Source: Xenorhabdus miraniensis (GTDB taxonomy: Bacteria > Pseudomonadota > Gammaproteobacteria > Enterobacterales > Enterobacteriaceae). From it: a DNA stretch of 64,000 nucleotides. The stretch covers positions 1 through 64,000 of the forward strand of contig NZ_NITZ01000018.1 in assembly GCF_002632615.1 (NCBI RefSeq), given 5' to 3'. The notes below the pieces were generated by a model. It saw only the letters and a program-made list of their open reading frames with translations, was not told the DNA's origin and made no database searches. Below, piece after piece: positions 1-64,000 of this stretch. The translations under genes and the position numbers were made by a program. Position 1 is the first letter of the stretch, and the number at the start of each line of letters is the position of its first letter.

Positions 1-83
1 AGTACTCTCTTTCGAAAATCTAAACTGTAGCCCATCTCGTGTTATGCCTTGTCGTCTAGGGTTTAGGTATTATGTCATATTAA

Positions 84-393
84 TATGATTTAGCTATATT
101 TGGTCCCCGAAATGATGAAATCTGCCGAAAACGCCTTGATTTATTGGCACATTTCAATATTCGTTTTATGACGACCGATAACTGGGGAAGTTATGCTCGG
201 GAAATTGAACCAGAAAAACATTTGGTGGGCAAAATTTTTACCCAGCGTTATAGAGCGACATAATCTTACTCTACGCATTCATATTAAACGATTAGCAAGA
301 AGAACTATTTGTCATTCACGCCCGATAGAAATTCATAAAAAACTTATTGGTACCTATATTGAAAAACATCATTATAACGCTTTAGAGTCATGA
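84..393 (+). pseudogene. IS1-family transposase remnant, C-terminal part, frameshifted
   Basis: From about base 84 one frame reads a typical IS1 InsB C-terminal half (GPRNDE..., then TTDNWGSYAREI, then HLVGKIFTQR). At about 245-247 an extra T shifts the frame, and the protein continues in another frame as IERHNLTLR, IKRLARRTICHSRPIEIHKK and IGTYIEKHHY, ending at 391-393. A stop at 81-83 closes the first frame on the left, so the N-terminal half is missing and no complete IS ends are visible. The fragment can no longer encode an active transposase. The family is recognised from memory of IS1 sequences. Confidence 0.85.
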
Positions 394-425
394 CCCTATA
401 TTTGTATAAATTTCATGTTATCCTA

Positions 426-1526
426 TCAAACCCCAAGTAAATCAAATTGTTTTATCACCATTACTATCCTTTCAACATCGTTGTTCGAAAGATGGTGGTG
501 ACAAGGAATAGTGAGAATCTCTCTCGCTAAACGTTCAGTAGTGGGAAGAATTATATGGGGTTGGCTACGCAGCCATGCTTGCTGTCGATGAATCGGTATT
601 GGATAGTGTATAGCCGCTTCAATACCATGTTTAGCTAGGTGCTGCTGTAGTTTGTCTCGGTTTTTTGATTTCACAACATAATGATAATAAGCGTTCCCCG
701 GTTTTCCCGTCCCTAGATCCATTCCAGTTGTTGTATTGAATAATTCCTTATCATAGAAAGCTGAAATTTCTTTGCGACGTTGTAGCCACCGATCTAGGTA
801 CTGAGTTTTAGTATTTAATACCACCGCTTGTAGAGTATCAAGACGCGAATTCATACCAAATAAGACAGATTCATTGCGTGTCTGCAATCCGTGATTACGA
901 GCAAGTTTTGCATATTCAGCGATCTTCGGGTTAGTAGTGATGAGAACTCCACCATCACCAAAACTTCCCAGTGTTTTCAATGGGTGTAGTGAAAAAGCTG
1001 CAGCATCACCTAATGTACCAACCTGTAGGCCATTTATAGTGGTTCCAATAGCTTGGGCACAATCTTCAATAACAGATACCCCCCTCATGCGACACAACGT
1101 GACAATAGGGACAATATCTACAGGTCGCCCACGCAAATAAACGGGTATAACAGCTTTTGTGCGGTCGGTAAGTAGAGGAGCAATGGTGTCAACGTTAATA
1201 AGTTCATCATCTCCAACATCAGCAAGAACAGGTTTAGCACCAACCGCAACTATTGCCCCGACTGTTGCTATAAACGTGTTAGCACAAGTGATGACTTCAT
1301 CACCCGGCCCCACTCCTAAAGCTTGCAATGCAAGTAGCAGAGCATCTGTACCGGAGTTAAGCGCTATGGCATGTGTTCCTCCGCAACATTGTGACATCCA
1401 TTTTTCTAATCTTGAAACCTCTTCACCCAAAACAAAATCGCCGGTTGCCAAAATGTCTTGCCACTGTTTGAAGATTTGTTCGGATAGGTCGAGCGCCTGC
1501 TCTTGAATATTGTTGCATTTAATCAT
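426..1526 (-). CDS. DegT/DnrJ/EryC1/StrS-family PLP aminotransferase
   Basis: A 366-residue fold-type I PLP enzyme of the DegT/StrS group, which usually aminates a keto group on a nucleotide-linked sugar or an inosose using Glu or Gln as donor. Visible motifs are NSGTDALLLAL near residue 60, the pathway-typical VIPVYLRGRP and VIEDCAQAIG stretches, and HPLKTLGSFGDGG with the Schiff-base lysine at about residue 184. The length is normal for the family and no transmembrane segment is seen. It is the last gene of the eight-gene minus-strand operon, 11 bp behind the exporter gene. Together with the epimerase and nucleotidylyltransferase upstream it suggests an amino-sugar or aminocyclitol product. 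The exact substrate cannot be read from the sequence. Confidence 0.85.
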   Translation of the reverse strand: MIKCNNIQEQALDLSEQIFKQWQDILATGDFVLGEEVSRLEKWMSQCCGGTHAIALNSGTDALLLALQALGVGPGDEVITCANTFIATVGAIVAVGAKPVLADVGDDELINVDTIAPLLTDRTKAVIPVYLRGRPVDIVPIVTLCRMRGVSVIEDCAQAIGTTINGLQVGTLGDAAAFSLHPLKTLGSFGDGGVLITTNPKIAEYAKLARNHGLQTRNESVLFGMNSRLDTLQAVVLNTKTQYLDRWLQRRKEISAFYDKELFNTTTGMDLGTGKPGNAYYHYVVKSKNRDKLQQHLAKHGIEAAIHYPIPIHRQQAWLRSQPHIILPTTERLAREILTIPCHHHLSNNDVERIVMVIKQFDLLGV

Positions 1527-1537
1527 ATCACGGCCTT

Positions 1538-2752
1538 TTAGATTTTTCGTGTGACAGCAACAAGTGCGATGGCAGAGATTCCAATAGCACTGACGATTGC
1601 AGTCAGTATCAACGTTTCAGAATATCCGACCGTTGCACCGATGATTCCTGCTCCAAGATAAATGAATGGATGTGCGCCACTGGTAACAAAGGTATCGACA
1701 GCTACAACTTTTCCAAGGTCTTTTTCCGGAGAGAGGATTTGCATAGACGTTGCCCAACCAGTAAGCCAAGATGCTTCAACAATTCCAACAAACATTGCTC
1801 CCAGAATTACCATCCAAGCTAAGCCACCCATACCCAATAAAAGCATTGCACTACAGAGAAATAAACCACAGATCACAGCAAGAAGTATCAGGCGCTGATG
1901 ACCGGCAGTAAGTACCGTAACAACGGATCCAATACATGCACCAGCCCCCGAAGCTGCTAGGCAAAATCCCCACATTGTATCGCTAAATTGATCGCTGATT
2001 GCATATGGGGCGACGACTAAGAAAATTGGAAAACACAATACATTCAGGATCAAAGTAGCGATAAACCCGAGTAACAAAACAGAGTTACCAGTAATAACTG
2101 TGATGCCGTTCAATACCTCTCGTATGGAGAATTTATCGTCGGAGTTGCGAGTCCCGATATCAGGTATCAGGGCAGTAAAAAGAGCCGCGGCGAAAAACGT
2201 AATACCATCAATCAATATTCCCCATACAGGATCCCATAATATGATCACAACGCCTACTGTGGCAGGGAAGACCACAGCCACAAAGTTATCAACAAAATTC
2301 ATGGCTCCGTTCCCTGCGACTAAGGCTTGCTTGGGTAGTAAATTCACGAGCAGAACTTGAGCACATGGTCGAAAAATACCAATTCCAATACCAAATATTA
2401 AATAGGCAAGTACTAATCCCCACCATGGTGCGCTTAACACCAGCAACATAGTTACAACAACTTGTGCCAATCCTCTGACGGTATCTGTCGCGATAAGAAT
2501 ATGCTTTGGTGACTTTCTGTCTGCCAACAACCCACCAGCGACAGCGCCAATGACCGCCCCCAACCCTACCGCAGCCATGACAACTCCGAAAACTTCTCCA
2601 CTAAGTTTGGCATGGATCAGAGCAACTGGAAGAGCTGCCAAACAGACTGCATCACCAATCATTGACAAACCTTGACCAATAAGTAATTTTCGGAATGATG
2701 GAGAGCGTAACACCTCGGAATAAGGTGATGCGTGTTCAGCGAATGAAGTCAT
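1538..2752 (-). CDS. MFS transporter, probable small-molecule exporter
   Basis: A 404-residue hydrophobic protein with about 12 membrane spans and the loop 2-3 motif GGLLADRKSPKH, which is the major facilitator signature G-x-L-x-D-R. It resembles the EntS/MFS_3 type of efflux carrier. I choose the ATG at 2752 (protein starts MTSFAEHASPYSE): it overlaps the stop of the upstream phosphorylase gene as ATGA, the usual sign of translational coupling. A longer open frame extends upstream to 2905 but runs inside the phosphorylase gene and has no membrane character. Its place in the operon suggests it exports the product of the neighbouring sugar-modifying enzymes. Confidence 0.8.
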   Translation of the reverse strand: MTSFAEHASPYSEVLRSPSFRKLLIGQGLSMIGDAVCLAALPVALIHAKLSGEVFGVVMAAVGLGAVIGAVAGGLLADRKSPKHILIATDTVRGLAQVVVTMLLVLSAPWWGLVLAYLIFGIGIGIFRPCAQVLLVNLLPKQALVAGNGAMNFVDNFVAVVFPATVGVVIILWDPVWGILIDGITFFAAALFTALIPDIGTRNSDDKFSIREVLNGITVITGNSVLLLGFIATLILNVLCFPIFLVVAPYAISDQFSDTMWGFCLAASGAGACIGSVVTVLTAGHQRLILLAVICGLFLCSAMLLLGMGGLAWMVILGAMFVGIVEASWLTGWATSMQILSPEKDLGKVVAVDTFVTSGAHPFIYLGAGIIGATVGYSETLILTAIVSAIGISAIALVAVTRKI

Positions 2753-5004
2753 TCTGTTTCTCCGCAAATATAGATGCGCCCATCGGAGCAAGATGTGGTA
2801 GTGAGTTTCTTCTCCCCACGATAGATGTCCACGATACCATCTGCAAGTACAGTGATCATAAGTCGTTGTCCACGGAAATAAATTACGAACCGATAGGAAT
2901 TCCAATCAGATGGTAATCGGGGGCAAAGATAAAGTCTTTCATCATCAACACGAAGTCCAGCTAAACCTTCAACAAGCCCTTGCCATGCACCCGCATAAGC
3001 CGACAAATGCAATCCATTGTTGTAATTTAATATGGGCGTGAAATCCAGATTATAACGACTTGCACGTGATATAAAATCGGCACAATCATCTATCTTACCT
3101 ATGCCTGCGGCAAGCACTGCATGAGGGCCGTAGCTAAGTGACGATTCATGAACAGTACGAGGCTCATAGAAGTTGAATGTCACTCGCTTCACTTCATCAG
3201 AGAAATCATCGGGAAACAGAGACATGAGAAGAACAATATCGGCCTGTTTTATGACCTTGGAAGTGAAGTTTCGCAGCTTTTCAGCAGAATATTGTTCACA
3301 TTCATCTATGAATTGCGGTCCACGTTTCTTTTCATTTCTTAGTTCAGTATCCTGAAGGATTGCGTACCCATCAAATTCCTCCGGAATAGAGACACCATCA
3401 ATAACCATCCAGGGAAGATAGACGTTTTCACTAATTGTTTTCCAATTTTTGACCTCAGTGACAGAAATCTCGGGGAAGAATCTGCAATTAATCAGCGAAA
3501 GTGCGAATTTGATGCACCATCTGAGAAGGTAGTTCGTAAAAAAGCTATTATCGACATGGTAATGATATTCATCTGGCCCCATTACCGAATTGATTACATA
3601 TGCCTGCTTTTTATCGGACCACTTAAATACTGATGCTGCAAATCTTGCACATTCAGCGACTATCTTATAACCACGAGTATTCATATAAACATCATCGTAG
3701 GTTACAGACCAGTATCTGTATAGGGCATAGCAGACATCTGCAGAAATGTGTAATACTTCATCGACACTCCACTCCCGCACGATATCAGCATCAGGATAAG
3801 AAAGGACATAATGAGGCCCATTTTCAGCACCATGATCATTAGAAGCCTCTGGGAAACGAGCTCCCAAAAATCCCGTAGATTTTGCAAATTCAATCGCTTT
3901 TTCCATACTGTGGTATCGGTAGTCAATAAGTGCTTTTGCTACACGAGGGTTATTCCAAGTCCAAAATATACATTTGTGGAGTTCAGTATCGAAAAAAGTC
4001 GCTCCTGAATGATAAGGGCTGGTCAAACCACGAGCTGGCGAAATAAAACCTGACTCATGGTTATATGCACCAATACCATGTTGTAGAAGTTGGAAAAGTG
4101 CATATTTAATACCAAGTTCAATGGGCTTATCGGACGCATCGATTGTCACATCATACTTTTTCCATAGTTTTCTCCACCTAGCCTGATGCTCATGCTGGGA
4201 GGAGATGAAGTTAAATGGCAGCGGAGATATCCCAAATCCTACACTGTCATTTTCTGAACGAACCTGCCAATGTATGAATAAAGGATGATGTTCATTCTGA
4301 GAAAAGTCGAAGGTTACAGATGTAGCACAGCTCTGCCCTAAGCATGACCATATGCTTGCACATCTGACAGAGAATAATTGAACATCATAGTACAGTTTTT
4401 GATCTCCGATCGCGACAATAGCGCTAAAACCATCTTTATTGGAATAACATTGATTAATGTCATAATGACGAGCGGCTAACCACGAAGCCGTGCCGAGATA
4501 TTCGTTGACTGCAGAAATATCAATTCCGTAGTCCAACCGTAATCGCCGTGGTCCAATTTCGGTGTTTATTTGACGTAATTCAATAACAGTTGAAACTTCA
4601 GGCTTATTGGGAACATCGATAAATTGCCTTACGATCAACTCAAATTCTCCTCCTCTTACGTACAAATACTCGGTGCTGGTAACAGATGCCGTATCGAGAG
4701 ATAAGAGAATTTTCGCAGCTCGCCCACTTTGGTGAATTGCTGGTTCACCTGTTTCAATATCATAGAGGCGGAGAATTCTTGGTGCTGGCAGTGATACTAT
4801 TTCACGTGAAACACCAACACCAGCTGTATATACTCTGTCCATAAGTAGCTGAACACGCTGAGCTCTTTCAGATGCTTCAGGCACACGCGGTCGCAGTCCC
4901 ATGAAACTATTAGCTAATGTTGTAATACATGAAACAAATGCTGACGAATCAGAGCTGACTTCGGATATATTTTCTTCTTTTCTTCCATAAGTGATTGTCA
5001 ACAT
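2749..5004 (-). CDS. Glycoside hydrolase family 65 protein (kojibiose/trehalose/maltose phosphorylase-like)
   Basis: A 751-residue cytosolic protein without signal peptide. Family 65 enzymes cleave alpha-glucosides with phosphate, inverting to beta-glucose 1-phosphate, and also run in reverse as disaccharide synthases. The hallmark MGPDEYHYHVDNSFFTN is present, with the general-acid Glu at about residue 479. Towards the C-terminus come the conserved QADIVLLMSLFPDDF and EPRTVHESSLS blocks, followed by the family's terminal beta-sandwich. I prefer the ATG at 5004 (MLTITYGRK) because AAGGAG lies six bases upstream; a start at 5034 has no such site. The gene overlaps the upstream epimerase by 7 bp. 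No glycosyltransferase is present in the operon, so this enzyme may do the glycosidic bond chemistry. Regiospecificity is not predictable. Confidence 0.85.
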   Translation of the reverse strand: MLTITYGRKEENISEVSSDSSAFVSCITTLANSFMGLRPRVPEASERAQRVQLLMDRVYTAGVGVSREIVSLPAPRILRLYDIETGEPAIHQSGRAAKILLSLDTASVTSTEYLYVRGGEFELIVRQFIDVPNKPEVSTVIELRQINTEIGPRRLRLDYGIDISAVNEYLGTASWLAARHYDINQCYSNKDGFSAIVAIGDQKLYYDVQLFSVRCASIWSCLGQSCATSVTFDFSQNEHHPLFIHWQVRSENDSVGFGISPLPFNFISSQHEHQARWRKLWKKYDVTIDASDKPIELGIKYALFQLLQHGIGAYNHESGFISPARGLTSPYHSGATFFDTELHKCIFWTWNNPRVAKALIDYRYHSMEKAIEFAKSTGFLGARFPEASNDHGAENGPHYVLSYPDADIVREWSVDEVLHISADVCYALYRYWSVTYDDVYMNTRGYKIVAECARFAASVFKWSDKKQAYVINSVMGPDEYHYHVDNSFFTNYLLRWCIKFALSLINCRFFPEISVTEVKNWKTISENVYLPWMVIDGVSIPEEFDGYAILQDTELRNEKKRGPQFIDECEQYSAEKLRNFTSKVIKQADIVLLMSLFPDDFSDEVKRVTFNFYEPRTVHESSLSYGPHAVLAAGIGKIDDCADFISRASRYNLDFTPILNYNNGLHLSAYAGAWQGLVEGLAGLRVDDERLYLCPRLPSDWNSYRFVIYFRGQRLMITVLADGIVDIYRGEKKLTTTSCSDGRIYICGETE

Positions 5005-6047
5005 GAAAGACTCCTTGACACATTGAAAGACCAATCCGTGTATTTCATATTCAGCATATTATGGTAGCAAGGGTCTCTAAGAACATTAGTGCTGTTAATA
5101 AACCAACCCGACTGCCACTTATCGCATATTTCCAAAACGGCATCTCGAATTGCATAAACAAATTGAAACCCTAATTCATTCTGTACTAAACGAGAGTCTA
5201 GTCGGTAAGATCTTGTGTCATTGGAAGCTGTTGTAGCAATAGATATATTAGTATTGAAATAGTGGTCAACAACATCTTTGACCTGCAATGCTATGTCGCT
5301 CACAGTGTGGTTCTCATAACCAACGTTAATAGCACGTCCATTGATTGAACCAAGAGAATCGCGTTGAATAAGTGTTGTATATAGACGAGTCAAATCGCCA
5401 ATATGGACATTAGGTCGATATTGATTCCCGCCAAAAACGGTAATTTTTCCTTGTGAAAGTGCACTGGCAGTCAAAATATTTACAGTCAAATCTAAACGTT
5501 GTCTGGGTGACCAACCGCAAACTGTTGCTGCTCTAATTGCAACGGTCTCAAAATCTGGGCTTGCCAGACTGAAAAGAACCGCCTCTCCTTCTGCCTTATA
5601 TCGGTTATAATCGGTTATGGGAACACAAGGCTGGCTTTCGTCAACGATAGGTTGATCATTTATACCGTAAACACTCGCTGATGATGCGTAGATAAAACGC
5701 CGACACCCAAGATTCTTGGCACTTGTCATGAGATGAGGAAGGCAAGCGATATTTATAGATCTACTGACTTCCGGATCTGAGTTAAAACTAGGGTCATTTG
5801 CTACCGCAGCAAGGTGTACTACTGTTGTTACTCCCTGTAATGAATCTTCAACAATCGTTTTATCACGAATATCACCCTTAATGAACTCCAGATGGGGATG
5901 CTCAAGAAAGAGGCTAAGTCCGTTAGGAAAAAATTGGGCATCCAATACCCTAACTTTATAGCCTGCCGCCAATAACTTAGGCACCAGTCGCGACCCTATA
6001 TATCCTGCTCCACCGGTTACAAGAATCGTTTCATATTTGGTTTGCAT
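4998..6047 (-). CDS. NAD-dependent epimerase/dehydratase (extended SDR)
   Basis: A 349-residue extended short-chain dehydrogenase. The Rossmann motif GGAGYIGSRLVP lies near residues 12-23, the acidic NAD-selecting region is RVLDAQFF, the active-site Ser region is YASSASVYG, and the catalytic YxxxK is present as YNRYK. Such proteins act on nucleotide-sugars (GalE, RmlB and WbpP relatives) as epimerases, dehydratases or reductases. The length fits. The start at 6047 follows AAGGAAATGAT, and the gap to the HAD gene is 9 bp. In this operon it would modify the sugar that the nucleotidylyltransferase activates and supply the keto group for the DegT aminotransferase. Which of the three reactions it performs is open. 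Confidence 0.85.
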   Translation of the reverse strand: MQTKYETILVTGGAGYIGSRLVPKLLAAGYKVRVLDAQFFPNGLSLFLEHPHLEFIKGDIRDKTIVEDSLQGVTTVVHLAAVANDPSFNSDPEVSRSINIACLPHLMTSAKNLGCRRFIYASSASVYGINDQPIVDESQPCVPITDYNRYKAEGEAVLFSLASPDFETVAIRAATVCGWSPRQRLDLTVNILTASALSQGKITVFGGNQYRPNVHIGDLTRLYTTLIQRDSLGSINGRAINVGYENHTVSDIALQVKDVVDHYFNTNISIATTASNDTRSYRLDSRLVQNELGFQFVYAIRDAVLEICDKWQSGWFINSTNVLRDPCYHNMLNMKYTDWSFNVSRSLSC

Positions 6048-6056
6048 ATCATTTCC

Positions 6057-6722
6057 TTATATTGTGTCGACAATAGGAATAGTGATGTCATTGAGAGATG
6101 GGATAATAAAAGCGCGTTGGTCGGTAGCTATAGGCAGGAGTTCATTGCGGTGGATCTGATAAGCTCTGATTCCTAGATTACAGGCTACGTCAACAGAATG
6201 TGGAGAATCATCAATAAGCGTGACATTCATTGAAGAATGCTCTTCAATGAGAGATAAGAACAACTTCTCTCGAGTCTGATTTTGCTCTTGCCGTACTACG
6301 TTTTGTTGATTGAGTGATATGCCTTCCTTACGCAGCATGTCATCAAATAGGGAAGATGCATTTTGTGAAGCCGTGTAAAATTTAACCATCTGTTGTGACA
6401 ATTCTACTCGCTTTAAGAGTCGCAGTGCATCGTCGAAAAGTCGGGCGTATACAGAAAGCCGAAGAAATTCGGCCTGTTTGATTTCCGCAAGTATACTTAT
6501 GCTGCTACTATTTAGATTATCCTGCTCCGAAAGCAATCCTGCCTTTTTTAATTCCAAAAGGCGGGAAGCACCTTCTAATCGCGGTCGTCCTGCGATATTA
6601 GCAAGATATTCTTCATGAGTAAGTTCTTTTAGCCCGAACTGATGGGCAGCGTTACGCCAAGCTTCGTAGTGCGGAGTATCAAGAAGTGTTCCGTCGAGAT
6701 CAATCAATAGAAGTGCTTGCAT
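6057..6722 (-). CDS. HAD-superfamily hydrolase (probable sugar phosphatase)
   Basis: A 221-residue protein with the HAD motif I DLDGTLLD at residues 8-15 (nucleophile Asp8, acid/base Asp10), a helical cap region, a Lys-containing middle part, and motif IV LIDDSPHSVDVACNLG near residue 170. These proteins dephosphorylate small phosphorylated metabolites, or act as beta-phosphoglucomutases. The second role is worth noting because the neighbouring GH65 enzyme yields beta-glucose 1-phosphate, but the diagnostic mutase residues are not clear to me. It is third from the middle of the operon, with a 17 bp gap to the upstream nucleotidylyltransferase gene and GTGGAG as ribosome binding site. Confidence 0.75.
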   Translation of the reverse strand: MQALLLIDLDGTLLDTPHYEAWRNAAHQFGLKELTHEEYLANIAGRPRLEGASRLLELKKAGLLSEQDNLNSSSISILAEIKQAEFLRLSVYARLFDDALRLLKRVELSQQMVKFYTASQNASSLFDDMLRKEGISLNQQNVVRQEQNQTREKLFLSLIEEHSSMNVTLIDDSPHSVDVACNLGIRAYQIHRNELLPIATDQRAFIIPSLNDITIPIVDTI

Positions 6723-6739
6723 TATGGCTCCACTATTTC

Positions 6740-7231
6740 TTAAGTGTTTGACATACTTTTGCCCATAATTATTTTTGCGATCCTAGAAGTTGAATCCATT
6801 ACCTTATCGTCAGTGAAAGCTATACTCCCCCCATTGCTTTCAACAAATACTCGTTCTGCATTCAATCTTAAATCTGTACTGGCGCCATAATCTGCACCTT
6901 TAAAAAACACATGAGGACGAAGAACAGAGAGAATAAACTCGGCAGTCGGTGAATCACTCACTATCACATGATGACAATAGCGAATCGACTCCATGAATTT
7001 AGCGCGATGATAATCGGAAAAAATGGGGCGATCAGAACCTTTGTTGACATACTTATCAGCTGTAATTGACACGAAAAGACGATCAACCAGTGAATTTGCC
7101 TGTCGTAAATGATGTATATGACCAATATGGACGATATCAAAGCATCCGTGACATAATCCAATTATCAGACCATCTTCTCGATAACCTTCAGCAAGCTCTT
7201 CTAGCTCTGTAATGCTGTTCAATATGGTCAT
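6740..7231 (-). CDS. HIGH-motif nucleotidylyltransferase (cytidylyl/adenylyltransferase-like)
   Basis: A 163-residue member of the nucleotidylyltransferase superfamily, related to the C-terminal domain of HldE/RfaE and to glycerol-3-phosphate cytidylyltransferase. The core is GCFDIVHIGHIHHLRQA, with the catalytic HxGH at residues 35-38 (HIGH). It is followed by the usual VSITADKYVNKG substrate loop and FSDYHRAKFMESIRY. It would join a sugar or polyol phosphate to CMP or AMP, releasing pyrophosphate. A strong AGGAGG site precedes the ATG at 7231. With the HAD phosphatase, the epimerase and two aminotransferases it forms a set for making an activated amino-sugar or similar unit. Nucleotide preference is not determinable here. 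Confidence 0.8.
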   Translation of the reverse strand: MTILNSITELEELAEGYREDGLIIGLCHGCFDIVHIGHIHHLRQANSLVDRLFVSITADKYVNKGSDRPIFSDYHRAKFMESIRYCHHVIVSDSPTAEFILSVLRPHVFFKGADYGASTDLRLNAERVFVESNGGSIAFTDDKVMDSTSRIAKIIMGKSMSNT

Positions 7232-7242
7232 ACCTGCGCCTC

Positions 7243-7740
7243 CTATGAAATAAGATATTTTGCCATTATGTTCAGATGCTCAGATGTTCCCCAATAATCT
7301 GGAATTTGCCCGACTATTTGGAATCCATTACGAAGATGAAAGAGGTATGCAGCACGTTCTTTATCAATGTTACCGATATCCAGACACAGGTATTTTTTCT
7401 TGAGACTTAACGCGAATGCCTCAATTTCGCTATAGAGCAAAGAAGCGATACCGTATCGACGATAACTTTGATCAACAACCAACCAGTCAGCCCAGAGAAC
7501 ATTCTTTGATGATATTGATCCCGGACCGCACCCCATTGTCCCGATAATTACCTCCCTTTCAGTTGCAACAAACCGAATCTCCTCTTGATGCGGATTTTCC
7601 AATTCACGCATGAATTGAATACTCGCAGCTTGGGTTAGATCATCCTCAGAATCAATTTGTGATATAAGCTTAAGGACAGCATCCATATCAGAAATGTTAA
7701 AACGCCGAATAAAAATTGTTTGTGTGTCTTTAATTGCCAT
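7243..7740 (-). CDS. GNAT-family N-acetyltransferase
   Basis: A 165-residue single GNAT domain. The acetyl-CoA binding part is seen as WADWLVVDQSYRRYGIASLLYSEIEAFA, with R-R-x-G-I-A as the pyrophosphate loop, followed by a C-terminal DKERAAYLFHLRNGFQ typical of motif B. It probably acylates an amino group created by one of the two aminotransferases of the operon, as in biosynthesis or self-protection; that link is inferred. The start overlaps the end of the upstream aminomutase-like gene by 11 bp, and there is an 11 bp gap to the following gene. Confidence 0.8.
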   Translation of the reverse strand: MAIKDTQTIFIRRFNISDMDAVLKLISQIDSEDDLTQAASIQFMRELENPHQEEIRFVATEREVIIGTMGCGPGSISSKNVLWADWLVVDQSYRRYGIASLLYSEIEAFALSLKKKYLCLDIGNIDKERAAYLFHLRNGFQIVGQIPDYWGTSEHLNIMAKYLIS

Positions 7741-9043
7741 GATATTTCAGCCTAGTCAAAGCAGAGTCCAGCCGATCACATGCGCTATCGATCATCTCGA
7801 CAGTATGCAAAGCAGATAAAGTCACGGGTTCAGGGCAATATGTTAGAGGCAATAGAAATCCGTATAACTTATATTCTGTTGATAGCATACGGAATAACTC
7901 ATGAGCGAATTTCACAGGGTAGGTATGTTCTATATCTTTCATTGTTCTTGGGCGCATTGAAGACCCGATATGAACCCCAATTCTTCCACCATAACCATCA
8001 ATATGACAGGGAATATTGTGCCGATTAAATATTTCCCTCATATTTTTTATGAGTTGGCTTTCCAAATTTGCAACATGTTGATAGATAGTGCCATCTTCTA
8101 AGTGCTCGATAACTGCCAAGGCGGCAGAAACTGACAGGTATCTCCCCGTATTTGTGCCACTTATCTGCACAGGCCCACGTGGAGAGATCATATCCATGTA
8201 TTCAGCTTTTCCAGCGATTCCTGCTATCGGCATTCCAGCACCAAATGCCTTACCATAGGTCGCTATATCAGGAATGACACCATACTCTTTCTGAGCCCCG
8301 CCAATATTTTCCCGAAATCCTGTTAGAATTTCATCAAAGATCAGTAATACCTTATGCTTTGTCGCGAGTACACGCAAATTTTGGAGAAATCCCTCATCCG
8401 GTTTGATACAACCGATATTTAGAGCCACAGGTTCGAGAATGACCCCTGCAACATCGTCAGAGTATGTCTCAAATGCTTTCTGCACTGCATTTAGATCGTT
8501 CCATGGCAATGATACAGTTAATTGGCCCAATTCGGCAGGAATACCAGTAGTACCTTCAAGACGTTCTAGCTCACCATTTGCGAAAACTACACCACTTCGT
8601 GGAGAAGAGTCTATATTCCATGCAAGAGTATCATTTAATCCATGAAAGTGACCTTCAAACTTAAAGATAATGCGTTTACCTGTTGCAGCTCGAGCTATTC
8701 GTGTTGCATACATAGTGGCTTCTAGTCCCGAATTTACAAGGCGTAATTTTTCTGCACACGGAACCACAGCACAGAAACGTTCACTCAACAACTGATGTTC
8801 TTCAGTTTCATATTGTTGAAGAAAACCACGTGATAATGCATGAGTAATAGACTTTCGTATAACAGAGCTATCATGGCCAAGAAAACATGACCCCCACCCC
8901 ATAATATAATCGTCGTACCATTCGCCTGATAATAGCTGTATCCTAGGACCAGAAGCATTACGAATTTGTATTGGTCCGATAACAGATAAATGATTCCAAC
9001 CAGATAATACGTTACCTACGCGTGTTTCGTTAATTTCTGTCAT
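7730..9043 (-). CDS. Class III PLP enzyme, glutamate-1-semialdehyde aminomutase-like
   Basis: A 437-residue class III aminotransferase most like HemL. Motifs seen are GSCFLGHDSS near the N-terminus, RLVNSGLEATMYATRIARAATG (phosphate-binding region), LIFDEILTGFRE with the cofactor-binding Asp, and TYGKAFGAGMPIAG with the PLP lysine at residue 265, the same number as in HemL as I remember it. It is the first gene of the minus-strand operon, with GAGGA upstream of the ATG at 9043. It is unlikely to be the cell's tetrapyrrole HemL, because its context is a sugar/nucleotide operon and several HemL core stretches differ. Related HemL-like enzymes occur in secondary-metabolite and surface-polysaccharide clusters. 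Its substrate is unknown. Confidence 0.8.
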   Translation of the reverse strand: MTEINETRVGNVLSGWNHLSVIGPIQIRNASGPRIQLLSGEWYDDYIMGWGSCFLGHDSSVIRKSITHALSRGFLQQYETEEHQLLSERFCAVVPCAEKLRLVNSGLEATMYATRIARAATGKRIIFKFEGHFHGLNDTLAWNIDSSPRSGVVFANGELERLEGTTGIPAELGQLTVSLPWNDLNAVQKAFETYSDDVAGVILEPVALNIGCIKPDEGFLQNLRVLATKHKVLLIFDEILTGFRENIGGAQKEYGVIPDIATYGKAFGAGMPIAGIAGKAEYMDMISPRGPVQISGTNTGRYLSVSAALAVIEHLEDGTIYQHVANLESQLIKNMREIFNRHNIPCHIDGYGGRIGVHIGSSMRPRTMKDIEHTYPVKFAHELFRMLSTEYKLYGFLLPLTYCPEPVTLSALHTVEMIDSACDRLDSALTRLKYHGN

Positions 9044-9093
9044 TATAATTCCTCATAAAAATCTCCAAATAACTATATGGACACCGACCTAAT

Positions 9094-9555
9094 TCAAGTC
9101 GATGAAAATATTTTTCTGACAAAAGTAGTCGCAAACATATATTCGGCTTCAATACGCTCTATCAAACCTTTTAGCCAACGTTGTAATTCATTACAATGTT
9201 CGTCAGGCCGCTTATTGGATCTATACACGACAGAACGGGCACCATGTATCAGTATTCCCCTTAAATAGGCATCTCCCCGTTTACTGATACCGAGTTGTCT
9301 GACTTTTCCGCACGGCTATGTTCTTTGGGAACCAGCCCTAAGTAGCTGGCAAAATAGCGGCTATTTTTAAAATCTTTACCATCACCCAGTGTTATCATCA
9401 GGGCTGAAGCCCCAATGGCCCAACGCCCGGTAATGTTAACAGTCTGCGGATATCTTCATGCTGGATATTCAGATGGTCAAGACGCTTATCCAGTTCGTTC
9501 AGACGTTGTTGAAGACCTTTCAGCTCAAACAGCAATTCCTGGTCCATAATGAAAT
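9094..9555 (-). pseudogene. IS110/IS1111-family transposase remnant, several frameshifts
   Basis: The minus strand reads parts of an IS110-type transposase (Transposase_20 end) in different frames. In order these are a coiled stretch ELKGLQQRLNELDKRLDHL, LLTLPGVGP, then after a shift GASALMITLGDGKDFKNS and RYFASYLGLVPKEHS. After another shift come CGKVRQLGISKRGDAY, LRGILIHGARSVVYRS and KRPDEHCNELQRWLKGLIER, ending at a stop at 9094-9096. At least two single-base shifts break it and the N-terminal DEDD part is missing. It lies between the two biosynthetic regions and marks past insertion there. Confidence 0.8.
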
Positions 9556-9619
9556 GGATAATTTTTACGCAAAGTAGAATCCCACCCTGTCTGCAGAAAG
9601 CTTTAAAGTGACCGATACT

Positions 9620-9835
9620 TTATCTTCTCCCGGATATAATTTTCTGCATCACTATCTGCCCGAACATCCCGGCGGACTGCCTAACCTGCCCCACGTCTTG
9701 GCTCACCATGCCTGCAACGTCACCAATTCGCACACCTGCCCACGCCAATGCGCCTAGCCAGACCATCGGCAGGACAATAAACAGCGGGCCCGTTACCAGC
9801 CCCATGATTAAATCGTCTGAGGTGTTCTGAACACG
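9620..9835 (-). pseudogene. Fragment of a hydrophobic membrane protein, perhaps a conjugation (ICE) protein
   Basis: The minus strand keeps an open reading frame whose last 70 or so residues look like the end of a real protein. A hydrophobic pair of segments (LVTGPLFIVLPMVWLGALAW) is followed by a polar tail rich in Gly, Gln and Val, ending in SGRR. The base composition is GC-richer than the AT-rich DNA to its right, where the resemblance to protein stops. The pattern recalls the C-terminus of TraG-like proteins of integrative conjugative elements, but that is a guess from character only. No start or ribosome binding site is credible, so I treat it as a truncated relic. Confidence 0.3.
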
Positions 9836-10086
9836 AATTAACGTTGAATATACAGAGAAATTTATTCGGGATGCTATTTTCCACAACGACCACATTAGAA
9901 TTTTTATAAACAACTATCAAAAATAGATGGTGCATAGCCCTTTCATAATAGAAATTAAAAAAATAAAGTAACCATTTATGATTATGAAATAGTGAGCCCT
10001 TCAACATCTCATCATGTCGCAATGTCACATAAATCACATTTGATTCATTAGCCTAATTTATTAGACTCGCGAGCAGGAGTTAAGTA
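9836..10086. other. AT-rich leader region upstream of the NRPS operon
   Basis: About 250 bases of AT-rich DNA without a credible gene, separating the mobile-element debris from the first NRPS gene. It must hold the promoter of the synthetase operon. AGGAG at 10075-10079 is the ribosome binding site for the ATG at 10087. A TTGATT (10040-10045)/TAGACT (10062-10067) pair with a 16 bp spacer is possible, but it would leave a leader of only about 13 bases. A promoter further upstream is therefore equally likely. Confidence 0.5.
10021..10041. promoter_or_regulatory. CRP-like operator upstream of the NRPS operon
   Basis: Read on the minus strand, the segment gives AAATGTGA, six bases, then TGACATT. 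This matches the CRP consensus TGTGA-N6-TCACA with one mismatch in the second half-site. It lies about 40 bases upstream of the possible start point served by TTGATT/TAGACT, the position expected for class II activation. The match is seen in the sequence; regulation by CRP is inference. Confidence 0.35.
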
Positions 10087-13000
10087 ATGCCTATGTCATG
10101 CAATCGTATTAACAACGAAGATCAACTTTCGTTTGGGAATTGTTCTTCCTCCCCCTCTCACCCATTCCCCCTCAGCTCTCCCCAGCAGGTCGTCTGGCTT
10201 GACCAGATTCTTCGCCCTGACAGCACCTGTTACAATCTTGGGTCAGTTATTCTCATTGAGGGAGAATTGGATGAAGCGCTGTTAGTGCGCGCCTTTGAGA
10301 CCGTTGTTGATCGTCATGATGTATTGCGCTTACGACTCGTGAATACCCAGGAATTACCACTGCAAGAACTGGCAGACGCTTTGCCTGTGTCCGTGACAAT
10401 TCATGATTTCTCTGGTCATGCCAATTCAGAAGAACTTGCTGAGCAACATATTCGTGCTGCCCTAATACGTCCGTTCGATTTGAATGGTGAACTATGGCGC
10501 TTTGAGCTGCTGCGGGTGAGTGATAACCGCTGGTACTGGCAGTTCAGTTGCCATCATCTGATTGCTGACGGGATCACGTTAGGACTTATCCCCGAAGAGA
10601 TAGCCAACACTTATAGTCGCTTAGCCAAAGGTGAGGAGCTCACCGAAGCGGCTCCCTCTTATCTCGACTTTATTGATGAGGACATCGCTTACCTGAACTC
10701 ACAACGCTATAGACAAGATCGGCAATTTTGGCTGGAACGCTATAAAAATTTACCACCCGCATTAATTCAGCCATCAAATTCAAACAAAATAACAGAACAC
10801 GAACACCCTGAACCTTTAATTTGGCAACTGGACAAAGCAATTTATCAGCGAATCGAAGATATTGTGGCCGCACAAGGGTTATCTGTCCTGCATTTTATGT
10901 ATGCCGTTCTGGCTTGTTACTTCTCACGCACCAGCCATGTTGAGGAAATTGTTCTTGGCATCCCCGTGCACAACCGTAAAAACGTCAAACAAAGGCGCAT
11001 AGTAGGGATGTTTTCATCCGTTATTCCCGTCGGTATTACCGTTACACCGCATGATACTTTCCTCGATGTGATGAACAAAACCGCAGCAGAATTGCGTCGT
11101 TGCTATAAACGTCAGCGTTTGCCGATTGCAGAGCTGAACCGCCACATACAAGCCCAACAAAAGATCGGGCAAACTCAACTATTCGATATCATGCTGTCAT
11201 TTGAGCAGATCGAAGTGAATGCCGGTATGCCAAACGCCACGCTCGAATACTCAAAAATACAACGTGGTGCTCCATTCCCTCTCGTTATTGCGATCCACCA
11301 ATACGCCTTCGCCAACAGTAAAGATGCCCATAAGCCTTACACACTTGAGTTTGATTATTCACCCGATTATCTGAGTCGTGCCGAAGCCATAGCGCTCCAA
11401 TCCCGCCTGATGACACTGATAGAAGGTGCTCTCACGTCTCCGGAGGCTCAAGTCCGCAACTTGCCGATATTGCCACCGGCAGAACAGCAACAATTGTTGG
11501 TGGATTTCAATACTACGCAGGCGGATTACCTGCAAGATGCCTTGGTTCATTCACTGTTTGAAGCACAGGCTGCACAGCAACCTGATGCCACAGCCGTGAT
11601 GTTTGAAGAACAAACACTCAGCTATGGTGAACTCAATCGCCGCGCCAACCGTTTGGCGCATCATTTGATTGCGTTGGGTGTTCGCCCGGATGAACGGGTG
11701 GCGATTTGCGCTGAACGCAGTCTGGAGATGGTGGTAGGGTTACTCGCTATTCTCAAGGCCGGTGGTGCTTATGTTCCGCTCGACCCCGCCTACCCGACCG
11801 AACGGCTGGTGTATATGCTCAGGGATTCGGCTCCAGTGGCATTACTCACCCAAATGGCTTTCGCTGAAACCCTGAACGGTGCCGTACCTGCTGCCGGATA
11901 CACGACCGTGTTACTTGATACCCAGCAACCTTATCTGGCTGAACAACCCACTCATAACCCGAATACTCAGGCTCTGGGGCTGGCATCACACCATTTGGCC
12001 TATGTGATCTACACGTCAGGTTCGACCGGATTACCCAAGGGGGTAGAAATGCCGCTTGCAGCATTATCAAACTTGCTGCATTGGCACCGTCACTCTCCTT
12101 CAACTCCCGCCAGTACCGGTAAAACCCTGCAATTTGCGGCGCTAGGATTTGATGTTGCGTTTCAGGAAATCTTTACCACCCTGTGTGAAGGTGGCTGTCT
12201 GGTCCTGATTAATGAAGCCATGCGTCGGGAGCCTCAACAGTTCCTTCGGCTGATCCGGCAAAAACAGGTTAATCGTATTTTTCTTCCCTACATTGCCCTC
12301 CAGCATCTTGCGGAAGCCGCCAGCGACAGTGAAGACGATTTTTCTTATCTGGTGCATATTATTACTGCCGGTGAGCAATTACGCATTACACCCGCCATTC
12401 AGCGGTTCCTGCAACGGGCTGGTAATTGCCAGTTACACAATCACTATGGCCCGACAGAAAGCCATGTCGTAACGTCATATACATTAGGTAAGGAAATTGA
12501 ACAGTGGCCAACGCTTCCTCCCATCGGGCGCCCGATAGCGAATACCCAGATTTATATTCTTGACGAGTATGGTCAGCCGGTGCCCCTTGGCATAACGGGA
12601 GAGATCCATATCGCGGGCGCGGGGGTTGCCCGTGGTTATTTGAACCGTCCTGAACTCACTGCCGAACGTTTCCTTAGCTGTCCGTTCTCCGCCGATCCGA
12701 ATGCCCGCATGTATAAAACCGGCGACCTCGGCCGCTGGTTGTCTGACGGCAATATCGAATACCTCGGCCGCAATGATTTTCAGGTCAAATTACGTGGCTT
12801 CCGTATTGAATTGGGGGAAATTGAGGCCCAACTGATGCGGTGTCACGGGGTGCGTGAAGCAGTTGTCCTTGCCCGCGAAGATGAGCTAAGTCAGAAGCGT
12901 CTGGTTGCTTATCTGCGTCCACAGGAGGGTGTTGAACTGGTTCCCGCTGAATTGCGTCAACAACTCGCTGAACATCTGGCGGAGTATATGCTACCCAGTG

Positions 13001-13330
13001 CCTTTGTCACGTTAGCGGCTTTCCCGTTAACGCCTAACGGCAAACTTGACCGCAAGGCACTGCCTGCCCCGGATTCCTCCGCCATAGTAACGCGCGGTTA
13101 TGCGGCACCGGTCGGTGAAATAGAAATCGCTTTGGCGCAAATCTGGCAAGACTTGCTGGGATTAGAGCGAGTGGGCCGTCATGACCACTTCTTTGAACTG
13201 GGCGGTCATTCCCTGCTGGCCGTTCAGCTCGTAGCACGCATACGCCAGACGCTGACACGAGAATTGCCACTACAACAGCTCTTTGCCCAGCCTGTTCTGA
13301 TGGCATTGGCGCATACCATTACCGAGACTG
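10087..13330 (+). other. Module 1: Cstart-A(Pro)-T
   Basis: The starter C domain (about residues 25-450, active site HHLIADG) differs clearly from the other C domains in the line. The A domain has A4 motif FDVAFQE with Asp235-equivalent at residue 689; the code read against GrsA is DVQFIAHVVK, a classical proline code. T-domain Ser is residue 1042 in LGGHSLLAVQL. It predicts N-acyl-L-Pro as the first unit. Confidence 0.85.
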
Positions 13331-16300
13331 CAACAACTACTCAAACCATGATTCCCGTGGCTGACCGCAGCCAGCCATTGCCTTTATCTTTTGCCCAACA
13401 GCGTTTGTGGTTCCTGAGTCAGCTCAATCCGGCGGCAAGTCTGGCTTACCATATTCCCGTGGCATTGCGTCTGACTGGCGAACTTAACATCCACGCCATG
13501 ACGACCGCACTGGAACATCTGGTTTCCCGCCACGAGAGCTTACGGACTCGTTTTGTTCTGGTGGAAGGTCAACCCTACCAACATATCGATCCCGCTGATA
13601 TGGGTTTTGCCCTGTCCAGCCATGATTTGCGTCAGCTTGATCCGGCTCTGCACATCCGCCATATTGCCAAACTTACTGATCTTGAGGCTCAAACCCCTTT
13701 CGATTTTACTCAGGGCCCGCTTATTCGTGGTCAATTGTTGCAATTGACAGATGAAGAACATGTGTTATTGCTCACCCTGCATCACATTATTACTGATGGC
13801 TGGTCTATTGGTGTATTAGTGCGCGAACTTGATGTTCTCTATCATGCTGTCCTCAACGACTATGACACTCCCTTGCCGCCTTTGCCGATTCAATATGTCG
13901 ATTATGCTGTCTGGCAGCGTGAATGGTTGCAGGGAAACAACCTTACAGAACAACGAAATTTCTGGTATGCACAACTTGAAAATGCACCTGCCCTATTGTC
14001 ACTTCCCACTGATCGGCCACGCCCGGCGGTACAAACTTATGTTGGCAGTCAGGTGCCCTTCCATCTTGATGCCAGCGTACTGACATCGCTTAAGTCACTT
14101 GGACAACGTCATAACACCACCTTATTTATGACGGTACTGGCAGCCTGGAGTATTGTCCTTGCCCGACTCAGTGGTCAGGATGATATTGTGATGGGTACGC
14201 CGGTCGCCAATCGCCCACACCGTGAACTTGAGGGATTAATGGGCTTTTTTGTCAATACGCTGGCTTTGCGTGTCCGGCTCAATGATGACCTCAGCGTTAC
14301 TGACCTACTTACCCAAGTCCGGGAGCAAGCACTCGCCGCCTATGCCCATCAGGATCTGCCCTTCGAACAAGTAGTAGAGACGTTACAGCCTGAACGCAGT
14401 CTCAGCTACAGCCCCATTTTTCAGGTGATGCTGGCCTTGGACAATACGCCAGTTCAAGAGCGAACTTCGCCCGGCTTACAGATCTCACGTATTGAACAGA
14501 TAAGTCATAGCGCACACTTTGATTTGATGTTGTTGTTGACTGAAACCGACACGGGCTTGATTGGCGGATTGGAGTATGCGTCTGATCTGTTTGATTCCTC
14601 CACCGTTGAGCGCATAGTTGGCTATTTACAACGAGTGTTGGCAGCAATGGCAACCGATACGACCCAAGCCATTGCGCGTCTGCCGATGCTGTCCGAATCG
14701 GAGCGGCAACAATTGTTGGTGGATTTCAACGCCACCCATGCCGATTTCCCGCAAAATGCCCTGATCCACCAGCTATTTGAAGCTCAGGCGGCTCAATGCC
14801 CTACTGCAACAGCAGTTGTATGTGGCAACCAAACGCTCAGTTATGACGAATTAAACCGTCACGCCAATCGCTTGGCACATCATTTGATTGCATTGGGAGT
14901 ACGCCCGGATGATCGGGTAACCATTTGTGTTGAACGCCGTCCCGAAATGGTGATTGGTCTGCTCGCCATTCTCAAAGCCGGCGGGGCTTATGTGCCGTTA
15001 GATCCGGCCTATCCCACCGAACGGCTGGCGTATATGCTGGAAGATTCAGCACCGATGGCGATACTGACCCAAACGGCACTTGTCAACAAGCTGACTCGCG
15101 CTGTACCCAAGGTTCTGCTCGATAATATACTCGACACCCAAACACCATTCCTGACAGAGCAGCCAGACCACAATCCCGATGCGCAGGTTCTGGGGCTGAC
15201 TTCACGCCATTTGGCGTATGTTATTTACACATCAGGCTCTACCGGTCTGCCCAAAGGCGTGGCCATCGAACACCGCAATACCGTGAATTTCCTGACGTGG
15301 ACACAACAAATGTTTAGCCCGGCGGAATTGGCACACACGTTGTTTGCCACTTCACTGAATTTTGACCTGGCTGTGTACGAATGTTTTGCTCCTTTGCTCT
15401 CTGGCGGTACGGTGCACCTTGTCCCTGATGTGTTGTCGCTGGTTAACACAGAATCAGCCATCACAAAACAGGCCATCAGCCTGATTAACACCGTGCCATC
15501 GGCTATCGCAAGGCTGATTGAAGTCAATGCGGTGCCCATGAGCGTCCGAACCGTCAATTTAGCCGGTGAAGCCCTGAAATCACACGTTGTTGAACACTTA
15601 TTTACCCACACCAATGTCCAGAATGTATGCAATTTGTACGGCCCTTCTGAAACGACAACGTATTCAACGTGGACACGAATGAACCGTGCAACGGGATTTG
15701 ACAGCCATATCGGCCGTCCGATTGCCAATACCCGGATTTATATCCTTGATTCGCATGGTCAACCGGTGCCACTTGGCGTTGTCGGTGAAATCCATATCGC
15801 CGGCGCGGGTGTTGCCCGCGGTTATCTGAATCGCCCTGAGTTGACCACCGAACGCTTCCTTTCCGATCCGTTCTCTTCCGATCCCGATGCACGTATGTAC
15901 AAAACGGGTGACCTCGGTCGCTGGTTGTCTGACGGTAATATCGAATACCTTGGCCGCAATGACTTTCAGGTCAAACTGCGCGGCTTCCGTATTGAGCTGG
16001 GTGAAATTGAGGCGCAACTGATGCAGTGTCACGGTGTGCGCGAAGCGGTAGTAATTGAAGCGGCATTTATTGAAACGACAGTTATTGAAACAGCAGTTAT
16101 TTCCCATGAAGAAGAGTCCGGACAGAAGCGATTAGTCGCCTATTTACGTCCACAGGAGGGTGTTGAGTTACTTCCTAACGAACTGCGCCAACAACTTGCC
16201 CAACACCTTGCTGAGTATATGTTGCCTAGTGCCTTTGTGACATTAGCGGCTTTCCCGTTAACACCTAACGGTAAACTTGATCGCAAAGCCCTGCCTGTCC

Positions 16301-19300
16301 CGGATTCATCTGCCGTGGTGACACGCGGTTATTCAGCACCGGTCGGTGAAATAGAAATCGCTTTGGCGCAAATCTGGCAAGATCTGTTGGGATTAGAGCG
16401 AGTGGGCCGTCATGACCATTTCTTTGAACTGGGCAGCCATTCCCTGATGATTGTCAGCCTGATTGAACGACTGTACAGCCTCGGTTGGCAACTTGACGTC
16501 CGCAGTGTGTTCTCTGCTCCCGTACTGTCTGCAATGGCACAGGCAATTCAAGGGGATATTGATACCTTCGTTGTGCCGCCTAACCGTATTCCTGACGGTT
16601 GCACCGCCATTACACCTGATATGCTGCCTTTGGTATCACTTTCCCAGGCTGAGATTGATGCGATCGTCGCAGCAACCCCCGGCGGGGCCGGCAATATACA
16701 GGATATCTACCCTCTGGCACCACTACAGGAAGGTATTCTGTTCCATCACCTGTTACAAACGCAGGGCGATACCTATCTGTTACACTGTATGCTCGCCTTT
16801 GATACCCGCAGCGCCCTTGATGCTTTCCTGTCCGGTCTGCAACAAGTCATCGACCGCCACGATATCCTGCGCACCGCAGCCTGCTGGCAAGGATTGGTAA
16901 AACCGGTTCAGGTGGTCTGGCGTCAGGCATCGCTGCATGTCAATGTGTTCACGCCAGCTACGGCGGATGACGTGCCATCTCAATTACAGGCCCACGTTAA
17001 CCCACGTGGAAGCCGTCTCGACCTCAGCCGGGCACCGCTGTTTGCTGCAGATATCGCCCATGATCCCGCGCAGGACAGGTGGCTGCTGGCCCTGCGCTTC
17101 CATCATCTCGTCAGCGACCATATGACTCTGGAGCTGATTTTTGCTGAGATTGCCCAAATACAACAAGGGCAAACCAAGGCACTGCCTGCGGCGCTCCCTT
17201 ACCGTAACTTTATTGCCCAGACGTTAAATGTACCGACAGATGTGCATGAAGCGTATTTCCGTACTCAACTTGCTGATATCGGTGCCCCGACAGCGCCCTT
17301 TGGTGTCCTCTCAATGCAGGATGATAGTGAGCCTATCGTTGAAGCTCATCTCTCGCTCGATCCTGCTCTTGCGGAAGCAATCCGCGCTCAGGCTCGCCGT
17401 CTGGGCGTCAGTCCGGGGGTATTGTTCCATGTCGCCTGGGCGCAAGTGCTGGCACAAACCAGCGGTTGCAACGAGGTTGTTTTCGGTTCTGTGCTGTCAG
17501 GCCGTCTACAGGGCGGGGCGGGCGCTTCCCGAACACTGGGGATGTTTATCAATACGCTGCCGGTACGAATTTCTCTCGCCGGCCGTCATGTGCGGGATGT
17601 GGTACAGGCCTCCTATCACAATTTAACGGCCCTACTGGAACACGAGCAGGCACCATTGGCGCTGGCACAACGTTGCAGCGCCGTGGCGCAGCCAATGCCA
17701 TTGTTCAGTGCGTTACTCAATTACCGTCACACTCAACTTAATGAGGCTGACGTTATTGAGATGCCCCAGATAGGTATGCGTATCATCGCTATTGAAGAAC
17801 GGACTAACTATCCCGTCACATTAACAGTAGATGATACGAATATCGGTTTCCGCCTCACAGCGCAAACAGTAGCCCGTATTGATCCAACACGCATTACCAC
17901 GTATCTGATGACCGCCGTTCGTGGTCTGGTGGATGCGTTGGCTCACCAGCCGCAACAGTTGATTCAAGCGCTATCAATCCTGCCAGCGACAGAGCGGCAG
18001 CAATTGTTGGTGGATTTTAATGCCACTCAGGTGGATTTCCCACAAAATGCCTTGATCCACCAACTGTTCGAAGCCCAAGTGCAACGTCATCCCGATGCGA
18101 TTGCCGTCGTGTTTGAGGGTGAATCATTAAGCTATGACGAACTGAACCGCCGTGCTAATCGTCTGGCCCATCATTTGATTGCGCTGGGGGTACATCCTGA
18201 CGATCGCGTTGCGATCTGTGTCGAGCGTAGTCCGCAACTTATTGTGGGTCTGCTCGCCATTCTTAAGGCGGGCGGTGCTTATCTGCCGCTTGATCCGACT
18301 TATCCGTCCGAACGATTGATGTATATGCTTGAGGATGCAGAGCCTGTGGCCTTGCTGACTCAAACAGCCTATGTGGACAAACTGGACAGCCACATCCCTG
18401 CTGTGTTGCTTGACGCACAAGAATCGTTTCTAACAACACCGTTTCTAACAACACCGTTTCTAACAACACAAGCGACGCATAATCCGGACATTCAGGCACT
18501 GAATCTGACATCACGCCATTTAGCCTACGTGATTTACACATCAGGTTCCACCGGATTGCCTAAAGGTGTAATGGTCGAACACCGCAATGTGCTTCGCCTT
18601 ATCATCAACAGTGGTTTTGCTGATATTGGCCCTGACGACTGTGTTGCCCACTGTGCCAATATTGCTTTTGACGCATCAACCTGGGAAATCTGGTCTGCCC
18701 TGCTCAATGGCGGACGTCTGCATGTCGTTGCACAATCCGTGCTGCTTGATCCGGTGCATTTCTGCGATTCCCTGATCAAGGGACAAGTCACTGCGCTCTG
18801 GTTAACGGCTGGCTTATTCAATGAGTACCTTGATGCGCTCAAGCCCCTGTTCGGGCAATTGCGCTACCTGCTTGTCGGTGGTGATGTACTCGACCCTAAA
18901 AAGATACAGCATGTTCAATTGGCTGAATCGCAGCCTGCTTGTTTGGTTAACGGATATGGCCCAACGGAAACCACCACGTTTGCTGCAACCTATGCGATTA
19001 CCTCACCCGTTGATGTTACGCGCTCTATTCCCATTGGCAGTCCGATTGCGAATACCCGGATCTATATCCTCGATCCATACGGGCAACCGGCTCCTCTCGG
19101 GGCGGCCGGCGAAATTTACATTGCCGGAGCTGGTGTTGCCCGCGGTTATCTGAACCAGCCCGAACTGACCGCAGAACGTTTCCTCGTCGACCCGTTCTCT
19201 TCAGAGCCGGATGCCCGTATGTACAAAACCGGTGACCTCGGACGCTGGCTGTCCGATGGCAATATCGAATACCTCGGCCGCAATGATTTTCAGGTCAAAC

Positions 19301-22300
19301 TGCGGGGTTTCCGGATTGAACCGGGTGAAATAGAGGCAAAACTTGAGCAATGTGATGGCGTGCGCGAAGCGGTTGTGATCGTCCGTGACGATAAACGTCT
19401 GGTCGCCTATGTGCAACCGATGGATGGCATCGGGTTAGTACCGGCCGAATTGCGCCGGCAACTCGCCAAACATCTTGCGGAATATATGCTACCGAGTGCT
19501 TTTGTTACGCTTAAGACTTTTCCGCTGACACCGAATGGCAAACTTGATCGTCAGGCACTCCCTGCCCCTGATTTATCGGCTGTGGTCGCGCGCGGTTATG
19601 AAGCTCCTGTTGGTGAGACAGAAATTGCACTGGCCCGGATTTGGCAAAAATTGCTGGGACTGGAACAGGTTGGCCGTCATGACCATTTCTTTGAGCTGGG
19701 CGGTCATTCGCTGCTGGCTGTCCAACTTGTCGCGCATGTACGTCAGGATCTGGCGCGAGAGTTGTCACTACAACAACTCTTTGACCAGCCGCTTCTGATG
19801 GATTTGGCCCAAACGCTTACTGACGCTTCGACAACCGCTCCGCTAACGATCCCTGTAGCTGATCGCAATCAGCCACTACCGTTATCCTTCGCTCAACAAC
19901 GGTTATGGTTCCTGAGTCAACTCGATCAGGCAGCCAGTCTGGCCTATCATATTCCCGTGGCATTGCGCCTTACCGGTCAGCTCAATCATCAGGCACTGAG
20001 CCACGCACTCGATAATCTGGTTGCCAGACAGGAAATATTACGTACCCGTTTTGTGCTGGTGGCAGGTCAACCCTGCCAGCAAATCGATCCTGTTGATATT
20101 GGCTTTGCCTTGTCTTACCAAGACCTGCGTCCATTAGCACCAGAAGAGCATCACCACCGGATGACTGAACTTGTCTCGCTTGAAACCCAGACGCCTTTTG
20201 ACTTTATTCAAGGCCCGCTGATCCGGGGGTATTTGCTGCAACTGACAGACAAGGAGCATGTTTTATTGCTCACCCATCATCATATTATCTCTGATGGTTG
20301 GTCTATCAGTGTGCTGATGCGCGAGTTGAGTGTCCTCTATCGTGCGGCCCTTGAGGGTGAAAGCGATCCCTTGCCGCCTCTGCCCATTCAATACGCTGAC
20401 TATGCTGTCTGGCAACGTCACTGGCTGCAAGAAACGACCCTGACAACACAACGCGATTTCTGGCGTGCCCGACTTGAAGAGGCTCCGGCCTTACTGGTAC
20501 TGCCGACTGACCGCCCGCGCCCGACAGTACAATCCTTCGTCGGAGGCCGGGTTCCTGTCCATTTTGACAGGGATCTATTGGCATCACTGAAAGGATTTGG
20601 ACAACGCCATAACAGCACCCTGTTTATGACTGTGTTAACTGGCTGGAGTATCGTTCTTGCCCGCCTCAGCGGTCAGGATGATATCGTCATCGGCACACCG
20701 GTCGCCAACCGGCCTCATCATGAACTTGAAGGGTTAATCGGTTTCTTCGTCAATACATTGGCCTTGCGTGTCACGCTGAATAATTCCATCAGTGTCTCTG
20801 ACCTGCTTACCCAGGTTCGTGAACGGGCACTCGCGGCCTATGCTCATCAGGATCTGCCCTTTGAACAAGTGGTGGAAGCCCTACAGCCTGAGCGTAACCT
20901 GAGTTATAGCCCGATCTTTCAGGTTATGCTGGCCCTGAACAACACGCCATCTCAAGTGTTGACGTTACCGGATCTCCAGTTCACACCGATTGAACAGACG
21001 CATTACAGTGCTCATTTTGATTTAACCTTGTCACTGACTGAAACTGAAACCGGTTTAGTGGGTGATCTGGTTTATGCCGCGGATTTGTTCGATGCCGCAG
21101 CCATTGAGCGTATGGTCGGTTACCTGAACACTGTGTTAGTGGCAATGGTGGCTGATGAAACACAATCCATTGCCACTTTGCCGATGTTACCCGCATCGGA
21201 GCGGCAACACCTGCTGGTGGACTTCAATACAACTCAGGCTGATTTCCCACAAGAGGCGTTGATCCACCAACTGTTTGAAGCTCAGGCGGCCAATACTCCC
21301 GATGCGATTGCCGTCGTATTCGAGGGGCAAACACTCAGCTATGACGAATTAAACTGCCGCGCCAATCGTCTGGCTCATTATTTGCTTACACTGGGTGTTC
21401 GCCCGGATGACCGCGTGGCGATGTGTGTCGAGCGCAGTATGGAAATGGTGGTCGGCTTAATGGCTATCCTCAAAGCCGGAGGAGCTTATGTGCCGCTTGA
21501 TCCTGCCTATCCCACTGAGCGGTTGACTTATATGCTTGAGGACGCGGCACCGAGAGTGTTGCTGACACAAGAAACGCTGGTCGGCAAACTGCCCGATTCA
21601 GTCCCTGTGTTACTGCTCGATACCCAAGACTCACTACTGGCTTCACAGCCAGCCCACAATCCGGACTCTCAGGCATCAGGGCTGACATCCCGCCATCTGG
21701 CTTATGTCATCTATACTTCCGGCTCCACAGGGTTGCCTAAAGGGGTCATGGTTGAACATCGCAGCTTAAGTAACCTGATTACGACACAGCAAGCTACCTT
21801 AGCGATCAAACCAGACAGTCGTATCCTGCAATTTGCGTCAAACAGTTTCGATGCCTGTATCTGGGAATGCTGCATGGCACTTTTGGGTGGCGCTCGTCTC
21901 CATCTTGCCCGTCGTACTCATCTTCTACCCGGCCCGGCATTGCAGGCGATTTTGGAAACACAGGCCATTACACACATTCTTCTGTCACCAACAGCATTGG
22001 CAGCCATGGATGCCATACCTGAAACACTGGAAACGCTGCTCGCAGGCGGTGAAGCCTGTCAGGTTTCACAGGTTAAACGCTGGTCAGAAGGAAGGCGTAT
22101 GCTGAATGCTTACGGCCCTACTGAAATTACAGTTTGTGCGGCGATGTATCTGTGTGACAGTCAGGAACAAAGCGCGCCACCTATTGGCCGCCCAATTGCC
22201 AACACCCAAATCTATATTCTTGATCCTGAAGGCCAGCCTGTTCCTGTTGGAGTCGCCGGCGAAATCTATATCGCTGGCGCCGGCGTTGCCCGCGGCTATC

Positions 22301-25300
22301 TGAACCGCCCCGAACTGACGGCGGAACGCTTCCTCACCAATCCGTTCTCTTCAGAGCCTGATGCCCGTATGTACAAAACCGGTGACCTTGGCCGCTGGCG
22401 TGCTGATGGCAATGTCGAATACCTCGGACGCAATGATTTTCAGGTTAAACTGCGTGGCTTCCGGATTGAACTTGGCGAAATTGAAGCCAAACTGGTGCAA
22501 TGCCAAGGCGTGCGTGAAGCTATCGTCCTGATTCGCGAAGATGAGCCGAACCAAAAACGGCTGGTCGCTTATTTGCGGCCACAGGATGGCATTGAATTGG
22601 TTCCGGCTGAACTGCGCCAGCAACTTTCTCTGCATCTTGCGGAGTATATGCTGCCCAGTGCTTTTATCACGCTTGAGGCTTTTCCGCTGACACCCAATGG
22701 CAAGCTTGATCGTCAGGCGCTTCCTGCGCCTGATGCGTCCGCTTTTGTCGCAAGTCACTATGAATCGCCCATCGGTGAAGCAGAAATCGCTCTGGCTCAG
22801 ATCTGGCAAAATCTATTAGGGCTGAAACACGTCAGCCGCCACGACCATTTCTTTGAACTGGGCGGGCATTCGCTGATGATCGTCAGTCTCATTGAGGAAT
22901 TGCGCGGCAGCGGCTGGCAACTCGATGTTCGCAGTGTGTTCGCTGCACCGGTTCTTGCTGATATGGCAAAAGCGGCTCAGCGTGATGCCGGCACTTTTGT
23001 CGTACCGCCTAACCCAATCCCTGATGGCTGTACCGCTATCACGCCTGATATGTTGCCACTGGTTTCTCTGTCCCAGACTGAGATTGATGCCATTATCAGT
23101 CATATTCCTGATGGGGCGGGTAATGTTCAGGATATCTATCCGCTGGCTCCGTTGCAGGAAGGTATTTTGTTCCATCACCTGTTACAGACACAAGGTGATG
23201 ACTATCTGTTACAAGTCTTGCTTGCCTTTAATACCCGTGAGCGCCTTGATGCTTTTCTGGGTGCCTTGCAACAAGTTATCGACCGCTATGATATCCTGCG
23301 TACCGCTGTCTACTGGCAGGATCTGGCAAAACCCGTTCAGGTGGTCTGGCGTCAGGCACCTTTGCCCATCAATGTGTTTACCCCAACGATGGGGGACGAT
23401 GTTTCCACCCAATTACGGGCTCACACTGATCCGCGCCGGCATCGTATCGATCTGACTCAGGCCCCCCTGTTCGCGGCTGATATTGCTCACGATCCGGCCC
23501 AAAATGAGTGGCTGCTGGCGCTGCGTTTTCATCATGTCGTCAGCGACCATATGACTCTGGAACTTATCTTCGCGGAGATTGACCAGATTCTACAGGGAAA
23601 CAGTGAGGTATTGCCTGTTGCCGTGCCCTATCGCAACTTTATCGCCCAGACGCTGAGTGTGCCGGTTTCAGTACATGAAGCTTACTTCCGCGAACAACTC
23701 GCCGATATCGACGAACCAACGGCTCCGTTCGGTGTTCTCACTATGCCAAAAGCGATTTCAAAGCATAGGGAGTTACCCGAAGACAGTGAACCCGTTGCAA
23801 AAGCCACTCTTTCACTCAGTCCCGATCTGGCAAAAGCCATACGTATTCAGGCACGCCGTCTGGGCGTCAGCCCCAGCGTATTATTCCATGTCGCCTGGGC
23901 TCAGGTACTGGCAAAAACCAGCGGTCGTGATGACGTCGTTTTCGGCTCCGTACTGTTGGGCCGCCTGCAAGGTGTCGCGGGTGCTAATCAAACACTGGGG
24001 ATGTTTATCAATACCCTGCCTGTGCGAATTTCTCTGGGCGGACGCAATGTGCAGGACATTGTGCAGGATGCCTATCGCAACCTGACAAAATTACTGGAGC
24101 ATGAACAAGCACCATTGGCATTAGCACAACGGTGCAGTGGCGTGGCGCAACCTATGCCGCTGTTCAGTGCGTTGCTGAATTACCGCCATAGTCAAACCGG
24201 TCAGGGAGATGAAACTGACACAATATGGGCAGATATGCGCGTACTCACTGCCAAAGAGCGGACTAATTACCCCATTACGCTGTCAGTGGATGATTTAGGC
24301 CACGGTTTCCAACTCACCGCGCTGACCGTCACTGAAATCTCTCCGGATCAAGTCACCACCTATCTGGCGACTGCCATCAAAGGTTTGATCGAGGCTTTGG
24401 TTCACAATCCGCAACAATGGGTTCTGGATGTGCCGGTTTTACCGGAAGCCGAACGGCAACAACTGCTGGTGGACTTCAACACAACTCAGGCAGAGTTTCC
24501 ACAAGAAGCGCTGATCCACCCGCTGATTGAGGCGCAGGTATTACAACGCCCCAATGCTACCGCTGTGATTTACGAAGGCCAGACCCTGAGCTACGACGAG
24601 CTGAACCAACGCGCTAATCGTCTGGCGCATCATTTGATTACATTGGGCGTGCACCCGGATGATCGCGTAGCCATCTGTATCGAACGCAGTCTGGAAATGG
24701 TGATTGGCTTACTGGCTATCCTCAAGGCAGGCGGGGCTTATCTCCCTCTCGATCCGACCTATCCGGTTGAGCGACTGGCTTATATGCTTGGGGATGCAAC
24801 CCCTGTGGCTTTACTGACCCAAACGAAGTGGGCTGATAAACTTGCCAGCGCGTTGCCTACGGTCTTACTCGATCATTTACTGCACGATGATGTCATGGGT
24901 GATGAACTCAGTGCTCAGGCGTCGTTCATAATGACACAACCAACTGACAATCCAGATGTTCAGACACGCGGCCTGACATCACGCCATCTGGCCTATGTGA
25001 TTTATACTTCGGGTTCAACCGGTCAGCCAAAAGGCGTGATGGTCGAGCATCGCAGTGTCCTTCGCCTGATTATCAATAATCGCTTTGCTGATATCGGGCC
25101 TGATGACTGCATTGCCCATTGTGCCAATATTTCATTTGACGCAGCGACTTGGGAAGTGTGGTCAGCTCTGGCTCATGGGGCGCGTGTTCTGTTGGTTCCG
25201 GAAAAGACCCTGCTACAACCCGCCCGGTTTGGTCAGTGTCTGGCATCGGAAAATGTCAGTGCGCTATTCCTCACCACGGCACTGTTTAACCAATATGCAA

Positions 25301-28300
25301 ATCTGATTGCGCCATCATTGTCTGGCTTACGTTATGTACTTTTCGGTGGTGAACAAACTGATACCCGTTCAGCCATTCGTCTCAGGGCCGAACATCCGCC
25401 ACAACATTTACTGCATGTATACGGGCCAACGGAAACAACCACGTTTGCCACCGCCTATGAGATACCTTTCATGGAAGATAAATGGGGTAAAGGTGAAATA
25501 AAAATCCCTATCGGCCGCCCAATCTCTAATACCCGGGTCTACATTCTGGACAGACAAGGCCAACCTGCGCCTCTTGGCGTTGCCGGTGAAATTTATATTG
25601 CGGGTGCCGGCGTTGCCCGTGGTTATCTGAACCGGCCTGAACTGACCGCAGAACGTTTCCTTGCTGATCCGTTCTCCTCCGATCCTGATGCCCGCATGTA
25701 TAAAACCGGTGACCTCGGTCGTTGGCTCTCCGATGGCAATGTCGAATACCTCGGCCGCAATGATTTTCAGGTCAAACTGCGTGGTTTCCGGATCGAGCTG
25801 GGTGAAATCGAGGCAAGACTCGGACAATGCCACGGTGTGCGTGAAGCGGTGGTATTGATCCGCGAAGACGCTTTTTATGAAAACATTAGTTATGAAAACA
25901 TTAGTTATGAAAACATTGGTTATGAAAAAACAGGGAACCAGAAACGTCTGGTCGCCTATCTGCGGCCACAGGAGGGTATTGAATTGGTTCCGGCTGAACT
26001 GCGCCAGCAACTCGCCCGGCATCTTGCCGAATATATGTTGCCCAGTGCCTTTATCATGCTTGACGCTTTCCCGCTGACCCCTAATGGCAAACTTGATCGT
26101 CAGGCACTCCCTGCGCCTGATTCATCCGCTGTCGTGACGCGTGACTATGAAGCCCCTGTCGGTGAGACAGAAATTGCACTGGCCCGGATTTGGCAAGATT
26201 TACTGGGACTGGAACGCGTCGGTCGTTACGACCATTTCTTTGAACTGGGCGGGCATTCGCTGTTGGCTGTCCAGCTCGCGGCGCGTGCACGTCAGGTGCT
26301 GGCACGAGAATTACCGCTCCAACAACTGTTTGATCAACCAATTCTGACTGATTTGGCCCAAGTGCTTACCGCTGCTTCGATAACAAATCAGGTCGCCATC
26401 CCGGTGGCTGACCGTAACCAGCCACTGCCGCTGTCTTTCGCCCAGCAACGCTTGTGGTTCCTCGGTCAGCTCGATCCGGCCGCCAGTCTGGCTTATCATA
26501 TCCCCGTGGCATTGCGCCTTACGGGTCAACTTAATCGCCATGCGTTGACCCGTGCACTTGACAATTTGGTTGCCCGACAGGAAATTCTGCGCACCCGCTT
26601 TATACTGGTTGCAGGCCAACCTTGTCAGCAAATTGATCCTGCGGATATTGGTTTTGCCCTGTCTTACCAAGACCTGCGCGCACTCGCATCAGATACACAC
26701 ATTAATCATATTACTGAACTTGCAACCCTCGAAACCCGGACGCCTTTTGACTTTACCCAAGGCCCGCTGATCCGGGGTCATTTGCTGCAACTGGCGGATG
26801 AGGAACATGTATTACTGATTACCCAGCATCATATTATTTCTGACGGCTGGTCCATTGGTGTGCTGATACATGAAACGGGGGTTCTCTACCGCGCGGCCCT
26901 TGATGGACAAGATGCGCCATTACCTCCACTGCCCATTCAGTACGCGGACTATGCCATCTGGCAACGTGACAGTCTGCAAGAAGCTACCCTTGCTGCACAA
27001 CGTGATTTCTGGTGCACCCAACTCAAAGGTGCTCCGGCCCTGCTGGCACTTCCGACCGATCGCCCACGTCCGGCGGAGCAATCCTTCATCGGAGGCCGGG
27101 TTCCTGTTCATTTTAATGCTGATTTATTGGCTTCGCTTAAAGGGCTTGGACAACGTCATAACAGCACGTTATTTATGGTTGTGCTGACAGCGTGGAATAT
27201 CGTACTCGCCCGGCTCAGTGGTCAGGATGATATCGTTATTGGTACACCCGTTGCTAACCGCCAGCGCCAAGAGCTTGAAGGAATGATCGGTTTCTTCGTC
27301 AATACCCTGGCCCTGCGCGTCACGCTGAGTGATTCCTCCCGTGTTGCCGATTTGCTCACACAGGTCCGGGAACAGGCATTTGCCGCCTATGCTCATCAGG
27401 ATCTGCCCTTTGAGCAAGTCGTGGAAGCCCTGCAACCTGAACGTAGTCTGAGTTACAGCCCGATCTTTCAGGTGATGTTGGCCTTAAACAACACTCCGGC
27501 CCAAGATTTGGCACTCCCCGGCTTACAACTCACACCGATTGAACAAGTACACCATAGCGCTCACTTCGATTTAACGTTGTCATTAACTGAAACCGACACG
27601 GGTCTGGAAGGTGAACTGGCATACGCTATTGACCTGTTTGACTCTGCAACCATTGAGCGCATGGTGGGTTATTTAGCAAATGTACTGGCAGCCATGGCGG
27701 CTGATGAGACGCAAATCATTGCTACTTTGCCGATGCTGCCCCTATCAGAGCAACAACAATTACTGGAAGAGTTCAATGCTCATCAGGTTGATTTCCCGCA
27801 AGACGCGCTGATTCACCAACTGTTTGAAGCTCAGGCAGCACGCCATCCTGATGCCGTTGCCGTCGTATTTGAGGAGCAGACTCTCAGTTATGGCGAGCTA
27901 AACTGCCGGGCCAACCGTCTGGCTCATCATCTGATTGCGCTGGGTGTACGTCCTGATGATCGGGTAGCGATCTGTGCCGAGCGCAGTTTGGAAATGGTGA
28001 TTGGCTTACTTGCCATCCTCAAAACGGGCGGGGCTTATGTCCCGCTTGATCCGGCCTATCCTGCCGATCGACTGGCCTATATGCTTGAAGATTCAGCACC
28101 CGTGGTAATACTGACTCAGGCGACGTTAACCGACAAACTCCCCCGTGCCTTGCCGACGGTCTTACTTGATGATCAAGCATCGTTCCTGACAACACAGCGA
28201 ACCGATAACCCAGACCCTCAAACGCAAGGGCTGACATCACGCCATCTGGCCTATGTCATTTATACGTCGGGGTCGACCGGAAAACCCAAAGGGGTCATGG

Positions 28301-31300
28301 TCGAGCACGCCAATGTCATTCGCCTGTTAGCCGCCACACAGGATCGCTTCCGGTTTGATGATAACGATGTATGGACACTATTCCACTCCTTTGCTTTCGA
28401 TTTCTCGGTATGGGAATTGTGGGGAGCCTTGTCTTACGGTGGTCGGTTGGTCATTATTTCCGCCGATTGCGCCCGCTCACCGCAAATGTTCTATTCACTG
28501 CTGTGTCGTGAACAGGTCACTATCCTGAATCAAACACCCAGTGCTTTCCGTCAGTTGATTGCTGCTCAGGATGTTACCCCGCACTCTCTGCGCTGCATCA
28601 TATTTGGCGGGGAAGCATTAGAACTGCATACGCTTGCCCCGTGGGTTGCCCGCAATCCTACCCGGCAAACTCGTCTGGTAAATATGTATGGCATCACCGA
28701 AATTACCGTGCATGCCACCTACCGTGAACTGACAGAATCCGATATTAACTCAGGGCGCGGTAGCCTGATTGGTCAGCCACTGTCCGATCTGCGGATATAT
28801 ATTCTCGACGCTTATGGTCAACCGGTTCCTCTGGGGGTGGCCGGAGAGATCTATATCGTCGGTGCAGGGGTTGCCCGTGGCTATCTGAACCGACCTGAAC
28901 TGACCGCAGAACGCTTCCTTGCCGACCCGTTCTTACCGGATTCAGATACCCGTATGTATAAAACGGGAGACTTAGGCCGTTGGCTCTCCGATGGCAATAT
29001 CGAATATCTCGGCCGCAATGATTTTCAGGTCAAGATACGGGGATTCCGGATTGAACTTGGCGAAATTGAGGCAAGGCTTGAGCAATGTTCCGGTGTGCGT
29101 GAAGCCGTGGTTCTGGCGCGCGAAGACGAACCCAATCAGAAACGTCTGGTTGCTTATCTTCTGCCTCAGGCGGGTGTTTCACTGGTTCCCGCTGAATTAC
29201 GTCAACAACTCACACAGCACCTTGCTGAATACATGTTACCCAGTGCTTTTGTCACACTCGATGCTTTCCCTCTGACTCCGAATGGGAAACTTGACCGCCG
29301 TGCACTGCCTGCGCCTGATTCATCCGCAATTGTGGTACGTAGCTATGAAACCCCGATTGGTGAAATGGAAACCGCTCTCGCCCGGATTTGGCAAAATCTC
29401 TTAGGACTGGAGCGGGTTGGCCGGCATGATCACTTCTTCGAACTGGGCGGGCATTCTCTGATGATTGTCAGCCTGATTGAAGAACTGAGAAACATCGGTT
29501 GGCAACTCGACGTTCGCAGCGTGTTTGTCGCTCCCGTTCTTGCCGATATGGCACGAGCTGTCCAGAGAAACGTTGATACCTTTGTTGTGCCACCTAATCG
29601 TATCCCTCAGGATTGCACGGCGATCACACCGGATATGTTGCCTTTGGTTTCACTGTCTCAGACAGAGATCGAGACCATCGTCGCGACAGTTCCCGGCGGC
29701 GCGGTCAATGTGCAGGATATCTATCCACTGTCACCGTTGCAGGAAGGTATTCTGTTCCACCACCTGTTACAGACACAAGGTGATAATTATCTGCTGCAAA
29801 GTTTGCTCGCTTTTGCCAGCCGTGAACGCCTGGATACTTTCCTGACGGCCTTACAACAAGTGATCGACCGCCATGATATCCTGCGTACCTCTGCCTACTG
29901 GCAAGAGCTGACACAGCCCGTTCAGGTGGTCTGGCGTCAGGCACCGTTGGTGGTTAACGTTTTCAACCCAACCACAACAGAGGGTGTCGCTGACCAACTC
30001 AGGATCCACACCGATCCACGCCAGCACCGCATCGATCTGAACCGCGCACCGCTGTTTATTGCAGATATCGCTCACGACACAGCACAGGATGAGTGGTTGC
30101 TGGCGCTACGCTTCCACCATCTGGTCAGTGACCATATGACACTGGAGCTGATTTTTGCGGAAATTGCGCTCATATTGCGGAGAAATGTGGGTATGCTGCC
30201 TGCTGCACTGCCCTATCGCAATTTTATCGCCCAGACACTGAGCGTACCTGCCTCCGATCATGAGGCTTACTTCCGCGATCAACTGGCTGATATCAGCGAA
30301 CCCACTGCGCCATTTGGTGTGCTCAAAGTTCCTACTGACGACACGCGCGTTACTGAAGCACGTCTCTCCATGACGTCTGAACAGGCAGAAACCATTCGCA
30401 CCCAAGCGCGCCGTTTGGGAGTCAGTCCTAGTGTGCTGTTCCATGTGGCATGGGCTCAGGTACTGGCACAAACCAGCGGCCGCAGTGATGTTGTATTCGG
30501 TTCTGTATTATTGGGCCGGCTTCAGGGCGGAGCGGGTGCTGAGCGCGTACTGGGAATGTTCATCAATACCCTGCCAATGCGGGTCTCTTTGACTAACCGC
30601 ACAGTTCAGCAAGTGGTGCAAGACACCTACCACAATTTGATGATGCTGTTGGAGCACGAACAGGCCCCATTGGTATTGGCACAACGTTGCAGCGGCGTGT
30701 CACAGTCCATGCCGCTGTTCAGTACGTTGCTGAATTACCGCCACAGCCAGACCCGTGGGGATGAGGGAATTGATACAACTTGGGCAGGCATACGCGTTCT
30801 GGCCGCGGAAGAGAGAACCAACTATCCAATCACGCTGTCAGTAGATGATTTGGGTGTCAGTTTCCAACTGACGGCCCAAGCGGTGGCGGGTATTGAACCC
30901 GCCCGGGTCATCAATTATCTGGCTATGGCGATTAGCGGTTTGATTGATGCGCTGGCTCGTGACCCGCAACAATTGATTCGGGATATATCAATCCTGCCTG
31001 CCACAGAACGGCAGCAATTACTGATCGATTTCAATGCCACTCAGGCCGATCTGCCACACAATACTCTGATACACCATGCGCCGATACACCATGCCCTGAT
31101 ACATCAATTGTTCGAAGCTCACGCGGCGCATCATCCCGATACCACCGCCATCGTATTTGGAGAGCAGACACTCAGTTACGGTGAGCTAAACCGCCGTGCT
31201 AATCAGTTGGCCCACTATCTGATGACACTGGGTGTGCAACCCGACGATCGGGTCGCGATATGTATCGAGCGTAGCCCGGAGCTGATTGTAGGTCTGCTGG

Positions 31301-32997
31301 CTATCCTCAAGGCTGGCGGGGCCTACGTCCCGCTTGATCCAAGCTATCCGGCCGAACGGTTGGTTTATATGCTTGAAGATTCGGCTCCTGTCATCTTGTT
31401 GACCCAAACGACACAAGCCGACAAGTTACCCCGTTCTGAGCCGGTAATCTCTGTACCTTTTTCTGTACCTTTTTCTGTACCTATTGTAGTACTCGATACG
31501 CAAGCCGTGTTATTGGCGGAACAACCGACCTGTAACCCTGACGCACGGGCATTGGGGCTGATGCCACACCATCTGGCATACGTGATTTATACCTCAGGCT
31601 CTACCGGTCTTCCCAAAGGCGTCATGATTGAGCATCGCAATGTCCTTCGCCTGATTATTGATAATGGCTTTACGGATATCAGGCCCGATGATTGCGTTGC
31701 TCATTGCGCCAATATTGCCTTCGACGCATCGACATGGGAAATCTGGTCTGCCCTGCTTAATGGTGCACGTCTGCATATTGTTTCCCAATCCGTCTTACTT
31801 GATCCGGTGCGTTTCTGCGATTCACTGACCCAGGGGCAGGTTACTGCGCTCTGGTTGACCGCAGGTTTGTTCAACGAATATCACCACTATCTTGAGCCGG
31901 TATTTGGTCAACTGCGTTACCTGCTGGCGGGTGGGGATGTGCTTGACCCAAGAAAGATACGGGCTGTTCAGTTAGCTGAGTCACAACCCGCCACCCTGAT
32001 CAATGGATATGGCCCGACGGAAACAACAACCTTTGCCGCAACTTACGCGATTGCCTCATCGGTTGATGTTGCTCGCTCTATTCCTATCGGCCGGCCAATT
32101 GCCAACACCCAAATCTATATTCTTGACGAATATGGACAACCCGTTCCCTTTGGCGTGACCGGAGAAATTCACATCGCCGGCATGGGGGTTGCCCGCGGTT
32201 ACCTGAATCGTCCTGAACTGACCACGGAACGTTTCCTTAGCTGCCCGTTCTCCCCCGATCCGGATGCGCGCATGTATAAAACAGGCGACCTCGGACGCTG
32301 GCTGCCCGATGGCAATATCGAATACCTCGGTCGCAACGATTTTCAGATCAAACTGCGTGGTTTCCGCATCGAACCCGGCGAAATCGAGGCGCAGTTAATG
32401 CAGTACCACGGTGTGCGTGATGCGGTTGTTCTTGCCCGCGAAGATGAGCCGGGTCAGAAACGTCTGGTCGCTTATTTACAGCCTCAGGAGGGTGCTGAGC
32501 TGGTTCCTGCCGATCTGCGCCAACAGCTCGTACAGCAGCTCGCCGACTATATGCTGCCCAGTGCCTTTGTGACGCTTGACGCCTTCCCGTTGACACCTAA
32601 TGGCAAGCTTGACCGGCAGGCGCTTCCTGTCCCAGATGCGTCTGCCGTGGTAACACATGATTATGCAGCGCCACAGGGAAGAATAGAAACGGCCTTGGCA
32701 CAGATCTGGCAGGACTTATTAGGACTGGTGCGTATTAGTCGTCACGACAACTTCTTTGAACTTGGTGGTCACTCATTGATGGTGGTACGGCTGATAACAC
32801 GTATAAAAAACCAATTTATGGTCAACATTCCCCTGACCTTGTTGTTCATTTCGCCCACATTGATGGAACAGGCCAACATCATCTTTTCGGCTCAAATGAA
32901 CGAAGTAGGAGAAAACGAGATTGAATCAATGCAAAGCGATCTTGATTCAATGTCAGCAGAAGAACTCATGGCAATTTTAGGCGGAGACAATGAATAA
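10087..32997 (+). CDS. Non-ribosomal peptide synthetase, seven modules (modules 1-7)
   Basis: A 7636-residue synthetase that starts the assembly line. Order: Cstart-A-T, LCL-A-T, C/E-A-T, LCL-A-T, C/E-A-T, LCL-A-T, C/E-A-T. The first C domain has HHLIADG, fits the starter type and would N-acylate residue 1. The LCL domains carry HHII(T/S)DGWS. The dual C/E domains carry the extra HHLLQTQGD motif plus FHH(L/V)VSDH. The phosphopantetheine serines lie at residues 1042, 2119, 3208, 4262, 5391, 6457 and 7563. A-domain codes predict Pro, Ala, Val, a bulky hydrophobic residue, Ile, Thr and Val. There is no TE; the tail (EIESMQSDL, SAEELMAILGG) looks like a docking segment for the next protein. AGGAG lies 7 bp before the ATG. 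The gene closely fits the xenoamicin-type xab system from memory, but I give no symbol because the gene split differs. Confidence 0.97.
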   Translation: MPMSCNRINNEDQLSFGNCSSSPSHPFPLSSPQQVVWLDQILRPDSTCYNLGSVILIEGELDEALLVRAFETVVDRHDVLRLRLVNTQELPLQELADALPVSVTIHDFSGHANSEELAEQHIRAALIRPFDLNGELWRFELLRVSDNRWYWQFSCHHLIADGITLGLIPEEIANTYSRLAKGEELTEAAPSYLDFIDEDIAYLNSQRYRQDRQFWLERYKNLPPALIQPSNSNKITEHEHPEPLIWQLDKAIYQRIEDIVAAQGLSVLHFMYAVLACYFSRTSHVEEIVLGIPVHNRKNVKQRRIVGMFSSVIPVGITVTPHDTFLDVMNKTAAELRRCYKRQRLPIAELNRHIQAQQKIGQTQLFDIMLSFEQIEVNAGMPNATLEYSKIQRGAPFPLVIAIHQYAFANSKDAHKPYTLEFDYSPDYLSRAEAIALQSRLMTLIEGALTSPEAQVRNLPILPPAEQQQLLVDFNTTQADYLQDALVHSLFEAQAAQQPDATAVMFEEQTLSYGELNRRANRLAHHLIALGVRPDERVAICAERSLEMVVGLLAILKAGGAYVPLDPAYPTERLVYMLRDSAPVALLTQMAFAETLNGAVPAAGYTTVLLDTQQPYLAEQPTHNPNTQALGLASHHLAYVIYTSGSTGLPKGVEMPLAALSNLLHWHRHSPSTPASTGKTLQFAALGFDVAFQEIFTTLCEGGCLVLINEAMRREPQQFLRLIRQKQVNRIFLPYIALQHLAEAASDSEDDFSYLVHIITAGEQLRITPAIQRFLQRAGNCQLHNHYGPTESHVVTSYTLGKEIEQWPTLPPIGRPIANTQIYILDEYGQPVPLGITGEIHIAGAGVARGYLNRPELTAERFLSCPFSADPNARMYKTGDLGRWLSDGNIEYLGRNDFQVKLRGFRIELGEIEAQLMRCHGVREAVVLAREDELSQKRLVAYLRPQEGVELVPAELRQQLAEHLAEYMLPSAFVTLAAFPLTPNGKLDRKALPAPDSSAIVTRGYAAPVGEIEIALAQIWQDLLGLERVGRHDHFFELGGHSLLAVQLVARIRQTLTRELPLQQLFAQPVLMALAHTITETATTTQTMIPVADRSQPLPLSFAQQRLWFLSQLNPAASLAYHIPVALRLTGELNIHAMTTALEHLVSRHESLRTRFVLVEGQPYQHIDPADMGFALSSHDLRQLDPALHIRHIAKLTDLEAQTPFDFTQGPLIRGQLLQLTDEEHVLLLTLHHIITDGWSIGVLVRELDVLYHAVLNDYDTPLPPLPIQYVDYAVWQREWLQGNNLTEQRNFWYAQLENAPALLSLPTDRPRPAVQTYVGSQVPFHLDASVLTSLKSLGQRHNTTLFMTVLAAWSIVLARLSGQDDIVMGTPVANRPHRELEGLMGFFVNTLALRVRLNDDLSVTDLLTQVREQALAAYAHQDLPFEQVVETLQPERSLSYSPIFQVMLALDNTPVQERTSPGLQISRIEQISHSAHFDLMLLLTETDTGLIGGLEYASDLFDSSTVERIVGYLQRVLAAMATDTTQAIARLPMLSESERQQLLVDFNATHADFPQNALIHQLFEAQAAQCPTATAVVCGNQTLSYDELNRHANRLAHHLIALGVRPDDRVTICVERRPEMVIGLLAILKAGGAYVPLDPAYPTERLAYMLEDSAPMAILTQTALVNKLTRAVPKVLLDNILDTQTPFLTEQPDHNPDAQVLGLTSRHLAYVIYTSGSTGLPKGVAIEHRNTVNFLTWTQQMFSPAELAHTLFATSLNFDLAVYECFAPLLSGGTVHLVPDVLSLVNTESAITKQAISLINTVPSAIARLIEVNAVPMSVRTVNLAGEALKSHVVEHLFTHTNVQNVCNLYGPSETTTYSTWTRMNRATGFDSHIGRPIANTRIYILDSHGQPVPLGVVGEIHIAGAGVARGYLNRPELTTERFLSDPFSSDPDARMYKTGDLGRWLSDGNIEYLGRNDFQVKLRGFRIELGEIEAQLMQCHGVREAVVIEAAFIETTVIETAVISHEEESGQKRLVAYLRPQEGVELLPNELRQQLAQHLAEYMLPSAFVTLAAFPLTPNGKLDRKALPVPDSSAVVTRGYSAPVGEIEIALAQIWQDLLGLERVGRHDHFFELGSHSLMIVSLIERLYSLGWQLDVRSVFSAPVLSAMAQAIQGDIDTFVVPPNRIPDGCTAITPDMLPLVSLSQAEIDAIVAATPGGAGNIQDIYPLAPLQEGILFHHLLQTQGDTYLLHCMLAFDTRSALDAFLSGLQQVIDRHDILRTAACWQGLVKPVQVVWRQASLHVNVFTPATADDVPSQLQAHVNPRGSRLDLSRAPLFAADIAHDPAQDRWLLALRFHHLVSDHMTLELIFAEIAQIQQGQTKALPAALPYRNFIAQTLNVPTDVHEAYFRTQLADIGAPTAPFGVLSMQDDSEPIVEAHLSLDPALAEAIRAQARRLGVSPGVLFHVAWAQVLAQTSGCNEVVFGSVLSGRLQGGAGASRTLGMFINTLPVRISLAGRHVRDVVQASYHNLTALLEHEQAPLALAQRCSAVAQPMPLFSALLNYRHTQLNEADVIEMPQIGMRIIAIEERTNYPVTLTVDDTNIGFRLTAQTVARIDPTRITTYLMTAVRGLVDALAHQPQQLIQALSILPATERQQLLVDFNATQVDFPQNALIHQLFEAQVQRHPDAIAVVFEGESLSYDELNRRANRLAHHLIALGVHPDDRVAICVERSPQLIVGLLAILKAGGAYLPLDPTYPSERLMYMLEDAEPVALLTQTAYVDKLDSHIPAVLLDAQESFLTTPFLTTPFLTTQATHNPDIQALNLTSRHLAYVIYTSGSTGLPKGVMVEHRNVLRLIINSGFADIGPDDCVAHCANIAFDASTWEIWSALLNGGRLHVVAQSVLLDPVHFCDSLIKGQVTALWLTAGLFNEYLDALKPLFGQLRYLLVGGDVLDPKKIQHVQLAESQPACLVNGYGPTETTTFAATYAITSPVDVTRSIPIGSPIANTRIYILDPYGQPAPLGAAGEIYIAGAGVARGYLNQPELTAERFLVDPFSSEPDARMYKTGDLGRWLSDGNIEYLGRNDFQVKLRGFRIEPGEIEAKLEQCDGVREAVVIVRDDKRLVAYVQPMDGIGLVPAELRRQLAKHLAEYMLPSAFVTLKTFPLTPNGKLDRQALPAPDLSAVVARGYEAPVGETEIALARIWQKLLGLEQVGRHDHFFELGGHSLLAVQLVAHVRQDLARELSLQQLFDQPLLMDLAQTLTDASTTAPLTIPVADRNQPLPLSFAQQRLWFLSQLDQAASLAYHIPVALRLTGQLNHQALSHALDNLVARQEILRTRFVLVAGQPCQQIDPVDIGFALSYQDLRPLAPEEHHHRMTELVSLETQTPFDFIQGPLIRGYLLQLTDKEHVLLLTHHHIISDGWSISVLMRELSVLYRAALEGESDPLPPLPIQYADYAVWQRHWLQETTLTTQRDFWRARLEEAPALLVLPTDRPRPTVQSFVGGRVPVHFDRDLLASLKGFGQRHNSTLFMTVLTGWSIVLARLSGQDDIVIGTPVANRPHHELEGLIGFFVNTLALRVTLNNSISVSDLLTQVRERALAAYAHQDLPFEQVVEALQPERNLSYSPIFQVMLALNNTPSQVLTLPDLQFTPIEQTHYSAHFDLTLSLTETETGLVGDLVYAADLFDAAAIERMVGYLNTVLVAMVADETQSIATLPMLPASERQHLLVDFNTTQADFPQEALIHQLFEAQAANTPDAIAVVFEGQTLSYDELNCRANRLAHYLLTLGVRPDDRVAMCVERSMEMVVGLMAILKAGGAYVPLDPAYPTERLTYMLEDAAPRVLLTQETLVGKLPDSVPVLLLDTQDSLLASQPAHNPDSQASGLTSRHLAYVIYTSGSTGLPKGVMVEHRSLSNLITTQQATLAIKPDSRILQFASNSFDACIWECCMALLGGARLHLARRTHLLPGPALQAILETQAITHILLSPTALAAMDAIPETLETLLAGGEACQVSQVKRWSEGRRMLNAYGPTEITVCAAMYLCDSQEQSAPPIGRPIANTQIYILDPEGQPVPVGVAGEIYIAGAGVARGYLNRPELTAERFLTNPFSSEPDARMYKTGDLGRWRADGNVEYLGRNDFQVKLRGFRIELGEIEAKLVQCQGVREAIVLIREDEPNQKRLVAYLRPQDGIELVPAELRQQLSLHLAEYMLPSAFITLEAFPLTPNGKLDRQALPAPDASAFVASHYESPIGEAEIALAQIWQNLLGLKHVSRHDHFFELGGHSLMIVSLIEELRGSGWQLDVRSVFAAPVLADMAKAAQRDAGTFVVPPNPIPDGCTAITPDMLPLVSLSQTEIDAIISHIPDGAGNVQDIYPLAPLQEGILFHHLLQTQGDDYLLQVLLAFNTRERLDAFLGALQQVIDRYDILRTAVYWQDLAKPVQVVWRQAPLPINVFTPTMGDDVSTQLRAHTDPRRHRIDLTQAPLFAADIAHDPAQNEWLLALRFHHVVSDHMTLELIFAEIDQILQGNSEVLPVAVPYRNFIAQTLSVPVSVHEAYFREQLADIDEPTAPFGVLTMPKAISKHRELPEDSEPVAKATLSLSPDLAKAIRIQARRLGVSPSVLFHVAWAQVLAKTSGRDDVVFGSVLLGRLQGVAGANQTLGMFINTLPVRISLGGRNVQDIVQDAYRNLTKLLEHEQAPLALAQRCSGVAQPMPLFSALLNYRHSQTGQGDETDTIWADMRVLTAKERTNYPITLSVDDLGHGFQLTALTVTEISPDQVTTYLATAIKGLIEALVHNPQQWVLDVPVLPEAERQQLLVDFNTTQAEFPQEALIHPLIEAQVLQRPNATAVIYEGQTLSYDELNQRANRLAHHLITLGVHPDDRVAICIERSLEMVIGLLAILKAGGAYLPLDPTYPVERLAYMLGDATPVALLTQTKWADKLASALPTVLLDHLLHDDVMGDELSAQASFIMTQPTDNPDVQTRGLTSRHLAYVIYTSGSTGQPKGVMVEHRSVLRLIINNRFADIGPDDCIAHCANISFDAATWEVWSALAHGARVLLVPEKTLLQPARFGQCLASENVSALFLTTALFNQYANLIAPSLSGLRYVLFGGEQTDTRSAIRLRAEHPPQHLLHVYGPTETTTFATAYEIPFMEDKWGKGEIKIPIGRPISNTRVYILDRQGQPAPLGVAGEIYIAGAGVARGYLNRPELTAERFLADPFSSDPDARMYKTGDLGRWLSDGNVEYLGRNDFQVKLRGFRIELGEIEARLGQCHGVREAVVLIREDAFYENISYENISYENIGYEKTGNQKRLVAYLRPQEGIELVPAELRQQLARHLAEYMLPSAFIMLDAFPLTPNGKLDRQALPAPDSSAVVTRDYEAPVGETEIALARIWQDLLGLERVGRYDHFFELGGHSLLAVQLAARARQVLARELPLQQLFDQPILTDLAQVLTAASITNQVAIPVADRNQPLPLSFAQQRLWFLGQLDPAASLAYHIPVALRLTGQLNRHALTRALDNLVARQEILRTRFILVAGQPCQQIDPADIGFALSYQDLRALASDTHINHITELATLETRTPFDFTQGPLIRGHLLQLADEEHVLLITQHHIISDGWSIGVLIHETGVLYRAALDGQDAPLPPLPIQYADYAIWQRDSLQEATLAAQRDFWCTQLKGAPALLALPTDRPRPAEQSFIGGRVPVHFNADLLASLKGLGQRHNSTLFMVVLTAWNIVLARLSGQDDIVIGTPVANRQRQELEGMIGFFVNTLALRVTLSDSSRVADLLTQVREQAFAAYAHQDLPFEQVVEALQPERSLSYSPIFQVMLALNNTPAQDLALPGLQLTPIEQVHHSAHFDLTLSLTETDTGLEGELAYAIDLFDSATIERMVGYLANVLAAMAADETQIIATLPMLPLSEQQQLLEEFNAHQVDFPQDALIHQLFEAQAARHPDAVAVVFEEQTLSYGELNCRANRLAHHLIALGVRPDDRVAICAERSLEMVIGLLAILKTGGAYVPLDPAYPADRLAYMLEDSAPVVILTQATLTDKLPRALPTVLLDDQASFLTTQRTDNPDPQTQGLTSRHLAYVIYTSGSTGKPKGVMVEHANVIRLLAATQDRFRFDDNDVWTLFHSFAFDFSVWELWGALSYGGRLVIISADCARSPQMFYSLLCREQVTILNQTPSAFRQLIAAQDVTPHSLRCIIFGGEALELHTLAPWVARNPTRQTRLVNMYGITEITVHATYRELTESDINSGRGSLIGQPLSDLRIYILDAYGQPVPLGVAGEIYIVGAGVARGYLNRPELTAERFLADPFLPDSDTRMYKTGDLGRWLSDGNIEYLGRNDFQVKIRGFRIELGEIEARLEQCSGVREAVVLAREDEPNQKRLVAYLLPQAGVSLVPAELRQQLTQHLAEYMLPSAFVTLDAFPLTPNGKLDRRALPAPDSSAIVVRSYETPIGEMETALARIWQNLLGLERVGRHDHFFELGGHSLMIVSLIEELRNIGWQLDVRSVFVAPVLADMARAVQRNVDTFVVPPNRIPQDCTAITPDMLPLVSLSQTEIETIVATVPGGAVNVQDIYPLSPLQEGILFHHLLQTQGDNYLLQSLLAFASRERLDTFLTALQQVIDRHDILRTSAYWQELTQPVQVVWRQAPLVVNVFNPTTTEGVADQLRIHTDPRQHRIDLNRAPLFIADIAHDTAQDEWLLALRFHHLVSDHMTLELIFAEIALILRRNVGMLPAALPYRNFIAQTLSVPASDHEAYFRDQLADISEPTAPFGVLKVPTDDTRVTEARLSMTSEQAETIRTQARRLGVSPSVLFHVAWAQVLAQTSGRSDVVFGSVLLGRLQGGAGAERVLGMFINTLPMRVSLTNRTVQQVVQDTYHNLMMLLEHEQAPLVLAQRCSGVSQSMPLFSTLLNYRHSQTRGDEGIDTTWAGIRVLAAEERTNYPITLSVDDLGVSFQLTAQAVAGIEPARVINYLAMAISGLIDALARDPQQLIRDISILPATERQQLLIDFNATQADLPHNTLIHHAPIHHALIHQLFEAHAAHHPDTTAIVFGEQTLSYGELNRRANQLAHYLMTLGVQPDDRVAICIERSPELIVGLLAILKAGGAYVPLDPSYPAERLVYMLEDSAPVILLTQTTQADKLPRSEPVISVPFSVPFSVPIVVLDTQAVLLAEQPTCNPDARALGLMPHHLAYVIYTSGSTGLPKGVMIEHRNVLRLIIDNGFTDIRPDDCVAHCANIAFDASTWEIWSALLNGARLHIVSQSVLLDPVRFCDSLTQGQVTALWLTAGLFNEYHHYLEPVFGQLRYLLAGGDVLDPRKIRAVQLAESQPATLINGYGPTETTTFAATYAIASSVDVARSIPIGRPIANTQIYILDEYGQPVPFGVTGEIHIAGMGVARGYLNRPELTTERFLSCPFSPDPDARMYKTGDLGRWLPDGNIEYLGRNDFQIKLRGFRIEPGEIEAQLMQYHGVRDAVVLAREDEPGQKRLVAYLQPQEGAELVPADLRQQLVQQLADYMLPSAFVTLDAFPLTPNGKLDRQALPVPDASAVVTHDYAAPQGRIETALAQIWQDLLGLVRISRHDNFFELGGHSLMVVRLITRIKNQFMVNIPLTLLFISPTLMEQANIIFSAQMNEVGENEIESMQSDLDSMSAEELMAILGGDNE
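13345..16550 (+). other. Module 2: LCL-A(Ala)-T
   Basis: The C domain has HHIITDGWS. The A4 motif is FDLAVYE (Asp at residue 1760) and the code is DLYNNALTYK, close to the Ala code known from the microcystin synthetase McyA. The T motif reads LGSHSL instead of LGGHSL (Ser 2119). The next module's C/E domain should turn this residue into D-Ala. A 15 bp repeat (V/F-I-E-x-x) sits in the A subdomain loop at 16051-16101. Confidence 0.8.
16051..16101 (+). repeat. In-frame 15 bp tandem repeat in module 2 A subdomain
   Basis: Three full units of 15 bp and a partial one encode V-I-E-A-A, F-I-E-T-T, V-I-E-T-A, V-I. They lie between the strand VREAVV and the block QKRLVAYL, where unexpanded modules simply read REDEPNQKRLVAY. 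Confidence 0.85.
16551..19815 (+). other. Module 3: dual C/E-A(Val)-T
   Basis: The C domain carries the dual-function signature HHLLQTQGD from residue 2220 and FHHLVSDH further on. The A code is DAWWLGGTFK (FDASTWE, Asp 2862), a valine-type pocket. T Ser is 3208. It epimerises residue 2 and couples it to L-Val3. A 15 bp repeat (FLTTP) lies at 18427-18471, in the region before the A3 core motif. Confidence 0.8.
18427..18471 (+). repeat. In-frame 15 bp tandem repeat in module 3 A domain
   Basis: Three almost perfect copies of TTTCTAACAACACCG, encoding F-L-T-T-P, F-L-T-T-P, F-L-T-T-Q, in the variable stretch between LLTQT and SRHLAYVIYTSGSTG. Confidence 0.95.
19846..22975 (+). other. Module 4: LCL-A(unassigned hydrophobic)-T
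   Basis: The C domain has HHIISDGWS. The A4 motif is FDACIWE (Asp 3922), and the code reads DAWLLGAVCK. This is a large hydrophobic pocket between Leu-type and Phe-type codes; I do not recognise an exact precedent. T Ser is 4262. The following C/E domain predicts a D residue. Confidence 0.65.
22981..26360 (+). other. Module 5: dual C/E-A(Ile)-T
   Basis: HHLLQTQGD begins at residue 4363. The A4 motif is FDAATWE (Asp 5018), and the code DAWFLGVTFK resembles Ile codes such as DAFFLGVTFK. T Ser is 5391. Four 15 bp units (YENIS type) sit in the A-subdomain loop at 25876-25935. Confidence 0.75.
25876..25935 (+). repeat. In-frame 15 bp tandem repeat in module 5 A subdomain
   Basis: Four units based on TATGAAAACATTAGT, encoding Y-E-N-I-S, Y-E-N-I-S, Y-E-N-I-G, Y-E-K-T-G, at the same A-subdomain loop as in modules 2, 8, 9, 11 and 13. 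The first three units are nearly identical in DNA. Confidence 0.95.
26395..29565 (+). other. Module 6: LCL-A(Thr)-T
   Basis: The C domain has HHIISDGWS. The A4 motif is FDFSVWE (Asp 6105), and the code DFWNIGMVHK is the standard threonine code. T Ser is 6457. The C/E domain of module 7 predicts D-configuration at the alpha carbon (D-allo-Thr). This is the only hydroxy amino acid in the predicted peptide and so the likely lactone nucleophile. Confidence 0.9.
31066..31110 (+). repeat. In-frame 15 bp repeat in the module 7 C-A linker
   Basis: Three 15 bp units encode L-I-H-H-A, P-I-H-H-A, L-I-H-Q-L. Other modules have a single copy (ALIHQLFEAQ), so this is a local expansion of the conserved segment in front of the A domain. 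Confidence 0.9.
31450..31485 (+). repeat. In-frame 12 bp tandem repeat in module 7 A domain
   Basis: Three 12 bp units based on TCTGTACCTTTT encode S-V-P-F, S-V-P-F, S-V-P-I, in the variable stretch before the A3 motif. Confidence 0.95.
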
Positions 32998-33011
32998 TGA
33001 TAAGGACTAAT

Positions 33012-36000
33012 ATGAATCTCGATGACTTGAAACGTGCTGTTCTGGAGAAAAGACTCGAAGAACAATTGAAAGCCCGTGGAAATCAGCAGCAACAGTCATT
33101 GATAGAACAAGCGGATCGTAATCAACCATTACCGTTATCCTTTGCACAACAACGGTTATGGTTCCTCAGCCAACTCGATCCGGCGGCCAGTCTGGCCTAT
33201 CATCTGCCAGTGATATTGCGCCTCAGCGGTCAACTCGACCGCCATGCACTAGCGACATCACTCGACCACCTGATTGCCCGCCATGAGAGCCTGCGTACTC
33301 GTTTTGTACTGGTCGAAGGCCAACCCTGCCAGCACATCGAACCGGCCGATACCGGTTTTGCCCTGTCTTTCCATGACCTGCGTCAGTCAGACCCGGCCCT
33401 GCATACTGACCATGTTACTGAACTCATTGATATTGAAGCTCAGACCCCCTTTGATTTTACTCAGGGCCCGCTGATCCGCGGTCAACTGCTGCAATTGACA
33501 GACGAAGAGCATGTATTGTTGCTCACCCTGCATCACATTATCACGGATGGCTGGTCCATCGGTATTCTGGTGCAGGAGCTGGGCGCCTTCTACCGTGCCG
33601 CTCTTGAAGGCCACGAAGCTTCCTTACCCTCGTTGCCTATTCAGTATGCTGACTATGCTTTCTGGCAGCACGATCAATTACAAGAAAAGCAATTACAAGA
33701 AAAACAGTTACAAGAAAAACAGTTACAGAAAAAGCAGTTACAAGAAAAACAGTCACAGGGAAGTCCGTTGCAAGGCGCTCCCCTCACAGAACAGCGTGAT
33801 TTCTGGTGTGATCAACTCAGGGGTGCTCCGGCTTTATTAACGCTTCCCACTGACCGACCACGCCCGGCAGTACAGACCTATATCGGCGGCAAAGTCTCCT
33901 TTCATCTTGATAGCACTTTATTGGCATCACTTAAGGGGCTTGGGCAGCGCCATAACTCGACCTTGTTCATGACCGTGCTGACCGGCTGGGGTATCGTACT
34001 TGCCCGGCTGAGTGGTCAGGATGATATTGTTATTGGTACGCCAGTCGCTAACCGTCCTCATCATGAACTTGAGGGATTGATTGGTTTCTTTGTCAATACG
34101 CTGGCTTTACGTGTCACCTTAAATAACGACATCAGTGTGGCGGAGCTGCTTGCACAGGTTCGGGAGCGGGCGCTTGCCGCCTATGCCCATCAGGATCTGC
34201 CTTTTGAGCAGGTAGTAGAAGCACTACAGCCTGAACGCAGCCTCAGTTATAGCCCTATCTTTCAGGTGATGCTGGCGTTAAACAATACGCCAAGCCAAGT
34301 GTTGACATTACCGGGTTTGCAACTCACGCCGATTGAACAGGAACGTCGTGGGGCACATTTTGATTTAACGTTATCACTGAACGAAACCGAGACCGGCTTA
34401 GTCGGTGATCTGGAATATGCTGCTGATTTGTTCGACTTTACCACCGTTGAGCGCATGGCGGGCTATTTGACGAACGTGTTAACGGCAATGGCCGTTGATG
34501 AGACACAAAACGTTACCACTCTGCCGATGTTGCCAGCATCGGAACGGCAACAACTGCTGGTTGATTTCAATGCCACTCAGACAGACTTTCCGCAAAATAT
34601 GCTGATCCACCAGCTCGTTGAGGATCAGGTATTAAAGCGTCCCCATGCCACGGCGGTAGCCTGTGAAGGTCAGACGCTGAGCTATGACGAACTGAACCGC
34701 CACGCCAATCGACTGGCTCATCATCTGATTGCGTTGGGGGTGCGTCCTGATGATCCGGTGGCAATCTGTGCTGAGCGCAGTCTGGCGTTGGTGGTGGGCC
34801 TGCTTGCCATTCTTAAAGCCGGCGGAGCCTATGTGCCACTCGATCCCAACTATCCCGTTGAGCGGCTGGCCTATATGCTTGAGGATGCCGCCCCCGTGGC
34901 TTTACTGACCCAGACTGAATGGGCCAGTAAGCTAGGCAACTCTGTGCCCACCGTTTTTTTAGATACCGTTCTTTTCGATACCGTACCGGATGCCCGGGAA
35001 GCGTCTCTGGCAACAGACGCTGTTCACAACCCGGACGCTCAGGCATTGGGTCTGACGTCATGCCATAGGGCGTATATCATTTACACCTCCGGTTCAACGG
35101 GATTGCCCAAAGGAGTCATAGTTGAGCATCGCAATGTCCTTCGCCTGATTATCAATAATGGTTTTGCCGATATCGGGCCGGATGACGGTATTGCCCATTG
35201 TGCCAATATTTCATTTGATGCGGCGGTCTGGGAAGTGTGGTCTGGTTTAGTCCATGGCGCCCGTATTCTTTTGATTCCAGAAAAAACCTTGCTACAGCCA
35301 GCCCGCTTTGGTCAGTATTTGTCATCGGAAGGTGTCAGTGTGCTATTCCTTACCACGGCACTGTTTAACCAATATGCAAATTTGATTGCTCCTGCTTTGT
35401 CGGGTTTGCGTTATGTCTTTTTCGGTGGTGAACAGACGGATACCCGTCCAGCCATCCGCCTCAGGGCTGAACATCCACCAAAACACCTACTGCATATGTA
35501 TGGCCCAACGGAGACAACCACGTTTGCCACTGCCTATGAAATTCCCCTCATCGCAGAAGATGAAAGAAAAATTCCCATCGGCCAGCCGATCGCTAATACT
35601 CAGATTTATGTCCTGGATCCCCATGGTCAGCCTGTTCCCCTTGGCGTAACGGGTGAAATTTATGTCGCTGGTGCGGGTGTTGCCCGAGGTTATCTGAACC
35701 GCCCTGAACTCACTGCCGAACGCTTCTTAACCAATCCGTTCTCTTCCGATCCGGATGCGCGCATGTATAAAACAGGCGATCTCGGACGCTGGCTGCCTGA
35801 CGGCAATCTCGAATATATCGGTCGCAATGATTTTCAGATCAAACTGCGTGGCTTCCGCATTGAACTCGGCGAAATTGAAACTCAGCTTGCTCAGTGCCGT
35901 GGCGTGCAAAAAGCGGTGGTTCTCGCTCGTGAAGATACTTTTTATGAACAAACAGGTAATGAACAAGCAGGTGATAAACAAACGGGAGGACAAAAACGCT

Positions 36001-39000
36001 TGGTTGCCTATGTACAGCCCCAGACAGGGGTTGAACTGGTTCCCGCTGAACTGCGCCAGCAGCTTGCCCAACATCTCGCTGAGTACATGCTGCCCAGTGC
36101 TTTTATAACACTTGACGCTTTCCCTCTGACCCCTAACGGTAAAACCGATCGTGATGCTCTTCCCGCTCCCGATGCGTCCGCTTTCATAGTACGCAATTAT
36201 GAATCTCCGATGGGTGAAACAGAAACCGCTCTGGCGCAGATCTGGCAACATTTATTGGGGCTTGAACAGGTTGGCCGCTATGATCATTTCTTTGAACTCG
36301 GCGGTCATTCATTAATGATCGTCGGTCTGATCGAGGAATTACGTCACCTTGGCTGGCAGCTCGACGTCCGTAATGTGTTTGCCACGCCTGTCCTCGCTGA
36401 TATGGCACTGACTATCCAGCGTGACGCTGACACTTTTATCGTACCACCTAACCGCATTCCAGAGGGTTGTACTGCAATTGTTCCTGACATGTTGCCACTG
36501 GTTGCGCTGTCTCAATCCCAGATTGATGCCATCATCGAAACCATTCCCGGCGGAGCTGGTAATGTGCAGGATATTTATCCGTTGGCACCGTTGCAGGAAG
36601 GTATTCTGTTTCACTATTTGATGCAGGCACAAGGCGATACTTATTTGTTACAAAGCTTACTGGCTTTCGATAGTCGTGAACGCCTTGATGCCTTTTTAGC
36701 CGCCTTGCAGCAGGTTATCAACCGCCACGACATTCTGCGCACCGCTGTTTACTGGCAAGGACTGGCACAGCCCGTTCAGGCGGTCTGGCGTCAGGCGCCG
36801 CTGGACATTGAGGTCTTTATGCCTGCCACAGAGCACGATGTTCCTGCACAGTTACGGGCTCACACCGATCCACGCCGGCATCGTATTAATCTGAACCGGG
36901 CACCCCTGTTTGCGGCTGATATTGCTTATGACTCAGTGCCGGATGAATGGTTGTTGGCCTTGCGTTTTCATCATCTGGTCAGCGACCACATGACACTGGA
37001 GTTAATTTTTGCTGAAATTGCGCTCATATTGCAGGGGCATACAGATACGTTGCCCACAGCGTTACCCTATCGCAATTTTATTGCCCAGATCCTGAATGAA
37101 TCAGCGACAGAACATGAAGCTTATTTCCGCGCACAGCTTGCCGATATTGACGCGCCAACGGCACCATTTGGTGTGATCTCAATACCGAACAATCAGGCAC
37201 TGAGCAACGAGATAACGGACGACGAATCTATTACCGAAGCGCATCTTCCTCTCGATCCGAGATTGGCGGAATCCATTCGCGCTCAGGCCCGGCGCCTGAA
37301 AGTCAGCCCGAGTATCCTGTTCCATGTTGCCTGGGCACAGGTGCTGGCACAAACCAGCGGGCGTGATGATGTCGTTTTTGGCTCCGTGTTGCTTGGGCGT
37401 TTACAAGGTGGCGCAGGGGCCAACCAAATACTGGGCATGTTTATCAATACCTTGCCAATACGCGTTTCCCTTGCTGGCCGCAATGTACAGACCGTCGTAC
37501 AAAATACCTATCATGATTTGATGGCACTACTGGAACATGAACAGGCACCATTGACACTGGCACAAAGTTGTAGTGGCGTAGAGCAACCCATGCCGTTGTT
37601 CAGTACCCTGCTCAATTACCGTCATTCTCAAATCAACGAAGAAAATGCGGTTAACACGACTTGGTCAGGTATGCGCGTCATTGCAACCAAGGAACGAACC
37701 AACTACCCGATTACCCTGTCGGTGGATGATTTGGGTGTTGGTTTTCATTTAAGCACCCAAACGGTAGCCAGTATCGATCCGACCCGTGTCACCCATTATC
37801 TGCTGACCGCGATAAGGGGTCTGGTTGATGCTTTGATTCATGACCCGCAACAATCGATTCTGAATGTCCCGATCCTGCCAGAGACAGAACGGCAACAATT
37901 GCTGGCAGACTTCAACGCCACTCAGAGAGACTTCCCGCAAGATGCACTTATCCACTCGCTTTTTGAGGCTCAGGTATTACAGCGCCCCCATGCCACGGCG
38001 GTGGTCTGCGAAGGCCGGACACTCAGCTATGACGAACTGAACCAACGCGCCAATCGTCTGGCACATCATTTGATTGCATTGGGTGTACGTCCAGACGATC
38101 GCGTTGCGATCTGTGCCGAACGTAGCCCGCAACTTATTGTGGGTTTGCTCGCCATCCTTAAGGCAGGTGGGGCTTATATACCGCTCGATCCGACTTTTCC
38201 GGCCGAACGGCTGGCCTATATCTTTGAGGATGTGGCTCCCATCGCCTTACTGACCCAAACCGCATGGGTTGACAAACTGACCCGTCCTTTACCGACGATC
38301 CTGCTGGATAATGTACTCAGTGATGAATTTGATAACCCCGAAACTCAGCCAATTCACAACCCGGATATTCAGGCACAAGGGCTGACATCACGCCATTTGG
38401 CCTACGTGATTTACACATCAGGCTCCACCGGATTGCCTAAAGGCGTGATGGTCGAACACCGCAATGTGCTTCGCCTCATCATCAACAATGGTTTTGCTGA
38501 TATTGGCCCTGACGACTGTGTTTCCCATAGTGCCAATATTGCTTTTGACGCATCAACCTGGGAAATCTGGTCTGCCCTGCTCAATGGCGCACGTCTGCAT
38601 ATTATCCCCCAGTCCGTGCTGCTCGATCCGGTACGTTTCTGTGATTCCCTGATCAAAGAACAAGTTACTGCGCTCTGGTTGACGACGGGCTTGTTTGATG
38701 AGTACCTTGATGTGCTCAAGCCCCTGTTCGGACAATTGCGTTACCTGCTTGTCGGCGGTGATGTACTCGCTCCCAAAAAGATACAACATGTGCAACAACA
38801 TGTGCAATTGGCTGAATCACAGCCCGCCTGTTTGATTAATGCGTATGGCCCAACAGAAACCACTACGTTTGCCACAGTCTATGCGATTCCGTCACTCATT
38901 GATGTTACCCGCTCGATACCCATCGGCCGGCCTATTTCCAATACCCAGATTTATATTCTCGACAAACATGGTCAGCCCGTTCCCCTTGGTGTGACGGGTG

Positions 39001-39872
39001 AAATTCATATCGCCGGCATGGGGGTTGCCCGTGGTTATCTGAACCGCCCTGAACTGACTGCGGAGCGTTTCCTGATCGATCCGTTCTCTTCAGAGCCAGA
39101 TGCCCGCATGTATAAAACGGGTGACCTCGGACGCTGGCTTCCTGACGGTAACATCGAATATATCGGCCGCAATGATTTTCAGGTCAAACTGCGTGGTTTC
39201 CGGATTGAACCGGGTGAAATTGAAACTCAGCTCAGACAATGTCCCGGCGTGCTCGACGCGGTGGTTTTGATGCGTGAAGTGACTTTGATGCGTGAAATGA
39301 TTTTGATGCGTGAAGATGAAGCGAACCAGAAACGCTTAATTGCTTATGTGAAGCCTCAGGATGGCGTTGAACTGGTTCCGGCTGAACTGCGTCAACAACT
39401 CGCCTCGCACCTCGCAGACTATATGCTCCCCAGTGCTTTTGTAACACTCGACGCTTTTCCGCTGACACCCAATGGCAAATTTGACCGTCAGGCGTTTCCT
39501 CTCCCCGATTTATCTGCCATCGCAACCCACGCGTATGAAGCGCCGAACGAGGAGGAAGAGACTATTCTGGCTCAGATTTGGCAAGACTTGCTGGGATTGG
39601 AACGCGTGGGACGCCACGATAACTTTTTTGAACTCGGTGGTCACTCACTGATGATCGTGCAACTGGCAACACGCATACAAGACGCATTTCTGGTTGATAT
39701 CCCCATTTCTTCGTTATTTCTTTCCCCCAAATTGGCGGAACAGGCTGAAGTTATCTTTACAGCTCAAATGGATGCTATAGGGAAAAACGATATTGAATCA
39801 CTCCAGAACACGCTGGATTTAATGTCAACAGAAGAACTGATGGCGGTGTTAGGTGGAGACAGTAACCAATGA
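33012..39872 (+). CDS. Non-ribosomal peptide synthetase, two modules (modules 8-9)
   Basis: A 2286-residue middle synthetase with order LCL-A-T, C/E-A-T. Phosphopantetheine serines lie at residues 1100 and 2212. A codes are DAWFFGMTFK (module 8, probably Ile) and DAWWLGATFK (module 9, Val). The second C domain has HYLMQAQGD in place of HHLLQTQGD. I choose the ATG at 33012 (MNLDDLKRAVLEKRLEEQLK), preceded by AAGGA seven bases upstream; an alternative ATG at 32997 overlaps the stop of the first gene by one base and would add five residues. The N-terminal charged helix and the C-terminal tail (EELMAVLGGD) look like matched docking segments. Several 12-18 bp in-frame repeats expand this protein. 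It is co-transcribed with its neighbours. Confidence 0.97.
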   Translation: MNLDDLKRAVLEKRLEEQLKARGNQQQQSLIEQADRNQPLPLSFAQQRLWFLSQLDPAASLAYHLPVILRLSGQLDRHALATSLDHLIARHESLRTRFVLVEGQPCQHIEPADTGFALSFHDLRQSDPALHTDHVTELIDIEAQTPFDFTQGPLIRGQLLQLTDEEHVLLLTLHHIITDGWSIGILVQELGAFYRAALEGHEASLPSLPIQYADYAFWQHDQLQEKQLQEKQLQEKQLQKKQLQEKQSQGSPLQGAPLTEQRDFWCDQLRGAPALLTLPTDRPRPAVQTYIGGKVSFHLDSTLLASLKGLGQRHNSTLFMTVLTGWGIVLARLSGQDDIVIGTPVANRPHHELEGLIGFFVNTLALRVTLNNDISVAELLAQVRERALAAYAHQDLPFEQVVEALQPERSLSYSPIFQVMLALNNTPSQVLTLPGLQLTPIEQERRGAHFDLTLSLNETETGLVGDLEYAADLFDFTTVERMAGYLTNVLTAMAVDETQNVTTLPMLPASERQQLLVDFNATQTDFPQNMLIHQLVEDQVLKRPHATAVACEGQTLSYDELNRHANRLAHHLIALGVRPDDPVAICAERSLALVVGLLAILKAGGAYVPLDPNYPVERLAYMLEDAAPVALLTQTEWASKLGNSVPTVFLDTVLFDTVPDAREASLATDAVHNPDAQALGLTSCHRAYIIYTSGSTGLPKGVIVEHRNVLRLIINNGFADIGPDDGIAHCANISFDAAVWEVWSGLVHGARILLIPEKTLLQPARFGQYLSSEGVSVLFLTTALFNQYANLIAPALSGLRYVFFGGEQTDTRPAIRLRAEHPPKHLLHMYGPTETTTFATAYEIPLIAEDERKIPIGQPIANTQIYVLDPHGQPVPLGVTGEIYVAGAGVARGYLNRPELTAERFLTNPFSSDPDARMYKTGDLGRWLPDGNLEYIGRNDFQIKLRGFRIELGEIETQLAQCRGVQKAVVLAREDTFYEQTGNEQAGDKQTGGQKRLVAYVQPQTGVELVPAELRQQLAQHLAEYMLPSAFITLDAFPLTPNGKTDRDALPAPDASAFIVRNYESPMGETETALAQIWQHLLGLEQVGRYDHFFELGGHSLMIVGLIEELRHLGWQLDVRNVFATPVLADMALTIQRDADTFIVPPNRIPEGCTAIVPDMLPLVALSQSQIDAIIETIPGGAGNVQDIYPLAPLQEGILFHYLMQAQGDTYLLQSLLAFDSRERLDAFLAALQQVINRHDILRTAVYWQGLAQPVQAVWRQAPLDIEVFMPATEHDVPAQLRAHTDPRRHRINLNRAPLFAADIAYDSVPDEWLLALRFHHLVSDHMTLELIFAEIALILQGHTDTLPTALPYRNFIAQILNESATEHEAYFRAQLADIDAPTAPFGVISIPNNQALSNEITDDESITEAHLPLDPRLAESIRAQARRLKVSPSILFHVAWAQVLAQTSGRDDVVFGSVLLGRLQGGAGANQILGMFINTLPIRVSLAGRNVQTVVQNTYHDLMALLEHEQAPLTLAQSCSGVEQPMPLFSTLLNYRHSQINEENAVNTTWSGMRVIATKERTNYPITLSVDDLGVGFHLSTQTVASIDPTRVTHYLLTAIRGLVDALIHDPQQSILNVPILPETERQQLLADFNATQRDFPQDALIHSLFEAQVLQRPHATAVVCEGRTLSYDELNQRANRLAHHLIALGVRPDDRVAICAERSPQLIVGLLAILKAGGAYIPLDPTFPAERLAYIFEDVAPIALLTQTAWVDKLTRPLPTILLDNVLSDEFDNPETQPIHNPDIQAQGLTSRHLAYVIYTSGSTGLPKGVMVEHRNVLRLIINNGFADIGPDDCVSHSANIAFDASTWEIWSALLNGARLHIIPQSVLLDPVRFCDSLIKEQVTALWLTTGLFDEYLDVLKPLFGQLRYLLVGGDVLAPKKIQHVQQHVQLAESQPACLINAYGPTETTTFATVYAIPSLIDVTRSIPIGRPISNTQIYILDKHGQPVPLGVTGEIHIAGMGVARGYLNRPELTAERFLIDPFSSEPDARMYKTGDLGRWLPDGNIEYIGRNDFQVKLRGFRIEPGEIETQLRQCPGVLDAVVLMREVTLMREMILMREDEANQKRLIAYVKPQDGVELVPAELRQQLASHLADYMLPSAFVTLDAFPLTPNGKFDRQAFPLPDLSAIATHAYEAPNEEEETILAQIWQDLLGLERVGRHDNFFELGGHSLMIVQLATRIQDAFLVDIPISSLFLSPKLAEQAEVIFTAQMDAIGKNDIESLQNTLDLMSTEELMAVLGGDSNQ
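33675..33764 (+). repeat. In-frame 15 bp tandem repeat in module 8 C domain
   Basis: Six 15 bp units encode mostly Q-L-Q-E-K, with one Q-L-Q-K-K and a degenerate last Q-S-Q-G-S. They are inserted between YADYAFWQHD and LTEQRDFW, where other C domains have only a handful of residues (YADYAVWQ...TLTAQRDFW). This is the longest repeat array in the locus. Confidence 0.95.
34950..34985 (+). repeat. Short 15 bp repeat in module 8 A domain
   Basis: Two and a half units encode T-V-F-L-D, T-V-L-F-D, T-V. They sit in the same variable stretch as the module 3 and module 7 repeats; the copies have diverged. Confidence 0.7.
35943..35987 (+). repeat. In-frame 15 bp tandem repeat in module 8 A subdomain
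   Basis: Three diverged 15 bp units encode Y-E-Q-T-G, N-E-Q-A-G, D-K-Q-T-G, directly before QKRLVAYV in the recurrent A-subdomain loop. Confidence 0.85.
38784..38807 (+). repeat. 12 bp tandem duplication in module 9 A domain
   Basis: CAACATGTGCAA occurs twice in a row, encoding Q-H-V-Q twice. The paralogous modules 3 and 13 have one copy (KIQHVQLAES and KIQRVQLAES), so this is a clean, apparently recent duplication. Confidence 0.95.
39267..39320 (+). repeat. In-frame 18 bp tandem repeat in module 9 A subdomain
   Basis: Three 18 bp units encode L-M-R-E-V-T, L-M-R-E-M-I, L-M-R-E-D-E, that is, the strand/loop segment LxRED itself in triplicate, before NQKRLIAYV. Confidence 0.95.
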
Positions 39873-39883
39873 TAAGGACTAAC

Positions 39884-42800
39884 ATGAATCTCGATAATCT
39901 GAAACGTGCCGTTTTAAAAAAGAAAATTAAAGAACAATTACAAACTCAGAAGTATCAGAAACGGCCACCAATCAGGCAAGCTGCCCGTGATCTTCCTTTG
40001 CCATTGTCCTTCGCCCAACAGCGTCTGTGGTTCCTTAACCAACTCGATCCGGCCACGGGTCTGGCCTATCATATCCCTGTTGCGTTACGTCTGACGGGGC
40101 AACTTCATCATTATGCCCTGTCTGACGCGCTCAACCGTTTGATTGCCCGCCACGAAATTCTCCGTACCCGTTTTATGCTTATCGGGGGGCAGCCCTGCCA
40201 ACACATTGATCCTGCCGGTGTCGGCTTTGCGCTATCTTATCAAGACCTGCGCTCATTGGATTCAGAAACACAGACTCATCGCCTTGCCGAACTGACTGCT
40301 TTTGAAGCACAGAGATCTTTCGACCTGACTCAGGGCCCGCTGATCCGCGGGCATTTGCTGCAACTGGCGGATGAAGAACATGTATTACTGATCACGCAGC
40401 ATCATATTATTTCTGATGGCTGGTCTATTGGTGTGCTGGTGCACGAATTGGGGGGTCTCTATCGTGCGGCTCTCGACAATCAGGATGACCCGTTTCCCCC
40501 CCTGCCCATTCAGTATGCCGACTATGCCGTCTGGCAACGTGACTGGCTACAAGGCGATGTCCTTGCTCAACAACGTGATTTCTGGTGTGCGCAACTCAAA
40601 GGTGCCCCCGCTTTGTTGGATCTGCCGGCTGACCGGCCACGTCCGGCCATACAGACTTATACCGCGGGCCAAGTCCCTGTTCAGTTTGATACCCCCTTGC
40701 TGGAATCACTTAAATCATTCGGGCAGCGCCATCACACGACCTTGTTTATGACCATACTGGCGGCCTGGAGCATCGTACTTGCCCGGCTCAGCGGTCAGGA
40801 CGATCTTGTTATTGGTACACCGGTCGCTAACCGCCCGAATCACGAACTTGAAGGATTGATTGGTTTCTTTGTCAATACGCTGGCCCTGCGTATCACATTG
40901 AATGATACCGCCAGTGTTGCCGACTTACTTACGCAAGTCCGCGAGCGGGCACTTGCCGCTTATGCCCATCAGGATTTGCCCTTCGAGCAAGTGGTGGAAG
41001 CATTGCAACCCGAACGTAGCCTCAGCCACAGCCCGGTTTTTCAGGTTATGCTGGCCTTAAACAACACGCCCGCCAAAGCATTAACGCTATCCGGCCTGCA
41101 ACTCGCGCCCGCAGAACAGATACGTTACAGTACCCACTTTGATTTGACGTTATCGCTGACCGAAACTGAGGTTGGCTTGCTCGGTGAGCTGGAATACGCC
41201 GTTGATTTATTCGATTCTGCCACTGTTGAACGCATGGTCGGCTATTTGAAACAAGTGCTGATCGCAATGACAACGGATGCAACACAAACCATTGCTCACC
41301 TGCCGCTGCTGCCGGCTTCGGAACGACAACAACTGCTGGCAGAGTTCAACAACACTCAGGCAGATTTCCCACAGGATGCCCTGATTCATCAACTCGTTGA
41401 GGCACAAGCTGCGCTTACGCCCAATGCCACCGCTGTAGTATGCAAAGAGCAGTCACTCAGTTATGCCGAACTGAATCAGCGTGCCAATCATCTGGCTCAT
41501 CATTTGATTGCTCAAGGTGTGCGCCCGGATGATCGGGTAGCGATTTGTGCCGAACGTAATCTGGAAATGGTGGTGGGCTTACTGGCTATTCTCAAGTCTG
41601 GTGGTGCCTATGTCCCCCTTGATCCCGCTTATCCGGCTGAACGACTGGCGTATATGCTTGAAGATGCGGCTCCGGTGGTGATACTGACGCAAACAACACT
41701 CTCGGACAAACTAACCAGCCCCGTATCCACGGTATTTATCGATAACCAAGAACCGTTCATTCAGGGGCAATCGGCAGACAATCCAAATCCTCAAACATTG
41801 GGACTGACATCGCATCACTTGGCCTATGTGATCTACACCTCTGGCTCCACCGGACAACCAAAAGGGGTCGCCATTGCTCACCGCAATACAGTGAATTTCC
41901 TGACCTGGGCACAACAAACGTTCAGTCCTGAAGAGTTGGCTGATACCCTTTTTGCTACGTCACTTAATTTTGATCTGGCGGTATATGAATGCCTTGCGCC
42001 CCTCATTTCTGGTGGCACGGTTCATATTGTTTCCGATGCACTGTCATTAATCACCACAGAGCTGACGGCAACAAAGCTATTCATTACAAAACCATCCATT
42101 ACAAAATCATCCATTACAGAGCCATCCATTACAAAACCATCAATCAGCCTAATCAACACAGTGCCGTCAGCTATTGCACATTTGATCGATGCCAATGCGA
42201 TCCCTGCTGTAACCAAAACCATCAATTTGGCGGGAGAAGCCCTGAAACCGCATATTGTTGAGCATTTGTTTGCCCGTTCTTCTGTACAGAACGTGTGCAA
42301 TCTGTATGGCCCCTCAGAGACAACAACTTATTCAACATGGACACGTATGAATCGGGCAATCGGTTTTGTCTCTCATATCGGGCGTCCAATCGCTAATACC
42401 CGAATCTATATCCTCGACACTTATGGTCAGCCCGTTCCTCTTGGCGTGACCGGTGAAATTCATATCGCGGGTGCAGGTGTCGCCCGGGGTTACTTAAATC
42501 GTCCTGAACTGACCGCTGAACGCTTCCTCATTGATCCGTTCTCCTCTGACCCGGACGCACGCATGTACAAAACCGGCGATCTCGGACGCTGGCTGGCTGA
42601 TGGCAATATTGAATATCTGGGGCGTAATGATTTTCAGGTTAAATTACGGGGTTTCCGAATTGAATTGGGTGAAATCGAAGCACAGCTAATGCAGTGCCAT
42701 GGTGTACGCGAAGCCGTCGTTGTTGCCCGCGAAGATATCTCTGCTGAAAAAACAGTCGGTCAGAAGCGATTGGTTGCTTACCTGCTGGCTCAGGATGGTG

Positions 42801-43185
42801 TTGAATTGGTTCCTGCGGAATTACGCCGGCAACTTACTCAGCATCTTGCTGAGTATATGCTGCCCAGTGCTTTTATGGTTCTCGAGGTTTTCCCATTAAC
42901 CCCTAACGGCAAACTCGATCGTCAGGCACTTCCTGCACCTGATTTATCTGCCGTGGTGGCACGTGGCTATGAAGCGCCGACCGGAGAACTAGAAATTGCG
43001 TTGGCCCAGATCTGGCAAAATTTGCTGGAACTGGCGCAAGTCGGTCGTCATGACCATTTCTTCGAACTCGGTGGTCACTCGCTGTTGATCGTCAGCCTGA
43101 TTGAACAACTGCACAACCTCGGCTGGCGGCTTGACGTGCGCAGTGTATTCGCCACACCTGTCCTGAGTGAACTGGCGCAGACCAT
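39884..43185 (+). other. Module 10: LCL-A(Ala)-T
   Basis: The C domain has HHIISDGWS. The A4 motif is FDLAVYE (Asp 697); the code DLYNNALTYK is identical to module 2. Between the A4 and A5 regions it carries four 15 bp repeats where module 2 has a single AITKQA. T Ser is 1066. The C/E domain of module 11 should make this residue D-Ala. Confidence 0.8.
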
Positions 43186-46100
43186 TCTGGCATATCAGAA
43201 CAATACTTGCGCTTTTGTGGTGCCAGCCAACCTTATCCGCGAAGACAGCACCACTATTACGCCTGATATGTTGCCGCTGGTTTCGCTGTCTCAAGCTGAA
43301 ATCAATGCCATTATTGAAACTATCCCCGGCGGGGTAAGTAATATACAGGACATCTATCCGCTGGCCCCGTTGCAGGAAGGAATTTTGTTCCATCACTTAT
43401 TACAGACACAAGGTGATGATTATCTGCTGCAAAGCCTGCTGGCCTTTGATACCCGTGAGCGTCTCGATGCCTTTTTAGGCGCGTTGCAACAAATCATTGA
43501 CCGCCATGATATTCTGCGCACTTCTGCTTATTGGCAAGAGCTGGCCCAACCTGTTCAGGTGGTCTGGCGCCATGCTCCGTTGTGTATCAATGTCTTTACT
43601 CCGATTACAGCGGACGACGTTCCGTCGCAATTATCTGCTCATACCGATCCTCGCAGGAATCGTCTTGATCTGAGCCGTGCCCCACTGTTTGCTGTGGACA
43701 TTGCCTACGAGCCGGTACAGGGTGAATGGCTGTTGTCCTTACGTTTTCACCATCTGGTCAGCGACCATGTGACATTGGAGTTGATCTTCGCTGAAATTGC
43801 GCAGGTGTTGCAGGGGCATACCGAAATGCTGCCCGCGGCACTGCCTTACCGCAACTTTATCGCCCAAACTTTAAGTGTGCCAACCACGCTGCATGAAGAC
43901 TATTTCCGCACCCAACTTGCCGATGTTGTTGAGCCGACCGCTCCATTCGGGATACTCAAAGTACACAGTGATAGCAGCAGCATCAACGAATCCCGCCTCC
44001 CACTCGATCCCGCTTTGGCGAAGAATATTCGCGCGCAGGCCCGTCGTTTGGGTGTCAGCCCCAGCGTACTGTTCCATGTCGCCTGGGCACAGGTGTTGGC
44101 ACATACCAGCGGTCACGACGATGTGGTCTTTGGTTCGGTATTATTGGGCCGCCTACAGGGAATTTCAGGGGTTAAACGAACACTGGGTATGTTCATCAAT
44201 ACCCTGCCGATGCGGATTTCCCTGACAGGACGCAGTGTGCGGGAAGTCATACGGGCCACCTACCGCAATCTGACAACATTACTGGAACATGAGCAGGCAC
44301 CGTTGGCGCTGGCACAACGATGCAGTGGCGTGGCGCAACCCATGCCGCTGTTCAGTGCCTTGCTGAACTATCGTCACAGTCAGGCCGGTGAGACTGCAAC
44401 CGCTGACACGATGTGGACTGGGATGCGTATTCTGGCTGCTGAGGAACGAACCAACTATCCCATCACCCTGTCAGTGGATGATCTGGGATTGGGTTTCCAT
44501 CTGATGGCTCAGACTGTGCCCGGAATCGATCCTGCCCGCGTGACGCAATATCTCATCACTGCCATCAGTGGACTGATTGATGCCTTAGCCCATGATCCGC
44601 AACAACCCATTCTGCAAGTACCGATTTTGCCGGCTTCGGAGCAACAACAACTGTTGGTGGATTTCAACGCTACCCAGACAAACTTCCCACAAGAGGTTTT
44701 AATTCATCAATTATTTGAAATTGAAGCAGCACGTCATCCCACTGAGATTGCAATGGTATGCGGAGAACAATTACTCAGCTATGAAGCGCTGAATCGCCGT
44801 GCCAACCGTTTAGCACATCATTTAATTGCGCTGGGTGTAAGGCCGGACGATCGGGTAGCGATATGTGTTGAACGCAGTCTGGAGATGGTGGTGGGACTGC
44901 TTGGTATTCTCAAGGCTGGCGGTGCCTATGTGCCGCTTGATCCGGCTTATCCAACTGAACGGCTGGCTTATATGCTTGAGGATTCCGCACCAGTGGTGGT
45001 GCTGACCCAACAAGCAATTCAACAAACGGTGTGTTTGAACACATTTATTGGCTCTGAGTCTACAGGTTCTATACCCATCGTCATGCTCGATACCCAAGAA
45101 CCGTTTATGGAAATACAGCCGGAACATAACCCGGAAGTGCCGGATCTGACAGCTCACCATCTGGCCTATGTTGTTTACACTTCGGGTTCAACAGGCATCC
45201 CCAAAGGTGTGATGAGTAGCCACCGGGCTTTGGGTAACCGATTGTTGTGGTTCGTACGCGATATCGCAACCGCCTCATTGATCGCAGCGCTGAAAACCAG
45301 CATCAGTTTTGTCGATTCGATCACAGAAACACTGGGGACATTGCTGGCTGGCGGTAAGCTGGTGGTTTTCAACAACCATGAAGTGAAAGATCCTGTTCGT
45401 TTCTGTGAAGGTTTGCAACGCTTTAATGTTAACCTTTTGGTGGTCGTACCTTCACTATTGAAACTCTTGATACAGAATCGTAATGATAATGGTCATTACC
45501 TGAAATCAATCAGGACATTGATTTGCAGCGGAGAACGGCTTTCCCCTGAACTGGCGCGGCAGGTAGTGGCAGAATACCCTTGGCTTCGGTTGCTGAATTT
45601 TTATGGTTCGTCTGAAATTAATGGTGATGCTACGTGGTATGAATACAGCGCTACGCCCGGCATACCCGAAGCTTCGGTGATTGGCCGCCCCATCGCCAAT
45701 ACCCAAAGCTATATTCTCGATACTCACGGTCAGCTTGTTCCTTTTGGCGTGACCGGTGAAATCTATATTGCTGGTGCAGGGGTTGCCCGTGGCTACCTGA
45801 ATCGCCCTGAACTGACCGCTGAACGTTTCTTTAACGATCCTTTCTCTGCAAACCCGGATGCCCGCATGTACAAAACCGGCGATCTCGGCCGTTGGCTGCC
45901 TGATGGCAATATCGAGTATCTTGGCCGCAATGATTTTCAGGTCAAGCTGCGCGGCTTCCGAATTGAATTGGGTGAAATCGAGGCCCAACTGATGCGGTGT
46001 CACGGAGTACGTGAAGCCGTCGTTGTTGTCCGCGAAGAAATGGTTGTCCACGAAGAAATGATTGTCCGCGAAGGTGAACCGAATTCGCAGCGGCTGGTTG

Positions 46101-49100
46101 CCTATCTGCGTCCACAGGATGGCGTTGAACTGATCCCCGCAGAACTGCGTCAGCAACTTGCCCTGCACCTCGCTGAATATATGCTGCCCAGTGCTTTTAT
46201 GATACTTGACGCTTTCCCATTAACGCCCAATGGTAAACTTGATCGTAAGGCACTCCCTGAACCGGATTCATCTGCCGTGGTAACACGCAGTTATGCAGCG
46301 CCGGTCGGTGAAACCGAAACCACTTTAGCGCAAATCTGGCAAGACTTATTGGGACTGGAGCACATTGGCCGCCATGACCATTTCTTCGAACTCGGAGGCC
46401 ATTCCCTGCTGGCCGTCCAGCTCGTTGCGCGCATTCGTCAGACGTTGGCACGAGAGTTGCCATTACAGAAGATCTTTGCCCAACCGATTTTGCTGGCGTT
46501 GGCTCACGCAATTACTGAGGCTGCCACAACCACTCAAGCCATGATTCCCGTAGCTGATCGCAGCCAGCCGCTGCCTCTGTCATTTGCCCAACAGCGTTTG
46601 TGGTTTCTGGGACAACTCGATCCGGCAGCCAGTCTGGCCTATCACATCCCTGCGGCACTGCGCCTTACCGGTTCGCTTGATCGTCATGCTTTGACTACTG
46701 CCCTTGATCGTCTGATTGCCCGTCATGAAGACTTACGTACTCGTTTTGTGTCGGTTGAAGGGCAACCCTGCCAACACATCGATCCTGCCGATATCGGCTT
46801 TGCCCTGTCCTGCCATGACCTGCGCCAGATTGATCCCGATTTGCACGCCAGCCGTGTCGCTGAACTTGTCGATATTGAAGCCAGAACCCCCTTCGATTTT
46901 GCTCAGGGTCCGCTGATTCGCGGTCAACTGCTGCAACTGACAGATGAGGAGCATGTATTATTGCTCACCCTGCATCACATTATCACTGACGGCTGGTCTA
47001 TTGGTGTATTGGTGCGCGAACTGGGGGCTTTCTACCGCGCGGCCCTTGACGGTCATGATGACCCCTTACCACCGCTGCCCATTCAATACGCCGATTATGC
47101 CGTCTGGCAACGTGGCTGGCGGCAAGAAGCCACACTGACAGCACAACGCAATTTCTGGTGTACTCAGCTTGAGGGTGCGCCAGCTTTACTGGCACTACCA
47201 ACTGATCGTCCACGTCCATCGGTACAAACTTATGTTGGCGGCCAGGTTCCCTTTCATCTCGATGCCACCTTATTGGCATCACTTAAAAAACTGGGACAGC
47301 GTCATAACGCCACCTTGTTTATGACTGTGTTGAGCGCATGGAGCATCGTACTTGCCCGACTCAGTGGTCAGGATGACATTGTGATTGGCACACCCGTTGC
47401 CAACCGTCCACATAATGAACTTGAAGGATTGATTGGGTTCTTTGTCAATACGCTGGCCTTGCGTGTCAGGTTCAATAATGAACTCAGCGTTACTGACTTG
47501 CTTGCACTGGTTCGGGAACAGGCACTCGCGGCCTACGCCCATCAGGATCTGCCTTTCGAGCAGGTAGTGGAAACATTACAACCTGAGCGCAGCCTCAGTT
47601 ACAGCCCAATCTTCCAAGTGATGCTGACTTTAAATAACACGCCAGCCCAGAAGCTGGTATTACCCGGTTTACAGCTTGCATCCATTGAGCAGGCACATCA
47701 TGGCGCCTATTTTGATTTAACGTTATCACTGACCGAAACTGAGTCTGGTTTGGTTGGTGTTCTGGCTTATGCTGCTGACCTGTTCGATTTCACAACCGCC
47801 GAACGTATGACTGGCTATCTGACAAATATACTGGCTGCAATGGCTTCCGATGAGACGAAGGCGATTGCGGCTCTGCCGATGCTGCCGGAATCGGAAAAAC
47901 AACAATTGTTGGTGAATTTCAATGCCACGCAGACCGACAGACCGCAAAACACCTTAGTTCACTCACTGTTTGAAACTCAGGCCGCCCAGCAGCCTGATGC
48001 GACAGCCGTGATGTTTGATGATCAAACTATAAGCTATGGCGAACTCAACCGCCGCGCTAACCGTTTGGCGCATTACCTGATTGCGCTGGGTGTTCGCCCG
48101 GATGAGCGGGTGGCGATTTGCGTTGAACGCAGTCTGGAAATGGTGGTGGGGTTACTCGCCATCCTTAAGGCCGGTGGTGCTTATGTCCCGCTCGACCCCG
48201 CCTACCCGACCGAACGGCTGGCGTATATGCTCAGGGATTCAGCACCGGTAGCTTTACTTACCCAGACAACGCTTGCTGAGACATTGAACCATGCCGTGCC
48301 TGCCGCCGGATACACTACCGTGCTACTTGATATTCCCCAAGTCTGTCTGTCCGAACAGCCAACCCATAACCCGGACACACAGGCATTGGGGCTGGCATCA
48401 CACCACTTGGCCTATGTGATCTACACATCCGGCTCAACCGGATTACCCAAAGGGGTAAAAATGCCGCTGGCGGCCTTGTCAAACTTGCTGCAATGGCACC
48501 GTCAAGCCCCTTCACATCCCGCGGGAACCGGCAAAACCCTGCAATTCGCCGCACTGGGATTTGATGTCGCTTTTCAGGAAATCTTTACGACCCTGTGTGA
48601 AGGCGGTTGCCTGATCCTGATTAATGAAGCCATGCGGCGGGAACCTCAACAGCTCCTCCGGTTGATTCAGCAAAAACGAATTGATCGTATTTTCCTCCCC
48701 TACATCGCCCTCCAGCATCTTGCGGAAGCGGCCAATCACAGTGAGGGAGATTTTGATAATCTGACGCATATTATTACCGCCGGTGAGCAATTACGCATTA
48801 CACCCGCTATTCAGCGTTTCCTGCAACGGGCTGGCAACTGCCAGTTACACAATCACTATGGCCCAACGGAAAGCCATGTTGCGACCTCCTATGTATTAGA
48901 CAGGGAGAGTGATCACTGGCCAACGTTGCCCCCCATCGGTCGCCCGATAGCCAACGCACAAATCTATATTCTTGACCAATATGGTCAGCCTGTGCCCCTT
49001 GGCGTCACAGGGGAAATCCATATCGCGGGCGCGGGGGTTGCCCGTGGTTATCTGAACCGCCCTGAACTCACTGCCGATCGTTTCCTTTCCGATCCGTTCT

Positions 49101-52100
49101 CCGCGAATCCCGGTGCCCGCATGTACAAAACCGGTGACCTCGGCCGCTGGCTGGCTGATGGCAATATTGAATACCTCGGCCGCAATGACTTTCAGATCAA
49201 GATACGCGGTTTCCGTATTGAATTGGGTGAAATTGAGGCCCAACTGATGCGGTGTCACGGGGTGCGTAATGCGGTTGTTCTTGCCCGCGAAGATGAGCCA
49301 AATCAGAAACGTCTGGTCGCTTATCTGCGCCCACAGGAGGGTGTTGAACTGGTTCCCGCTGAACTGCGTCAGCAACTTGCCCTGCACCTCGCTGAATATA
49401 TGCTGCCCAGTGCTTTTATGATGCTTGACGCTTTCCCATTGACGCCCAATGGAAAACTTGACCGTAAAGCGCTTCCTGCCCCGGATTCATCTGCCGTGGT
49501 GACGCGCGGTTATGCAGCACCCGTCGGTGAAACAGAAACCGTTCTTGCGCAGATCTGGCAAGCGTTGCTGGGGCTGGAACGGGTTGGACGCCATGACCAC
49601 TTCTTTGAACTCGGTGGTCATTCCCTGCTGGCCGTTCAGCTCGTTGCACGTATACGTCAGGCGCTGGCCCGGGAGTTGCCGTTGCAACAACTCTTTGCCC
49701 AACCTGTCCTGATGGATTTGGCCCAGACCATTACTGACGCGGCTGCAACCACTCAGGCCATTATCCCTGTTGCTGACCGGAACCAACCATTGCCTTTATC
49801 TTTTGCCCAACAGCGTTTGTGGTTTCTGGGACAACTCGATCCGGCGGCGAGTCTGGCTTACCATCTTCCTTCGGCACTGCGCCTTACCGGTTTGCTCAAT
49901 CGTCAGGCGTTGACCATGGCATTTGATCGTCTGGTTGCCCGCCATGAGAGCTTACGGACTCGTTTTGTTCTGGTGGAAGGTCAACCCTGCCAGCATATCG
50001 ATCCCGCTGATACCGGTTTTGCCCTGTCCTGCCATGACCTGCGTCAGCTCGATCCGGCCCTGCATACCCGCCGTGTGACCGAACTCGCCGACCTTGAGGC
50101 ACGAACTCCCTTCGATTTTACGCAGGGCCCGCTTATTCGCGGTCAACTGCTGCAACTGGCAGATAAAGAACACGTATTACTGCTTACCCTGCATCACATT
50201 ATCACTGACGGCTGGTCTATTGGTGTATTAGTGCGCGAACTGGGTATCTTCTACCGTGCTGCCCTGTATAACCACGATGATCCTTTACCACCATTGTCCA
50301 TTCAATATGCTGACTATGCCGTCTGGCAGCATGAGCAATTGCAGGGAACCGCCCTCACTGAACAGCGTGATTTCTGGTGTGCTCAACTGGAGGGCGCACC
50401 CGCTTTACTGGCACTGCCGACTGATCGCCCACGTCCATCGGTACAAACTTATGTTGGCGATCAGGTTTCCTTCCATCTTGATGCCACCTTATTGGCATCA
50501 CTTAAGGGACTGGGACAGCGCCATAATGCCACCTTGTTTATGACTGTGCTGAGCGCATGGAGCATCGTGCTTGCCCGACTCAGTGGTCAGGATGATATTG
50601 TGATTGGTACGCCGGTTGCTAATCGCCCACACCATGAACTTGAAGGAATAATGGGTTTCTTTGTCAACACACTGGCCTTGCGCATCAAATTCCATGATGG
50701 CCTCAGCGTGGCTGATCTGCTTGCACAGGTCCGGGAGCAGGCGCTCGCAGCCTATGCCCATCAGGATCTGCCTTTCGAGCAGGTGGTGGAAGCACTACAG
50801 CCTGAGCGTAGCCTCAGTTACAGCCCAATCTTTCAGGTGATGCTGGCCTTAAATAACACGCCGGCTCAAGAACTGGCTTTACCGGAACTACAATTCACAC
50901 CATTTGAACAGATGCACCATAGCACCCACTTTGATTTGACATTATCATTAGCCGAAACTGAGGCTGGTTTGGCTGGTGCGCTGGCTTATGCGGCTGATTT
51001 GTTCGACTCCACTACCGTTGAGCGTATGGTTGATTATCTGACAAATATACTGGCAGCGATGGCGGCGGATGAAACGCAATCCATTGCTACGCTACCAATA
51101 CTACCGAAATCAGAACAGCAACAATTGTTGGTGGACTTCAACGCCACTCAGACGTATTTTCCGCAAGATGCCCTGATCCACCAGCTGTTTGAGGCTCAGG
51201 CAGCACAACGCCCTGACGCTATTGCAGTGATATTTGACGATCAAATCATTAGCTATGGCGAACTTAACCGGCGTGCCAATCGTCTGGCCCATCATCTGAT
51301 TGCGTCGGGTGTGTGCCCGGATGATCGGGTCGCCATTTGTCTCGAACGCAGCCCAGAAATGATTGTGGGTTTACTCGGCATCCTCAAAGCGGGCGGTGCT
51401 TATGTCCCGCTTGATCCGGCCTATCCCACTGAACGGCTGGTATATATGCTCGAAGATGCTGCCCCCGTAGTATTACTGACTCAGACAGCACAGAGCGACA
51501 GACTGCATGACGCTGTGCCTACATTATTATTTGATATACAAGATATTTCTCTGGAAGCACAACCGGATCACAATCCGGAAGCCCGAAAATTGTGGCTGAC
51601 CTCACGCCATCTGGCGTATGTGATCTACACATCCGGCTCGACAGGGCAACCCAAAGGGGTCATGGTTGAGCACCGCAGTGTCAATCGGCTGGTTATCAAT
51701 AACGCTTTTGCGGATATCGGTGTGAATGACTGCGTTGCCCATTGCGCCAATATCGCTTTTGACGCATCGACCTGGGAAATTTGGTCAGCCCTGTTAAACG
51801 GTGGGCGTTTGCATGTGGTTTCACAATCCGTACTGCTTGATCCGGTGCGTTTTTGTGATTCACTCATCAAGGGGAAAGTGACCGCCCTATGGTTAACCGC
51901 GGGCTTATTCAACGAGTATCTCGATATGCTCACCCCTTTATTTGGGCAGTTACGCTACCTGCTTATCGGCGGCGATGTTCTCGATCCGAAGAAAATCCAA
52001 CGTGTACAATTGGCTGAGTCACAACCCGCACATCTCATTAACGGATACGGCCCAACAGAAACCACAACGTTTGCTGCAACTTATACCATTGCATCACCCG

Positions 52101-54730
52101 TTAATGTTACCCGCTCTATTCCGATCGGACGTCCAATTGCCAATACCCAGATTTATATTCTTGATCCGTATGGTCAACCGGTTCCCCTTGGTGTCACAGG
52201 TGAAATCCATATTGCGGGTGCAGGGGTTGCCCGTGGTTACCTGAACTACCCTGAACTTACTCTCGAACGTTTCCTGACCGATCCATTTTCTTCAGATTCG
52301 GATGCACGCATGTATAAGACCGGCGATCTCGGCCGTTGGCTATCCGATGGTAATATCGAATATCTCGGCCGCAATGATTTTCAGGTCAAACTGCGTGGCT
52401 TCCGAATTGAACTCGGTGAAATAGAAACCCGGCTCGCACAATGTCACGGTGTGCGTGAAGCCGTGGTTATTGCCCGCGAAGATGCTTTTTATAAGAAAAC
52501 AAGTTATAAGAAAACAAGTTATGAGAAAATAGATTATGAAAAAACAGGGGGGCAAAAACGATTGGTCGCTTATTTGCTGCCTCAAACAGGTATTGAATTA
52601 GTGCCGGCCGAACTGCGCCAGCAACTCACCCAACATCTCGCTGAGTACATGATACCCAGCGCCTTTGTCACGTTAGAGGCTTTCCCATTGACACCCAACG
52701 GTAAACTTGATCGTCAGGCGCTCCCTGCCCCTGATTCGTCCGCTATTGTAGTACGTGGTTATGCCGCTCCGATTGGTAAAACTGAGACAATTCTGGCTCA
52801 GATTTGGCAGGATTTATTGGGACTGGAACGAATCGGCCGTTATGATCATTTCTTTGAGCTCGGCGGTCACTCATTGCTCGCTGTACAACTATTGAATCGT
52901 ATGCGCGAACAAGACATGGAAGTTCCGCTGACCGCCTTGTTCGCACACCCAACGTTGTGCTCACTGGCTCTGGCTGCCAGTGAACACCTTGCTGCTCTAC
53001 CTGTATCTCCATTTGATGCGAATCCCGTACCATTAAGCCCGGCAGGTTCTTTGCTACCTCTATTTCTGGTGCATGAAACTTCCGGTGATCCTTTGGTTTA
53101 TTCCCCACTGGCGGCCTTACTGCCACCCGAACTCCCCGTTTATGCGTTGCAAGCGCTTGGTATTCACACACTTGAGCACCCACCTGTATCGATTGAGGAA
53201 CTGGCGGCCAGCCACATTCAGGCAATCCGTCGACTCCAACCACAAGGGCCTTATCGTCTGGCCGGATGGTCAATTGGTGGTTTGATTGCCTATGAAATAG
53301 CTCAGCAACTCACGAGTAACGGAGAGATGGTAGAGTTCCTCGGTATGATTGATTCTTATCATCATGTCAATAACGGTTCCTCTGAAGAGAGGAATGAACG
53401 GTCAATGATGACTGACCAGCCTGTAGATAAGGAAGCCAGACAAATTGAGTTCATCATTGACTCACTGCGTACTCACGAAATACATACTTACGAAAGAGTG
53501 AAAGACGAACAGGTATTGGAAGAGCTGCACAAACTCAACAACTTGGAGCAGGTGATTGATCACTGCATTGCACACCAATGGTTGCCGGCTAATATCACAC
53601 GTGAGGATGTCCTCATTCGTTTATATACTGCTGAGCTGATTACGCAGCTTGGTCAAGATTATAGTGCGCCAAAATCATCCTTACCTATCCATCTCTATAC
53701 AACAGATGAGTTAAACAACGGGGATATCTGGCGGGGTTGGCACGATATTGCCGGCCAAAATTCAGAACTCCACACGATCGGTGGGACGCATTTTTCAATT
53801 ATGCACCCTCCCTTGCTCAATCAGATAGCGGATTCAATCACCGAACACGTGCGAGCGGTTCCTGCTTTCGATCCACGCGTTATCATTCAACTGGGATCTA
53901 AATCGGTATCGCCGCTATTCTGTATGCCCGGCGCGGGTGCCAGCCCTTCTAGTTTGCTCGAGCTGGCGCTGTCATTCCCACAGCCACTCCCGATATACGC
54001 TTTACAGGCACGCGGCTTTACCGTCGAGCATAATTATCCTTATACCAGCGTTGAAGGCGCTGCCCGTGCCTATATTCAGGTTATCCGTGAAACCCAACCC
54101 CACGGCCCTTATCACCTGCTGGGGCATTCTTTTGGTGGCTGGATCGCCTTTGAGATGGCTTTACAATTACAGGCTGAGGGGGAACAAGTCTCCGATCTCA
54201 TTCTTATCGATACTGATGAGCCTGACCAGCAAGGCAGCGCCCGTAAGTCAACCAATTATATTGAAACGATAATGGAGTTGATTGATATCTACGATATGAT
54301 ATTAAACCAGCCCCTTCCGCTCACCAGACAAGATTTTGATCATCTGGCGCCGGATGAACAGATCCAATTTCTACACAGTGCCTTGGTAAAAGCGGGGCTC
54401 TTTCCGGCCAAAACGCCAATATCACTGCTACAGGGAGTCATCCGCGTTATGCAGGCTAACCTGAACACCCGCTATATCCCCCGTACACGTTATGAGGGAC
54501 TTGTTCACCTGATCAGTGCAGAGAACGGGGATATTGATGAAAGAAAAACCCGCGAAACGCAGTGGAGCACTCACGTTGCTAAACTGAATACGATGCTTGC
54601 TCCCGGCAATCATATGACCATGTTGTCCACACCACAGGTTGAGCACTGGCTGACTCAGCTATGGCAGACATTGGATTACACAAATAACCCAAATTCTGCG
54701 TTTTTATTCGGAAAGAGAAAACCTCACTGA
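39884..54730 (+). CDS. Non-ribosomal peptide synthetase, four modules plus tandem thioesterases (modules 10-13, TE-TE)
   Basis: A 4948-residue terminal synthetase with order LCL-A-T, C/E-A-T, LCL-A-T, LCL-A-T, TE, TE. Phosphopantetheine serines lie at residues 1066, 2174, 3247 and 4330. Codes: DLYNNALTYK (Ala), VDTVISFGDK (beta-Ala type, lacking the usual Asp235), DVQFIAHVAK (Pro), DAWWLGGTFK (Val). TE1 has GWSIGG with Ser 4463, and TE2 has GHSFGG with Ser 4749; an Asp and a late His follow in each. The start at 39884 (MNLDNLKRAVLKKK) has AAGGA upstream; an ATG at 39869 overlapping the previous stop (ATGA) is the alternative. The product is released here, most likely as a macrolactone through Thr6. 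No tailoring domain or exporter is fused or adjacent. Confidence 0.97.
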   Translation: MNLDNLKRAVLKKKIKEQLQTQKYQKRPPIRQAARDLPLPLSFAQQRLWFLNQLDPATGLAYHIPVALRLTGQLHHYALSDALNRLIARHEILRTRFMLIGGQPCQHIDPAGVGFALSYQDLRSLDSETQTHRLAELTAFEAQRSFDLTQGPLIRGHLLQLADEEHVLLITQHHIISDGWSIGVLVHELGGLYRAALDNQDDPFPPLPIQYADYAVWQRDWLQGDVLAQQRDFWCAQLKGAPALLDLPADRPRPAIQTYTAGQVPVQFDTPLLESLKSFGQRHHTTLFMTILAAWSIVLARLSGQDDLVIGTPVANRPNHELEGLIGFFVNTLALRITLNDTASVADLLTQVRERALAAYAHQDLPFEQVVEALQPERSLSHSPVFQVMLALNNTPAKALTLSGLQLAPAEQIRYSTHFDLTLSLTETEVGLLGELEYAVDLFDSATVERMVGYLKQVLIAMTTDATQTIAHLPLLPASERQQLLAEFNNTQADFPQDALIHQLVEAQAALTPNATAVVCKEQSLSYAELNQRANHLAHHLIAQGVRPDDRVAICAERNLEMVVGLLAILKSGGAYVPLDPAYPAERLAYMLEDAAPVVILTQTTLSDKLTSPVSTVFIDNQEPFIQGQSADNPNPQTLGLTSHHLAYVIYTSGSTGQPKGVAIAHRNTVNFLTWAQQTFSPEELADTLFATSLNFDLAVYECLAPLISGGTVHIVSDALSLITTELTATKLFITKPSITKSSITEPSITKPSISLINTVPSAIAHLIDANAIPAVTKTINLAGEALKPHIVEHLFARSSVQNVCNLYGPSETTTYSTWTRMNRAIGFVSHIGRPIANTRIYILDTYGQPVPLGVTGEIHIAGAGVARGYLNRPELTAERFLIDPFSSDPDARMYKTGDLGRWLADGNIEYLGRNDFQVKLRGFRIELGEIEAQLMQCHGVREAVVVAREDISAEKTVGQKRLVAYLLAQDGVELVPAELRRQLTQHLAEYMLPSAFMVLEVFPLTPNGKLDRQALPAPDLSAVVARGYEAPTGELEIALAQIWQNLLELAQVGRHDHFFELGGHSLLIVSLIEQLHNLGWRLDVRSVFATPVLSELAQTILAYQNNTCAFVVPANLIREDSTTITPDMLPLVSLSQAEINAIIETIPGGVSNIQDIYPLAPLQEGILFHHLLQTQGDDYLLQSLLAFDTRERLDAFLGALQQIIDRHDILRTSAYWQELAQPVQVVWRHAPLCINVFTPITADDVPSQLSAHTDPRRNRLDLSRAPLFAVDIAYEPVQGEWLLSLRFHHLVSDHVTLELIFAEIAQVLQGHTEMLPAALPYRNFIAQTLSVPTTLHEDYFRTQLADVVEPTAPFGILKVHSDSSSINESRLPLDPALAKNIRAQARRLGVSPSVLFHVAWAQVLAHTSGHDDVVFGSVLLGRLQGISGVKRTLGMFINTLPMRISLTGRSVREVIRATYRNLTTLLEHEQAPLALAQRCSGVAQPMPLFSALLNYRHSQAGETATADTMWTGMRILAAEERTNYPITLSVDDLGLGFHLMAQTVPGIDPARVTQYLITAISGLIDALAHDPQQPILQVPILPASEQQQLLVDFNATQTNFPQEVLIHQLFEIEAARHPTEIAMVCGEQLLSYEALNRRANRLAHHLIALGVRPDDRVAICVERSLEMVVGLLGILKAGGAYVPLDPAYPTERLAYMLEDSAPVVVLTQQAIQQTVCLNTFIGSESTGSIPIVMLDTQEPFMEIQPEHNPEVPDLTAHHLAYVVYTSGSTGIPKGVMSSHRALGNRLLWFVRDIATASLIAALKTSISFVDSITETLGTLLAGGKLVVFNNHEVKDPVRFCEGLQRFNVNLLVVVPSLLKLLIQNRNDNGHYLKSIRTLICSGERLSPELARQVVAEYPWLRLLNFYGSSEINGDATWYEYSATPGIPEASVIGRPIANTQSYILDTHGQLVPFGVTGEIYIAGAGVARGYLNRPELTAERFFNDPFSANPDARMYKTGDLGRWLPDGNIEYLGRNDFQVKLRGFRIELGEIEAQLMRCHGVREAVVVVREEMVVHEEMIVREGEPNSQRLVAYLRPQDGVELIPAELRQQLALHLAEYMLPSAFMILDAFPLTPNGKLDRKALPEPDSSAVVTRSYAAPVGETETTLAQIWQDLLGLEHIGRHDHFFELGGHSLLAVQLVARIRQTLARELPLQKIFAQPILLALAHAITEAATTTQAMIPVADRSQPLPLSFAQQRLWFLGQLDPAASLAYHIPAALRLTGSLDRHALTTALDRLIARHEDLRTRFVSVEGQPCQHIDPADIGFALSCHDLRQIDPDLHASRVAELVDIEARTPFDFAQGPLIRGQLLQLTDEEHVLLLTLHHIITDGWSIGVLVRELGAFYRAALDGHDDPLPPLPIQYADYAVWQRGWRQEATLTAQRNFWCTQLEGAPALLALPTDRPRPSVQTYVGGQVPFHLDATLLASLKKLGQRHNATLFMTVLSAWSIVLARLSGQDDIVIGTPVANRPHNELEGLIGFFVNTLALRVRFNNELSVTDLLALVREQALAAYAHQDLPFEQVVETLQPERSLSYSPIFQVMLTLNNTPAQKLVLPGLQLASIEQAHHGAYFDLTLSLTETESGLVGVLAYAADLFDFTTAERMTGYLTNILAAMASDETKAIAALPMLPESEKQQLLVNFNATQTDRPQNTLVHSLFETQAAQQPDATAVMFDDQTISYGELNRRANRLAHYLIALGVRPDERVAICVERSLEMVVGLLAILKAGGAYVPLDPAYPTERLAYMLRDSAPVALLTQTTLAETLNHAVPAAGYTTVLLDIPQVCLSEQPTHNPDTQALGLASHHLAYVIYTSGSTGLPKGVKMPLAALSNLLQWHRQAPSHPAGTGKTLQFAALGFDVAFQEIFTTLCEGGCLILINEAMRREPQQLLRLIQQKRIDRIFLPYIALQHLAEAANHSEGDFDNLTHIITAGEQLRITPAIQRFLQRAGNCQLHNHYGPTESHVATSYVLDRESDHWPTLPPIGRPIANAQIYILDQYGQPVPLGVTGEIHIAGAGVARGYLNRPELTADRFLSDPFSANPGARMYKTGDLGRWLADGNIEYLGRNDFQIKIRGFRIELGEIEAQLMRCHGVRNAVVLAREDEPNQKRLVAYLRPQEGVELVPAELRQQLALHLAEYMLPSAFMMLDAFPLTPNGKLDRKALPAPDSSAVVTRGYAAPVGETETVLAQIWQALLGLERVGRHDHFFELGGHSLLAVQLVARIRQALARELPLQQLFAQPVLMDLAQTITDAAATTQAIIPVADRNQPLPLSFAQQRLWFLGQLDPAASLAYHLPSALRLTGLLNRQALTMAFDRLVARHESLRTRFVLVEGQPCQHIDPADTGFALSCHDLRQLDPALHTRRVTELADLEARTPFDFTQGPLIRGQLLQLADKEHVLLLTLHHIITDGWSIGVLVRELGIFYRAALYNHDDPLPPLSIQYADYAVWQHEQLQGTALTEQRDFWCAQLEGAPALLALPTDRPRPSVQTYVGDQVSFHLDATLLASLKGLGQRHNATLFMTVLSAWSIVLARLSGQDDIVIGTPVANRPHHELEGIMGFFVNTLALRIKFHDGLSVADLLAQVREQALAAYAHQDLPFEQVVEALQPERSLSYSPIFQVMLALNNTPAQELALPELQFTPFEQMHHSTHFDLTLSLAETEAGLAGALAYAADLFDSTTVERMVDYLTNILAAMAADETQSIATLPILPKSEQQQLLVDFNATQTYFPQDALIHQLFEAQAAQRPDAIAVIFDDQIISYGELNRRANRLAHHLIASGVCPDDRVAICLERSPEMIVGLLGILKAGGAYVPLDPAYPTERLVYMLEDAAPVVLLTQTAQSDRLHDAVPTLLFDIQDISLEAQPDHNPEARKLWLTSRHLAYVIYTSGSTGQPKGVMVEHRSVNRLVINNAFADIGVNDCVAHCANIAFDASTWEIWSALLNGGRLHVVSQSVLLDPVRFCDSLIKGKVTALWLTAGLFNEYLDMLTPLFGQLRYLLIGGDVLDPKKIQRVQLAESQPAHLINGYGPTETTTFAATYTIASPVNVTRSIPIGRPIANTQIYILDPYGQPVPLGVTGEIHIAGAGVARGYLNYPELTLERFLTDPFSSDSDARMYKTGDLGRWLSDGNIEYLGRNDFQVKLRGFRIELGEIETRLAQCHGVREAVVIAREDAFYKKTSYKKTSYEKIDYEKTGGQKRLVAYLLPQTGIELVPAELRQQLTQHLAEYMIPSAFVTLEAFPLTPNGKLDRQALPAPDSSAIVVRGYAAPIGKTETILAQIWQDLLGLERIGRYDHFFELGGHSLLAVQLLNRMREQDMEVPLTALFAHPTLCSLALAASEHLAALPVSPFDANPVPLSPAGSLLPLFLVHETSGDPLVYSPLAALLPPELPVYALQALGIHTLEHPPVSIEELAASHIQAIRRLQPQGPYRLAGWSIGGLIAYEIAQQLTSNGEMVEFLGMIDSYHHVNNGSSEERNERSMMTDQPVDKEARQIEFIIDSLRTHEIHTYERVKDEQVLEELHKLNNLEQVIDHCIAHQWLPANITREDVLIRLYTAELITQLGQDYSAPKSSLPIHLYTTDELNNGDIWRGWHDIAGQNSELHTIGGTHFSIMHPPLLNQIADSITEHVRAVPAFDPRVIIQLGSKSVSPLFCMPGAGASPSSLLELALSFPQPLPIYALQARGFTVEHNYPYTSVEGAARAYIQVIRETQPHGPYHLLGHSFGGWIAFEMALQLQAEGEQVSDLILIDTDEPDQQGSARKSTNYIETIMELIDIYDMILNQPLPLTRQDFDHLAPDEQIQFLHSALVKAGLFPAKTPISLLQGVIRVMQANLNTRYIPRTRYEGLVHLISAENGDIDERKTRETQWSTHVAKLNTMLAPGNHMTMLSTPQVEHWLTQLWQTLDYTNNPNSAFLFGKRKPH
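42080..42139 (+). repeat. In-frame 15 bp tandem repeat in module 10 A domain
   Basis: Four 15 bp units encode F-I-T-K-P, S-I-T-K-S, S-I-T-E-P, S-I-T-K-P, followed by SISLINTVPSAIA. The equivalent place in module 2 has one copy (AITKQAISLINT). Confidence 0.95.
43195..46510 (+). other. Module 11: dual C/E-A(beta-Ala)-T
   Basis: The dual-domain motif HHLLQTQGD starts at residue 1170. The A4 motif is FVDSITE: Val 1810 takes the place of the invariant Asp235 and Asp follows at 236. This is the mark of A domains that take beta-amino acids, whose amine sits one carbon further away. The full code VDTVISFGDK fits beta-alanine. T Ser is 2174. The 18 bp repeat at 46025-46078 lies in its A subdomain. 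Confidence 0.85.
46025..46078 (+). repeat. In-frame 18 bp tandem repeat in module 11 A subdomain
   Basis: Three 18 bp units encode V-V-R-E-E-M, V-V-H-E-E-M, I-V-R-E-G-E, triplicating the VxRED strand/loop segment before the conserved RLVAYL. Confidence 0.95.
46540..49730 (+). other. Module 12: LCL-A(Pro)-T
   Basis: The C domain has HHIITDGWS. The A4 motif is FDVAFQE (Asp 2894), and the code DVQFIAHVAK is a proline code. The A domain is a close paralogue of module 1 (VKMPLAALSNLLQWHR versus VEMPLAALSNLLHWHR). T Ser is 3247. Confidence 0.85.
49760..52985 (+). other. Module 13: LCL-A(Val)-T
   Basis: The C domain has HHIITDGWS. The A4 motif is FDASTWE (Asp 3960), and the code is DAWWLGGTFK, Val-type. 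T Ser is 4330 in LGGHSLLAVQL. Four 15 bp units lie in the A subdomain (52490-52549). It loads the last residue before the thioesterases. Confidence 0.8.
52490..52549 (+). repeat. In-frame 15 bp tandem repeat in module 13 A subdomain
   Basis: Four 15 bp units encode Y-K-K-T-S, Y-K-K-T-S, Y-E-K-I-D, Y-E-K-T-G, before GQKRLVAYL. The last unit resembles the last unit of the module 5 array, pointing to common descent of the two loops. Confidence 0.95.
53020..54730 (+). other. Tandem thioesterase domains TE1 and TE2
   Basis: TE1 (about 53020-53870) begins at LFLVHETSGDP, has nucleophile motif GWSIGG (Ser codon 53270), an Asp in FLGMIDSYHH and a His in GGTHFSIMHP. TE2 (about 53875-54730) begins at LFCMPGAGASP, has GHSFGG (Ser codon 54128), an Asp in LILIDTDEPD and a His in PGNHMTML. 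Both triads look complete, so neither is an obvious relic. Tandem TEs are known at the end of several lipopeptide and depsipeptide synthetases. Confidence 0.9.
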
Positions 54731-54738
54731 TTTATTCA

Positions 54739-54761
54739 AACCGCCCTGAGTCAGGGCGGTT
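54739..54761 (+). terminator. Hairpin after the NRPS operon
   Basis: AACCGCCCTGA (54739-54749) and TCAGGGCGGTT (54751-54761) are perfect reverse complements, giving a GC-rich stem 8 bases after the stop of the last synthetase. A proper U-run is missing after it, so termination may be partial. Some read-through into the decarboxylase gene is possible. Confidence 0.6.
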
Positions 54762-54874
54762 AAATGACGATTTACTCAGATTTGGTACTTATTCATTGAT
54801 CACTGTAAAGTTGCAAAATTGTATGTATGAGCAAAAAATGAACGATATTATTCGTGACGCTAAAGAGGCAAACT

Positions 54875-56548
54875 ATGCTGTATTTTCTTGACGGCTTGAA
54901 TCACGACGAGGCGGATAAGCGTGCTCTTCACACTTCCTGTCTGGATGGGCAAGAATGGCAAGCGCTGCTCGACCCGTTTATCCCCCGTGCGGGTGAGGAA
55001 GGACTGCTCGAACTGGAAACCAATATTGCGGGTGACCCTGTCACTTATTGTCAGCACGAGTTAAACAAGCCGGTACACGAATTGACGGAGCTTGAAAAAC
55101 AGTTTACTTCAGTGATTATTCCTGAACTTCCGGTTGATACCGGGACATACGCCCGGCATTTAAGCGAAGACATTCTTAATCATGTCGTGCCCGTATCATC
55201 ACCGACATTTGTTGGTCACATGACATCGGCTCTGCCTAAGCATTTACCTGCGCTTGGCAAAATATTGACAGCGCTCAACCAGAATCTGGTCAAACTGGAA
55301 ACATCGCATGTTTTAACCGCGCTGGAGCGTCAAGTGTTGGGTATGATGCACAAATTGGTATACAACCGCGACGAAAATTTCTATCAACAGTGGCTCCATA
55401 GCGGCAATCATGCGCTGGCAACCTTTTGTTCTGGCGGAACGCTGGCTAATTTGACTGCCATGTGGGCATGCCGGAATCAGCTTATGCCAGCCGATGGAGA
55501 TTTTGCCGGCCTTGCCCGTGAAGGCTTAGCCAGAGGACTCATTCATTATGGTTATAATGGACTCGCAATTCTGGTTTCGGAATTGGGACACTATTCACTG
55601 AAAAAAACCGTGGATGTGCTCGGCTTGGGACAAGATGCGCTGGTAAAAGTCGATACCGACAGAAATGGCCGGATCTGCATTGATGCCCTGCTCATGCAAT
55701 TGCAGAATTTGCGTCAACGCAATATCAAGCCCATGGCTATTGTCGGGGTAGCCGGTTCCACAGAAACGGGTTCTATCGATCCGCTGAGTGTTCTGGCGGA
55801 CATTGCTGAACAGGAACAGTGTCATTTTCATGTTGATGCCGCTTGGGGTGGAGCGAGTTTGTTGTCCGAACGCTATCGACATTTATTCGACGGTATCGAA
55901 CGTGCCGATACTGTGACAATTGATGCGCATAAACAAATGTATGTGCCAATGGGAGCCGGTATGGTGCTGTTCCGCCAGCCTACCCTGACCGATGCCATTG
56001 CCCAGCATGCTAATTACATTGTCCGCAAAGGCTCGAAAGATCTCGGACGCCATACTTTAGAAGGCTCACGCAGTGCGATGTCGCTTATGCTGCACAGTAA
56101 TTTCCATCTACTCGGCAGACGGGGATTGGCTCACCTGATAGATACAAGCATCGAGAAAGCACGGCAATTTGCGGATCTCATCCGCCAGCAGGAAGATTTC
56201 GAATTAATCAGTGAACCCCAACTTTGTCTTTTGACCTACCGATACCTACCACCAATGGTGTTACAAGCGTTACGCGAAGGCCCGGCATCGGTGAAACAAA
56301 AACTGCATGACATGCTTAATGCACTTAACCAAAATATTCAGGCTATGCAGTGGACTGCGGGAAAATCCTTTGTCTCCCGCACCTCTATCAACCCGGCGCA
56401 ATGGGATCGACAACCAACAACAGTTTTGCGTGTCGTCCTGGCAAATCCATTGACGACTTCGGAAATACTTGAAGATATGCTTGAGGAACAGCGACAACTC
56501 GCGCGACAAAGCCCATTCTGGCAAACGCTACAGGATTTGGTCAGTTGA
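54875..56548 (+). CDS. PLP-dependent aspartate 1-decarboxylase (beta-alanine supply)
   Basis: A 557-residue group II (glutamate/tyrosine type) PLP decarboxylase. Visible are FCSGGTLANLTAMWACRNQL (cofactor phosphate region), HFHVDAAWGGASLLSE (pyridine-binding Asp) and TIDAHKQMYVPMGAGMV with the PLP lysine at residue 353. The protein resembles the PanP type of aspartate 1-decarboxylase of gamma-proteobacteria. I take the ATG at 54875, preceded by AGAGG; a GTG at 54854 is also open but poorly spaced. It starts 144 bp after the last synthetase gene on the same strand. Module 11 has a beta-alanine code, so its likely job is to make beta-alanine for the peptide, and perhaps also for coenzyme A. As I recall, the published xenoamicin locus also has such a gene. 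The alternative substrates glutamate and diaminobutyrate cannot be excluded from motifs alone. Confidence 0.85.
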   Translation: MLYFLDGLNHDEADKRALHTSCLDGQEWQALLDPFIPRAGEEGLLELETNIAGDPVTYCQHELNKPVHELTELEKQFTSVIIPELPVDTGTYARHLSEDILNHVVPVSSPTFVGHMTSALPKHLPALGKILTALNQNLVKLETSHVLTALERQVLGMMHKLVYNRDENFYQQWLHSGNHALATFCSGGTLANLTAMWACRNQLMPADGDFAGLAREGLARGLIHYGYNGLAILVSELGHYSLKKTVDVLGLGQDALVKVDTDRNGRICIDALLMQLQNLRQRNIKPMAIVGVAGSTETGSIDPLSVLADIAEQEQCHFHVDAAWGGASLLSERYRHLFDGIERADTVTIDAHKQMYVPMGAGMVLFRQPTLTDAIAQHANYIVRKGSKDLGRHTLEGSRSAMSLMLHSNFHLLGRRGLAHLIDTSIEKARQFADLIRQQEDFELISEPQLCLLTYRYLPPMVLQALREGPASVKQKLHDMLNALNQNIQAMQWTAGKSFVSRTSINPAQWDRQPTTVLRVVLANPLTTSEILEDMLEEQRQLARQSPFWQTLQDLVS

Positions 56549-56575
56549 GGGTACAGGCTGAGGATAGAAAAAATA

Positions 56576-56599
56576 GCCGATGCTAACACTAACATCGGC
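56576..56599 (-). terminator. Terminator between the decarboxylase gene and zntB
   Basis: GCCGATG (56576-56582) and CATCGGC (56593-56599) form a stem with a 10-base loop. On the minus strand the stem is followed by TATTTTTTC, a usable U-run, so it would end zntB transcription. It lies between convergent genes and may act in both directions. Confidence 0.6.
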
Positions 56600-56774
56600 A
56601 TAATAATGGTCAATTATTCTGTATAAAGCTCAGTGAGAAAAACTACAATTATGGAGCACAACGTTTATCGCTCAACGTTGCATTCACCTGCGGGAGTCAT
56701 AGTGCCCTATTTGTGAGATTGAGTTATTGATATATCTCAAAGTCGATGTCACTATTTTTTCCTGCCACTATTAT

Positions 56775-56819
56775 CCATAACCACATTCTCTATAACCACA
56801 CTCTCTATAACCACTTACT
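56775..56819. repeat. 15 bp tandem repeat spanning the zntB stop codon
   Basis: Three 15 bp units (CCATAACCACATTCT, CTATAACCACACTCT, CTATAACCACTTACT) lie in a row. The zntB stop codon (56805-56807) falls in the third. On the coding strand the array repeats the final TGG-TTA-TAG codons twice beyond the stop. It shows that short tandem duplication also happens outside the NRPS genes. Confidence 0.9.
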
Positions 56820-57788
56820 GCGCCTTAACCACCAGGCGAAAATAACTATCAATACCGATAAGAAAAAGCTGAATAAGCCGAACCCAAACCGATAGGCATT
56901 GCCGGGTATCCCACCCAAATTGACACCAAATAACCCTGTCAAAAAAGTTGTTGGCAAGAATATCATTGCCAACAGAGACATGATGTAAGAGCGGCGATTC
57001 ATGGCATCCGCCATCATAGATGCAATTTCATCCGCAAGAACCGCAGTCCGGGCAATACAACTATCAAGATCATCCAAGCCCCGCCCCAAGCGATCGGCAA
57101 TTTCCTGCATTAAGTGACGTTCTTCGTCACTCATCCATGGTAACCGCTCACTGGCTAAGCGAATGAAAACATCACGTTGAGGCGCCATATACCGGCGCAG
57201 GACGATTAATTGTTTGCGCAGCAATACCAACTCCCCACGACCAGGTATTTTTTGCTCTAAGATATTATCCTCAAGTTCAATCAGGTTATCATGCAGCTCT
57301 TCGATAAAATCATTCACTTCATCCGTCATTGCCCCGGCGATTTCAACCAACCAGTGACCCGTACTTTTTGCACCAACGCCGTTGTGTAAATCATCCAAAA
57401 TTTGATCAATGGAATGAATTCTCCGATGACGGCTGGAGATAATAATCCTGTCATTAACATAGATGCGGAACGAGACTAAATGATCAGGCCGCGCATTATC
57501 ATTGCGGTTCACCGATCTCAACGTAATCAAAGTGCCTTCACCCGTGCGCAGCACCTTCGGACGAATACTTTCATTCATTAATCCCTCCTTGACAGGAAGT
57601 GTTAACAACGTGGTATTCATCAGCCATTGATGGCTCTCCTGATTTTTATAGTCAAGATGTTGCCAAAATGGCTGTTCTGCGGTGGCGAGTGAATTTTCCC
57701 CCAATGTCACCATCCCCCCTTGACCATTCAACTGGCAGGAATAAATGGCATTTGAGCCTTTGAATACTGAGCCATAGATCGTTTCCAC
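56805..57788 (-). CDS. zntB: Zinc transporter ZntB (CorA family)
   Basis: A 327-residue inner-membrane metal transporter, the same length as E. coli ZntB. A large soluble N-terminal domain with long helices (IELEDNILEQKIPGRGELVLLRKQL region) is followed by two C-terminal membrane spans. Between them lies GLFGVNLGGIPG, the ZntB version of the CorA-type GxN signature. The conserved blocks MAPQRDVFIRLASERLPWMSDEE and MADEI-like DEIASMM match ZntB. The C-terminus RRSKWL is also typical. It works as a pentamer moving Zn2+. It lies 38 bp downstream of mppA on the same strand, so the two may share a transcript. It is a chromosomal core gene, not part of the biosynthetic cluster. Confidence 0.93.
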   Translation of the reverse strand: METIYGSVFKGSNAIYSCQLNGQGGMVTLGENSLATAEQPFWQHLDYKNQESHQWLMNTTLLTLPVKEGLMNESIRPKVLRTGEGTLITLRSVNRNDNARPDHLVSFRIYVNDRIIISSRHRRIHSIDQILDDLHNGVGAKSTGHWLVEIAGAMTDEVNDFIEELHDNLIELEDNILEQKIPGRGELVLLRKQLIVLRRYMAPQRDVFIRLASERLPWMSDEERHLMQEIADRLGRGLDDLDSCIARTAVLADEIASMMADAMNRRSYIMSLLAMIFLPTTFLTGLFGVNLGGIPGNAYRFGFGLFSFFLSVLIVIFAWWLRRSKWL

Positions 57789-57826
57789 ATCTGCTCCTTG
57801 TTCGTACTTATCTTTTTGTACTTAGT

Positions 57827-59443
57827 TTAGTGCTTGATGATATACATGTTATGACTATAGGCCACATCTTCAGGATTGGTGATCGGGTATCCTTTTAACC
57901 ACGTTTTGATCAATCGACCATTGGTATATTGATAAATCGGAACAATGGGCGCTTGTTCTGCGAGCATTTTTTCTGCCTGATTGTAATCGCGGTTCCTGAT
58001 TACATCGTCAGTTTCATTACTGGCGGCTTTAAGCAACGCATCATATTCAGCATTGTGGAATTTCGCGATATTGCCACTGTGAGTGGATGTCAAAAGCGAC
58101 AGGAAACTTGATGGTTCGTTATAATCCCCGGTCCAGGACGCCCTGACCACATCGAAATTACCCGTGTTACGGTTATCAACGTAGGTTTTCCACTCCTGAT
58201 TAACTAATTTCACCTCCACGCCCAATTTTTTCTTCCATTCTGAGCTAATGGCGATCGCTATCCGCTGGTTGTTTTCCAGATTGTTATAAAGTAATGATAT
58301 TTTTAATGGGTTTTCAGGGCCATATCCGGCGGCTTTCAACAATGCCTTCGCCTGATTATCAAGCTCTTGTTGAGTGAATGTTTCCTGCCGGCTTTTCTCT
58401 GGCTGAAAGCCTGCCGTAACATCAGGAGTAAAACGCCATGCCGGTTTTTCTCCCGTACCCACCACTTTTTTCGCAATTAAGTTCCTGTCTATTGTCATGG
58501 AAAGTGCTTGTCTCACCCGAACATCATTTGTTGGCGCCCGTTTTGTGTTAAAAGCATAGTAGTATGTTCCCAGCTGATCCGGCGTAAAAACTTGCCCCGG
58601 AAGTTCCCGCAATAATTTCTGGTACATGTTTTTAGGGAAAGACTCCGTAATATCCAGATCTCCCGCCAGATAACGTTTGGTTGCATGAGACTCCTGATTG
58701 ATGGGCATGAAGGTAACTTTTGTCAGTACCGTATTTTTGTTATCCCAATAATAGGGGGTTGGCTTCAGGACAATTTTTTCATTCACAACCCGCCCCGTTA
58801 ACATAAATGCACCATTACCAACCAGATTCCCGACCCGGGTCCAATCATTGCCATATTTTTCGACGCTCTGCTTATTGACCGGATAGAGACTAAAATTGGT
58901 TGTCATGCTAGGAAAATAAGGTACAGGCCGATCCAGACTCACCTTTAACGTGTAAGGATCGATAGCTTCCACGCCCAATTTTTCCGGCGGTAATTTCCCA
59001 TCAATGATTTCTTGTGCATTCTGAATACCTGATAAGGCAGCAAACCAAGAAAAAGAAGAGGCGTTGGCAGGATTGACCAATCTCTGCCAGCTATAAACAA
59101 AATCAGAGGCTGTGACACTGTCACCATTAGACCAACGGGCATCATGACGCAGTGTAAATATCCATGTTTTGTTATCTGTTGTTTTCCAGTCAATAGCAAC
59201 GCCCGGAATGGCTTGACCATGAGCATCTTGATTTACCAGACCTTCAAACAGATCACGCAATACTTGCGCCTCAGTCAAACCGAAAGATTTTATCGGGTCT
59301 AGCGATGCAGGTTCATCTTTCAATTGACGAACCAATTCCTGACGAGGATCAAGTTGAGTGCCGGCGGGGACATGGGCGGCAGAAACAGAAAAAGAAAGCC
59401 CGGTCATCAGTAATACAGAGGAGAGTAACGAAAAACGATACAT
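57827..59443 (-). CDS. mppA: Periplasmic murein tripeptide/oligopeptide-binding protein MppA
   Basis: A 538-residue periplasmic solute-binding protein of the SBP_bac_5/OppA family. The signal peptide covers about the first 22 residues with probable cleavage at SVSA-AHVP. The mature protein has the family blocks QLKDEPASLDPIKS, LFEGLVNQ, WTFTLRHDARWSNGD, YYWDNKNTVL, GTYYYAFNTK, ALSMTIDRN and ASWTGDYNEPSSFL. Length and these blocks fit MppA, which binds the murein tripeptide L-Ala-gamma-D-Glu-meso-Dap and hands it to the Opp permease, better than OppA. The gene stands alone without permease genes, as in E. coli. It is divergent from tpx. Confidence 0.88.
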   Translation of the reverse strand: MYRFSLLSSVLLMTGLSFSVSAAHVPAGTQLDPRQELVRQLKDEPASLDPIKSFGLTEAQVLRDLFEGLVNQDAHGQAIPGVAIDWKTTDNKTWIFTLRHDARWSNGDSVTASDFVYSWQRLVNPANASSFSWFAALSGIQNAQEIIDGKLPPEKLGVEAIDPYTLKVSLDRPVPYFPSMTTNFSLYPVNKQSVEKYGNDWTRVGNLVGNGAFMLTGRVVNEKIVLKPTPYYWDNKNTVLTKVTFMPINQESHATKRYLAGDLDITESFPKNMYQKLLRELPGQVFTPDQLGTYYYAFNTKRAPTNDVRVRQALSMTIDRNLIAKKVVGTGEKPAWRFTPDVTAGFQPEKSRQETFTQQELDNQAKALLKAAGYGPENPLKISLLYNNLENNQRIAIAISSEWKKKLGVEVKLVNQEWKTYVDNRNTGNFDVVRASWTGDYNEPSSFLSLLTSTHSGNIAKFHNAEYDALLKAASNETDDVIRNRDYNQAEKMLAEQAPIVPIYQYTNGRLIKTWLKGYPITNPEDVAYSHNMYIIKH

Positions 59444-59566
59444 GATTCTTTTGCCTTATGAGTCTAATAATTATCCTAAAAATATATTATAAGACATTGT
59501 TAATTAACGGGAGCCTGAGTATTTCATGAATATTGCGTCTATTTTTGTGGGCAAGATCGCATTATT

Positions 59567-59614
59567 CCTTTACACTGGCAGTCCTTTACACTGGCGGTCC
59601 TTTACACTGATGGC
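59567..59614. repeat. 16 bp tandem repeat upstream of tpx
   Basis: Three units of 16 bp (CCTTTACACTGGCAGT, CCTTTACACTGGCGGT, CCTTTACACTGATGGC) end 28 bases before the tpx start. Each contains TTTACA, close to a sigma-70 -35 box, so the array could offer several -35 elements or simply be slippage in the 5' region. Function is not shown. Confidence 0.85.
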
Positions 59615-59642
59615 GCAGTTTATTTTATAGAGGGAGAAAACC

Positions 59643-60146
59643 ATGACACAAACAGTCAAGTTCCAAGGTAGTGACATCACCGTTAACGGAGATTTTCCAC
59701 AAGCAGGCCAGGCAGCGAAAGATTTCACTCTGGTTGCTAAAGATCTTGCCGATGTTGCATTGAGCCAATATGCAGGCAAACGTAAAGTGCTTAACATTTT
59801 CCCAAGCATCGACACCGGTGTTTGTGCCACATCTGTCCGTAAATTCAATCAACTTGCCAGTGAGTTGGACAATACTGTTGTACTGTGCATTTCAGCAGAT
59901 TTGCCTTTTGCTCAGTCTCGTTTCTGTGGTTCTGAAGGTTTGTCTAACGTCGTTACTCTTTCCACACTTCGTGGTGGAAAGTTTCAGGAAGATTACGGCG
60001 TTGCAATAGCCGAAGGCCCACTGGGTGGTTTAACTGCACGTGCTGTTGTTATTTTGGATGAAAATAACCAAGTTATTTATAGTCAGTTAGTCGATGAAAT
60101 CACTAATGAACCTGACTATGACAGTGCATTATCAGCTTTAAAATAA
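59643..60146 (+). CDS. tpx: Thiol peroxidase Tpx
   Basis: A 167-residue atypical 2-Cys peroxiredoxin that reduces hydrogen peroxide and organic hydroperoxides with thioredoxin. The peroxidatic cysteine is Cys61 in [17 protein letters not shown], with the conserved Thr and Arg of the active site. The resolving cysteine is Cys95 in SRFCGSEGL. Length equals that of E. coli Tpx (168 residues) within one residue. AGGGAG stands before the ATG. The gene is monocistronic, divergent from mppA, with a tandem repeat in its upstream region. It is a core stress gene. Confidence 0.96.
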
Positions 60147-60458
60147 TTATTTTATTATTGATAATATTGCCTTTGTTTTACGGCACAGCAAATTAATTGT
60201 TTTATAATAAATTTTTATGGCGGCGATGATTTCACAATGAGTGAACCCATCGCCGCCAGTTTATTCAGAGATATCTGAACCACTCTCACCATATTACAAA
60301 TAACCACCCCACAACCGCTTAAAAAACCACCTCTCACGAAAAAGTGGATACCCCTATTAGATGTGCCGAAAACGACCGTTTTTGACACATGAATAAAAAA
60401 AACCAACAAATCAATAGATTAAATGTTGGCGGTTATCGCATGAATAAGGTCATTACAC
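60147..60458. other. Intergenic region with a strong inverted repeat
   Basis: No credible gene is seen between the convergent tpx and dioxygenase genes. TGGCGGCGATG (60218-60228) and CATCGCCGCCA (60248-60258) are perfect 11 bp inverted repeats with a 19-base loop. They could fold into a stable hairpin acting as a terminator between the two genes, although clear U-runs are lacking on both sides. Confidence 0.6.
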
Positions 60459-61280
60459 CTACACAGTGTATTTAGCCAAGTCCTTAGGGGTTATTTTCTT
60501 GGACACATTGTCTTTATTGATAGATAAAACTATCTTTCCGTGTAATCCATCCAATGGATTATCACCGATTTTTTTTACTGTCAAAATTGCAGCTCTATTT
60601 TTAACTCCAGAAAAGATAGAATCATCTTCATTTTTAAGCCTGTTAACATCCCTTGGAGAATACATATCATTATTCATGACTTCTTCAGATATATCCTCAG
60701 GGAAATAGAGTTGGCCTACAAAATAGAATTTATCTTCCTGTCTTTTTTGTACGTTCGCATTCCTTGCTGATAAATGAATATGTATGGCTCTTCCGGCATA
60801 AAAACCGGGGAAAATTGTGGTGAATCTGACTATGCCTTCTTTGTCTGTCCTTTGTGCCCCACGAAGAAATGTGCTTTCATCAGTTCTTGAAATTGTCCCT
60901 ATATTACTAGATGGAGCCTTAAGGTCTGGGTTTATGTATTTCCAACCTGAATACTTTCCCATTGCATTACAATGCCATATATCAATAAGGATATCCTGTA
61001 ACGGTTTACAGGTTACAGAATCAATGACTTTCATTGTCAATAAAAGCGGTATTCCTGGTTCATCCTCTGTTATATTCCTTCTCAGCAATTTGTTATTTAC
61101 AAAATATGGACCTGACATTTCCTCTGGGGTCATCTCGCAAACACCTATACCAATACCACCCTCTTTCTTTGGTTGACTATGTGAAGAGGCGAAAACTCCT
61201 GCCGGAACCAGAGGTAATAATGAAAATACGGCACCAGTAACACCCGCTTTTTTCAGAAAAAGTCTTCTTTCATTTTTCAT
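60459..61280 (-). CDS. Tat-exported intradiol ring-cleavage dioxygenase-like protein
   Basis: A 273-residue protein with a twin-arginine signal (ERRLFLKKAG then a hydrophobic stretch to VFAS), so it is predicted to be folded before export. The mature part is an intradiol dioxygenase core. GPYF lies at residues 57-60. The non-haem Fe(III) ligands expected for the family are all present: Tyr110 (MGKYSGW), Tyr161 (PGFYAGR), His167 and His169 (RAIHIHL). The family cleaves catechols between the hydroxyls to muconates, but the exported subgroup is poorly characterised. No catechol pathway genes are nearby. The upstream DNA is AT-rich and shared with the divergent methyltransferase gene. Substrate is unknown; an aromatic redox-active compound is only a guess from the SoxR-linked neighbour. 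Confidence 0.85.
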   Translation of the reverse strand: MKNERRLFLKKAGVTGAVFSLLPLVPAGVFASSHSQPKKEGGIGIGVCEMTPEEMSGPYFVNNKLLRRNITEDEPGIPLLLTMKVIDSVTCKPLQDILIDIWHCNAMGKYSGWKYINPDLKAPSSNIGTISRTDESTFLRGAQRTDKEGIVRFTTIFPGFYAGRAIHIHLSARNANVQKRQEDKFYFVGQLYFPEDISEEVMNNDMYSPRDVNRLKNEDDSIFSGVKNRAAILTVKKIGDNPLDGLHGKIVLSINKDNVSKKITPKDLAKYTV

Positions 61281-61619
61281 AAAGTGGCTCCTTATATATC
61301 ATTTAATTGTTGTATAGTAAATTGGTAAGCTATAGTTTAATCTGCGGATTCAGATAGTTATACGGTATCTAAATATATATAATTCCCTCTTCTTTAAATA
61401 GAATTAAATTATGTATCGCATTGCTATTAAATGAAATACATCTAATTAAGTATGATTAAATCATATATAAAAAGGCACCGGAATAATAAATGTAGCAGCT
61501 CGCATTTGAAATCTGGTTGGCCTGTGAGTGCATAAGTGCCCCAAGGTTCTTTATGTTATCCAACAACTAACTATTTAATACATGACAAAAAATATTAGAT
61601 GTAATTAGATAAATATTAC
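61281..61619. other. AT-rich divergent promoter region
   Basis: A 339-base AT-rich stretch between the divergent dioxygenase and methyltransferase genes. No coding region or RNA gene is recognisable. It must contain the dioxygenase promoter, but I see no convincing -35/-10 pair to assign. The SoxR site begins at its right edge. Confidence 0.5.
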
Positions 61620-61650
61620 TTGACCTCAAGTTAACTTGAGGTTTTAGGGT
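61620..61650 (+). promoter_or_regulatory. SoxR box and MerR-type promoter of the methyltransferase gene
   Basis: Bases 61623-61642 form a perfect 20 bp palindrome whose core CCTCAAGTTAACTTGAGG is, from memory, identical to the SoxR-binding site of the E. coli soxS promoter. It sits between TTGACC (-35, 61620-61625) and TAGGGT (-10, 61645-61650) with a 19 bp spacer, the overlong spacing that MerR-family activators correct by DNA untwisting. The architecture is therefore that of a redox-switched promoter. The gene it serves begins at 61723, leaving a leader of about 65 bases. Confidence 0.92.
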
Positions 61651-61722
61651 ATGTCCATTAAGCCAATAGTTCCAAAAATTAGGCTAATCAATCTATTTAA
61701 AAATTTGAATAGGAAAATAATA

Positions 61723-62706
61723 ATGTCATTGGAAATAGTTACTGCCTATCGTAAATCGAATGCACTATTTGCTTTTGTAGACAGCAAAGCACCACTATAT
61801 TTAAGTACCCAAGATTTAAGTACTCAAGATGGCAAAACAGTGGAACAACTTTCTCAGCTATGCCGTGTTTATCAAGATAGATTCCATAGGTTATTGGATT
61901 ATATGCAGACACTTAATGTGTTAACAAAAAAAGATGATAAATTTTACCTTACTGAACAATGGGCATCACTCAGTGATCCAAACAGCTTTGAAACATTATA
62001 TATAAGATTCGAATTAGATCCTGCCTTCTGGAATGCTTGGTCACAATACAGCGCGTCCTTAAGTAAAAGGAATAAAAAATCTGCTTTTGAACTTACCCAT
62101 CATGAGCCATTTTTTGATTATCTCAATCATGAAAATAATAAAACTATCAAAGCGATTTTTGATAATTTATTGGCAAAAATGACCGATGAGATGAATAAAC
62201 ATATTATCGAACACATTCCTCTAAATGGCATTTCTTCATTTATTGATATCGGGGGTGGAGTAGGTTCTTTTTCAAAAAATATCAAAATTCATTACCCACA
62301 TATCCAATGTCACGTCATGGATCAATATGATTTTACCAGGCAAGAATCAGAAGAAATTACTTTCATTAATGGCAATTTCTTTTCTGCTATTCCATCAGGA
62401 TATGATGCTTATAGCATAAAAAATGTTTTGGATGATTGGCCAGATAACCAAGCCATTGATATTCTGAAAAATTGCCATAAAGCAATGCGAGAAGATTCCG
62501 TTTTATATGTTATCGATATGATTAAAGAACCAAATGATCCAGCGTCATTTGATTTATATATGGATACCCTTTTGTTAGGCCGGAAACGGTATCAATCAGA
62601 ATTTGAATTTATGGCAAAACAGGCTGGATTATCTATTACAAATATCTACAACTTGAATTTTTCCACAGAAAATGGCAGCTACTACATTATTGAAATGAAA
62701 AAATGA
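61723..62706 (+). CDS. SAM-dependent O-methyltransferase (small-molecule type), SoxR-controlled
   Basis: A 327-residue class I methyltransferase of the plant/actinomycete O-methyltransferase type. An N-terminal winged-helix dimerisation part (VEQLSQLCRVYQDRFHRLLDYMQTL) is followed by the SAM motif FIDIGGGVGSF (Asp 175) and the later YSIKNVLDDWPDNQAIDIL block, where this family usually has LKxxLHDW. Here the usual catalytic His of LHDW is replaced (VLDDW), which may mean different catalysis or substrate. I place the start at ATG 61723 with AGGAAAA upstream, because the upstream in-frame ATG at 61651 lies directly on the -10 element. Its AT-rich composition differs from the NRPS genes. SoxR control suggests it methylates a redox-cycling quinone or phenazine-like compound, for defence or biosynthesis. 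That role is inferred. Confidence 0.85.
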   Translation: MSLEIVTAYRKSNALFAFVDSKAPLYLSTQDLSTQDGKTVEQLSQLCRVYQDRFHRLLDYMQTLNVLTKKDDKFYLTEQWASLSDPNSFETLYIRFELDPAFWNAWSQYSASLSKRNKKSAFELTHHEPFFDYLNHENNKTIKAIFDNLLAKMTDEMNKHIIEHIPLNGISSFIDIGGGVGSFSKNIKIHYPHIQCHVMDQYDFTRQESEEITFINGNFFSAIPSGYDAYSIKNVLDDWPDNQAIDILKNCHKAMREDSVLYVIDMIKEPNDPASFDLYMDTLLLGRKRYQSEFEFMAKQAGLSITNIYNLNFSTENGSYYIIEMKK

Positions 62707-63173
62707 ATTTAGGCGCACAAGGGAATGAGTGCTCTTTTTTCAACGTTAACATCCACGTATAACTGGACAGGCCTGAAAAATCGTGATGAAGATATTTTTT
62801 AACATGCTAAAGATGTTAGATGGTACAAACGGACAGCGCTTCTTCGGTGTTTAAAATATAGCAAGCTAATAGTATCACGAAAGTTTTTACAGAGAGTGGA
62901 AAATTGGATTCGATCATGGCTAGTCTTATCTTGACATTCAATAGAATAATTGAATAAATTTACTTAAACTAATGCTAGCCTAGATGGACAAACTCTAATG
63001 CTGATTTATCAGACTAAAATAAAATGATTTTTAGGCATAAATGACATTATGTGGAGATTACCATACTGAAAGCGAATATGGTCTCTTTCAGAAGCTCCTG
63101 CGCGATACATATCATCGGCGGGTAAGTTTTGATTTGATGCAATACCCGCTACAGGGTTGGGAGAGTTAGTTTG
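62707..63173. other. Intergenic region with inverted repeats and possible coding remnants
   Basis: 467 bases without an intact gene. On the plus strand about 62800-62955 there are stretches (HAKDVRWYKR, then after frame change SGKLDSIMASLILTF) that faintly resemble the end of an IS5-like transposase; I cannot confirm this. Inverted repeats are seen at 63068-63092 (CTGAAAG...CTTTCAG) and 63118-63149 (GCGGGTA...TACCCGC). The second lies just before the FMN reductase ribosome binding site. Confidence 0.35.
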
Positions 63174-63725
63174 ATGAAAAGTACATACAATATTTTAGGT
63201 ATCTCAGGTAGCCTGCGCAAAGCGTCACTGAATACTCTTTTTTTGCGCGCTATGGATCGGGTTTGCCCTGACAATATAAACTTTGAGATCTATTCAGATC
63301 TGGACACAATTCCCCTCTTTAACGCAGATAACGAAGACAAAAATTTTCCTGAAGTCTTGCACTGGCGTAATGCGCTGGCTCGGGCAGATTTGATTTTATT
63401 GGTCAGTCCGGAGTATGCACATGGTGTGACAGGAGTAATGAAAAATGCGCTGGATTGGATAGTTAGCAGTGGAGACTTGGTCGACAAGCCACTGGCGTTT
63501 CCCAACATCGCGATTCGTGCCGAACTTGCGCAGTCACAACTCGCTGAAACGCTACAAACTATGGGTTGTCGCTTGATAGAAGAGTGTAGTCCCCGCGCAA
63601 CACTTGCTGAACCTTATGTTATCCCTGATGCCACAGAGCATATGTTGGTTGATCACCCTGATATCGGGCCTAGATTGAAAATCCTGTGGAGCAACATTGA
63701 ACACAGTCTGGCAGCATCGCGCTGA
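63174..63725 (+). CDS. NAD(P)H-dependent FMN reductase (flavodoxin fold)
   Basis: A 183-residue member of the NADPH-dependent FMN reductase family (ArsH, ChrR and azoreductase relatives). It has the phosphate-binding loop GISGSLRKASLNTLF near residues 9-23 and the signature SPEYAHGVTGVMKNALDW, which packs on the flavin. Such enzymes reduce FMN, quinones, azo compounds or metal ions with NAD(P)H in the cytosol. I use the ATG at 63174, with GGGAG upstream. The gene lies 467 bp after the SoxR-controlled methyltransferase on the same strand but has its own upstream region. Quinone reduction is a plausible role beside a redox-stress gene but is not shown. Confidence 0.88.
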   Translation: MKSTYNILGISGSLRKASLNTLFLRAMDRVCPDNINFEIYSDLDTIPLFNADNEDKNFPEVLHWRNALARADLILLVSPEYAHGVTGVMKNALDWIVSSGDLVDKPLAFPNIAIRAELAQSQLAETLQTMGCRLIEECSPRATLAEPYVIPDATEHMLVDHPDIGPRLKILWSNIEHSLAASR

Positions 63726-63765
63726 ATACTGATATTTTTTCGTACTTAATGGTTAAGGAAAGAAG

Positions 63766-63807
63766 ATGAAACTAGCACCCAATCATATACAGGATCTTAA
63801 GCAGTAA
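63766..63807 (+). pseudogene. Aborted start of a further gene after the FMN reductase gene
   Basis: A good ribosome binding site (GGAAAGA) precedes an ATG followed by only 13 codons (MKLAPNHIQDLKQ) and a stop. It looks like the 5' end of a gene that once followed the reductase and was cut off by the DNA to its right, where an unrelated gene on the other strand ends. It could also be a chance short ORF. Confidence 0.35.
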
Positions 63808-64000
63808 CCATCTATTTTAGGTAGAAAAAAGGCTTCATTTATGATCTGATAATCGTCGCCAAACAAACCATCAAAACCACGGAGCATGAAAAATGATGAT
63901 GCCTCCACCGGGATATTGATCGCATCCTGCTTAACGGACTGTGCCAGTACGGCCGCAAAATACTGGCGGCGCACGGCATCCGGGGCGGCATCCGGTAAAC
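63783..64000 (-). CDS. Unrecognised protein, C-terminal part, runs off the window
   Basis: An open minus-strand frame enters from the right edge and ends at 63783. The visible part reads PDAAPDAVRRQYFAAVLAQ, then a hydrophilic/aromatic mix (VEASSFFMLRGFDGLFGDDY) and a Cys-containing tail (YCLRSCI). The DNA is GC-richer at the right edge than to its left. I do not recognise the family. The abrupt contrast with the AT-rich DNA on its left suggests a junction, perhaps of a mobile element. Confidence 0.4.
   Translation of the reverse strand, partial: LPDAAPDAVRRQYFAAVLAQSVKQDAINIPVEASSFFMLRGFDGLFGDDYQIINEAFFLPKIDGYCLRSCI

Follow-up and report, generated by a model that had tools for sequence, protein, structure and literature searches.

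Where do bacterial genes gain and lose short repeated units? The in-frame intragenic minisatellites of bacteria (VNTRs) consist of head-to-tail units whose lengths are multiples of three and whose number varies between relatives; most descriptions of them concern surface proteins or repeat proteins. Here we describe arrays with the same properties in a 13-module NRPS of Xenorhabdus miraniensis. In contrast to the usual VNTRs, these arrays lie in a biosynthetic enzyme, where paralogous modules carry them in parallel at corresponding sites.

On the enzyme side, the closest described system is the xenoamicin synthetase, for which the published layout is 13 modules and an aspartate decarboxylase. 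Gene names and counts differ between sources: the available text of PMC12668312 gives XabABC with the decarboxylase XabD, whereas that of PMC6305712, a review that counts five NRPSs, gives XabABCD with the decarboxylase XabE. Repeats are not mentioned in the available portions of either source. Similarly, the interrupted adenylation (A) domains (e.g., 5wmm) show that A domains accept insertions; there, however, a folded methylation domain is inserted, whereas the inserts described below are small repeat units that sit at the tip of a hairpin. A search of the open full-text literature, with most subscription journals lying outside it, returned no paper that points by its title or abstract opening to repeat loops in NRPSs, Xenorhabdus, or Photorhabdus, and in the accessible portions of PMC9205934 and PMC4666352 repeat or Xenorhabdus wording occurs only in references or in unrelated context.

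A Candidate Xenoamicin-Type NRPS Locus

The window, by which we mean the whole 64,000-nucleotide stretch that was analysed, contains three collinear NRPS genes on the forward strand. The first (10087..32997) encodes a protein of 7636 aa with modules 1–7, as judged from its ORF, Pfam C/A/T domains, and seven A8 motifs; the second (32997..39872; 2291 aa) and the third (39869..54730; 4953 aa), delineated from their ORFs and A domains, encode modules 8–9 and modules 10–13 plus a thioesterase region, respectively, with thioesterase stretches close to the end of the third gene. The 7+2+4 A domains make 13 modules, the number given by the initial annotation. Pfam AMP-binding and AMP-binding_C domains are found within C-A-T modules, as in NRPS adenylation domains, and the A domain of module 13 scores 464 bits against TIGR01733 (cut-off 317). 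Adjoining the NRPS genes is a gene for a PanP-type aspartate 1-decarboxylase (xabD-like; 54854..56548, forward strand), an equivalog match to TIGR03799 (779 bits; cut-off 606). With 13 modules, this adjoining decarboxylase, and three NRPS genes as in the available text of PMC12668312, the gene layout makes the window cluster a candidate for the xenoamicin type and its product. Upstream of the NRPS genes, positions 426–6722 encode DegT aminotransferase, MFS transporter, GH65 enzyme, epimerase, and HAD hydrolase domains. Downstream of the cluster there are two arrays outside the NRPS genes, at 56765–56814 (15 bp) and 59566–59609 (16 bp, not a multiple of three).

In-Frame Arrays in Six A_sub Hairpins

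Six A domains carry a tandem array between the motifs VREAVV and QKRLVAY, in the A_sub hairpin; as the initial annotation had reported, these are the A domains of modules 2, 5, 8, 9, 11, and 13, and all six arrays, on the forward strand, are in frame and located where that annotation had placed them. In modules 2, 9, and 11 the units read as duplications of native strand codons: the module 2 array (16042..16101) comprises four 15-bp units (EAVVI EAAFI ETTVI ETAVI), the first of which reads as native strand, while module 9 (39264..39317; VLMREV TLMREM ILMRED) and module 11 (46022..46075; VVVREE MVVHEE MIVREG) each have three units of 18 bp. The arrays of module 5 (25876..25935; YENIS YENIS YENIG YEKTG) and module 13 (52490..52549; YKKTS YKKTS YEKID YEKTG) each comprise four 15-bp units, and that of module 8 (35943..35987; YEQTG NEQAG DKQTG) comprises three. 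The loop is short in modules 1, 4, 6, 7, and 12, again as described before. These earlier lists of modules hold as far as they go, but they omit two: in module 3 (A8 motif to LVAY, 19276..19410, forward strand) the loop is four residues shorter and reads VRDDKR, and in module 10 (42620..42781, same boundaries and strand) there is a single five-residue insert, EDISAEKTVGQKR, without a tandem array.

Across the NRPS genes, TRF (score at least 50) detects 14 arrays, six in the A_sub hairpin and eight elsewhere. Run on the same DNA after codon shuffling or after simulation with a second-order Markov model, it finds a mean of 0.08 and 0.16 arrays, respectively (maximum 1 in each case, n = 50), so that head-to-tail units far exceed chance expectation, as in minisatellites. 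Could a change in unit number switch the synthetase on and off, as at a contingency locus? The tandem units are indeed variable in number; however, 13 of the 14 periods are multiples of three, and gain or loss of such units keeps the frame. We therefore reject the phase-variable locus as a very unlikely description of these genes.

Unit Number Differs from That in X. khoisanae

The nearest relative found was an X. khoisanae contig, which served as the reference for the ortholog comparison; modules were paired by gene order, BLAST having matched window module 9 to another module. Identity of the three proteins amounts to 93.1% across 14,736 aligned residues, and the alignment contains 28 indel runs, three of which, at the first residues, are start-choice artefacts. 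Eight of the 25 internal runs fall in the A_sub hairpin, which makes up about 1–2% of the sequence and would receive 0.24–0.49 if runs were evenly placed; the other 17 lie outside the hairpin, and a number of these likewise consist of small units in repeat. Hairpin loop length is unequal in eight of 13 modules (1, 2, 5, 7, 8, 9, 11, and 13). For example, the arrays of modules 2, 5, and 9 are absent in X. khoisanae, those of modules 8 and 13 are five residues shorter there, and module 11 has 12 extra residues in the window and 13 in X. khoisanae. By module, the expansion is present in both in four of 13 cases, in the window only in three, and in X. khoisanae only in two. Module 7 of X. khoisanae contains one extra 18-bp copy of native strand codons that the window lacks, a young duplication that is visible in the DNA. 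Unit number thus varies between relatives, as it does in VNTRs.

Were the arrays made where they now stand? The inserts could instead be mostly old sequence, shuffled by module duplication and recombination. The terminal 15-bp unit TATGAAAAAACAGGG (YEKTG) is identical in modules 5 and 13, the module 8 unit is similar, modules 1 and 13 of X. khoisanae end in YEKTGGQKR, and +5 loops with similar residues recur in several species. However, the units of modules 2, 9, and 11, as well as of X. khoisanae module 7, look like copies of the modules' own strand codons, and loops at a given module position vary in size from one ortholog to another; we consider it improbable that inheritance accounts for most of the inserts. 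The earlier claim that the expansions arose more than once is therefore upheld in that they are local, recurrent, and in frame, but the six arrays do not represent six independent origins, since modules 5 and 13 share a unit that module 8 resembles, while it is in modules 2, 9, and 11 that the units look like copies of the native strand.

Hairpin Inserts Across Xenorhabdus

Alignment of the loop across Xenorhabdus NRPSs, a check proposed with the initial annotation, showed that loop lengths vary between relatives. Our protein comparison rests on 120 of 7991 matches, with genus labels assigned from organism names: 83 rows are labelled Xenorhabdus, including the window's own protein (P0003), the X. 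khoisanae protein (P0008), and four rows without an organism name (P0001, P0020, P0071, and P0080), and the other 37 rows are partly without a name. Among the matches listed, the loop exceeds its modal 22 residues in 70 of 206 Xenorhabdus-labelled domains, most commonly with 27 residues, followed by 32 and 37. The remaining rows contribute 86 domains, whose loops have 21–24 residues throughout and in no case an insert of at least three; these loop counts cover the A domains recognised by a regular expression, and domains missed by it fall outside them. When the unique Xenorhabdus loops are pooled, they contain 89 inserts of at least three residues, of which 63 are multiples of five residues. 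Likewise, a module profile derived from the 13 modules of the window itself finds hairpin inserts of at least four residues in 38 of the 135 modules from Xenorhabdus but in none of the NRPS-rich second genus (G210 and G303; up to 32 modules) or of other relatives (up to 60), i.e., in 0 of up to 92.

The frequency of hairpin inserts differs among nine clusters (36 of 113 modules overall; chi-square P 0.008). Within a species, the comparison covered four protein clusters of X. bovienii, none of which has an insert. In one Xenorhabdus genome, G018, two runs with 13 A domains apiece lie side by side, and a PanP-like decarboxylase comes after each of them (C2:2335001–2433000; L021–L025). Two of 13 hairpins in one run carry inserts, and this run also has loops shortened by four residues, versus neither feature (0 of 13) in the other.

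NRPS genes are difficult to assemble, and assembly error in a repetitive gene could produce spurious arrays. Yet the reading frames stay open, and expansions of this loop also turn up in other genomes and in protein records; because these records show them too, we reject this explanation as exceedingly unlikely.

How often has the loop changed? On a tree of 22 orthologs of the two-module protein, calculated with the loop columns excluded, the hairpins of modules 8 and 9 each require at least eight changes of size and at least four changes between presence and absence of an insert. Insert sizes are 0, 5, 9, 10, and 15 residues in module 8 and 0, 3, 5, 12, 13, and 17 in module 9 (21 rows, the bharatensis row having no module 9 loop). 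An equal unit number in all homologs, the pattern that the initial annotation had set against local expansion, is contradicted both by these changes and by the eight of 13 modules that differ from X. khoisanae. When the 26 indel clusters in these orthologs (the bharatensis row left out) are ranked by length classes, the two hairpins stand fifth and sixth, behind a C-domain site (residue 1393), the A2–A3 loops (642 and 1767), and a second C-domain site (226).

Arrays at Other Sites

Three of the eight arrays outside the hairpin, in module 3 (18425..18469; 15 bp × 3, FLTTP), module 7 (31450..31482; 12 bp × 2.8, SVPF), and module 8 (34950..34984; 15 bp × 2.3), all on the forward strand, appear to share one homologous site when read against the profile consensus, the A-core loop between what we take to be the A2 and A3 motifs. 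The remaining ones are spread over C domains, linkers, and further parts of the A core, and include, on the same strand, a C-domain loop array in module 8 (33678..33757; 15 bp × 5.3, QLQEK), which has the top TRF score and sits at a site where ortholog lengths span 30 residues, an array between the C and A domains of module 7 (31056..31108; 15 bp × 3.5, IHHA.), and A-core arrays in module 10 (42071..42141; 15 bp × 4.7, ITKPS) and module 9 (38783..38807; 12 bp × 2.1, QHVQ). A marginal array begins at 44304 (22 bp × 1.9).

In the module profile, the A2–A3 loop has inserts of at least four residues in 80 of 134 Xenorhabdus modules, 32 of these 80 being a single 4-residue class, versus the 38 of 135 for the A_sub hairpin. 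One C-domain column shows a constant 5-residue insert in 53 of 133 Xenorhabdus modules that is common to other genera. The description of the hairpin as the one hot spot therefore needs qualification: in-frame expansion recurs at this loop, but the loop is not its sole site, given the 17 internal indels elsewhere and the larger number of modules with an expanded A2–A3 loop.

The Hairpin Tip as Modelled

What is the structural setting of the arrays? We modelled the A domain of module 13 only, using AlphaFold2 and a 47-row alignment (mean pLDDT 88). The predicted structure keeps the A-domain fold, with query-normalised TM scores of 0.88 to EntF (5t3d) and 0.85 to LgrA (5es8), both of which are in thioester-forming or thiolation states. 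Mapping the loop onto an A-domain structure had been suggested before, and in the model the array occupies the tip of the A_sub β-hairpin, between two confidently modelled strands (residues 447–456 and 482–490). The array itself (residues 460–479) lies within the sole segment of at least three residues below pLDDT 50 (459–479), a value that may come from a lack of aligned rows at this position, so that disorder is not established by the model. DSSP assigns short strands of low confidence inside the array (459–463 and 474–478), and an ordered, longer hairpin is possible. About 76% of the residues in the expanded loops are E, G, D, S, A, T, N, or K; since these are mostly small or polar, selection on loop composition is possible.

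Constraint on the Units and the Case for Tuning

The pN/pS ratio between adjacent units is 0.98 in the six window hairpin arrays and 0.72 in 16 Xenorhabdus arrays that include these six, whereas the window and X. khoisanae orthologs give 0.16 for sequence outside the loops; synonymous differences are few (8.2 and 17.5 for the two sets), boundary units that merge with native sequence are counted, and the genus set takes in only stretches that are at least 70% identical. The hairpin unit sequence is thus weakly constrained. For aligned loop codons between orthologs the ratio is 0.34 (182 codons), and for four arrays outside the hairpin it is 0.31; although the numbers are small, these two ratios point to some constraint.

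The same data bear on whether array length is adaptive, that is, whether it sets A_sub rotation or contacts with neighbours and selection keeps a particular length in each module. Consistent with such tuning are the recurrence at a single structural site, the restriction of the inserts to Xenorhabdus among the genera sampled, the polar or small loop residues, the four modules whose loops are expanded in the window and in X. khoisanae alike, the partial constraint on ortholog loop codons, and the low-confidence strands within the modelled array. Against it stand the weak constraint on adjacent hairpin units, the differences in presence by module between close relatives, and the 13-module G018 cluster without any insert, and we judge it unlikely. 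Of the two functional options first offered for the loop, tolerance is tentatively favoured by the unit pN/pS and the model, whereas tuning finds no positive support. In a bolder version, which we think quite improbable, length change quantised in steps of five residues at the A_sub hairpin and A2–A3 loop would be a fast-evolving adjuster of Xenorhabdus megasynthases; if so, each lineage would reset the motion or neighbour contacts of single modules and leave substrate pockets untouched.

Mutation Supply and Genomic Background

Do the arrays simply mirror the repeat content of the genome? Stretches drawn at random from three Xenorhabdus genomes (800 kb) contain 23 non-coding arrays, of which 15 have a period of 14–17 bp and 10 a period divisible by three, as against 11 of 15 coding arrays; this contrast, based on a split by simple ORF calls (a stricter rule leaves four instead of eight coding arrays in G014), fits short tandem duplication filtered by frame. 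The window NRPS genes hold 14 arrays in 44.6 kb, well above the 6–35 per Mb in random coding DNA of three relatives.

Array density, however, does not track hairpin inserts: non-coding densities in G014, G018, and G030 are 153, 453, and 32 per Mb, and inserts occur in 7 of 12, 2 of 26, and 2 of 12 hairpins, respectively. Likewise, G223, from another genus (L107–L108 and L150–L160), has a background comparable to that of Xenorhabdus, with 32 arrays per Mb in coding and 268 in non-coding DNA, yet its loops are uniform and none carries a hairpin insert despite the many short arrays in and between its genes. In G210, of the NRPS-rich genus, coding density is higher still at 71 per Mb, and each of the 11 arrays has a period divisible by three, again without a hairpin insert. 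The genus of G031, with few NRPS matches, was used as repeat background only (four arrays in 400 kb). A purely mutational account is weakened by G223, by G210, and by the mismatch of density and inserts among the three Xenorhabdus genomes.

Discussion

We propose, with a probability of roughly two in three, that the hairpin arrays are in-frame minisatellites subject to birth and death: short tandem duplication would generate them, and the reading frame, together with what the exposed tip of the hairpin tolerates, would decide which ones persist. First, short tandem duplication of local DNA, perhaps by strand slippage, would create an array, the units of which would then diverge singly. Second, duplications of about 14–18 bp would arise in these genomes, but within genes mostly those that keep the frame (steps of 15, 18, or 12 bp) would persist, and they would do so where the fold absorbs extra residues, as at the A_sub β-hairpin tip, the A2–A3 loop, C-domain loops, and linkers. 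These duplications would be near neutral. The YEKTG unit may, in addition, have spread among modules 5, 8, and 13 by module recombination. Because each synthetase contains 13 copies of the same hairpin, the event recurs in parallel.

Gain and loss of repeats in the Xenorhabdus hairpin most likely mean that the protein tolerates extra units. Since X. khoisanae J194 produces xenoamicins, according to the accessible text of PMC8042232, a synthetase with large loops can probably still function; the loops compared here are those of the X. khoisanae contig, taken to be the one in genome G001.

What do the arrays mean for megasynthases? They constitute a natural experiment in which a single structural site of the A domain has accepted insertions dozens of times. 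As a natural insertion-tolerant site, the hairpin could help NRPS engineers to position tags or linkers, and knowledge of it could aid in aligning and modelling these enzymes. Furthermore, our observations suggest that megasynthase indels in Xenorhabdus stem largely from short tandem duplication, and with 13 copies of the hairpin per cluster across species, both the rate of such events and the tolerance of the fold to them are measurable.
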